Positions 1 through 33,200 of a stretch of DNA of 33,200 nucleotides are shown here, one piece after another. The position numbers and the translations under genes were made by a program. This stretch comes from an uncultured beta proteobacterium (lineage in GTDB: Bacteria; Pseudomonadota; Gammaproteobacteria; Burkholderiales; SG8-41). The notes beneath the pieces are model-generated. The model did not search any database. It saw nothing but the letters and a program-made list of their open reading frames with translations, and was not told the origin of the DNA. Every line of letters starts with the position of its first letter. Position 1 is the stretch's first letter. The DNA lies in NCBI GenBank assembly GCA_903889565.1, contig CAISYC010000033.1, positions 1-33,200 on the forward strand. The letters run 5' to 3'.

Positions 1-129
1 GAACGATTGTTTCGCCGACTCAAAGGCTTTCGTCGCATCTTCTCGCGATTCGAGAAACTCGACATAATGTTCTTGGCTTTTATCCATTTCGCCCTGATCG
101 TTGAAAGCCTTCGCTATCCACTTGTGTGA
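1..129 (+). CDS. IS5-family transposase, C-terminal fragment (continues off the left edge)
   Basis: Frame +1 is open from base 1 to a TGA at 127-129 (42 codons). It reads ERLFRRLKGFRRIFSRFEKL and then a hydrophobic tail ending in Pro-Leu-Val. The spacing of the first Glu, six residues and then Lys matches the E(6)K part of the Y(2)R(3)E(6)K signature of IS4/IS5 transposases. The first codon of the window is thus probably the third catalytic acidic residue. The following RR-x3-RFEKL is the usual 'RRI-xx-RY-x-K' motif of the family. The gene is cut only by the window edge, so whether the whole transposase is intact is unknown. Confidence 0.7.
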   Translation, partial: ERLFRRLKGFRRIFSRFEKLDIMFLAFIHFALIVESLRYPLV

Positions 130-137
130 ACACGCCC
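1..137 (+). mobile_element. Right end of an IS5-type insertion sequence
   Basis: The window opens inside an insertion sequence. Bases 1-129 encode the C-terminus of a DDE transposase. Bases 121-137, read on the minus strand, begin GGGCGTGTTCACAC, which looks like the terminal inverted repeat of IS5-group elements. The next two bases, 138-139, are TA, compatible with the TA or YTAR target sites of this group. The left end lies outside the window, so the repeat and the target duplication cannot be paired here. The boundary is therefore inferred from one end only. Confidence 0.6.
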
Positions 138-479
138 TAGAGAGTCATAGCTTCGGCCTTTGCCATGCTTTAGGACGTTGATGGCCAACTGTAGATCAGA
201 AAACCGTTCTTTAAGTAAGACCTCGCCCTTAGCCTCCAATAACGCGGCCGCGTCCTGAAAACCATCTGCGCATTGCAACCGGTCCTGGAGGATCGCGTCA
301 AACATTGAAAACATACCAACAGCCGAGATCGCCTTTTGCAGCTGAATTATTTGAAGGGTCTTGACCAGCGGAGTGACGGCGTTGGCTTGCAGTTCCTTGA
401 CCACACGTTGCTGAGCCGCTTCAAGTGCGTTGAGACTGAACGTTGTGCCGCGCTGGACTAGCTCACTAAAGGCATGCAT
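114..479 (-). pseudogene. Uncharacterised protein, 3' end apparently disrupted by the IS
   Basis: This open frame of 121 codons starts at ATG 477-479, with GGAAGGG just upstream. The product is mostly helical and lacks a signal peptide or membrane segment. The region 'LAINVLKHGKGRSYDSL' looks like the conserved core of a small uncharacterised bacterial family, but I cannot name it. The last seven codons (117-137) lie inside the inferred IS terminal repeat and the stop codon lies in the transposase gene. The native C-terminus therefore seems to have been replaced. Its GC content is clearly lower than that of the genes from 970 onward, suggesting acquired DNA. It could still be expressed as a shortened protein. 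Confidence 0.5.
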
Positions 480-605
480 ATCCCTTCCCTGGGGCTTAAC
501 GTGAATTGGTTGACATTGCTGAAATCCTAGGCTCCTCTATTCGTATATGCAACCAACCATAGGTATATCTATGCATCTGCGCCTGTATATATTGGCATAT
601 GGCAT

Positions 606-803
606 TCAGTCGCCGGTTTCAATCAGCACTTTTTTCTGCAGTCCCGGTGCGCGCACGGTTTGCCAATCCGTTTCCCAAACCATTCGCCGCAACCCGCCCT
701 GACTGTCGTAGCGGTAACGCACGCGCACCAGGCGGTCGCCTTGCTGGATGACCAGCTTTTTGGTTCCGTGCTGTCCCGGCGCGAGTGTCAGACGCGTTTC
801 CAT
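606..803 (-). CDS. Small conserved hypothetical protein (65 aa)
   Basis: The product begins METRLTLAPGQHGTKKLV and continues with a basic, beta-rich 'RLVRVRYRYD' segment. I recall similar short proteins with a TRLTL.PGQ.GTKKL start in other Betaproteobacteria, often near mobile DNA, but no function is known to me. The ATG at 803 is chosen because the family-like sequence starts there. An in-frame GTG at 821 would add six residues. No good ribosome binding site is visible for either start. No signal peptide or membrane segment is seen. It lies next to the IS-containing low-GC edge. Confidence 0.55.
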   Translation of the reverse strand: METRLTLAPGQHGTKKLVIQQGDRLVRVRYRYDSQGGLRRMVWETDWQTVRAPGLQKKVLIETGD

Positions 804-969
804 GCAATGGCAACGGCGCACGGATGAAGACGGTTGAAGGCTGCGACTTTGGTAAGATGCAGCCGCGTCGAAAAAATTGAAGTGTCAAGCCGGGCGCGCG
901 GGATGTTTGTAATGCGGCACCCGTCAGTGCCGGCGTCGCGGTTCAGCGTGAGGGCAACGGAGGAAAGCC

Positions 970-1938
970 ATGTTGAAAATTCAAATCGTCGCGCTGCTGG
1001 GCAGCTTGTTATTGGTGTCGTTGCCGGCGTTGGCGCAGTCGGATTCCTATCCATCGAAGCCGGTGCGCCTGATCACGCCGTTTCCGCCGGGCGGCAGCGT
1101 CGATGTGATCGCGCGGCTGGTTGCGCCCAAGCTGTCCGAATCGCTCGGCCGCCAGGTCATCATCGACAACCGTGTGGGCGCCTCGGGCAATATCGGCAAC
1201 GAGCTGGCGGCGCACGCGCCGGCCGACGGTTATACGCTGCTGATCAACACGCTGCCGCTGGTCACCAACATGTACCTGTTCAGCCGCGTGCCGTACGATC
1301 TGCAGAACGATTTCGAACCGGTCTGTCTGCTGTCGTCATCGACCGCGATGCTCGCGGTGCACCCCTCGCTGCCGGTGCGCACGACGCAGGATCTGCTGGC
1401 GCTGGCGCGCTCGAACCGCGGTGTGCTCAATTACGGCACCGCCGGCATCGGCACCAATCCGCATATCGCCGGCGAACTGTTCAACTATCTCGGCAAGATC
1501 AACATCGTCGCCGTGCACTACAAGGGCGGCGGGCCGAGCCTGATCGCGACCATGAGCGGCGAGGTCACGGTGAGCTTCTCGAATATTTCCGAATCGCTGC
1601 CGTATGTCGAGAGCAAGCGCCTGCGCGGCATTGCCATCACCAGCCTCAAGCGGCGCGCGGCCCTGCCGGAGATGCCGGCGATCGCGGAGGCGGTGCCGGG
1701 CTACGAGTTTCTGACCTGGCATGTGATCATGGCGCCGCGTGGCACGCCGCGCGCGATCATCACCCTGCTTAACGAGCGCTTGCGCAAAATCCTCACCGCG
1801 CCCGAACAGGTGCAGCAGTTCGCGAAGAACGGCGTCGATGTCATCGCCAGCACACCAGAAGAGGTCACGGTCCATCTCAAACGCGAGATGGACAAGTGGA
1901 GCCGCGTGATCAAGGAGCGCGGCATCCGCGCCGAATAG
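970..1938 (+). CDS. Bug-family (TctC-like) periplasmic solute-binding protein, SBP1
   Basis: This 322-residue protein is a tripartite-tricarboxylate-transporter (TTT) type extracytoplasmic binding protein, expected to bind a carboxylate in the periplasm. A Sec signal peptide (about 1-22, ending LPALAQ) is followed by the family motif YPSKPVRLITPFPPGGSVD. Downstream come 'IIDNRVGASGNIG' and 'PADGYTLL', which build the ligand pocket in the solved Bug structures. A GGAGGAA ribosome binding site lies 7 bases before ATG 970. The gene stands alone: it converges on a lipoprotein gene 6 bp away. It closely resembles SBP7 in the pocket region (GGSVD; L-x-NT-x-P-x-V-x-N). The ligand is unknown. Confidence 0.92.
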   Translation: MLKIQIVALLGSLLLVSLPALAQSDSYPSKPVRLITPFPPGGSVDVIARLVAPKLSESLGRQVIIDNRVGASGNIGNELAAHAPADGYTLLINTLPLVTNMYLFSRVPYDLQNDFEPVCLLSSSTAMLAVHPSLPVRTTQDLLALARSNRGVLNYGTAGIGTNPHIAGELFNYLGKINIVAVHYKGGGPSLIATMSGEVTVSFSNISESLPYVESKRLRGIAITSLKRRAALPEMPAIAEAVPGYEFLTWHVIMAPRGTPRAIITLLNERLRKILTAPEQVQQFAKNGVDVIASTPEEVTVHLKREMDKWSRVIKERGIRAE

Positions 1939-1944
1939 CCGCGG

Positions 1945-2238
1945 CTAGCGGCGCTCGCCCATGCTGACGCGCGCGCGGTCGCCGTCATGGTCGCGGTCGG
2001 CGTCGTGGAGGACCGGTTCGCTGCGGCCGTGCACGATGCGCACGGGTTCGCGCACCACCTGCGCCGGCGCCCGAATCACGGTGCTGCGCTCGATGTAGAC
2101 CGGCGCCGGCGCGTAAACGACGCGCGCCGGTTCGTAATAGACGGTGGCCGGGCGGTAATAAGCCTGTTCGTAGACCGGGTAGTCGGCGCAGCCCGCCAGC
2201 GCCAGCGTTGCAACGCCTGCCGCGATGAGTGTTTTCAT
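1945..2238 (-). CDS. Small Tyr/Val-rich outer-membrane-type lipoprotein
   Basis: This 97-residue protein starts MKTLIAAGVATLALAGC. The lipobox LAGC predicts lipidation at Cys17 and a mature protein of about 81 residues. The mature part is rich in Tyr, Pro and Val, with repeated 'Y-x-P-A-x-V' units (about residues 28-60). It ends in an Asp/Arg-rich tail. AGGAGG precedes the ATG at 2238. Such short YPA-rich lipoproteins are common in Proteobacteria and have no settled function. It is transcribed towards SBP1, with 6 bp between the stop codons, so it is not in an SBP operon. Retention in the inner or outer membrane cannot be told securely from the sequence. Confidence 0.75.
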   Translation of the reverse strand: MKTLIAAGVATLALAGCADYPVYEQAYYRPATVYYEPARVVYAPAPVYIERSTVIRAPAQVVREPVRIVHGRSEPVLHDADRDHDGDRARVSMGERR

Positions 2239-2380
2239 GGTCGCCTCCTGTCGGTTTGCCGCGCAACTGCCGCGGCCCCGATTATTTAACGTGCGAGGCG
2301 CGTTGCGGGCGCCATACAGGATGTAAACTTTTGTAACCGCGCGCTGGCCACTGCGAGCCGCGATTCAAGGAGGAGGATTC

Positions 2381-2764
2381 ATGTTCGAGGACGCATCGGC
2401 GCTCAACGCCGCCGGCCGGCTGTGCATTGTGTTTTTCTTTGTCGTCGCCGGTCTGTGCAACCTCACGCCGCAGCGCATCCGCGATCACATCGAGCGCATG
2501 GCCGCCGCGCATACGCCGTTTCCCGAGGCCGCGTTCTGGTTCGGCATCGCGCTGCAATTCACCGGCTGCGCGCTGATCCTGCTCGGCTGGCATGCCGACA
2601 TCGGCGTGTGCTGCCTGATCGTGTTCACGCTGGCGGCGACCGCGATCTTTCACCGCTTCTGGCAGGCTGCTGATCCGGCCAAACGCAACAGCGGGCGCGT
2701 CATGCTGCTCAACAACGTCGGCGTGCTCGGCGGGCTGCTCCTGCTGCTGCAGAACCTGCGATGA
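2381..2764 (+). CDS. DoxX-like small membrane protein
   Basis: This 127-residue protein has four predicted membrane helices: about residues 11-28, 48-66, 70-90 and 107-124. 'GRLCIVFFFVVAGLCNL' at the start and the conserved spacing match the DoxX/DUF417-like family, which includes subunits of oxidoreductases and many proteins of unknown role. A strong AGGAGGAG site precedes ATG 2381. The stop codon overlaps the start of the next SBP gene by four bases (ATGA at 2761-2764), so the two are very probably translated in a coupled manner. Whether it takes part in transport with SBP2 and the TSUP protein is only an inference from gene order. Confidence 0.78.
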   Translation: MFEDASALNAAGRLCIVFFFVVAGLCNLTPQRIRDHIERMAAAHTPFPEAAFWFGIALQFTGCALILLGWHADIGVCCLIVFTLAATAIFHRFWQAADPAKRNSGRVMLLNNVGVLGGLLLLLQNLR

Positions 2765-3822
2765 ATGCGATGTCGCGAGGTCGTGCCCGTTCGATATCGC
2801 AGACCGATGGTTGCGGCGGCGCGCATGAAACTCGCAATACCCTGCGCGCCTTGCGGACCTCAGGCTGGCAAGTGCTGGGGATGTCGGTCTGTGCGCTCGC
2901 GGCGTGCACTGCCTGCGCGCAGAACTATCCGTCCAAGTTCGTGCGTTATGTGGTGCCCTTCGCCGGCGGCAGCGGCGCCGACACGCTTGCGCGCATCGTC
3001 ACTGCCGGCATGGCGCCGGCGCTGGGTCAACCGGTGATCGTCGATAACCGCAGCGGCGCCGCCGGCAACATCGGCACCGAGTTCGTCGCGCGCGCCGCGC
3101 CCGACGGCTACACGCTGTTGCAGGCGAGCACGCCGCAGGCCGCCAATACCAGTCTCTACAAAAACCTGCAGTACGATCTGACGCGCGACTTTGTCGCCAT
3201 CAGCCTGTTGGTGCAGGCGCCCAACATGCTCGTGGTGCACCCCTCGCTGCCGGTGAAATCGCTGCGCGAACTCCTCGCGCTGGCGAAGGCGCGCCCCGGC
3301 GCGATCAATTACTCGTCGGCCGGTTCCGGCTCGTCGATCAATCTGTCGTTTGAAATCTTCAAGGGCATGGCCGGCGTCAACATCGTGCACGTGCCGTACC
3401 GCGGCGGCGGCGAGGCGGTGACCGCGGTGGTCGCCGGCGAAACCTCGGTCAGCCTGCTGCCGCTGGCGACCGCGCTGCCGCAGGCGCGGCAGGGCCGGCT
3501 GCGCGCGCTGGCGGTATCGAGCGCGCAGCGCGCGGCTTCGGCGCCGGAATACCCGACCATCGCCGAGGCCGGCGTGGCCGGATATGAATTCAGCAACTGG
3601 TATGGGCTGCTCGCGCCCGCGCGTACGCCGCGGGAGGTGATCGCCACGCTCAATGCGGCGGCGGTCGCCGCCCTGCGCAAACCGGAGGCGGTGCGGCGTT
3701 GCGCGGATCTTGGCTACAGCGTGGTCGCCGATTCGCCCGAGGCATATGGCGCCTACGTCAAATCGGAAGTCGAGCGTCTGGGCAAACTGATCCATACCTA
3801 CAAGCTGGCCGTCGATGGCTGA
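2761..3822 (+). CDS. Bug-family solute-binding protein, SBP2
   Basis: This is a 353-residue TTT-type binding protein. Family motifs: 'QNYPSKFVRYVVPFAGGSGAD', 'VIVDNRSGAAGNIG' and 'APDGYTLL'. The pocket loop is AGGSGAD rather than the usual PPGGxxD. The N-terminus is unusually long: about 40 basic and polar residues precede the hydrophobic stretch 'MSVCALAACTACAQ'. A start at Met41 (base 2881) would give a more normal but short signal peptide. I keep 2761 because it forms an ATGA overlap with the DoxX-like gene. The 3' end overlaps the TSUP permease gene by 8 bases, so this SBP sits inside a three-gene overlapping operon with two membrane proteins. Confidence 0.9.
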   Translation: MNAMSRGRARSISQTDGCGGAHETRNTLRALRTSGWQVLGMSVCALAACTACAQNYPSKFVRYVVPFAGGSGADTLARIVTAGMAPALGQPVIVDNRSGAAGNIGTEFVARAAPDGYTLLQASTPQAANTSLYKNLQYDLTRDFVAISLLVQAPNMLVVHPSLPVKSLRELLALAKARPGAINYSSAGSGSSINLSFEIFKGMAGVNIVHVPYRGGGEAVTAVVAGETSVSLLPLATALPQARQGRLRALAVSSAQRAASAPEYPTIAEAGVAGYEFSNWYGLLAPARTPREVIATLNAAAVAALRKPEAVRRCADLGYSVVADSPEAYGAYVKSEVERLGKLIHTYKLAVDG

Positions 3823-4558
3823 ACTGTCGGCGCCCGAGATCGCCTATTGCGTGTTTGTCATGCTGCTCGCCTACGGGCTGCGCGGCAGCACCGGTTTCGG
3901 CGGCGCGCTCGGCATGCCGCTGCTCGCACTCGTGCTCCCGATCAAGGTGCTGGTGCCGGTGTGGACGCTGCTCGGTTTTGCCTCGTCGATGGCCATACTC
4001 GGCCGCGACCGCCGGCATGTCGATTACCGCGCGATGGTGGCGTTCATGCCGTGGTGCGCCGCCGGCATCGCGGTCGGACTGTATTTTTTCAAGTCGCTCG
4101 ACGCGCGCATGCTCACGCGCGGGCTCGGCATCGTCGTGCTCCTCTATGCATTGCAGTCGCTGGCCGGCCTTATGCGCGCGCGCGGTCTGCCGGCGTGGCT
4201 GCGCCGCGTCATCGAACCGGTCGCCGGCACGCTGTCCGGCGCCGTCGGCACCATGTTCGGTTCGATGGGCAGCGTATTCTTCGCCATGTATCTCGACGCG
4301 CGCGCGGTGGCGAAGGACGCCTTTCGCGCCACCACCTCGGCAATGCTGCTGCTGTTGTGCATCGTGCGCGGCATCGGCTATTACGCGGTCGGCGAATTCA
4401 CCGTCGATGCGTGGATCATGTTCGCCGCGGCGTTTCCGCTGATGCTGGTCGGCATCTATATCGGCGACCGCGTACAGGTCAATATCAGCGAGCGGGGCTT
4501 TCGCAAGCTTGTGTGCGTGACGCTGTTCGTGTGCGGGATACCGTTGCTGTTTAAATAG
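3815..4558 (+). CDS. TSUP (TauE/SafE) family membrane transporter
   Basis: This 247-residue protein has about seven or eight hydrophobic helices. An early 'GLRGSTGFGGALGMPLLALV' segment is typical of the TauE/SafE (TSUP) family, whose members move sulfite, sulfonates, organosulfur compounds or carboxylates across the inner membrane. A second glycine-rich half-motif, 'SGAVGTMFGSMGSVFFAMYL', lies at about residues 138-157, as expected from the internal repeat of the family. Its ATG lies inside the end of the SBP2 gene (8-base overlap), which indicates co-translation. TSUP proteins are not known to need a binding protein, so the pairing is notable. The substrate cannot be predicted. Confidence 0.85.
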   Translation: MAELSAPEIAYCVFVMLLAYGLRGSTGFGGALGMPLLALVLPIKVLVPVWTLLGFASSMAILGRDRRHVDYRAMVAFMPWCAAGIAVGLYFFKSLDARMLTRGLGIVVLLYALQSLAGLMRARGLPAWLRRVIEPVAGTLSGAVGTMFGSMGSVFFAMYLDARAVAKDAFRATTSAMLLLLCIVRGIGYYAVGEFTVDAWIMFAAAFPLMLVGIYIGDRVQVNISERGFRKLVCVTLFVCGIPLLFK

Positions 4559-4573
4559 CCGCGCGGCATCGCA

Positions 4574-5533
4574 TCATTCGATGCGCATGCCGGAATCCTT
4601 GACGACCTTTGTCCATTTGACGAGTTCGGTTTTAATGAAACCGCCGAACTGCCGGGGATCGCTCGGCATAATTTCGAAACTCTGCGCGGCAATTGCCGCC
4701 TTGATCTCGGTTTGATCGAGCAGTTTGGTCAATTCTAGATTCAGCCTGGCAATGACCAGCGCCGGCGTGCCCGCCGGCGCGATGACGCCGTACCAGGCTG
4801 TTGTTTCATATCCGGGCACGCCCGATTCGGCGATGGTGGGAATATCGGGCGTGAAGCTCGACCGTTTCGCACTGGTAATGCCGAGCGGGCGCAGGCGGCC
4901 TTCCTTGATGTGCGGAATGGTCGAAGGCTGGCTGCTGAAGGTCAGTTGAACTTCGCCGCCAAGCAGCGCAACGAGTGCGGGGCCGATTCCCTTATACGGA
5001 ATATGCACGATGTCTGCGCCCGTCATGCTGCCGAACAGCGCGCCGGCCAAATGCGCGGCAGCACCGTTGCCGCCCGATGAGTAATTGAGCTGCCGTGGTT
5101 TCGCCTTCGCCAGCGCAACCAGTTCCTGCACGCTCTTTGCCGGCACTGACGGATACACGACCAGAATGTAGGCGGTCGATGCAATCAGGCGCACCGGCGC
5201 GAAATCCTTCAGCGAGTCGTAACCGACATTCGGATACAGCGCCGGATTGACGGTGAGCGTCGGCGTGGTGAGCATTAACGAATAGCCGTCCGGCACCGCG
5301 GTGGCCAGCATGCCGAGGGCGATGTTGCCGCTGGCGCCGCCGCGGTTGTCGATCACCACCTGCTGCCCGAGTTGCTCGCCGAGTCGCGGCGTGATCTGGC
5401 GCGCGACGATGTCGGCGCCGCCGCCGGGCGGAAAGCCGATCAGCATGCGGATCGGCTTCGACGGGTAGGGTTGGGCTGCGGCGACCGCGCCCCACGCCAG
5501 CAGGAAGAAAAATGTGAGCTGCGAGTAGCGCAT
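4574..5533 (-). CDS. Bug-family solute-binding protein, SBP3
   Basis: The product has 319 residues. The signal peptide is about residues 1-20 (ending GAVAAAQ), followed by 'PYPSKPIRMLIGFPPGGGAD'. 'VIDNRGGASGNIA' and 'VPDGYSLM' complete the pocket motifs. The gene is convergent with the TSUP gene (15 bp apart) and divergent from the PrpD1-PrpD2 pair, suggesting shared control with those enzymes. No ribosome binding site precedes the ATG. A good -35/-10 pair lies so close that the transcript would begin at or next to the ATG, so it may be leaderless. No later Met would keep the signal peptide. Confidence 0.92.
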   Translation of the reverse strand: MRYSQLTFFFLLAWGAVAAAQPYPSKPIRMLIGFPPGGGADIVARQITPRLGEQLGQQVVIDNRGGASGNIALGMLATAVPDGYSLMLTTPTLTVNPALYPNVGYDSLKDFAPVRLIASTAYILVVYPSVPAKSVQELVALAKAKPRQLNYSSGGNGAAAHLAGALFGSMTGADIVHIPYKGIGPALVALLGGEVQLTFSSQPSTIPHIKEGRLRPLGITSAKRSSFTPDIPTIAESGVPGYETTAWYGVIAPAGTPALVIARLNLELTKLLDQTEIKAAIAAQSFEIMPSDPRQFGGFIKTELVKWTKVVKDSGMRIE

Positions 5534-5539
5534 GGCAAA

Positions 5540-5568
5540 AAGCTACGCGCTCGCCCCGGAGAAGTCAA
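5540..5568 (-). promoter_or_regulatory. Candidate sigma-70 promoter for SBP3
   Basis: Read on the minus strand, TTGACT (5563-5568) and TAGCTT (5540-5545) are separated by 17 bases. Only six bases separate the -10 element from the ATG at 5533, which predicts a leaderless or nearly leaderless message. This is a sequence match only. Confidence 0.4.
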
Positions 5569-5593
5569 AACTGTGCGGCATTCGTGCGCGGCA

Positions 5594-5622
5594 TTGAGGC
5601 GGGCCGTGTTTCTTTGTAGTAT
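5594..5622 (+). promoter_or_regulatory. Candidate sigma-70 promoter for the PrpD1-PrpD2 operon
   Basis: TTGAGG (5594-5599) and TAGTAT (5617-5622) are spaced by 17 bases. The expected start of transcription, near 5629, leaves a 65-base leader before the ATG at 5694, which has GGAGGAG upstream. This also argues against translation from the earlier in-frame ATG at 5625. Confidence 0.45.
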
Positions 5623-5693
5623 TCGTGCACCCGATCACGGCGCGCAAAAACAACAATCCCGCGCGCATCCAGCGACCTTCCGGAGGAGCAGTC

Positions 5694-7064
5694 ATGAGCG
5701 TCACGTCAGCATGCGCGGATTTCACCATCAATCTCGAATTTGCGGACATCCCCGCCGAGGCCGTCAAATGGGTCAAGTGGGGCATACTCGACACCACCGG
5801 CGTGACGCTTGCCGGCTCGACGACCGAAACGTCTTCGGTCATCGGCAGGTATCTTGATTTTGTCGGCGGCAATCCGCAGGCGCGCGTGATCGGGCTCGGC
5901 ACCGCAACCAGCGCGCCCGAAGCGGCGATGGCCGACGGCACGCTGGCGCACGCGCTCGACTACGACGATGTCGGTGGCTTCGGTCATCCGACCGCAGTGC
6001 TCGCCCCGGTGATTTTCGCGCTGGCCGACCTGACCAAACCGAGCGGCAAGGAGGCGATCGAAGCCTATGTCGCCGGCTACGAAGTCGGCAACGCCATGGC
6101 CGACCGCAACACCTTCGGCAAGATCGACACAAAGAGTTGGCATCTCGGCTGGCATCCGACCGGGCCGTACGGCACGATCGGCGCGACCGCTACTGCGGCG
6201 CGCCTGTTGAAGCTCACGCGCGAGCAGACCATGCACGCGTTCGGCATCGCCGCCTCCGAAGGCTGCGGCATCCAGAAAAATTTCGGCACCATGACCAAGC
6301 CGCTGCACGCAGGTCTCGCCGCCCGCAACGGCGTGTTCGCCGCACTGCTGGCGCAGCGCGGTTTCACCGCCGACACCGACGCGCTCGGCGGCGAGCAGGG
6401 TTTCCTGCGCGCATTCAAAGGCCCCGGCGATTACACCGAAGAACTCGTCTGCGCGAAACTCGGCAAGGTATGGTCGATCAGCCGCGGACTCGTCATCAAG
6501 TGGTATCCGGCGTGCTGGTCGACGCACCGCGCGACATCCGGCGTGATCGATCTTGTCAAGGAACACCAACTCAAACCAGCCGACATCGAAGCCATCGAAG
6601 TCGATTTTCGTTTGATCCCGCTGCTGCACACGCAGCCGCAAACCGGTCTGCAGGGCAAGTTCTCGATGGCGTTCAACAACGCGCTGGGCGTGTTGAAGGG
6701 CTGGTCGGAAATCCCGGATTACACGGCCAACCGTACGCAGGAGCCGGAAGTAAAGGCGGTCATGCAGAAACTGAAACATGTCGATGATCCGGCCGACGGC
6801 AGCGTGCAGGTGACGATCGTCACGACCGACGGGCGGCGGCTGGCGAAGAACGTCAAGCACGCGCCGGGCGATCCGTCGTTCGGTTTGCAGGAAGAACGCA
6901 CGCGCAACAAGTATCGCGGCTGCGCCGCCTTCCGCCTCGCGCCGGAAGCCGTGCTCGCGGTGGAAAAGGATATTCTCGATCTTGAAAACGTCGCTGATCT
7001 CGCGCCGTTGATGAATGCGCTCGCAGGCAGCAAACAGCCGGCGCGCCAGACGGTACCGGCATGA
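5694..7064 (+). CDS. MmgE/PrpD family protein, PrpD1
   Basis: This 456-residue cytoplasmic protein belongs to the family of 2-methylcitrate dehydratase (PrpD), cis-aconitate decarboxylase and iminodisuccinate epimerase. These enzymes dehydrate, decarboxylate or epimerise small polycarboxylates. The putative pocket residues are all present: 'YDDVGGFGHPT' (His98), 'GWHPTGPYG' (His154), 'TKPLHAG' (Lys202, His205) and 'VIKWYPAC' (Lys269). The start at 5694 follows GGAGGAG. The gene overlaps PrpD2 by four bases (ATGA), so the two are co-translated and may form a mixed oligomer. The substrate is unknown. No prpB or prpC is nearby, so a role in propionate catabolism is not supported. Confidence 0.88.
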   Translation: MSVTSACADFTINLEFADIPAEAVKWVKWGILDTTGVTLAGSTTETSSVIGRYLDFVGGNPQARVIGLGTATSAPEAAMADGTLAHALDYDDVGGFGHPTAVLAPVIFALADLTKPSGKEAIEAYVAGYEVGNAMADRNTFGKIDTKSWHLGWHPTGPYGTIGATATAARLLKLTREQTMHAFGIAASEGCGIQKNFGTMTKPLHAGLAARNGVFAALLAQRGFTADTDALGGEQGFLRAFKGPGDYTEELVCAKLGKVWSISRGLVIKWYPACWSTHRATSGVIDLVKEHQLKPADIEAIEVDFRLIPLLHTQPQTGLQGKFSMAFNNALGVLKGWSEIPDYTANRTQEPEVKAVMQKLKHVDDPADGSVQVTIVTTDGRRLAKNVKHAPGDPSFGLQEERTRNKYRGCAAFRLAPEAVLAVEKDILDLENVADLAPLMNALAGSKQPARQTVPA

Positions 7065-8440
7065 GCACGCTCGTCGAGCGCATCGGCGGCTACGCCGGCG
7101 CGCTGCAAACTTCGGACATTGACAGCAAGGTTGCCGATTACGCCAGGCGCATCCTGCTCGACAGCCTCGCCTGCGGCTATGGCGGTCTCGGCAGCGAGCC
7201 TGCGCGGATCGTGCGCAACGGCATCGTTGAACTCGATGGCGGCGCGCAGGCAACGTTGATCGGCATGAAGGGCGCCAGGGCCAATGCGCAGTTTGCGGCC
7301 CTCGCCAACGGCGTGGCCATCCGCTATCAGGATTACAACGATGTCTACTTCGGTCCGGCGTGGACCGCGCATCCGAGCGATACCATCGCGACGGTAATGG
7401 CCGCGGCCGAATGGAAAGGCCGTTCGGGCTCGGATTTTCTGCTCGGCATGATCATCGCCTACGAAGTGCAGATGCGTTTTTCCGATTTGCCGGTGCCGAG
7501 AAATCTGTGGCACCGCGGCTGGCATCATACGGTGGCCTGTTCGTACGCAGCGGCCGCCGGCGCCGGCCGCATGCTCGGCCTCGATGCGGGCCAGCTCGGC
7601 AACGCCATTGCGTTGTCGGGCGCGCGGTCGAATACGCTGGCCGAAATCCGCCACGGCGACATTCCGATGGACAAGGCGCTCTCCGCGCCGATTGTCGCCA
7701 GCCAGGCGATTCTCTATTCGCTGCTCGCGCGCCAGGGCTTCACCGGCTGCAGCACGCTGCTCGAAGGGCCGTACGGTTTCGGCCAGTCGGTCGCCGGCGG
7801 CGTCGATCTCGAGCCGCTGGTGCCGAAGAAAGGCGACTTCCGCATCATGAAGATCGGACTCAAGCCCTATCCGGTCGAGGGCATGACGCCGGCGATGGTG
7901 CAGGCGGCGATCGAATTGCGCGCCGAACACAAAATCGTTCCGGCCGAAGTCGAAGCGATCACCATCTACGCGCACGAAGAAGCGGTCACCAAGCCGAGCT
8001 GGGACGAGCACAAGTTCGCGCCCGCCAACAAGGAAACCGCCGACCACAGCTTTTACTATTGCACCGCCATCGGACTGGTCGCCGGCGAATGCACCTCGGC
8101 GCAGTTTGAGCCGGTGTGGTTGCGCAATCCCGATGTGGCAAGGCTGATGGCGGTTTCCACGCTCAAAGCGAAGCCGGGGCTGACGGCATTGTTCAAGCAG
8201 GGTGCGCGACCTGCCGCGGTGGAAGTGAAAACCGCGCGCGGCACCTTTATCCGCGAGGTGCTCTATCCAAAGGGCGATCCGCACAGCCCGATGACATGGG
8301 ACGACGTGGCGAAGAAATTCATGACCCAGGCCGAACCGGTTCTCGGCAATGCGCTTGCGCGTGAAATCATCGAACGCACGACGGCGATCGAGAAGGAAGC
8401 TGATATGCGTGATTTTGCGCGGAAACTCGGCGGAATCTGA
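7061..8440 (+). CDS. MmgE/PrpD family protein, PrpD2
   Basis: This 459-residue member of the same family as PrpD1 is clearly not a recent copy of it. It resembles PrpD4 (29014-30405) more: both have a 'RYxDxND-x-YFG' segment, a late 'ADHSxxYC' motif and 'LKPYP/A'. Pocket residues visible: 'AHPSD' (His104), 'RGWHHT' (His155), 'IPMDKALSAP' (Lys205) and 'GLKPYP' (Lys268). ATG 7061 overlaps the stop of PrpD1. The gene ends 9 bp before the convergent SBP4 gene. Together with PrpD1 it forms a two-enzyme operon flanked by divergent SBP3 and convergent SBP4. Confidence 0.88.
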   Translation: MSTLVERIGGYAGALQTSDIDSKVADYARRILLDSLACGYGGLGSEPARIVRNGIVELDGGAQATLIGMKGARANAQFAALANGVAIRYQDYNDVYFGPAWTAHPSDTIATVMAAAEWKGRSGSDFLLGMIIAYEVQMRFSDLPVPRNLWHRGWHHTVACSYAAAAGAGRMLGLDAGQLGNAIALSGARSNTLAEIRHGDIPMDKALSAPIVASQAILYSLLARQGFTGCSTLLEGPYGFGQSVAGGVDLEPLVPKKGDFRIMKIGLKPYPVEGMTPAMVQAAIELRAEHKIVPAEVEAITIYAHEEAVTKPSWDEHKFAPANKETADHSFYYCTAIGLVAGECTSAQFEPVWLRNPDVARLMAVSTLKAKPGLTALFKQGARPAAVEVKTARGTFIREVLYPKGDPHSPMTWDDVAKKFMTQAEPVLGNALAREIIERTTAIEKEADMRDFARKLGGI

Positions 8441-8449
8441 TCTGCCGGG

Positions 8450-9421
8450 CTACTCGACGCGTATCCCCTGCTGCTTGATCAGTTTGTCCCACAGCTCGAA
8501 ATCCTTTCGCAGAAACGCGGCGAGCGCTTCGGGCGTGCCGGTGGCGCCGGTTTCGATGCCCTGGGTGGCGAGGCGTTCCTTGATTTCCGGCATTTGCTGC
8601 ACCTTGGCGATGTCAGCGGCGAGGCGCGTGATGATGTCTCGCGGCGTGTTGGCCGGCGCGAAAAACGCGAACCACGCAAAGACGTCGAAGCCCGGGTAAC
8701 CGGATTCGGCGACGCTCGGCAGGTTGGGCATGCCCGACCAGCGTTTCTCGGTGGTGATGGCGATGGCGCGCAGCTTGCCCGAATCGACGTAGGGCTTCGA
8801 CACGATGGGCGCGGTGAAACTCACCATGACGTGGCCGCCGATCTGATCGACCATCAGCGGGCCCGCGCCCTTGTAATGCACGGTCAGCACATCGATGCCG
8901 GTGCGCGCGCGGAACAGTTCGCCGGCCAGATGCGTCGGCGTGCCGGGGCCGGGTGTGGCGAAGGTCATCTCGCCGGGTTTGGCTCTCGCCAGCGCGATCA
9001 AATCCTTCACGTTGTGCGCCGGCAGCGCGGGATGCACGACGATCATGTTCGGCGAAGTCGCGCCCAACGCGATCGGCGCGAAATCGCGGAACGGATCGTA
9101 CGGCAGTTTCGCATAGAGGCTGAGATTGGTTGTCAGCGAATTGTTGGCGATGAACAGGGTATAGCCGTCGGCCGGCGCTTTGGCTGCGAGTTCGGCGCCG
9201 AGGTTGCCGCCGGCGCCGGCGCGGTTATCGACGATCAGGTTCTGGCCGAGCAGTGCGGGCAGTTTGATGTTGATCACGCGCGCAACGATGTCGTTGCCGC
9301 CGCCGGGCGGGAAGGGCACGATCAGCCGGATCGGCTTGCTTGGATATGGTTGCGCAACGGCTGGCAAAGCAATTGCGCCCGCTGCAACTGCAACCCAGAA
9401 ATTCACCAGGAATCGAATCAT
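8450..9421 (-). CDS. Bug-family solute-binding protein, SBP4
   Basis: The product has 323 residues with a signal peptide of about residues 1-24 (ending LPAVAQ). The motifs are canonical: 'YPSKPIRLIVPFPPGGGNDI', 'LIVDNRAGAGGNLG' and 'PADGYTLF'. The GGGND pocket signature is shared with SBP8. GAGGAG lies about 9 bases before the ATG at 9421. It is the last gene of the minus-strand block SBP6-ABM-SBP5-flavin reductase-SBP4. A repeat unit occupies the 156 bp before it, so it may be transcribed separately. Confidence 0.92.
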   Translation of the reverse strand: MIRFLVNFWVAVAAGAIALPAVAQPYPSKPIRLIVPFPPGGGNDIVARVINIKLPALLGQNLIVDNRAGAGGNLGAELAAKAPADGYTLFIANNSLTTNLSLYAKLPYDPFRDFAPIALGATSPNMIVVHPALPAHNVKDLIALARAKPGEMTFATPGPGTPTHLAGELFRARTGIDVLTVHYKGAGPLMVDQIGGHVMVSFTAPIVSKPYVDSGKLRAIAITTEKRWSGMPNLPSVAESGYPGFDVFAWFAFFAPANTPRDIITRLAADIAKVQQMPEIKERLATQGIETGATGTPEALAAFLRKDFELWDKLIKQQGIRVE

Positions 9422-9460
9422 GCTGTTTCTCCTCGCATTGCTGTTTTCGGATCCACTTTC

Positions 9461-9540
9461 GTCATTTCCGCGCAGGCGGAAATCCAGTGGTTTCTATGTT
9501 CCGGTGAAGTCCGGGCTCCCGCCTGTGCGGCAGCGACGAC
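9461..9540. repeat. dRS3-like inverted repeat unit
   Basis: The left arm begins at 9461 and contains TTTCCGC-GCAG-GCGGAAA (9465-9482). The right arm (about 9511-9540) contains CTCCCGCCTGTGCGG, followed by GACGAC, and reads as a decayed inverted copy. The pattern matches the ATTCCC-N8-GGGAAT (dRS3-type) repeats common in Neisseria and other Betaproteobacteria. It fills the spacer between the flavin reductase and SBP4 genes and could act as a hairpin in the transcript. Confidence 0.55.
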
Positions 9541-9577
9541 CCTTTATGGCCCTCTGGTTCTGAAGTGGTTCCGAGGT

Positions 9578-10264
9578 TCAGCCGCGCTTGACGATGCGCG
9601 GCATTTTCGCCGTGCCGCGCGGCGTGCCTTTGAGGTCCGCCCACACCGGGCGCGCGACATTGACGATTTCGCCGAGCTGGGCGTAAGCCGAGCCCGACAG
9701 GCGGCAGGCCGGGTCGAGCAGGCGCGGATCGATGCGGCCGTTTTTCCACACGGCCTTGCTGACGTGCGCGTGCACGATGCGCGCGAGCACGATGTGGGTG
9801 TTGTTGTCATCGACGATCTGCATGACCTTGCATTCGAGATGCGCCTTCGCCTCGCCGACGCGCGGCGGGCGCACCTTGGCCGCCGGCACGGTGGTCAGTC
9901 CCGCCCAGGCGAATTCGCTCTCGTCGTGCGGAAAATCGCCGGACGAAAAATTCATCTGCTCGATCAGGTCCATTGACACGATGTTGACGACGAACTCCGG
10001 TATCCTGCGCAGATTGCTGACGTTGTCTTTTTCGCCGGTCGAACCGAAGGCGCAGTAGAACGGATCGCTGCCCATCAGGTTGAAATACGAGTAGGGCGAA
10101 ACGTTCGGCACGCCGTCTTCCGAGATGGTCGAGATCCAGCCGATCGGGCGCGGAATCACCATGCCCGTCATCAGCTGGTAAAAATCGCGTTCCTGCAGAT
10201 CCTCGGGACCGACATCGAGATCGCGATCGAGTGTTGCGGGCGGAGCGTTATGCGAACCGGCCAT
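9578..10264 (-). CDS. Flavin reductase-like (DIM6/NTAB) FMN-binding protein
   Basis: This 228-residue protein of the FMN-binding split-barrel flavin reductase-like family is probably cytoplasmic. The core motif 'PRPIGWISTISEDGVPNVSPYSYFN' (about residues 38-62) and the following 'FGSTGEKDNVSNL' form the flavin phosphate site in this family. Members act as flavin reductases, as stand-alone FMN oxidoreductases or as ring-modifying esterases/oxygenases. The extended C-terminal 'RLDPACRLSGSAYAQLGE'-like part is typical of the longer subgroup, where a true flavin reductase function is uncertain. It lies 67 bp downstream of SBP5 in the same direction. No partner oxygenase component is present in the window. 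Confidence 0.82.
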   Translation of the reverse strand: MAGSHNAPPATLDRDLDVGPEDLQERDFYQLMTGMVIPRPIGWISTISEDGVPNVSPYSYFNLMGSDPFYCAFGSTGEKDNVSNLRRIPEFVVNIVSMDLIEQMNFSSGDFPHDESEFAWAGLTTVPAAKVRPPRVGEAKAHLECKVMQIVDDNNTHIVLARIVHAHVSKAVWKNGRIDPRLLDPACRLSGSAYAQLGEIVNVARPVWADLKGTPRGTAKMPRIVKRG

Positions 10265-10331
10265 GACTGCCTTTCAGAATTGCGTGGGAGAAGAGAAAAA
10301 TCTTAACACAGCGCGACGACGCGACCGCTGA

Positions 10332-11309
10332 TCAGGTCGAGTCAAGACGCAGGCCGGCGCGCTTGATCACGCGCAGCCAGCGCGCGGTGTCGTCGCGGAT
10401 CAGCGCGGCGAATGCCTCCGGCGTGGAAGGCGCCGGTTCGTTGCCCTGCTGCAGAAAGGTTTCACGCAGCGTGACGCTCTGCAGTGCTTCGACGATCGCC
10501 GCATTGAGTTTGCGCACGATCTCGGGCGGCGTTTTCGCCGGCGCGAGCAGGCCCCAGAAGGTTGACGCTTCATAGCCGGGCAGCGCCGCCTGCGCAATCG
10601 TCGGCAGTTCCGGCAATGCGCCGGAGCGCGTCGCACCGGTGACGGCGAAGGCCTTCAGCTTGCCGGCGCGGATATGCGGCACGACCGACGACACGCCGGG
10701 ATAGGCGAGATCGATGTGGCCGGCGAGCAGATCGAGCGTCATCGGGCCGGTGCCCTTGTACGGCACGTGCAGCGTGCGCACGCCGGCCATGCTGTTGAGC
10801 AACTCGCCGGCGACGTGGCCGACCGTGCCGTTGCCGGTGGAGGCGAAGGTCAGTTTGTCCGGTTGCGCTTTCGCCAGCGCCAGCAATTCCTTCAGCGTGC
10901 GCGCCGGCACCGAGGGATGCGCGACCAGCACGAATTGCGAAGTGGCCACCGTCGCCACCGGCGCAAAGCCGGCGACCGGGTCATAGGGCAGTTTGGTAAA
11001 GCCGGGCAGTATGGTGAGAAAACCATTGACCCCCAGCAGCAGCGTGTAGCCGTCGGGCGGCGCACCGGCGACACTCGCCGCACCCACCGCGCCGCCGGCG
11101 CCACCGCGGTTTTCGACCACCACGGGTTGCGCCAGCACCTCGCCGAGTTTTTGCGCCAGCGGCCGGCCGACGATGTCGGCGGTACCGCCGGGCGCAAAGG
11201 GGATCACCAGCCGCAGCGGTCGGCCCGGAAAAGTCTGCGCGGCGGCGCTCGCCATGAAAAACGCGCCGAGGGCGGCGCAAAGAGCCGCCGCGCCGGCGCG
11301 CTGATTCAC
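10332..11309 (-). CDS. Bug-family solute-binding protein, SBP5
   Basis: The product has 325 residues and starts with GTG (11307-11309). The signal peptide is about residues 1-25 (ending ASAAAQ). The pocket motifs are 'PLRLVIPFAPGGTAD', 'VVENRGGAGGAVG' and 'PPDGYTLL'. Asn replaces Asp in the usual VDNR, giving VENR, as in SBP14. Only 7 bp separate it from the stop of the upstream ABM gene, so the two are almost certainly one operon. The flavin-reductase-like gene follows 67 bp downstream. Confidence 0.9.
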   Translation of the reverse strand: MNQRAGAAALCAALGAFFMASAAAQTFPGRPLRLVIPFAPGGTADIVGRPLAQKLGEVLAQPVVVENRGGAGGAVGAASVAGAPPDGYTLLLGVNGFLTILPGFTKLPYDPVAGFAPVATVATSQFVLVAHPSVPARTLKELLALAKAQPDKLTFASTGNGTVGHVAGELLNSMAGVRTLHVPYKGTGPMTLDLLAGHIDLAYPGVSSVVPHIRAGKLKAFAVTGATRSGALPELPTIAQAALPGYEASTFWGLLAPAKTPPEIVRKLNAAIVEALQSVTLRETFLQQGNEPAPSTPEAFAALIRDDTARWLRVIKRAGLRLDST

Positions 11310-11316
11310 GTGCGGC

Positions 11317-12012
11317 CTAATTGATCGAACGGTAAAAACGCTCGTCGTAGAGGCTGCCGCTCATCGGCGACAGCGTTTCGCGGAACTTCTTCTTCGCCGC
11401 GGTAGCCGAGTGCGCATCGATCGCGTGCTTGTCCTTCCACAGTTCGATCACCGTCATGTGATTGGGACGGCTGTTCTGCGTCAGCACTTCGAAGCGGATG
11501 TTGCCGGGGTCGCTGCGGCTCTGCTCGGCCATTTCCTTGACCAGACTGACGCCCTTATCCTTCTCGGTCGGCACGATATCGACGTGCGTCAGCGCGAAGA
11601 TGCCGGTGCGGCTTTTCTCTGCCGCTACGCCGACCGCGCCGACGCCGAGCGCGGTGTGCGGCCGCTCGTCATAGGGGCTGCGCAGCATGGCGCCGAGTTT
11701 TTCGCGGAATTCCCGGGTGCTCGCGGCTTCGGCATGCGCGGTCAGCGCGGCCTTGTCCTTCCATGCTTCGAGTATGGCGAATTGATCGGGCTGGCCGACG
11801 CGCTGCAGCACTTCGAAACGCAGGTTGCCGTCTTCCCTGGCCACCGCTTCGCTGAGTTTGCGCGCGAGCGCGCGCACCTTGTCCTTGTCGGCGAAGGCGG
11901 TTTCGAAATAGGCGACGACGTAAGCGGTGTCGCCGTCGGCCGCGCGCGCGGTGTGCGAGAAGCCGAGCGTGACGATTGCCAGCGCGACGAACAGTCGCAA
12001 AAAGTTCTGCAT
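11317..12012 (-). CDS. Secreted tandem ABM (antibiotic biosynthesis monooxygenase) domain protein
   Basis: This 231-residue protein starts at ATG 12012, preceded by GGGAGGGG. The first 24 residues (ending TARA) form a Sec signal peptide, so it should work in the periplasm. Two ABM-type ferredoxin-like domains follow, at about 28-115 and 135-225. Each has the pattern 'G-N-x-RFEVL ... ILEAWKDK-x-A ... AH ... F'. Cytoplasmic ABM proteins are quinol or haem monooxygenases that usually act as dimers; here the dimer seems fused in one chain. The export signal is less usual. It is followed 7 bp later by SBP5. An upstream in-frame start at 12108 is less likely because it would bury the signal peptide. 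Confidence 0.8.
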   Translation of the reverse strand: MQNFLRLFVALAIVTLGFSHTARAADGDTAYVVAYFETAFADKDKVRALARKLSEAVAREDGNLRFEVLQRVGQPDQFAILEAWKDKAALTAHAEAASTREFREKLGAMLRSPYDERPHTALGVGAVGVAAEKSRTGIFALTHVDIVPTEKDKGVSLVKEMAEQSRSDPGNIRFEVLTQNSRPNHMTVIELWKDKHAIDAHSATAAKKKFRETLSPMSGSLYDERFYRSIN

Positions 12013-12067
12013 GTTTCCCCTCCCTTGTTGATAGGCGGCCCCGGATTTTTCCGGTGGCCTGTTGATC

Positions 12068-12095
12068 ATCCTACGCAGGCGCCGCCGAAATGCAA
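12068..12095 (-). promoter_or_regulatory. Candidate promoter for the ABM-SBP5 operon
   Basis: On the minus strand, TTGCAT (12090-12095) and TAGGAT (12068-12073) are spaced by 16 bases. They lie between the SBP6 stop and the ABM start, about 55 bases before the ATG. This would let ABM-SBP5 be expressed independently of SBP6. It is a sequence match only. Confidence 0.35.
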
Positions 12096-12115
12096 GCGCA
12101 TCGCGCATCGCCGCG

Positions 12116-13075
12116 CTATTCCGCGTGCACGCCGGCGAGCCGGATGGCGAGTTTCATCTTGTCGAGCTGGGCCTTGATATGCGCGCCGTATTCCGCGGGC
12201 GTGCTGCCGATCGGCTCGGCGCCGACGCCGGCCAGGCGCTCCTTGAATTCGGCGCTCTTGATCGCCTCGTTCTGGCCGGCGTTGAGGCGGGCAATGATTG
12301 AGGGTGACGTTCTGGCCGGCGCCACCAGTCCGTACCAGCCCGACCATTCGTAGCCCGGCACCGATTCGGCGACGGTCGGAATGTCCGGGGCCAGCGCCGA
12401 GCGGTGGCCGGCGGTGACGCCCAGCGCGCGCACCTTGCCGGCCTTCACTGCCGGCAACACCAGCGGTGCGACCAGCACCGTCATCTGAATTTGCCCGGCC
12501 ATGGTATCGGTGAGTGCCGGCGTGGTGCCTTTATAGGGCACGTGCAGCAGATTGATGCCGGTCATGCTTTTGAATACCTCGGTGGCCAGATGCGGCGCCG
12601 AGCCCGAACCGGCCGAGCCATAGCTGAGGCTGCCGGGTTTGCTTTTGGCGAGCGCGACGAGTTCCTTCACGGTGGTCGCCGGCAGCGCCGGATTGACGAC
12701 GATAAAGTACGGCGCCGAGGCCAACAGGCTGATCGGCGCGAAATCGTTGACGAGGTCGTAGGGCAGCTTGTCGTAGAGCGCCACCACATTGGGCTGCTGC
12801 GAGGTGATCATCGCCAGCGTGTAACCGTCAGGTGCTGCGCGCGCCGTGATTTCGGCGCCGATGTTGCCGCTGGCGCCGGCGCGGTTGTCCACCACTACCT
12901 GCTGGCCGAGTGACTCCGACATCTTTGCCGCGATCAGCCGCGTGACGATGTCCGCGCCCGAACCCGGCGTGTTCATGACGATGATGCGCAGCGGTTTGGT
13001 TGGCCACGGTTGCGCGCCCGCGGTGTCGGCCGCCAGTATCGTGGCGGCGCAGACCGCGACTGTTCGAAATGGCAT
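12116..13075 (-). CDS. Bug-family solute-binding protein, SBP6
   Basis: The product has 319 residues with a signal peptide of about residues 1-22 (ending DTAGAQ). 'WPTKPLRIIVMNTPGSGAD' departs from the usual PFPPGG loop: Asn-Thr-Pro replaces the Phe-Pro-Pro. 'VVVDNRAGASGNIG' and 'APDGYTLA' are normal. This loop contacts the ligand carboxylate in known Bug structures, so its ligand may differ from that of its neighbours. GAGGAG lies 6 bases before the ATG. It is the first gene of the minus-strand block and is divergent from SBP7, with 193 bp between. Confidence 0.91.
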   Translation of the reverse strand: MPFRTVAVCAATILAADTAGAQPWPTKPLRIIVMNTPGSGADIVTRLIAAKMSESLGQQVVVDNRAGASGNIGAEITARAAPDGYTLAMITSQQPNVVALYDKLPYDLVNDFAPISLLASAPYFIVVNPALPATTVKELVALAKSKPGSLSYGSAGSGSAPHLATEVFKSMTGINLLHVPYKGTTPALTDTMAGQIQMTVLVAPLVLPAVKAGKVRALGVTAGHRSALAPDIPTVAESVPGYEWSGWYGLVAPARTSPSIIARLNAGQNEAIKSAEFKERLAGVGAEPIGSTPAEYGAHIKAQLDKMKLAIRLAGVHAE

Positions 13076-13268
13076 GCTCGCTCCTCTGGCGTTCGGGCGT
13101 CCGTATTTTTTTTCCTCCCTTGCGCGTCGTGCGGGGAGGCGGATGATATTGGCGTTGCATTGTAGCGCGTGGCCGGGCGGTGTTGCGCGCGCAGCATCGC
13201 AGTAGAATCGGACCAGCGGAGAGCGGTTTCAAGAATGACCGCACCGGTTATATCGGGGGAGCGGCACC

Positions 13269-14234
13269 ATGCAAGACATATTTCGACTGGGCGCCTGCCT
13301 GCTCGTCGCCGGCGCCGCCGGCAGCGCGATCGCGCAGCAATATCCGGTAAAGCCGATCCGCATGATCGTGCCGTTTCCGCCCGGCGGCAGCGTGGACACG
13401 GTGGCGCGCCTGATCGCGCCGAAAATGTCGGAGACGCTCGGTCAGAGCGTGATCATCGACAATCGCGCCGGTGCCTCCAGCAATATCGGCATGGAGGCGG
13501 TGGCGCGCGCCGCCCCCGACGGCTACACGCTGCTGGTCAACACGGTGCCGGTGGTCGCCAATCCGAGTCTGTTTCCGAACATCAGCTTCAAGCCCGAGCG
13601 CGATTTCGCGCCGGTGTCATTGACCGTCAATGGCGCGAGCGTGGTGTTCGTGCATCCCTCGGTGCCGGTGCGCACGATCCGCGAATTGATCGCGCTGGCA
13701 AAGGCTCATCCCGGCGAACTCAAATACACCTCATCGGGCGCCGGCACGCTGCCGCATCTGGCGACCGAATTGTTCCGCTATATGACGAAAACCGATCTTG
13801 TGCACGTTGCCTACAAGGGCGGCGGTCCGGCGCTGATCGCGCTGATTTCCGGTGAATGCGAATTGAGCATGCAGACGCTGGTCGCCACCGGCGGCCAGAT
13901 CAGCGCGGGGCGTTTGCGCGCACTGGCGGTGACCAGCCGGCAGCGCATCAGCGCGCTGCCCGACGTGCCGACCGTGGCCGAGTCGGGTGTGCCCGGCTAT
14001 GAATTCAAAACCTGGGTCGGCGTGCTCGCACCCGCCGCCACGCCGCCGGCGCTGATCAAGTTGCTCAACGAACACGCGGTGAAAGCCGCGCGCGCACCGG
14101 AGGTCGCCGAACGCGTCACCCGCGAGGGCGCGGAAGTGGTGGCGAGCACGCCTGAAGCGTTCCGCGCCACCATCGCCGCGGATACCGCGCTGTGGAGCAA
14201 GGTGATTCGCGAGATGAACATCAGGGCGGATTGA
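13269..14234 (+). CDS. Bug-family solute-binding protein, SBP7
   Basis: The product has 321 residues with a signal peptide of about residues 1-24 (ending GSAIAQQ). Its motifs are 'YPVKPIRMIVPFPPGGSVD', 'VIIDNRAGASSNIG' and 'APDGYTLLVNTVPVVAN'. It is the nearest relative of SBP1 in the window, sharing GGSVD and the NT-x-P-x-V-x-N segment, and may bind the same kind of ligand. A purine-rich GGGGGAGCGG precedes the ATG. It stands as a single gene, divergent from SBP6, and its 3' end runs into strong palindromic repeats that may terminate transcription. Confidence 0.92.
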   Translation: MQDIFRLGACLLVAGAAGSAIAQQYPVKPIRMIVPFPPGGSVDTVARLIAPKMSETLGQSVIIDNRAGASSNIGMEAVARAAPDGYTLLVNTVPVVANPSLFPNISFKPERDFAPVSLTVNGASVVFVHPSVPVRTIRELIALAKAHPGELKYTSSGAGTLPHLATELFRYMTKTDLVHVAYKGGGPALIALISGECELSMQTLVATGGQISAGRLRALAVTSRQRISALPDVPTVAESGVPGYEFKTWVGVLAPAATPPALIKLLNEHAVKAARAPEVAERVTREGAEVVASTPEAFRATIAADTALWSKVIREMNIRAD

Positions 14235-14240
14235 ATGTTT

Positions 14241-14269
14241 TGTGGCGCAGGCGATTCGCCTGCGCTACA
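14241..14269. repeat. Near-perfect palindrome with 14-bp arms
   Basis: TGTGGCGCAGGCGA (14241-14254) and TCGCCTGCGCTACA (14256-14269) are inverted copies with one mismatch (a G-U pair in RNA) and a single-base loop. The same sequence, TGTAGCGCAGGCGA, recurs at 33181, so this is an interspersed repeat. It lies between the convergent SBP7 and DUF6869-like genes and could serve as a terminator hairpin. Confidence 0.65.
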
Positions 14270-14278
14270 AGTGCGCCG

Positions 14279-14309
14279 GTAACCCGGATGGCGCGCAGCA
14301 CGTTCCGGG
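14279..14309. repeat. REP-like palindrome
   Basis: CCCGGA (14283-14288) and TCCGGG (14304-14309) flank a GC-rich loop with GCGCGCAGC. The pattern GTAACCCGGATGG...TCCGGGG resembles REP sequences common in Proteobacteria. It directly follows the 14241-14269 palindrome, so the SBP7/DUF6869 intergenic space holds two repeat types side by side. Confidence 0.45.
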
Positions 14310-14321
14310 GGCGCACTCGCG

Positions 14322-14690
14322 TTACGAAAACTTCGGCTTCACGCCCGCCAGTTCGTAAAACTCGCGCCAGATCGGCGATTTTTTCTGGTCGAGCCAGACG
14401 CCGCTGAGCATTTTGCGGAACAGCGGATCTTTCAGCGCGATGGCTTTGACGCGCGGAAAATATTCCTTGCCGTGATAAACGAGCAGATCTTCGAGCGGGC
14501 TGGCGGCCAGGATGGCGCGCACTTCCTCGGAGATCGGCTCGGCGTGTATGCGCAGGATCAGTTCCCAGCACAATTCGGGGTCTTCGTTCGGCAGCAGCGC
14601 GAAGGCCTGGATCGCCGACGCATCGTCGTCCTCTTCCTCCTGCGCCAGAATCCATGCGGCGACGAGTTTGTTTTTTTTCAGTTCATCCAT
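14322..14690 (-). CDS. DUF6869-like hypothetical protein
   Basis: This acidic 122-residue protein begins MDELKKNKLVAAWI. The central 'LCWELILRIHAEPISEEVRAILAASPLEDLL' and the following 'YHGKEYFPRVKAIA' match what I recall of the DUF6869 family, whose members are found beside toxins, effectors or as orphans and have no known activity. No signal peptide or membrane helix is present. ATG 14690 is chosen because conservation seems to start there, although no clear ribosome binding site precedes it. In-frame Met codons exist upstream, to 14813. It follows SBP8 on the same strand with 163 bp between, so co-transcription is uncertain. Confidence 0.65.
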   Translation of the reverse strand: MDELKKNKLVAAWILAQEEEDDDASAIQAFALLPNEDPELCWELILRIHAEPISEEVRAILAASPLEDLLVYHGKEYFPRVKAIALKDPLFRKMLSGVWLDQKKSPIWREFYELAGVKPKFS

Positions 14691-14805
14691 GAGCGTGCGT
14701 TTTGTCGATTGAATTGTGCGGATGCTACCAGAGGTGTCGGGTGCTGCCATCATCGCGGGCGCAATTTTTTGGCGATCACGCCGGAATTTATCACCAGGCA
14801 GGAAT

Positions 14806-14837
14806 CGCGCCACCGCCTTTTTTTGGCGGTCGGCGCG
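14806..14837. repeat. Strong hairpin downstream of SBP8
   Basis: CGCGCCACCGCC (14806-14817) and GGCGGT-C-GGCGCG (14825-14837) form a 12-bp stem with one bulged base. The loop is seven T on the plus strand (seven A on the minus strand). It lies 17 bp past the SBP8 stop codon. No U-tail follows on the minus strand, so it may stabilise the 3' end rather than act as a classical terminator. Confidence 0.45.
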
Positions 14838-14853
14838 TTTCGCAGCTGCAGAT

Positions 14854-15822
14854 TCATTCCGGCCGGATGCCTGCAGCCTTGATCACCGCCGCCCAGCGCG
14901 CAAGTTCACGCCGGATGTGGGCGGCAAATTCCTCCGGTGAATTGCCGACGGCTTCGGCGCCGTCGGCGGCGAGGCGGTCGCGCACTTCGGGCTGGCGCAG
15001 GATCGCAACGACTTCGCGATTGAGCCGGTCCACGATTGCACGCGGCGTTTGCGCGGGGGCGAGCAGGCCGTACCACGAGGCGACTTCATAGCCGGGCACG
15101 CCGGATTCGGCGACCGTCGGCAATTCGGGCAGCGCAGCGAGCCGCCGCGCGCCGGTGGCGGCGATCGCGCGAAGCTTGCCGCCGCGCAGCTGCGACAGCA
15201 TCGACACCGCGCTGTTCATCATCAGCTGCACCTGTCCGCTGAGCAAATCCACCAGCGCAGGCGCGGTGCCTTTGTACGGCACATGGGTCAGTTTGACATG
15301 CGCCATCGCGTTGAGCATTTCAGGCGCGAGATGCGCGATCGATCCGCCGCCCGACGAGGCAAAGTTGAGCTGCCCCGGCCGCGCTTTCGCGTACTGCACG
15401 AGTTCCGCGATTGATTTCACCGGCAACGATGGATGCACCACCACGATCAGCGGCGCCGACGCGATCAGGGTGATCGGCGCGAAATCGCGCACCGGATCGT
15501 AGGGCAGTTTCGCCTGCAAACCCGGATTGGTGCCGTGGCTGCCGATGCCGCCGAGAAACAGCGTGTAGCCGTCGGCCACCGCGTGTGCCGCGGTTTCGGC
15601 GCCGATGTTGCCGCCGGCGCCGCCGCGATTGTCGATCACCACCTGCTGCGCCACCGCTTCGGTCAGTTTCCGGCCGACGGTGCGGGCGAGTATGTCGTTG
15701 CCGCCGCCGGGCGGAAAGGGCACGATCAGACGGATCGGTTTCGCCGGCCACGTTTGCGCGCAGGCGCCGCCGGCCGCGGCGGCCATCAGCGCAAGCGCCA
15801 ACGCCAGCGGTTGCTTCGGCAC
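14854..15822 (-). CDS. Bug-family solute-binding protein, SBP8
   Basis: The product has 322 residues with a GTG start (15820-15822). The signal peptide is about residues 1-23 (ending GGACAQ). The motifs are canonical: 'WPAKPIRLIVPFPPGGGNDI', 'VVIDNRGGAGGNIG' and 'VADGYTLF'. The GGGND signature matches SBP4. One base separates the start codon from the stop of the aldolase gene, so the two should be translated together. It ends the SDR-aldolase-SBP operon. The tight linkage suggests that the imported solute feeds the aldolase pathway. Confidence 0.92.
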   Translation of the reverse strand: MPKQPLALALALMAAAAGGACAQTWPAKPIRLIVPFPPGGGNDILARTVGRKLTEAVAQQVVIDNRGGAGGNIGAETAAHAVADGYTLFLGGIGSHGTNPGLQAKLPYDPVRDFAPITLIASAPLIVVVHPSLPVKSIAELVQYAKARPGQLNFASSGGGSIAHLAPEMLNAMAHVKLTHVPYKGTAPALVDLLSGQVQLMMNSAVSMLSQLRGGKLRAIAATGARRLAALPELPTVAESGVPGYEVASWYGLLAPAQTPRAIVDRLNREVVAILRQPEVRDRLAADGAEAVGNSPEEFAAHIRRELARWAAVIKAAGIRPE

Positions 15823-15823
15823 C

Positions 15824-16615
15824 CTAGAGCGTAAGGCCGCGCAAAAAGCCGGTGCGGTCGCGCGCGCTCGCCATCATGAACGCGAGATCGGTGCCGCTCA
15901 GAATAAAGCGCATGCCCATGCCGATGTACTTCTGCAGCAGCTTGTGCTCGGTGACGCCGCCCATGCCGGCGATCTTGCCGTGTTTTTTGCAGGCGGCGGT
16001 GACGATGCGATAGGCGTCCTCGACGCGCGCGTCGCCGAACTGGCCGGGGATGCCCATCTCGGCGCACAGATCGTTGGTGCCGATCATGACGACGTCGATG
16101 CCCTGGACTGCTGCAATCGCGTCGGCATTGGCGATCCCGAGCGGGGTTTCGAGCATGATGATGACCAGCGTTTCTTCGTTCGCAAGCCGCGTGAGTTCGC
16201 CGACCGGCAGCCCGCTGAAGCTGAATTGCGGCTGCATGCTGGTCACCGAGCGGTGGCCGATGGGCGGATATTTGCAATGCGAAACGGTGCGCGCCGCCTC
16301 CTCGGCGGTGTCGACATGCGGCACCACAATGCCCTGCGCGCCGGTGTCGAGAATGCGCGAGGCATGGTGATGTTCCTTGCCCGGCACGCGCACGATCGGC
16401 GAAATGCCCACCGCCAGCGCGCCGGAGGCGATCTGCGCCGCGTTGTCCATGTCGAACGAGCCGTGCTCCATGTCGATGAACAGCCAGTCGAAGCCGCAGG
16501 TCTTGGCGGCATGCGCGATATCGACGGTGCGCGCGCTGCGCAATCCGAGACCGAGCGCCAGTTCGCCGGCGGCGAGCCGTTTCTTGGTGTGGTTCGGAAA
16601 CGGCGTCGCGCTCAC
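15824..16615 (-). CDS. HpcH/HpaI-type class II aldolase
   Basis: This 263-residue (beta/alpha)8 enzyme belongs to the HpcH/HpaI aldolase/citrate lyase family, which cleaves 2-oxo-acid hydroxy adducts to pyruvate (or a homologue) and an aldehyde using a divalent metal. Catalytic residues are in place: 'DMEHGS' (His51), 'IVRVPG' (Arg76), 'MLETPLG' (metal-ligand Glu156) and 'IGTNDL' (metal-ligand Asp182). The GTG start at 16615 overlaps the SDR stop (GTGA) and has AAGGGA upstream. An adjacent GTG at 16618 is an alternative. The open frame extends far upstream, but only as a shadow of the SDR gene. The aldehyde product and exact substrate are unknown. Confidence 0.88.
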   Translation of the reverse strand: MSATPFPNHTKKRLAAGELALGLGLRSARTVDIAHAAKTCGFDWLFIDMEHGSFDMDNAAQIASGALAVGISPIVRVPGKEHHHASRILDTGAQGIVVPHVDTAEEAARTVSHCKYPPIGHRSVTSMQPQFSFSGLPVGELTRLANEETLVIIMLETPLGIANADAIAAVQGIDVVMIGTNDLCAEMGIPGQFGDARVEDAYRIVTAACKKHGKIAGMGGVTEHKLLQKYIGMGMRFILSGTDLAFMMASARDRTGFLRGLTL

Positions 16616-17406
16616 CACAATCCCTTCAGGCGGCCGCCGTCGAGATTGAGCGACACGCCGGTGATATAGCTCGCGCGCTCGGAACACAGGAAAACGATTG
16701 CGTTGGCGAGCTCTTCGGGCTTGCCGAAGCGGTTGAGCGCGTTGCGGCGCGCCGCCAGCTTGCGCGCTTCGGCTTCGTCCTTGGCGTTGAGCTCGGCCTT
16801 GAGGCCCTGCGCATTCCTTTGCCACAGGTTGGTGTCGACCCAGCCCGGGCAGATCGCGTTGACGTGCACGCCGTCTTCGCCGAATTCGGTGGACAGCGAT
16901 TTGGTGATGTTCAGGAGCGCGCTGTTGGTGATGCCGCTGCCGAACATGTAAGGGTCCGGCTCCTTGCCGGCGCCGCCGATGGTGTTGATGATGCGGCCCC
17001 ATTTTTTCGCCTTCATGATCGGATAGACGAGGCGGATCGCGCGCATGAATCCGAACAGCTTGGTTTCGAGCTGTTCCTTGAGGCCCTCGTCGGTCATCAC
17101 CGCGTAGCGGCCGGAATACATCTGGCCGGCGTTGTTGATCAGGATATCGACGGTGCCGAACTGCCTGACCGTTTCATCGACCAGCTTTTTGATGTCGGCC
17201 TCCTTCACCATGTCGGCGACCACGCACTTGATGTCGCCGCCGGTCTGTTTGGCCAGATCGGCGCGTGTTTTTTCCAGCGTTTCCGCATTGCGGCCGCTGA
17301 TCATGACGCGCGCGCCTTCCTCGAGAAACTGGCGCGCCGTTTCGCGGCCGATGCCGCGGCTGCCGCCGGTGACGATTGCGACGCGACCCTTGATGCCTAG
17401 ATCCAT
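16612..17406 (-). CDS. Short-chain dehydrogenase/reductase family protein, atypical active site (SDR1)
   Basis: This 264-residue Rossmann protein has the cofactor motif TGGSRGIG (residues 13-20), 'NNAG' at 91-94 and 'PGWVDTNLW' after strand 6. Arg39 in 'ISGRN' suggests NADP(H) preference. The usual catalytic Y-x3-K is missing: aligning 'SGITNSALLNITKSL' with the family places Ser157 at the Tyr position and Asn161 at the Lys position. A Tyr153 a few residues earlier could take over. It may be a dehydrogenase with a shifted active site or a non-redox homologue. AAGGAG precedes the ATG. The gene is coupled to the aldolase by a GTGA overlap. Confidence 0.85.
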   Translation of the reverse strand: MDLGIKGRVAIVTGGSRGIGRETARQFLEEGARVMISGRNAETLEKTRADLAKQTGGDIKCVVADMVKEADIKKLVDETVRQFGTVDILINNAGQMYSGRYAVMTDEGLKEQLETKLFGFMRAIRLVYPIMKAKKWGRIINTIGGAGKEPDPYMFGSGITNSALLNITKSLSTEFGEDGVHVNAICPGWVDTNLWQRNAQGLKAELNAKDEAEARKLAARRNALNRFGKPEELANAIVFLCSERASYITGVSLNLDGGRLKGLW

Positions 17407-17445
17407 GCTGATGCTCCTTTGGTAATAAGCGCTGAAAAATGTTTT

Positions 17446-17546
17446 GCCACAGAGATCACGGAGAACGCAGAGAGAATCAAAAACAAAGGAAACAACCTGC
17501 GGTCGTGGATTGCCATTTTCTCCGGGAACTCTGTGTCCTCTGTGGC
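17446..17546. repeat. Inverted GCCACAGAG repeat pair
   Basis: The left copy starts GCCACAGAGATCACGGAGAA at 17446. The right copy, on the minus strand, starts GCCACAGAGGACACAGAG at 17546. Both belong to a widespread family of short interspersed repeats with a CACAGAG core. The pair encloses about 40 bp and fills the spacer between SBP9 and SDR1. It could form a long hairpin that separates expression of the upstream and downstream halves of the block. Confidence 0.6.
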
Positions 17547-17559
17547 TTGATTTTGAATT

Positions 17560-18537
17560 TCAATCAATCTTGATTCCCGCAGCGCGGATGATTTCGCCCC
17601 ACACGCCGATTTCGTGCGCAACGTAGTCGCCAAACTGCGCCGGCGTGAAGCGCGCCGTCTCGGCCGAATTGACGGCGAGTATGTCTTTGATCTTCGGCTG
17701 CTCCAGCGCCGCACTGATGTCGGCATGCAGCTTGTTGATGATGGCGCGCGGCGTGCCGAGCGGCGCCCACAGGCCGGAATAGAGGCCGAGATCGAATTCG
17801 CCGACGGTCTCGGCGATGGTCGGCACGTCCGGCAGTTGCGGCGAGCGTTTAGGGAACGACACTGCGAGCAAATTGAGGCGCCCCGCCTTCGCCTGCGGCA
17901 GCGCCGCCGGAATGGTCGAAAACGCCACCGCGGTTTCACCCGCAATCACCGACGAGGTCGCCGGCACGCTGCCCTTGAACGGCACGTGGACCATGTCGAT
18001 GCCGGCCATGCGCATCAGCCGCACCATGCCGAGGTGGGTGATGGCGCCGCTGCCCGACGACGCGTAGTTGAGCGCGTGCGGTTTGGCCTTGGCGAGTTCG
18101 ATCAGTTGCGGCAGCGTGCGCACGTTGTGCGATGGGTTCGCCACCAGCACCATCGGCGAGCCGGCGATCATCATCACTGCGTCGAAATCCTTGAGCGCGT
18201 CGTATGGCAGCTTGCCGTACAGCGAAGGCGCGCTGCAGTGGCCGCCTAGATCGTTGATGAGCAGCGTGTAGCCGTCGGCGGGTGACTTGGCGACCAGCGT
18301 TGCACCCAGCGTGCTGCCGGCGCCCGCGCGGTTATCGATCACCACCTGCTGGCCCCACACTTCAGAAAGGCGTTGCCCGACGCTGCGCGCGATGACGTCG
18401 GTGATGCCGCCCGGCGGCCATGGCACGACGATGCGTACCGGCCGGTCCGGCCAGGTTTGCGCGCGCGCGGGCGCGCTGACGACGAGCGCGGCCGATGCAA
18501 GACATGCCATCAACGCGGCAGCGGTGCGGAATCCCAT
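17560..18537 (-). CDS. Bug-family solute-binding protein, SBP9
   Basis: The product has 325 residues with a signal peptide of about residues 1-26 (ending SAPARAQ). The motifs are 'WPDRPVRIVVPWPPGGITD', 'VVIDNRAGAGSTLG' and 'PADGYTLL'. The ligand loop carries Trp and Ile (PWPPGGITD), unlike the other SBPs here. The start at 18537 follows GGAGGAGG. The longer open frame reaching 18672 has no signal peptide at its start and is rejected. It lies 86 bp downstream of the alpha/beta hydrolase gene, in the same direction. Confidence 0.92.
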   Translation of the reverse strand: MGFRTAAALMACLASAALVVSAPARAQTWPDRPVRIVVPWPPGGITDVIARSVGQRLSEVWGQQVVIDNRAGAGSTLGATLVAKSPADGYTLLINDLGGHCSAPSLYGKLPYDALKDFDAVMMIAGSPMVLVANPSHNVRTLPQLIELAKAKPHALNYASSGSGAITHLGMVRLMRMAGIDMVHVPFKGSVPATSSVIAGETAVAFSTIPAALPQAKAGRLNLLAVSFPKRSPQLPDVPTIAETVGEFDLGLYSGLWAPLGTPRAIINKLHADISAALEQPKIKDILAVNSAETARFTPAQFGDYVAHEIGVWGEIIRAAGIKID

Positions 18538-18623
18538 GATGCCTCCTCCAGGCAGAGCAGTTGATTGTAATGTATCGGCGCCGCCGCCCCGGCGCTGCGG
18601 CGGGCCTGCGCAGGCGCTGCGTT

Positions 18624-19421
18624 TTATGCGTGGCGGTGCCGGGCCAGAAATTCGAGCGTCGCGCGCGCGCATTCGTCGGGCGCGACGGCCCCGGTATGAT
18701 AGCCGTCGACCGGAATCTCGACGATTTCGGCACGCGGGATTTTTTTCTGATAAGTCCGGAATTCATCGATCGGCCGGCGCGCCGTGTCGTTGGCGATGAC
18801 CAGCGTCGGACATTGCACGTCTTTCAATTCGGCATTGAGATCGACGCCGCCGACCCAGTTCACGTAGGCAAGTCCGGTCGATACCGCGGTTTTCCCCATC
18901 AGATCGACCCACCAGTCGACGCCGCGCGGCGGCATCTTGCTGCCGAGGCGGCCGCCCATGGTCCAGCGTGCCCAGCTGCGCATGCCCCTGGTCGTCATGT
19001 GATCGACCCAGCCCGGCACCGTCGGCCCTTTCACCGGCGAGCAGACGAGGGTGACGGTCTTGACCAGATGCGGCCGCAGCATGGCGAGCTTGAGCACCGG
19101 CATGCCGCCGCTTTTGCCGCCGACGATATGCACCGGCTTGTGCGGCGACAGCGCGCCGATCAGGCGCGCCATGTCGTCGGCGAACAACTCCGACGTAAAC
19201 GTGAAGTCCGCCGGCACCGCGCCGCTCTGGCCGAAGCCGCGCTGGTCGTAGCGGATCACGCGGTATTTGCGCGAAAAATGCGGCACCCATTGCTGCCACG
19301 CTTCGGTACTCTCGCAGAAGCCGTGCACGAACACGACGGTCTCGGCTTCGTTCCACGCATCGGTGTGATCATCGATCGTGTAAAACATCCGCAGATCCGG
19401 CGGCAGATCAAGAAACGGCAT
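18624..19421 (-). CDS. Alpha/beta hydrolase
   Basis: This 265-residue protein is of the alpha/beta-hydrolase fold. The oxyanion motif 'FVHGF' is at 31-35, the nucleophile elbow 'GGKSGG' has Ser104, an acid candidate is Asp212 in 'VIANDTARRP', and the catalytic His242 is in 'DGYHTG'. There is no signal peptide, so it should be cytoplasmic. Related enzymes include esterases, lactonases and C-C bond hydrolases of aromatic meta-cleavage pathways. The adjoining aldolase and SDR make the last option attractive, but sequence alone does not decide it. GGGAGGAG precedes the ATG at 19421. It leads the minus-strand block hydrolase-SBP9-SDR1-aldolase-SBP8. Confidence 0.87.
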   Translation of the reverse strand: MPFLDLPPDLRMFYTIDDHTDAWNEAETVVFVHGFCESTEAWQQWVPHFSRKYRVIRYDQRGFGQSGAVPADFTFTSELFADDMARLIGALSPHKPVHIVGGKSGGMPVLKLAMLRPHLVKTVTLVCSPVKGPTVPGWVDHMTTRGMRSWARWTMGGRLGSKMPPRGVDWWVDLMGKTAVSTGLAYVNWVGGVDLNAELKDVQCPTLVIANDTARRPIDEFRTYQKKIPRAEIVEIPVDGYHTGAVAPDECARATLEFLARHRHA

Positions 19422-19510
19422 GGTGCTCCTCCCGGGGAATTCGTGATGCGCGATCGAACGTCGCGTCAATGCGCCGATTCTACCGTGCGGACGGAGCCGC
19501 TGCAGGGGCA

Positions 19511-19528
19511 TGCTAGACTTTGATCAAA
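19511..19528 (+). promoter_or_regulatory. Extended -10 promoter with adjacent palindrome for SBP10
   Basis: TGCTAGACT (19511-19519) fits an extended -10 element (TG-N-TAGACT). No recognisable -35 is present. The perfect 10-bp palindrome TTTGATCAAA (19519-19528) lies at the expected transcription start and is a plausible operator. It sits 35 bp before the SBP10 ATG, in the divergent region with the hydrolase gene. Confidence 0.3.
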
Positions 19529-19563
19529 ACAAAATGCGTTGGTCCTCGAATAGTGGAGGCGTC

Positions 19564-20544
19564 ATGCTGGTCAAAAGTGTCATTGCGGCGGCGGCGGTCG
19601 TTTGCGCCCTGTGTGCGGCCGCCGCCTGCGCGCAATGGCAGCCAACCAAAAACGTCGAGCTGATCGCGCCGGCGGCGGCCGGCAGCGCGATGGACACCAT
19701 CGCGCGTTTGCTCCAGCGCGTGGTGCAGGACCGGCAGTTGTCGAAGGCAAACATTTCCATCATCAACAAGACCGGCGGCGGCAACGCGGTCGGTTTCGCT
19801 TATCTTTCCTCGCATGCCGGCGATCCGCACTATCTGATCGCCACGCCGTTCACCGTCATCACCAACAAGATTACCGGCACCAACGCGCTCAACTATCAGG
19901 ACTTCACGCCGATCGCGATGCTCGCCAACGAACAGATCGGTTTTGTCGTCAACGCGAATTCGCCGATCCGCAACGGCCGCGATCTGCTGGCGCGGCTCAA
20001 AGCCGATCCGGGTTCGGTCAGCATGGCGCTGGCGGCGGCGCTGGGCAACGCCAATCATGTCGCGATCAGCCTTGTCGGCAGGGCGGTCGGCGCCGACCCG
20101 AAGCGTTTCAGGATCGCGGTATTCAATTCGAGCGGGGAGTCGATCACCGCGGTGCTGGGCGGTCACGTCGATCTCGCCATCACCACCGCGGGGCTGCTGG
20201 CGGCGCAGGCGCCGTCGGGCAAGCTGCGCGTGATTGCGGTAGCGGCGCGCGAGCGTCTGGGCGGCGCGCTGGCCCAGGCCCCGACGTGGCGCGAGCAGGG
20301 CATCGATGTCGTGTTCGGCAGCTGGCGCGCGCTGATGGGCGCGCGCGGCATCACTGCGGAACAGGTGGCTTATTGGGAAGCGCTGGCCGGCCGCGTGAGC
20401 GCGCAGGACGAATGGGCGCAGGAACTCGCCCAGAACGGGCTGGCGCCGTTTTTCTTTGGCAGCGAAGACACGCGCAAATATCTGCAGGCGCAGGACGCGC
20501 AGCTGCGCGCCGTGCTGCAGGATCTCGGTATGGCAAGGCAATAA
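19564..20544 (+). CDS. Divergent TctC-like solute-binding protein, SBP10
   Basis: This 326-residue periplasmic binding protein is the outlier among the fourteen. The signal peptide is about residues 1-23 (ending AAACAQ). The first motif reads 'VELIAPAAAGSAMDTIAR', close to the 'LIAPAAPGGGWD' form of TctC-type citrate binders rather than the Bug 'PFPPGG' form. The second is 'IINKTGGGNAVG' instead of 'VDNR-x-GA-x-GNIG', and the PDGYTL motif is absent. GGAGG precedes ATG 19564. It is divergent from the hydrolase block and lies 52 bp upstream of SBP11. Of all the SBPs here it is the best candidate for a different, possibly tricarboxylate-like, ligand. Confidence 0.85.
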   Translation: MLVKSVIAAAAVVCALCAAAACAQWQPTKNVELIAPAAAGSAMDTIARLLQRVVQDRQLSKANISIINKTGGGNAVGFAYLSSHAGDPHYLIATPFTVITNKITGTNALNYQDFTPIAMLANEQIGFVVNANSPIRNGRDLLARLKADPGSVSMALAAALGNANHVAISLVGRAVGADPKRFRIAVFNSSGESITAVLGGHVDLAITTAGLLAAQAPSGKLRVIAVAARERLGGALAQAPTWREQGIDVVFGSWRALMGARGITAEQVAYWEALAGRVSAQDEWAQELAQNGLAPFFFGSEDTRKYLQAQDAQLRAVLQDLGMARQ

Positions 20545-20596
20545 CAACTGCCCGCGCGGCCGGGCCGCAACACGCAGGTTAATAACGGAGGGCAAC

Positions 20597-21568
20597 ATGC
20601 TGAAATCGATCATCCGCCATCCCCTGGCGATCGCAGTGCTGTGCATGGCGGCCGGCGCCGTTCAGGCCGCCTGGCCCGAACGCTCGGTGCGCATCATAGT
20701 CACCTCGCAGCCCGGCGGCGGCAGCGACACCACGTTCCGCGTGCTCGCACCCAAACTGACCGAGTATCTCGGCCAGCAGTTTTTTGTCGAGAACCGCGCC
20801 GGCGCCAGCGGCAACATCGGCGCCGAGGCGATCGCGCATGCGGCGCCCGACGGCTACACCCTGGGCACGCTGTTCTCGTCGCACACCAGCAACGTCGCGG
20901 TGATGAAAAACGTGCCGTTCGATCTGCTGCGCGATTTCGCGCCCATCACCAATGCGGTGACCATGGCCAATATGCTGGTCGAGCATCCGTCGATTCCGGC
21001 GAAGAACCTGAAGGAACTCGTCGCCTTCGCCAAGGCGCGCCCCGGGCAGTTGCAATACGCGACCTCGGGCGTCGGCGCCAATGCGCATCTGTCGATGGTG
21101 TTGCTGCTCAACATGACCGGGCTCAGCATGGTGCACGTCCCGTACCGCTCGACCCCGAGCGCGTTGACCGATGTCATCGCGGGACACGTGCCGCTGATGA
21201 TGTCGAACATCGTCGTCGCCGTGCCGCATGTGAGGAGCGGGCGCCTGCGCGCGATCGGCGTGACCAGCGCGCAACGCTCGAGCGGCGCGCCGGAACTGCC
21301 GACCATCGCCGAGATGGGCCTGCCCGGTTATGAAGCGGTGCAGTGGTACAGTCTGGTCGCGCCGGCCGGCACGCCGCGCGAGATCATTCTGAAAATGCAC
21401 GCTGCGATGCTGCGTGCGCTGCAGGATCCGGCCGTGAAAAAACGCCTGAATGAAGACGGCGCCGAGCCGACGCCGAACGCCACGCCGGAGGAATTCGGCG
21501 CCATGCTGAAATCCGAGATGCTGAAGTGGGGCAAGGTCGTGAAATCTGCCGGTATTCAGGAGGAATAG
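20597..21568 (+). CDS. Bug-family solute-binding protein, SBP11
   Basis: The product has 323 residues with a signal peptide of about residues 1-24 (ending GAVQAA). 'WPERSVRIIVTSQPGGGSDTTFR' replaces the usual PFPP with TSQP and Ala-Arg with Phe-Arg. 'FVENRAGASGNIG' and 'APDGYTLG' follow. A GGAGGG site precedes the ATG at 20597. It is 52 bp after SBP10, so these two SBPs of different subtypes probably share a transcript. The membrane HEAGH gene begins 66 bp downstream. Confidence 0.91.
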   Translation: MLKSIIRHPLAIAVLCMAAGAVQAAWPERSVRIIVTSQPGGGSDTTFRVLAPKLTEYLGQQFFVENRAGASGNIGAEAIAHAAPDGYTLGTLFSSHTSNVAVMKNVPFDLLRDFAPITNAVTMANMLVEHPSIPAKNLKELVAFAKARPGQLQYATSGVGANAHLSMVLLLNMTGLSMVHVPYRSTPSALTDVIAGHVPLMMSNIVVAVPHVRSGRLRAIGVTSAQRSSGAPELPTIAEMGLPGYEAVQWYSLVAPAGTPREIILKMHAAMLRALQDPAVKKRLNEDGAEPTPNATPEEFGAMLKSEMLKWGKVVKSAGIQEE

Positions 21569-21634
21569 CGCGATTGCCGCCGGTTTGCATTAAATTCCGG
21601 GTTGTATGAGCACACCGACCATGATGAGCCCGCC

Positions 21635-22429
21635 ATGAGTTATGCCGTCTGTCCGAAATGCGGACACAGCCCCTTGCCGGCCGACCAGTCGCTGCCGGCG
21701 GCCTGCCCGGCCTGCGGCATCGTGCTCGCCAAATTCGGCGTGGCGCCGCTGAACACGCGGCGCGACGAAGTTGAAGCGGACGCGGAGGAAACGCATCCGG
21801 AGGGCGGTTTCTTCAAGCGCTGGCTGCTGCATGTGCCGGATGCGGTTGCGAAGACCGACTGGCTGGGGCGCTGCGCGCTCCTGATCGCCGTCACGCTCTA
21901 CACGTTCAAGATTTTTCACGACACCGACCCGCAGTACGGCGACCTTGGCGGCTCGCTGCTGCATGGAATCATTCTGCCCTGGCATGAGGCCGGCCATGTC
22001 GTGTTTCGGCCGTTCGGCCGCTTCATGACCACACTCGGCGGCACGCTCGGCCAGCACCTGTTTCCGATCACGCTCGGTGTGGCGCTGCTGGTGACGCGCC
22101 GCGATTCATTCGGTGCCTCGATTGCATTCTGTCTGCTCGGCTTTTCGGTGATGGATATGGGCCACTACATGCACGACGCCGGCGACCCGCAGATGATGAT
22201 GGTCAATGGCGAGAGCAGTGCCGAGACCGACGGCCACGACTTCATCAACATCTTCAGCGCGATGGGCGGCTGGTGGCTGCAGCACGCGACCACCATCGGT
22301 ATCGTGTGGGGACGGATCGGTGAAGCGATGATGTTGATCGGCATCGCCTGGGGCGCGTATATGCTGTGGCTGCAAAAAGCCAATCTCAGCGATTCGGCCT
22401 TCGCCGGGTCGCCGCTCGATCGCGACTAG
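21635..22429 (+). CDS. Zinc-ribbon membrane protein with HExxH metalloprotease-like motif
   Basis: This 264-residue protein has an N-terminal zinc ribbon with 'CPKC' (Cys6, Cys9) and 'CPAC' (Cys24, Cys27). Hydrophobic segments follow at about 78-92, 105-117, 140-155, 160-175 and 220-246. The sequence 'PWHEAGH' (residues 116-121) is a HExxH zinc-protease motif at a membrane segment, as in site-2-type proteases. 'MGHYMHD' (176-181) could add further metal ligands. I do not recognise a named family; a membrane peptidase is possible, but so is a metal-binding protein without proteolysis. The ATG at 21635 is chosen because the zinc ribbon starts there. An earlier in-frame start at 21602 exists. 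It is the third gene after SBP10-SBP11. Confidence 0.68.
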   Translation: MSYAVCPKCGHSPLPADQSLPAACPACGIVLAKFGVAPLNTRRDEVEADAEETHPEGGFFKRWLLHVPDAVAKTDWLGRCALLIAVTLYTFKIFHDTDPQYGDLGGSLLHGIILPWHEAGHVVFRPFGRFMTTLGGTLGQHLFPITLGVALLVTRRDSFGASIAFCLLGFSVMDMGHYMHDAGDPQMMMVNGESSAETDGHDFINIFSAMGGWWLQHATTIGIVWGRIGEAMMLIGIAWGAYMLWLQKANLSDSAFAGSPLDRD

Positions 22430-22446
22430 ACCGGGCGGCAGGCCGT

Positions 22447-22599
22447 TCAGCCGCGCGGCGACTGCGCGGTGCACATGGGTGGCGGCGATGCGTCTCTTGC
22501 GTTGGAGCAGACCGCCGACAGCAGGCCGATGATGGCCAGCACGAGGGCGATCTCGACCAGGGAAAAGCCTCGTTGGCGATGAATGAGTTTTGCTGCCAT
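22447..22599 (-). CDS. Very short type IV prepilin-like protein (50 aa), probably a truncated pilin/pseudopilin
   Basis: The ATG at 22597-22599 opens a 50-codon frame. The N-terminus MAAKLIHRQRG-FSLVEIAL fits a class III signal: basic leader, Gly11-Phe12 cleavage site, Glu at mature position 5 (Glu16), then a hydrophobic helix to about residue 31. Normal pilins or pseudopilins continue for 100 or more residues as a globular domain. Here the frame stops 20 residues after the helix. It is either the 5' remnant of a broken gene or a minimal pilin-like peptide. No pilus assembly genes are nearby. It lies opposite in direction to the HEAGH gene, 17 bp from its end. Confidence 0.5.
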   Translation of the reverse strand: MAAKLIHRQRGFSLVEIALVLAIIGLLSAVCSNARDASPPPMCTAQSPRG

Positions 22600-23210
22600 C
22601 TGCGTGCGTCCGCGGAACCGATGCACGGTTTCAGCAATTCACGTGCCAAAGGACAGCGCGGCCCCGTCGCTGCGTGCCTGCGGCAGAAAATCCGCCCGTT
22701 TGCGCGATGGCGGCTGCCCGCCGGCGGCACAAGGTATTGAAAGCGCACCACAAAAAATTTGTCGTTTGGCGACACCGTGACGTCGATCCGGGTGCGGGAA
22801 GCAACCCGTTAACGGCGGCAACGATGGTCGGGACCGCCAATATTTCGGCGCGGTGCAGGACTTCCGCCATCCGGCGGATTGGCAACGGCAAAAACGGGCA
22901 TTGATATCTGAGGATCGTTTTTCGCACCCAATTGATGTTTGTCAGTGTTGGCAGGCGGTCATCGGGAAATGCCGGTCAGGGCCGATCGCGGATCTGCGCG
23001 CAATCGTTGCCTCAGGCATCAAACCGGCGCGTGCACGGTTTATTGCACGAATCCGGGTTTTTCCGGTTGGTTGCCGCGACCAGAGCAGATAGGATGCGCC
23101 TGAGCGATTACTTTTTTTGAAAAATATGCTGGTTCGGGCGATCAATATTTTGCGGCGGTTGCATTGTTTGCCGTCGCGCGCGCCCGCTACCCCGGTGTCT
23201 GCGCGCGACG
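22600..23210. other. About 610 bp without a supportable gene
   Basis: Several short open frames exist on both strands, but none shows a recognisable motif, a good start site or a consistent codon pattern. Its base composition is less GC-rich than the flanks. The only structure I see is an exact 7-bp inverted repeat, AAAATAT (23121-23127) and ATATTTT (23145-23151), next to a T7 run. It may hold the 5' control region of the TPR-methyltransferase gene or remains of a deleted gene. Confidence 0.4.
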
Positions 23211-24308
23211 ATGCACGATTCTGACCGCCAGGCCCGCGCAGAGGCCGCGCGCCCGCAGATCGAACGGGGCAAACAACTCAGTGTCGGCGGCGAACATGCA
23301 GAGGCGGCGTCGGCATTCCGGCAGGCGCTTGCCATCGATCCGGACAACGCGGAGGCGTATTTCCGGCTCGGTCTCGCCATGCGCGATCAGCAATTGCTCG
23401 ATGAGGCGGCGGGCTGTTACGGCCGCGCCATTGCGCTGCGGCCGGATTACATCGAAGCGCATAACAATCTGGGGTCGGTGCTGCAGATGCAGGGGAAAAC
23501 GGATGAGGCGCTTGCCTGTTACCGCCGCGCCGTGCGCCTGGGCCCCGGTTTCCCCCAACCCTATTTGAATCTGGGCCGTTTGCTCGCCTCGCGCAATGAG
23601 CGTGACAGTGCGGCGGCAGCCTTTCAGAGCGCGATCGATCGCGGAATCGATGTCGACAGTTTCCGGCATTTGCTCAGCGCGCTTGGCGACCAGACCACCG
23701 CGCACGCGCCCGACGAATACGTGCGCAACCTGTTCGACAACTTTGCCGGCGATTTCGACCGCCGGCTGGTTGACGAACTCGGCTACCGCATTCCGGAACT
23801 GCTGGCGACACGGATCAAGGCCCTGCAGCCGCGGCGCAATCTCGACGTGCTCGATCTCGGTTGCGGAACCGGTCTGTGCGGACTGCATCTGACAGGCTGC
23901 TGCGCAATGCTGACGGGCGTCGATTTGTCGCCGGCGATGCTGCACAAGGCTCGCTTGCGCGGCTGCTACGACGTGCTTGCCGAAGACGACATCGGCCGCT
24001 GGCTCGCCCGCGCCGTGAATAAGGTGTTCGATGTGGTGCTTGCCGCCGACGTGTTTATCTACGTCGGCGAAATCGCGGAAATCTTCGCCGCCGTGTCACG
24101 GTTGCTAGCGCACGACGGCCTATTTGCATTCTCGATCGAGGCGGCCGCGCAGGGCGACTTCAAACTCCAGGAGAGCGGCCGCTACGCGCACTCGACGGCG
24201 TATGTGCGCAGACTGTGTGCCGAGAACGGCCTGGTTGAAGTTGAAGCCTTTGCGCATCACATCCGCGGCCCAGTCGACGGCTTCGTGTGTGTATTGCGCA
24301 GGACTTAG
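23211..24308 (+). CDS. TPR-repeat SAM-dependent methyltransferase
   Basis: This is a 365-residue two-part cytoplasmic protein. The N-terminal half (about 15-148) holds four tetratricopeptide repeats with the usual 'A-x-x-x-F/Y-x-x-A-L/I-x-L-x-P-x' spacing, for example 'EAASAFRQALAIDPDNAEAY'. The C-terminal half (about 165-365) is a class I methyltransferase with the SAM-binding motif VLDLGCGTG (213-221) and the acidic 'TGVDLS' (235-240). Fusions of this type are known in Proteobacteria, and the TPR part probably binds the protein or small-molecule substrate, which is not known here. No linked SBP or catabolic partner is evident. Its stop codon overlaps the end of the convergent AAA remnant. 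Confidence 0.82.
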   Translation: MHDSDRQARAEAARPQIERGKQLSVGGEHAEAASAFRQALAIDPDNAEAYFRLGLAMRDQQLLDEAAGCYGRAIALRPDYIEAHNNLGSVLQMQGKTDEALACYRRAVRLGPGFPQPYLNLGRLLASRNERDSAAAAFQSAIDRGIDVDSFRHLLSALGDQTTAHAPDEYVRNLFDNFAGDFDRRLVDELGYRIPELLATRIKALQPRRNLDVLDLGCGTGLCGLHLTGCCAMLTGVDLSPAMLHKARLRGCYDVLAEDDIGRWLARAVNKVFDVVLAADVFIYVGEIAEIFAAVSRLLAHDGLFAFSIEAAAQGDFKLQESGRYAHSTAYVRRLCAENGLVEVEAFAHHIRGPVDGFVCVLRRT

Positions 24309-24673
24309 CGCATCCCCTGAAATTTCGCGAATCCCATCGCCTGCCGACCGCCATCGGGTTTGAGCCGGCTCTCACTCTGTAGCGTCTTCAGCAGGCCGGC
24401 TGCCATGTCGCGCTCGTTCATCAACTCAAGGCATTGCTTCGCTGCATTGAAATCGCCGGGCGCCAGATTACAAAGATTGGAAAGCGCTGACTTTAAGCGC
24501 GCCATTTGCTCAGGCGAAGTACCCTTGATGCACAGTTCGTCCAAGGTCGTTACGAACATCTCCCACGCCTGATTTGCGTCGAGATAATCGAATTTCACCT
24601 TGATCCCGAACCGCCTCATCGCAGCGCTGTCGAGGTTGTTGCGAAAATTCATCGCGCATAAGTGACGCCGCAT
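24305..24673 (-). pseudogene. C-terminal remnant of an AAA-family ATPase
   Basis: The open frame of 122 codons contains 'LDSAAMRRFGIKVKFDYL', which matches the sensor-2/arginine region and start of the lid domain of AAA ATPases ('LD-x-A-x-LRRFD-x-K-x-x-FDYL'). A tail follows, 'NLAPGDFNAA ... GGRQAMGF', typical of the very end of that protein type. Walker A, Walker B and the rest of the ATPase core are absent, and the sequence upstream of 24673 is AT-rich and non-coding. It is therefore most likely the 3' end of a gene whose 5' part was deleted. A short stand-alone protein cannot be excluded. Its lower GC content sets it apart from the catabolic genes. Confidence 0.6.
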
Positions 24674-24788
24674 CGGTCAGGGTATTTAAAACAAGTCGAG
24701 TTAAAATAGTCTAGTCGCTGACCCGTTAGTAATGTTTTCTGAAATGGTTACCGATTAAGAGCCTTCGCCAATCAACCCGGGTAATTTC

Positions 24789-26135
24789 GTGAATTCCATA
24801 TCCCAAACCGTCGCCGCGCACGTCGTTGGTTGTAATTATTTCGCGCTACCCGCAAGTTCGGTGCGCGCGGCGAAAATGCTAATGCTCGATACGCTCGCGG
24901 TGGCGTGGAGCGGATCGTCGGCGCCGGGCGCGCCCGAAGCGCACGCACTGCTGGTTGATGAGGGCGGGCGTGCTGACAGCACGGTGTGGAGCTTCGGCGG
25001 AAAGCTGCCGGCGACATCGGCGACCTTTGTCAACAGCATTGCCGGTGCGGCGCTGGATTACGACGGTGTCGATTGTGTGCACGGCGCGGTGGTCGCGCTG
25101 CCGGCGGCGCTGTCCCTGGCTGAACGCGAGCGCACGAGTGGCAAGGATTTTCTCGCGGCCTATGTAATCGGCAGCGATTTATGTTCGCGTTTTGGCGGTG
25201 CGATCACGGGTGAGCACAAGGGCTGGTACACGACCTCGATCTATGGTGCGTTCGGCGCCGCTGCGACCGCCGCTAAACTGCTCGGGCTGGATGCAACGGC
25301 GACGTGCAATGCGCTGGGACTTTGCCTGAGCCAGGCGGCCGGAACGCAACAGTCGAACATCGAGCAGGCGCTGAGCAAGCGTTTGCAACCGGCATTTGCG
25401 GCGCGTGCCGGCGTGTTCTCGGCGCTGTTGGCGCAAAAAGGCATCAGCGCGCCGCGCGAAGCGATCGAAGGCCGCTTCGGCATGTTCGCGCTGTATCAGG
25501 AGGGCGAGCCGTATAGGATCATCGAGAACCTCGGGCAGCGTTTCGAGCACGAGAACACCGCGATCAAGAAATATCCATGCTGCGCCTGCACGCATGCCTC
25601 GGTCGAAGCCGCGCTTGGGTTGGTTCGCGAATACGATTTGAAACCCGAAGACGTGACGGCGATTGAAGTTCGCCACTCGCCGTTCATGCACCGTCTGGTC
25701 GGCTCACCGTTCAACCCAGGCGAAAATCCGCAGGTGTCGGCGCAGTTCAGCGCTCAATATACGGTCGCGTGTGCGCTGTTGCGGCGACAGATGACTGTTG
25801 CTGATATTCAGGAGGGCGCGATATTCGATCCGGCAATCAGGCTGATTGCGGATCGTATTCGCGTGGTCGTTGAAGATGGATGGACCAGCAATCGTGCACC
25901 GGCGTCGGTGACGATGACGACGCGACAGCACGGTACGATCAGTCGCACCACGGAAAAATTCCCATGGAGCCCGGAGGACCCGCCTACCGACGCGGCACTG
26001 CAGGAGAAACTGGCGGCGTGTTTCAGCGAAGGCGTCAACCCGTTGACGGCCGAGCGCCGCGCGCGCCTTGTCGATCGGGTGAACGACATCGAAAGTGTGC
26101 AGGACATGAGCGAGTTTTTCGAAGGTGTCATTTAA
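24789..26135 (+). CDS. MmgE/PrpD family protein with altered pocket residues, PrpD3
   Basis: This 448-residue family member starts with GTG (24789-24791). No clear ribosome binding site is seen, and the start is chosen by family length. The overall pattern is closest to PrpD1, but several residues that are intact there are changed. 'FGHPT' becomes 'CVHGA' (His98 kept, Pro lost), 'GWHPT' becomes 'GWYTT' (Tyr147 for His) and 'KPLHAG' becomes 'KRLQPA' (Gln200 for His). The later Lys is kept in 'IKKYPC'. The enzyme may have a different reaction or substrate. SBP12 follows 32 bp downstream in the same direction, so the pair looks like an uptake-enzyme unit. Confidence 0.85.
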   Translation: MNSISQTVAAHVVGCNYFALPASSVRAAKMLMLDTLAVAWSGSSAPGAPEAHALLVDEGGRADSTVWSFGGKLPATSATFVNSIAGAALDYDGVDCVHGAVVALPAALSLAERERTSGKDFLAAYVIGSDLCSRFGGAITGEHKGWYTTSIYGAFGAAATAAKLLGLDATATCNALGLCLSQAAGTQQSNIEQALSKRLQPAFAARAGVFSALLAQKGISAPREAIEGRFGMFALYQEGEPYRIIENLGQRFEHENTAIKKYPCCACTHASVEAALGLVREYDLKPEDVTAIEVRHSPFMHRLVGSPFNPGENPQVSAQFSAQYTVACALLRRQMTVADIQEGAIFDPAIRLIADRIRVVVEDGWTSNRAPASVTMTTRQHGTISRTTEKFPWSPEDPPTDAALQEKLAACFSEGVNPLTAERRARLVDRVNDIESVQDMSEFFEGVI

Positions 26136-26167
26136 AAAATCGCGTCATCCCGGAAGGAAATGCAGTA

Positions 26168-27133
26168 ATGGGCAGAAGGCTTTTGAAGCAGGCGTTACTG
26201 TTGCTTGCAATGGCATTCGTTACGGTCGCATGCGGCCAGGGTTATCCGCAAAAACCGATCAGGCTGATTCTGCCGGTACCGCCGGGCGGTGTGGCCGATA
26301 TCATCGCGCGGCCGCTCGCGCAAAGACTCTCGCAGGGGCTTGGTCAGCCGGTGGTGCTGGATAACCGGCCCGGTGCGACGGGTGCAATCGGCCTTGGGCT
26401 GGCGGCGAAAGCGTCCCCCGATGGTTACACGCTGTTATGGGGCTCGACCAACACTTTGTGCATGGGAACGGCGTTGTACGCGACGGCCCCGCCGACCGCC
26501 GATTACGCGGCGATTACGCCAGTGATTATTTTTCACAACGTGCTGGTGGTGCATCCGGCGGTAAGGGTAAATTCAGTCGCGGAACTGATCGATATTGCCA
26601 AAGCGCGTCCGGACACGCTCAGGTTTGCGTCGTCCGGCGACGGCAGCACCAATCATCTGACGGCCGCGTTGTTTCAGATGCTCACCAAGACGCGCACCAT
26701 CCACGTGCCTTATAAAGGCGGCGGCCCGGCGCTGATCGACGTGATGGGCGGACATGTCGAAGGGATGTTTGCGACGGTGCCTTCGGCCGTAAGTTATATT
26801 TCCGGCGGAAAACTGAAAGCATTGATGGTGACGAGCCGGAAACGCGAAGCGGCCCTGCCCGGTGTGCCGGATGCCAATGAGGTGGGATTGCCTGGCCTGA
26901 TTGTCTCGACGTGGAACGGCGTGCTGGCGCCGGTTGCGACGCCGCGCGCCATCGTCAACACGCTGAATGCGGCGATCATAAAAATCGCGCGGACGCAGGA
27001 GATGACGGATCGCTACGCCGCGCAGGCCGCAGAGGTTTACACAACCACGCCCGAGCAGTTCGCCACGGTGATTCGCGATGATTTCGCGAAGTGGAGCAAG
27101 GTCGTCAAGGAAATCGGCCTGAAAGCCAATTGA
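26168..27133 (+). CDS. Bug-family solute-binding protein, SBP12
   Basis: The product has 321 residues with a signal peptide of about residues 1-23 (ending VTVACGQ). The motifs are 'YPQKPIRLILPVPPGGVAD', 'VVLDNRPGATGAIG' and 'SPDGYTLL'. The start at 26168 has GGAAGGA 10 bases upstream. The longer open frame from 25880 is only a shadow of PrpD3. Cys before the mature start does not fit a proper lipobox (TVAC), so normal cleavage is more likely than lipidation. It is co-directional with PrpD3 and convergent with SBP13, only 4 bp apart. Confidence 0.91.
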   Translation: MGRRLLKQALLLLAMAFVTVACGQGYPQKPIRLILPVPPGGVADIIARPLAQRLSQGLGQPVVLDNRPGATGAIGLGLAAKASPDGYTLLWGSTNTLCMGTALYATAPPTADYAAITPVIIFHNVLVVHPAVRVNSVAELIDIAKARPDTLRFASSGDGSTNHLTAALFQMLTKTRTIHVPYKGGGPALIDVMGGHVEGMFATVPSAVSYISGGKLKALMVTSRKREAALPGVPDANEVGLPGLIVSTWNGVLAPVATPRAIVNTLNAAIIKIARTQEMTDRYAAQAAEVYTTTPEQFATVIRDDFAKWSKVVKEIGLKAN

Positions 27134-27161
27134 ACGATTAGTTGGCCTTGATGCCTTTTTT
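27122..27161. terminator. Candidate terminator at the SBP12/SBP13 convergence
   Basis: AAAGCCAATT (27122-27131) and AGTTGGCCTT (27140-27149) pair over 9 of 10 positions, counting one G-U pair. A T-run follows at about 27156-27161 on the plus strand. The hairpin includes both stop codons, so it could end transcripts from either side. The stem is short, hence low confidence. Confidence 0.3.
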
Positions 27162-28133
27162 CCTGATCAGCGCCGCCCACTTGGTTTTTTCTGCGGCGAG
27201 AAAGGTGCTGAACTTCGAGGCGGGGCCGCCAATCAGTTCGGCGCCGAATTCAGCCATCTGTTTCTGATATTCGGGGTCGTTCAGCGTTTCATTGATGGCG
27301 CGGTTCAGCGTCGCCACCAGTGCCGCGGGTGTCTTCGCTGGCACGAGTATGCCGTGTGCGATGACGGACTCAAAACCTCGCAGGCCGCTCTGGTCAAAGG
27401 TGGGAATGTCGGGCAGCACGGGCGAGCGCGTCAGGCTCGCGATCGCCATGCCGCGCAGCCGACCGCTGCGCAGATTGCCGATCGCGGTTGCAGTCGCGTC
27501 AAACAGAAGTTGTACCTCTCCGCTCATCAGCGCCGTGACTGCCGGCGCACCGCCGCGGTAAGGCACATGCCGCAGTTCGATCCCTGCCGCATCCATCAGC
27601 AGTTCTCCGGCGAGATGAATCGACGTGCCGGCACCGCCTGAGGCGAAATTCAGGCTGCCGGGACGCGCTTTGCACAGCGCAATCAATTCCGGCACCGTGG
27701 CCGCAGTCAACGAAGTGCTGGTCAGCAAGACGTGCGGCATTCTGCTCAACAATATGACCGGTGTGAAATCGCGATCGGCATTGAAGGGCAGACGATCGTA
27801 GAGCATTGGATTGACCGCCAGTACCGGATGCGCAACGAACAACATCGAATAACCGTTCGGTGTCGCTTCAGCGATGGCGGCTGCGGCGACATTGCCCGCG
27901 CCGCCGGATAGATTCTGTACTACCACAGGTTGCTTCCACATTCTGCTCAAGCGGTCGGCAAGACGACGCGCGTTGATGTCAGCAGCGCCGCCGGGTGGTG
28001 TCGCCGCGACGATGCGCACCGGCTGAACAGGAAATCCCTGCGCCAGCAAAACCGGAGAGCATGCGAGGCAAATTGCCGCGCACGCCAAGATTGAAAAAAA
28101 GTTTTTCCGGAAAATACAAGATGAGATTGGCAT
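27138..28133 (-). CDS. Bug-family solute-binding protein, SBP13
   Basis: The product has 331 residues with a signal peptide of about residues 1-32 (ending SPVLLAQ). The motifs deviate noticeably: 'VRIVAATPPGGAADINAR' has AATPP for PFPP, 'VVVQNLSGGAGNVA' replaces VDNR with VQNL, and 'TPNGYSML' replaces PDGY. The fold-level pattern is otherwise complete, so it is still an SBP but probably with another ligand. Its base composition is a little less GC-rich than that of the SBPs at 1-20 kb. It is divergent from SDR2-PrpD4 (77 bp), so shared control is plausible. Confidence 0.9.
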   Translation of the reverse strand: MPISSCIFRKNFFSILACAAICLACSPVLLAQGFPVQPVRIVAATPPGGAADINARRLADRLSRMWKQPVVVQNLSGGAGNVAAAAIAEATPNGYSMLFVAHPVLAVNPMLYDRLPFNADRDFTPVILLSRMPHVLLTSTSLTAATVPELIALCKARPGSLNFASGGAGTSIHLAGELLMDAAGIELRHVPYRGGAPAVTALMSGEVQLLFDATATAIGNLRSGRLRGMAIASLTRSPVLPDIPTFDQSGLRGFESVIAHGILVPAKTPAALVATLNRAINETLNDPEYQKQMAEFGAELIGGPASKFSTFLAAEKTKWAALIRKKGIKAN

Positions 28134-28210
28134 GATGGGAGCTGACGTGTGCCGCGACAGCGTTTTGAGTTACACTTTTCACTTTACCAGAACCGACGGA
28201 GTTTCATTGC

Positions 28211-28966
28211 ATGGATCTTCAATTGAAAGGGCGGACCGCGCTCGTCACAGGTGCCAGTCAGGGTCTCGGTCGTGCGATTGCGCTCGGCATGGCTGCCGAA
28301 GGGCTCAAGGTTGCCGCAGTTGCGCGCCGCATGGATTTGCTCGAAGGATTGCGCGCGGAAATTTCGAAAGCAGGTGGCGCGGATCCGGTGCTCATTCAGG
28401 CTGATCTGTATCCGGAGGGTGCCGCGGAAAGCATCGCCGAGCGCGCGCTTAAGGCGCTGGGCCGCGTGGATGTTCTGGTCAATGCGGCGGGCGGCAGCCG
28501 TCCGTTGCCGGTGAATGCACCTAAAGATCAATGGATGGAGGGGCTGACGCTGAATTTTTTCCGTCTGCGCGAATTGACCGAAGCACTGGTCGGCAGCATG
28601 CAGGCGAACGGCTTCGGCCGCGTGATCAATCTGACCGGCACGCGCGAGCCGCGTAACCTGAATTCGGCGCACGCAGCAAAAGCTGCTGTGCATGTGTGGT
28701 CCAAGGGACTGTCGAAAGTGGTCGCCAAGGACGGCGTCACTGTCAATTGCATTCAGCCGGGCAAACTGCGCAGCGAGCAGATCGACAAGCGCTGGCCGAC
28801 GGAAGAGCTGCGTCGCGAATGGGCGAAAAAAGAAGTGCCGATGGAGCGCATGGGCGAGCCGCATGAGATGGCCGATCTCGCGGTGTTCCTCGCATCTCCG
28901 CGCGCCAGCTACATCACGGGTAACATTATTGCATTCGACGGTGGTGCGAGGTTCTTCGCGTTTTGA
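28211..28966 (+). CDS. SDR-family protein lacking the catalytic tyrosine (SDR2)
   Basis: This 251-residue protein has the Rossmann motif TGASQGLG (13-20), 'VNAAGG' (90-95) and 'YITGNIIAFDGGA' near the end, all typical of short-chain dehydrogenases. In the active-site segment 'LNSAHAAKAAVHVWSKGL' the Lys (157) is present, but the position four residues earlier, normally Tyr, is Ala153. The upstream Ser is replaced by Thr-Gly ('NLTGT'). I recall an SDR subgroup with this 'NAAxAAKAAVHxW' pattern, with unknown chemistry. PrpD4 follows 47 bp downstream, suggesting successive steps in one pathway. Confidence 0.85.
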   Translation: MDLQLKGRTALVTGASQGLGRAIALGMAAEGLKVAAVARRMDLLEGLRAEISKAGGADPVLIQADLYPEGAAESIAERALKALGRVDVLVNAAGGSRPLPVNAPKDQWMEGLTLNFFRLRELTEALVGSMQANGFGRVINLTGTREPRNLNSAHAAKAAVHVWSKGLSKVVAKDGVTVNCIQPGKLRSEQIDKRWPTEELRREWAKKEVPMERMGEPHEMADLAVFLASPRASYITGNIIAFDGGARFFAF

Positions 28967-29013
28967 TTTTGCAGCGCGACTGCATTGCGGTCGGCGGGTG
29001 ACGGTCTTTTTCC

Positions 29014-30405
29014 ATGGATAGGTTGAACGTGGCACGATACGTCAAGGACCGCCTTGCGGAGCTGGTTCACGGCATCCGTTTTCAGGACCTGCCGCCGGAA
29101 GTGGTGCAGGCAGCCAAGCGGGTGATCCTTGATACGCTGGCTTGCGCGTCCGGCGCCATGCGCAGCGATCCCGCGGCGATCGTGCGCGGTGTCGCGCATC
29201 AACTCGGCGGAAATCCGGAAGCCACGCTGATCGGCGGGGGCAAAACTTCGTGTGCGCTGGCGACGCTGGTCAACGGCACATTGATGCGCTATCTGGACAA
29301 CAACGACTATTACTTCGGTCTCGACTCGGGGCATCCCAGCGGCAATCTGGCGCCGGCGCTGGCGGTTGCGGAAAAAGCCGGGCGCAGCGGCGCCGATGTC
29401 ATCGCCGCGCTGGTTGCGGCGTATGAGATTCAGATCCGCTTCTGCGATTTTGTCGGCGCGCCCGGCATCTCAGCGCGCGGCTGGCATACCGGCACGCATA
29501 CGCAGTTCTCAAGCGCCGCGCTGGCCGGTCGCCTGCTCAGCGACGATCCCACAGTGACGTCCCACGCACTGGCGATTGCCGGCAGCCACAACAATACGCT
29601 GGCGCAGGCGCAGCGCGGACATATCCCGCTGATGAAGGCCACCGCCGAGGCCGCCATCGCGAAAGGCGGCGTCGAGGCGGCGCTGTTGGCAGCGGGCGGA
29701 CTCACCGGCCCGGATGAAGTCTTCGAAGGCGTTGCAGGTTGGGTCAACATTGTCGCCGGCACGGCGGATTTTGACGCGCTGACGGCGCCGGTGGGCGGAC
29801 ACTATCGCATGCTCGATACCTGTCTCAAGCCCTACGCGGCCGTTGCCGGTGCGATGGCGCCGATCCGCGCCGCGATCGATCTCGCCACGCAGGAAAAATT
29901 GCGGCCTGCGGACATCGTCAGCGTGACCATCAAGCTGCACGCGCACGCCGTTAAAAAAGCCACGGACCCAAAAAAGAACTATCCGCGCGACAAGGAAACG
30001 GCAGACCACAGCTACCATTACTGCATTGCGGCGGCACTGCTCGATGCCGCCTGCGGGCCGGCGCAGTTTGAAGACGCGCGGATTGCCGCCGAGGACATTC
30101 GCGAACTGATCGCAGTGACCAGCCTGGAAGCCGATGCCGAACTGACGGCGCTGTGGCCGGCCTCGTCGGGCGGCGGTGTGGTGGTGCGATTGCGCGACAG
30201 CAGGGAACTGAAGCGCACGTACCCGTATCCGCCGGGGCATCCGAAAAATCAAATGACCGATGCGGATGTCGAGCGGAAATTGTTCGACCTCACCGACGGT
30301 GTTCTCACCAATGCGCGCACGCAACAGATCGTTGAGGCGGTGGGCCGCTTCGAGCGTTGCGACCGCGTTGGAGATGTGCTCGGTCTGTGCGCTATCGACG
30401 CCTGA
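29014..30405 (+). CDS. MmgE/PrpD family protein, PrpD4
   Basis: This 463-residue MmgE/PrpD protein is most similar to PrpD2, by the shared 'RYLDNND-YYFG', 'ADHSYHYC' and 'LKPYA' segments. Pocket residues are conserved: 'SGHPSG' (His107), 'ARGWHTG' (His158), 'IPLMKAT' (Lys208) and 'CLKPY' (Lys272). ATG 29014 gives a normal family length. No strong ribosome binding site is visible. It is 47 bp downstream of SDR2 and convergent with SBP14 (10 bp apart). The reaction is probably dehydration, decarboxylation or epimerisation of a carboxylate, but the substrate cannot be told. Confidence 0.87.
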   Translation: MDRLNVARYVKDRLAELVHGIRFQDLPPEVVQAAKRVILDTLACASGAMRSDPAAIVRGVAHQLGGNPEATLIGGGKTSCALATLVNGTLMRYLDNNDYYFGLDSGHPSGNLAPALAVAEKAGRSGADVIAALVAAYEIQIRFCDFVGAPGISARGWHTGTHTQFSSAALAGRLLSDDPTVTSHALAIAGSHNNTLAQAQRGHIPLMKATAEAAIAKGGVEAALLAAGGLTGPDEVFEGVAGWVNIVAGTADFDALTAPVGGHYRMLDTCLKPYAAVAGAMAPIRAAIDLATQEKLRPADIVSVTIKLHAHAVKKATDPKKNYPRDKETADHSYHYCIAAALLDAACGPAQFEDARIAAEDIRELIAVTSLEADAELTALWPASSGGGVVVRLRDSRELKRTYPYPPGHPKNQMTDADVERKLFDLTDGVLTNARTQQIVEAVGRFERCDRVGDVLGLCAIDA

Positions 30406-30415
30406 GGGCGGACGG

Positions 30416-31402
30416 TCATTCCGTCCGGATATTGCTGCTCCGGATCGCCTTTTCCATGCGGCTGGTTTCCGCTTTGACGGTCGCCGTGAGTTGCTCCGGC
30501 GAGCTGGCGGCGATTTCCAGGCCGATGTTGAACAAGCGCTCCCGGATATTGGCCTGATTCAGTATCTGCACGATTCCCGCATGCAGACGATCGAGAATTT
30601 CCTGTGGCGTGCCGGTCGGCGCAAACATCGCCACCAGGGAGACGGCTTCATATCCAGGTAGCCCCGCGCTCGAAACGGTTGGCAATCCAGGCGCCAGCGC
30701 AGACGGGCCCGCGCTCGTCACCGCCAGCGCGCGTACTCTCGATGACTTCACATGCGGCATGACTGAAGCCGCTGTCGCGAACATCAGATGTGCTTCGCCG
30801 CCGACCAGCGCATTGACTGCAGGACTCGCGCCCTTGTAAGGCACGCGTACGATGTTGACGCCCGCCATGTGGTTGAACAAGGCGCCCGCCAGATGATTCA
30901 TCGCACCGGAAATCCCGGAAGCATAATTGAGTTGCCCCGGCATTGCCTTCGCCAGCGCGATCAGTTCCTTGACGGATTTGACGGGTAGCGACGGATGCAC
31001 GACGACGATGTTGGGTGTGCTCGCCGCAAGAGTGATGGGTGAAAAATCCCGCAGTACATTGTACGACGTGCTGTCCTGAAGCAGCGGCTGCAGCCACAGG
31101 GCGTTAATGAAGACCAGCAGCGTGTAGCCGTCGGCCGGCGCCCTGGCGACGATGCCGGCCGGGATTGCCACGTTGCCGCTGCGATTTTCAACTATCGCGG
31201 CTTGTCCCCAGGCCGTGGTAAGCCCCTGAGCAATCACGCGCGACACAATGTCGGTAGCGGCGCCGGCGTCAGCGGTGATGATGCGTATGGGCTTGACTGG
31301 ATAGCCTTGCGCATTCGCGCTGCTTGCCAGCAGCAAACCGGCGCACAGCGCTGCTGGGCGAAACCGATTGCGCCGGAATTCCGGCCTGGTTGATATTCTC
31401 AT
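30416..31402 (-). CDS. Bug-family solute-binding protein, SBP14
   Basis: The product has 328 residues if started at ATG 31402, which gives a basic n-region and a signal peptide ending ASSANAQ (about residue 32). The first motif 'YPVKPIRIITADAGAATD' lacks the PPGG loop altogether. The second is 'IVENRSGNVAIPAG', while 'PADGYTLL' is normal. The in-frame ATG pair at 31481-31486 lies just 3 bases past the ThDP-enzyme stop, with GAGGA 10 bases upstream; translation from there would add 28 residues and remains possible. Either way it is in one operon with the ThDP enzyme. The unusual pocket loop suggests a distinct ligand. Confidence 0.88.
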   Translation of the reverse strand: MRISTRPEFRRNRFRPAALCAGLLLASSANAQGYPVKPIRIITADAGAATDIVSRVIAQGLTTAWGQAAIVENRSGNVAIPAGIVARAPADGYTLLVFINALWLQPLLQDSTSYNVLRDFSPITLAASTPNIVVVHPSLPVKSVKELIALAKAMPGQLNYASGISGAMNHLAGALFNHMAGVNIVRVPYKGASPAVNALVGGEAHLMFATAASVMPHVKSSRVRALAVTSAGPSALAPGLPTVSSAGLPGYEAVSLVAMFAPTGTPQEILDRLHAGIVQILNQANIRERLFNIGLEIAASSPEQLTATVKAETSRMEKAIRSSNIRTE

Positions 31403-31489
31403 GGTGCGGGTTGGGCGCAATTGGTTGCTGCGGGCGTGTCGCGGCAGTGTGCTGGTCGCAATGGAAGCAATTCGCCGGCGCATCATGAA

Positions 31490-33148
31490 TTAAACATCCT
31501 CGCCGTAGAACATCCGCCGGTAGGTGATGTTCAGCACGTTGCGCGAGATGCGCATGTCGAGCACCATCGGGCCGTCGCCTTTCATGAATTCATCGATGCC
31601 TGAGGCGACTTCATCGAGCGTGCGCGCGGTGGCGCCGCGCACGCCGAAGCCGCGCGCGACGGCGGCGAAGTCGGGCGATTCGACGTTGGCGAGCGCAGGC
31701 TCGAGCTTGGCGGCCTTCAGCTTGTGGTATTCGGCGCCGAGCGTTTCGTCGTTCATGATGATGAACAGCAGTTTTGCGCCGGTGCGGCGCAGGGTATCGA
31801 GTTCCTGAATATTCTGCATCGCGCCGCCGTCGCCTTCGATGGCGACGAAGGGTTTGCCCTTGAGCGCGACCGCGGCGCCGATGGCGGTGGCGAAGGTTTG
31901 CCCGATCGAGCCGAAACCGTTCGAATAAATCTGGAACGGCCGCGGCTTGTTCATCACCATCACCGGAAACGCAAAGCAGTGGCCGAGGCCGATCGCGACG
32001 CCGACTTCCGGCGGCAGTCGGTCGTCAATAATGCGGCAGGCCTCGCGCGGATCGACGGTGCCGGCTTCGATCTCGTATTCGGCGGGGTCGCGGTCGGCGC
32101 CGGCGAGCAGTTTTTTGACTGATGCGGTGCGATAACCTTCCTGCGAAAAATTTTCCTGCGCGAGCAGGTCTTCGAGCATCTGCACCGTCACCGCGGCATC
32201 GCCCTGCACATAACAATCGGCGGCGCGGCCGTTGCCCATCACCACCGCCGGTTCGGCGTCGATGTGAATGATCTTGCCCTGCGGGAACAGATAGCCGCCT
32301 TCGATGGTGTGCGGGTTGAGGCTGGCGCCGACGGCGATCGCGCAGTCGGCTTCCTCGAACATTTGCATCACGGTTTTGGTCGAGAACATGCCGGCGATGC
32401 CGGCGTGATACTCGGGATCGCCGAACGTGCCTTTGGCGAGCAGCGTGGTCGCTGTCAGCGCGCCGAGGCGCTTGGCGAGTTTGGCCGCGGCATCGAGCGC
32501 GCCGGATTTGATCGCGCCGCGACCGCAGACCACCACGCATTTTTTGCTGGCGCGGATGATATCAACTGCCGCATTCAGTCGATCGACGGCAGGGCGGATT
32601 TTCTGCTGGCCGCGGAAGAGCGTGGTGGACGGCTCGTAGTCGGCGCCGTCGGCGTCGCATTCCATTTTCTGCACATCCATCGGCACCGCCAGCACGACCG
32701 GCCGCAGTTCGGTGCGCGCCATATAGAAAGCCTGGCGCACTGCGGTTTCGGCGAACGCCGGTTTCAGGACTTCGACGTAACCGGCGCCGGTGGCTGTAAC
32801 GAGACGCCGCTGGTCGATCGCCTGATTGATGCCGTCGTTGTTGAGTTCGGTCGCGCTGGTGCAGATCACAACGGGAATCCGGCAGCGCGTCACGCTGACC
32901 AGCGAAGTGGTCATGCGCGTGAGGCCGGGGCCGTGGGTGACGCTGCAGATGCCGACTTTGCCTGTGGCGCGCGCCCAGCCCTCGGTCATGGTGAGGGCGG
33001 CGCCTTCGTCGCGCGCATCGACGTTTTCGACGCCCGGATATTTCGAAATCGCCGCCGCCCAGTTCATGTTGCCGTCGCCCAAAAGGCCGAAGATGGTCGA
33101 AGTGCCTTCCTTGATAAAGGCATTGGCGATGGCTTCGTAGACTTTCAT
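31490..33148 (-). CDS. Thiamine-diphosphate-dependent enzyme (acetolactate synthase/decarboxylase-like)
   Basis: This 552-residue enzyme has the three-domain architecture of the acetolactate synthase/benzoylformate decarboxylase superfamily: PYR domain about 1-165, central domain about 185-325, PP domain about 370-535. The cofactor-activating glutamate is Glu48 in 'DARDEGAALTM'. The ThDP-Mg motif begins 'EGDGG' (438-442) and ends at Asn466 in 'IIMND'. Members decarboxylate 2-oxo acids or join them to a second carbonyl compound. Exact substrate is not predictable, although the linked SBP14 suggests an imported oxo- or hydroxy-acid. GGAAAG precedes the ATG at 33148. A repeat copy lies 33 bp upstream. 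Confidence 0.88.
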   Translation of the reverse strand: MKVYEAIANAFIKEGTSTIFGLLGDGNMNWAAAISKYPGVENVDARDEGAALTMTEGWARATGKVGICSVTHGPGLTRMTTSLVSVTRCRIPVVICTSATELNNDGINQAIDQRRLVTATGAGYVEVLKPAFAETAVRQAFYMARTELRPVVLAVPMDVQKMECDADGADYEPSTTLFRGQQKIRPAVDRLNAAVDIIRASKKCVVVCGRGAIKSGALDAAAKLAKRLGALTATTLLAKGTFGDPEYHAGIAGMFSTKTVMQMFEEADCAIAVGASLNPHTIEGGYLFPQGKIIHIDAEPAVVMGNGRAADCYVQGDAAVTVQMLEDLLAQENFSQEGYRTASVKKLLAGADRDPAEYEIEAGTVDPREACRIIDDRLPPEVGVAIGLGHCFAFPVMVMNKPRPFQIYSNGFGSIGQTFATAIGAAVALKGKPFVAIEGDGGAMQNIQELDTLRRTGAKLLFIIMNDETLGAEYHKLKAAKLEPALANVESPDFAAVARGFGVRGATARTLDEVASGIDEFMKGDGPMVLDMRISRNVLNITYRRMFYGEDV

Positions 33149-33180
33149 GAAAGACTTTCCGGATTGTGCGGTTGCATTAA

Positions 33181-33200
33181 TGTAGCGCAGGCGACCCGCC
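33181..33200. repeat. Second copy of the TGTAGCGCAGGCGA repeat, cut by the window end
   Basis: TGTAGCGCAGGCGA (33181-33194) is the same arm as at 14241-14254, differing by one base. The following CCCGCC looks like the beginning of the opposite arm, which would lie beyond the window. It sits upstream of the ThDP-enzyme gene. Confidence 0.5.

Follow-up and report, generated by a model that had tools for sequence, protein, structure and literature searches.

The window, that is, the whole 33,200-bp stretch of DNA analyzed here, coincides at both ends with the ends of its contig. It contains 14 genes for solute-binding proteins of the TctC/Bug family (S1 to S14; Table 1). In a profile search with a cutoff of 27 bits, all 14 proposed receptors matched PF03401 (TctC), 13 of them at 188 to 251 bits and the divergent S10 (positions 19510 to 20544) at 89 bits, and an HMM made from the 14 sequences recovered 14 in the window. 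Each of the 14 open frames spans the TctC domain. Signal peptides were judged by a hydrophobicity script and by eye: in 12 receptors, the script found a hydrophobic core close to where the mature protein begins, and in S3 and S8, where its top hydrophobic segment lay elsewhere, the N termini were judged by eye to be signal peptides. The real starts of S2, S9, S11, S12, and S14 are probably downstream of the first start codon. In the ligand loop motif G-G-x-x-D, the first glycine and the aspartate are invariant and the second glycine is present in 10 receptors; S2, S6, S10, and S14 deviate. The receptors are not recent copies, since their identity to the first sequence is only 22 to 48%. An earlier note on this DNA had claimed 14 distinct binding-protein genes with TctC motifs, a signal peptide on each, and loops too different for simple copies, all of which agrees with these results.

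Table 1. Genes of the window, with family matches
Feature	Position	Strand	Evidence
S1 TctC/Bug solute-binding protein	970..1938	+	PF03401 188.5 bits; 79% match in another genome
S2 TctC/Bug solute-binding protein	2761..3822	+	PF03401 248.1 bits; shares 8 bp with TauE permease gene
TauE/SafE-family membrane permease coupled to S2	3815..4558	+	PF01925 93.1 bits
S3 TctC/Bug solute-binding protein, divergent from MmgE pair	4574..5533	-	PF03401 240.8 bits
MmgE/PrpD family enzyme 1	5625..7064	+	PF03972 203.6 bits
MmgE/PrpD family enzyme 2, 4-bp overlap with enzyme 1	7061..8440	+	PF03972 202.7 bits
S4 TctC/Bug solute-binding protein	8450..9421	-	PF03401 217.8 bits; 89% match in another genome
Flavin-reductase-like protein, between S5 and S4	9578..10264	-	PF01613 74.6 bits
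S5 TctC/Bug solute-binding protein	10332..11309	-	PF03401 251.1 bits
ABM (antibiotic biosynthesis monooxygenase-like) protein, between S6 and S5, 7-bp gaps	11317..12108	-	PF03992, 2 stretches
S6 TctC/Bug solute-binding protein	12116..13075	-	PF03401 238.7 bits
S7 TctC/Bug solute-binding protein	13269..14234	+	PF03401 237.8 bits
S8 TctC/Bug solute-binding protein	14854..15822	-	PF03401 238.3 bits
HpcH/HpaI aldolase-family protein, upstream of S8, same direction; start estimated	15824..16600	-	PF03328 123 bits
Short-chain dehydrogenase, direction as HpcH/HpaI and S8	16612..17406	-	PF13561 174.9 bits
S9 TctC/Bug solute-binding protein; probably starts more internally	17560..18672	-	PF03401 211.2 bits
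Alpha/beta hydrolase, upstream of S9	18624..19511	-	PF00561 82.9 bits
S10 divergent TctC-like binding protein	19510..20544	+	PF03401 89.3 bits; PDB 25hk E 1.4e-29
S11 TctC/Bug solute-binding protein; probably starts near 20597	20456..21568	+	PF03401 229.8 bits
MmgE/PrpD family enzyme 3, upstream of S12	24789..26135	+	PF03972 171 bits
S12 TctC/Bug solute-binding protein; probably starts near 26160	25880..27133	+	PF03401 214.9 bits
S13 TctC/Bug solute-binding protein	27138..28133	-	PF03401 211.1 bits
Short-chain dehydrogenase, divergent from S13	28211..28966	+	PF13561 139.9 bits
MmgE/PrpD family enzyme 4	29014..30405	+	PF03972 217 bits
S14 TctC/Bug solute-binding protein, 3 bp after ThDP enzyme gene	30416..31486	-	PF03401 192.6 bits
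Thiamine-diphosphate enzyme	31490..33148	-	PF02775, PF00205, PF02776; PDB 3e9y E 1e-38

The receptor genes alternate with enzyme genes, four of them for MmgE/PrpD proteins, an arrangement on which the earlier note had not remarked. At eight junctions between genes of the same direction, the spacing is -8 to 11 bp, one value depending on the estimated start of the HpcH gene. The nearest solved relatives of S3 are Bug27 and a terephthalate-binding protein, whereas those of the adjoining MmgE/PrpD enzymes 1 and 2 are iminodisuccinate epimerase (2hp0, 216 bits) and 2-methylcitrate dehydratase (79 bits), respectively; relatives of the thiamine-diphosphate enzyme include acetolactate synthase and 2-hydroxyacyl-CoA lyase. 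Of 33 proteins scanned for families, four had no match. One protein after S11, to which no family was assigned, has a membrane-bound look by eye.

The contig carries no TctA or TctB gene, beside a receptor or elsewhere, and encodes no complete TTT transporter. The earlier note was thus right about these subunits, but its wording "no membrane subunits" overlooked the TauE/SafE permease, the only permease family recognized among the 33 proteins scanned. The genome-wide count that it had proposed yielded four TctA and four TctB matches (on contigs C8, C15, and C61), plus one subthreshold TctB match. The same 5.04-Mb genome has 445 TctC candidates, of which 150 were scored and all 150 passed, and the total extrapolates to ~560. 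With four TctAB units for ~445 to 560 receptors, any TctAB partner of the window receptors must be distant and shared, as the note had proposed.

The window carries 0.42 TctC genes per kb (14 in 33.2 kb), compared with 0.111/kb in 18 genomic stretches of 20 kb (40 genes) or 0.088/kb from the 445 candidates, and is thus ~4-fold denser than the sampled stretches. Its densest 20 kb contains 11 TctC genes against a maximum of 8 in 38 sampled stretches; a 20-kb stretch of a relative (L132) also reaches 11. With the 18 stretches as the basis of a negative binomial fit, ~0.8 windows of this density, or about one, would be expected in a genome. The "specialised locus" of the earlier note is borne out only in part, with no support for a locus set off from the remainder of the genome: TctC genes occur in 12 of the 18 regularly placed stretches, and all 74 family genomes searched have TctC candidates (64 to 996 each, as first-look counts). 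The window lies at the dense end of a continuous range, as one patch within a very extensive expansion of a known family across the genome.

Enzymes adjoin receptors well beyond the window. Among 114 of the 124 non-TctC genes adjoining TctC genes (10 long ones were left out), the commonest families were alpha/beta hydrolase (10 genes), MmgE/PrpD (9), and Amidohydro_2 (7), with glyoxalase, UGSC, and CMD at 4 each; 114 genes away from TctC included 4 alpha/beta hydrolases and 2 MmgE/PrpD genes. The genome has 58 MmgE/PrpD matches, and a TctC gene lies within 1.5 kb of 24 of the 30 best-scoring loci, leaving 6 without one. This exceeds the 22% found for random intervals (binomial P = 2.6e-11), although that sample was itself not random, and also the 49% expected from a TctC-rich sample (P = 5e-4). 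Over the 74 family genomes, the first-look candidate counts of TctC and MmgE/PrpD correlate (rho, 0.86; 0.61 with genome size held), the points not being independent because the genomes are related. MmgE/PrpD enzymes are thus co-expanded with TctC, which is new, as is the alternation of receptors with enzymes, some pairs of which recur in other genera. There are exceptions: one genome (G026) has 245 TctC candidates but only 7 MmgE/PrpD matches, and in another (G005) the pair of MmgE/PrpD enzymes 1 and 2 is flanked on one side by a different receptor, with S3 absent from the short segment before the contig end. In part, the adjacency could reflect both families occupying the same flexible regions.

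A good part of the window's gene order recurs in four congeneric genomes, and the S3-MmgE and S9-short-chain dehydrogenase neighborhoods recur in other genera; a homolog of the dehydrogenase at 16612 to 17406 adjoins an S9 homolog in four other genomes. The dN/dS values of 0.09 to 0.29 show purifying selection on the 10 receptors compared. A lineage-specific expansion of the Rhodoplanes type would have more than half of its receptors best matched within their own genome. For 11 of the 14 receptors, a match in another genome (70 to 89%) is better than any in the sampled part of the own genome (at most 57%), in a comparison for which the loci of other genomes had been chosen by their similarity to the window, only part of the own genome was sampled, and S10 to S14 lay outside the DNA query.

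The S2 gene overlaps the TauE/SafE gene by exactly 8 bp in all five genomes with an S2 ortholog, and it is the only receptor gene here that overlaps a carrier gene in the manner of TAXI-GltS. Homologs of the permease are found in 62 of the 74 family genomes, and two other TctC clades (four genomes each) precede them by 4 to 26 bp and 34 to 293 bp, based on projected starts. Both the overlap and these two further clades are new, and three separate clades before permease homologs suggest at least three origins of the pairing. S2 and its neighbor might represent a new class of binding-protein-dependent secondary transporter, with a TctC receptor and a TauE/SafE carrier, but we hold this to be rather doubtful, and slightly more so because the best-known TauE, that of Cupriavidus necator, is cited as a sulfite exporter (in PMC5373536). 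If such a class exists, orphan TctC receptors recruit carriers beyond TctAB.

We consider it fairly plausible, on balance, that receptor-enzyme cassettes are densely strung together in the window as part of the genome- and family-wide TctC/Bug expansion and that the receptors feed neighboring enzymes via a few shared permeases. A cassette would consist of a periplasmic binding protein and one or two proteins of enzyme families able to act on organic acids (MmgE/PrpD, HpcH/HpaI aldolase, short-chain dehydrogenase, hydrolase, flavin reductase, or ThDP enzyme). Each binding protein would capture a carboxylate consumed by the adjacent enzyme, and the loaded receptor would dock on one of the four TctAB units elsewhere in the genome or, for S2, on its coupled TauE/SafE protein. 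With shared permeases, access to a new substrate would take only one more receptor and enzyme, with no need for a complete transporter. Comparable arrangements are described in the cited accounts: tphC sits in the terephthalate catabolic operon, apart from tpiBA (PMC8556258), two TctC-type receptor genes of Advenella adjoin the catabolic genes mdo and acd (PMC5373536), and a Cupriavidus cluster encodes an MmgE/PrpD protein that acts as a methylsuccinate isomerase, with a TctC-type gene nearby (PMC12290011). The proposal that all receptors dock on four permeases is strained by the ~110 receptors per TctA. Counts of TctC and TctA are hardly correlated over 25 family genomes (rho, 0.12), and the rho of 0.67 over all 41 relatives, which extend beyond the family, weighs against the cassettes.

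The scarcity of TctAB, which leaves most receptors with no obvious permease, would also fit receptors that are sensors: once loaded with ligand, they would bind histidine kinases or chemoreceptors, as in BctC-BctE, and switch on catabolic genes with no role in transport. BctC of Bordetella pertussis is described as working in both transport and signaling (PMC5812351), and in Rhodoplanes, TctC genes lie near 14 of 22 histidine kinase genes (PMC5994714). However, no kinase, chemoreceptor, or transcription factor was recognized among the 33 window proteins scanned (four with no family match), so the signaling role suggested in the earlier note finds no local support and no BctC-type arrangement. 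Nor does any regulator family reach 3 of the 114 TctC-adjacent genes among the 25 of 152 families listed, beyond which scattered single regulators could remain. We regard sensors as unlikely. Equally unlikely, in our view, is the use of permeases of other families, mostly not adjacent, instead of TctAB. S2-TauE would be its visible case, with its constant overlap and the two further clades; in addition, TAXI-GltS combines a binding protein with an unrelated secondary carrier (PMC12344293), and 41 TctC genes of Rhodoplanes are linked to ABC transporters and 8 to TRAP transporters (PMC5994714). However, only 2 of the 10 TauE-family loci of the genome, one of them that of the window, have a TctC gene within 1.5 kb, and no further permease family was recognized in the window, even if the protein after S11 looks membrane bound.

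The very large excess of receptors over TctAB could also mean that they are periplasmic scavengers or buffers, concentrating scarce acids for any permease and thus needing no matched subunits; this does not predict the enzyme pairing seen here, and we find it improbable. That the locus is an assembly or binning artifact, or a set of decaying, functionless duplicates, is highly improbable: the assembly is split into 74 contigs, shows 3.9% contamination, and has this contig stop where the window does, but the conserved gene order and the selection on 10 receptors already contradict this, the frames are open across the domain, and the contig GC content (63.1%) lies inside the range of 38 samples (54.6 to 64.8%).

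Since the Bordetella genomes, it has been a puzzle why some bacteria have so many binding proteins but so few permeases. In an uncultured lineage with up to nearly 1,000 TctC candidates per genome that are linked to enzyme genes, especially those for MmgE/PrpD, the puzzle becomes one of matching that can be tested, in which the neighboring enzyme predicts the ligand. Such matching would help to assign substrates to the large, mostly uncharacterized MmgE/PrpD family, and TctC and TauE together might amount to a new class of transporter.

The locus is of a kind already known from the orphan "Bug" expansions of Bordetella and Rhodoplanes sp. Z2-YC6860, for which the cited accounts give counts of TctC/Bug genes that can reach the hundreds against few TctAB, a majority of orphans, and array neighbors mostly <50% identical (PMC5994714, PMC5812351). 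Rhodoplanes, with the largest published TctC count that we found, has 434 in 8.2 Mb (PMC5994714), compared with the 445 candidates (~560 extrapolated) in 5.04 Mb here and up to 996 candidates in relatives. Its TctC-only runs reach nine genes, whereas the receptors here alternate with enzymes; in addition, the best matches found are mostly in other species, the own genome being only partly sampled, and MmgE/PrpD is co-expanded here. TphC/TpiBA, as described, likewise has its receptor encoded with catabolic enzymes and its permease elsewhere, but it is one characterized receptor with a known ligand, against many putative cassettes here (PMC8556258). The Cupriavidus necator itaconate/methylsuccinate cluster resembles them in the MmgE/PrpD enzyme near a TctC-type gene, but the account is of a single cluster with a proven isomerase, against 58 MmgE/PrpD matches in one genome here (PMC12290011). 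The TauE of that species belongs to the same Pfam family as the S2-coupled permease, the former being described as a sulfite exporter and the latter a predicted permease (PMC5373536). TAXI-GltS of B. pertussis is like S2-TauE in that a receptor is translationally coupled to a secondary carrier outside its usual class, the partners being a TAXI receptor and GltS there and, from the genes, a TctC receptor and TauE/SafE here (PMC12344293).

All 14 receptor genes, S1 to S14 as numbered along the contig, matched the TctC/Bug solute-binding protein family (PF03401) in a Pfam profile search. Their N-termini are signal-peptide-like and the Bug loop is present, with its second glycine absent from S2, S6, S10, and S14. 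No gene for TctA or TctB, the membrane subunits of TTT transporters, was found by profile search on contig C33 (33,200 bp), whose ends are those of the window. The family matches and this search uphold the earlier note's description of 14 TctC-type binding proteins without membrane subunits. Its statement that they are not simple copies agrees with best within-window identities of 25 to 50%. S10, TctC-like but strongly divergent (89 bits), groups with five receptors of its own genome in a 202-tip tree (support, 0.999).

The source genome (5.04 Mb in 74 contigs; completeness, 99.7%; contamination, 3.9%) yielded 445 first-look TctC candidates, and all 150 of those scored were above the cut-off (lowest, 232 bits). 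Sample A comprised eighteen 20-kb stretches, regularly spaced along eight large contigs, and is not random, since all eight were already in the genome's TctC hit list; sample B comprised 20 further stretches (394 kb) picked from contigs with TctC hits. Sample A contained 40 TctC genes or pieces (0.111 per kb), with none in 6 of its 18 stretches, which extrapolates to ~560 genes per genome, and sample B contained 93. Across the two samples, the longest run of consecutive TctC genes was four. TctC density in the window is 0.42 per kb, and its densest 20 kb hold 11 genes versus a maximum of 8 among the 38 sampled stretches. The proposal that the window is a specialised locus is supported only in part: a negative binomial model with parameters estimated from sample A predicts 0.8 windows with 14 TctC per 33.2 kb in such a genome, so the window is better regarded as an extreme but expected patch. 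Genome-wide, four TctA and four TctB genes stand against about 445 to 560 receptors.

Receptors alternate with enzymes along the window, and a receptor gene and its adjoining enzyme gene(s) are here called a cassette.

Gene arrangements along the window and coordinates of individual features
Arrangement	Feature	Coordinates
DoxX-S2-TauE	S2 and TauE	2761-4558
DoxX-S2-TauE	TauE	3815-4558
S3 divergent from MmgE1-MmgE2		
S6-ABM-S5-flavin reductase-S4	ABM-family protein	11317-12108
SDR1-HpcH/HpaI-S8		
hydrolase-S9		
S10-S11	S10	19510-20544
Genes breaking the cassette series	Protein without Pfam match and TPR-methyltransferase	21602-24308
MmgE3-S12		
S13 divergent from SDR2-MmgE4		
ThDP enzyme-S14		

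In samples A and B, the 114 genes adjacent to TctC genes most often encode alpha/beta hydrolases (10), MmgE/PrpD enzymes (9), and amidohydrolases (7); 114 genes distant from TctC genes included four alpha/beta hydrolases and two MmgE/PrpD enzymes. The ABM-family protein, set between S6 and S5 with 7-bp gaps, matched its family in two stretches and, judged by eye, contains a segment resembling a signal peptide; this family would not be expected at such a place. The protein without a Pfam match appears, by eye, to be membrane bound.

In the source genome, 58 of 61 MmgE/PrpD candidates were confirmed as matches, and a TctC gene lies no more than 1.5 kb from 24 of the 30 best-scoring of these 58 loci; the corresponding values for random intervals are 22% (sample A) and 49% (sample B). 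Candidate counts of the two families correlate across 74 family genomes (rho, 0.86; per Mb, 0.73; with size held, 0.61; all uncorrected for relatedness). In a set of 41 genomes, the 10 with at most one TctC match also have at most one MmgE/PrpD match, while G026, with 245 TctC candidates and 7 MmgE/PrpD matches, runs counter to the trend. The nearest solved structure to MmgE1 by sequence is iminodisuccinate epimerase, and MmgE2 weakly matches 2-methylcitrate dehydratase among solved structures. MmgE1 is 70 to 93% identical to its relatives in the six closest named records, all of them MAGs and three of them under Betaproteobacteria titles, and all of its 135 matching plasmid records are below 60% identity. 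Three MAG records titled Chitinophaga pinensis or Bordetella parapertussis (L078, L080, and L081) hold MmgE1 relatives (77 to 93%), and their titles look misassigned.

First-look TctC candidates, of which 28 per genome were scored, number 64 to 996 (median, 272) across the 74 family genomes, and 24 genomes exceed 434, the Rhodoplanes count; the authors of that 2018 study considered the family more abundant than any other so far reported from a prokaryotic genome (PMC5994714). In 25 family genomes, TctA counts (1 to 16) do not track those of TctC (rho, 0.12), but the two do correlate across all 41 relatives (rho, 0.67). The congeneric genome G003 (5.7 Mb) has 995 TctC and 286 MmgE/PrpD candidates. 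Its 20 sampled stretches (L130 to L149; 276 kb) gave 49 TctC and 14 MmgE/PrpD hits, in agreement with the candidate counts, and the TctC hits extrapolate to about 1,010 per genome versus the 995 candidates. As 35 of the 49 span at least 270 profile positions (six of the 14 shorter hits lie at stretch ends), near-full-length TctC genes may number about 720. The expansion is of a known kind, yet larger than the printed cases that we found; the accessible portions of the open-licence literature yielded no higher numbers in other lineages. New here are the receptor-enzyme cassettes, the co-expansion with MmgE/PrpD enzymes, and one gene pair that is a candidate for a new transporter.

The order S1-DoxX-S2-TauE-S4-flavin reductase-S6-S7, with intervening gains and losses, also occurs in G012, G005, and G006 and, divided between two contigs, in G001 (G012 and record L079, and G005 and L078, were each taken as one in the counts). 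An S3 gene is found close to the MmgE pair, or to MmgE2, in G012 and in three genomes of other genera: G017, G018 (with an extra gene in between), and G022. In G005 the pair is flanked on one side by a different receptor, and the remaining stretch up to the contig end contains no S3; G016 and G024 have only weak receptor-like hits at that place. S9-SDR1 recurs in G005, G012, G021, and G022. Ten receptors compared gave dN/dS values of 0.09 to 0.29 (dS up to about 1.06), showing that they are kept by selection. Recent tandem duplication was rejected as the origin of the cluster: within-window identity is 25 to 50%, whereas 11 of the 14 receptors have 70 to 89% matches in other genomes versus at most 57% in the sampled source genome (for S1, the source-genome value came from the window itself). 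S12 to S14 have no match above 55% in any sequence compared. In the tree, S1 and S7 are the only window receptors that fall close together.

S2 and the TauE/SafE-family permease gene TauE form a candidate new transporter pair. The S2 stop overlaps the TauE start by exactly 8 bp in five of five genomes, among which S2 has diverged to 69 to 73% identity. TauE has a match in 62 of the 74 family genomes, and 13 of the family's 30 best TauE loci are preceded, within 300 bp, by a TctC gene in the same direction; the background among 409 genes of samples A and B is 49 (12%) within 300 bp and 23 (5.6%) within 60 bp. The 13 genes belong to the S2 clade (five), a second clade (four; gaps, 4 to 26 bp), and a third (four; gaps, 34 to 293 bp; starts projected from the alignment), each with support of 1.0 and not grouping together in the 202-tip tree. 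The other 17 loci, among them one cut at a contig edge, one with a TctC piece 1,021 bp off, and the 72%-identical TauE copy of G002, have no such gene within 300 bp. Recurrent pairing inside the source genome was rejected, as only 2 of 10 TauE loci showed it, one with a partial TctC hit. TauE had no plasmid match at 1e-20 and matched no solved structure by sequence at E values up to 1. Upstream, the DoxX gene overlaps the listed S2 start by 4 bp in the window; projected starts differ in relatives. TauE of Cupriavidus necator is described as a sulfite exporter in PMC5373536, which counts against an uptake role here.

For the ligands of the receptors and their docking on shared permeases, we infer that a receptor would capture the substrate of the neighbouring enzyme and would deliver it to one of the few shared permeases. 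The receptors may instead serve signalling, a role without local support at the window. Capture and delivery would most closely resemble the case of tphC, encoded with terephthalate genes and away from tpiBA (PMC8556258); Advenella, where two receptors adjoin mdo and acd (PMC5373536), offers a further example. A Cupriavidus cluster encodes an MmgE/PrpD protein proven to be a methylsuccinate isomerase, with a TctC-type gene of unknown function close by (PMC12290011). The TctC-TauE pair was not described in the literature passages searched; TAXI-GltS was proposed on similar grounds, namely, translational coupling and fusions (PMC12344293).
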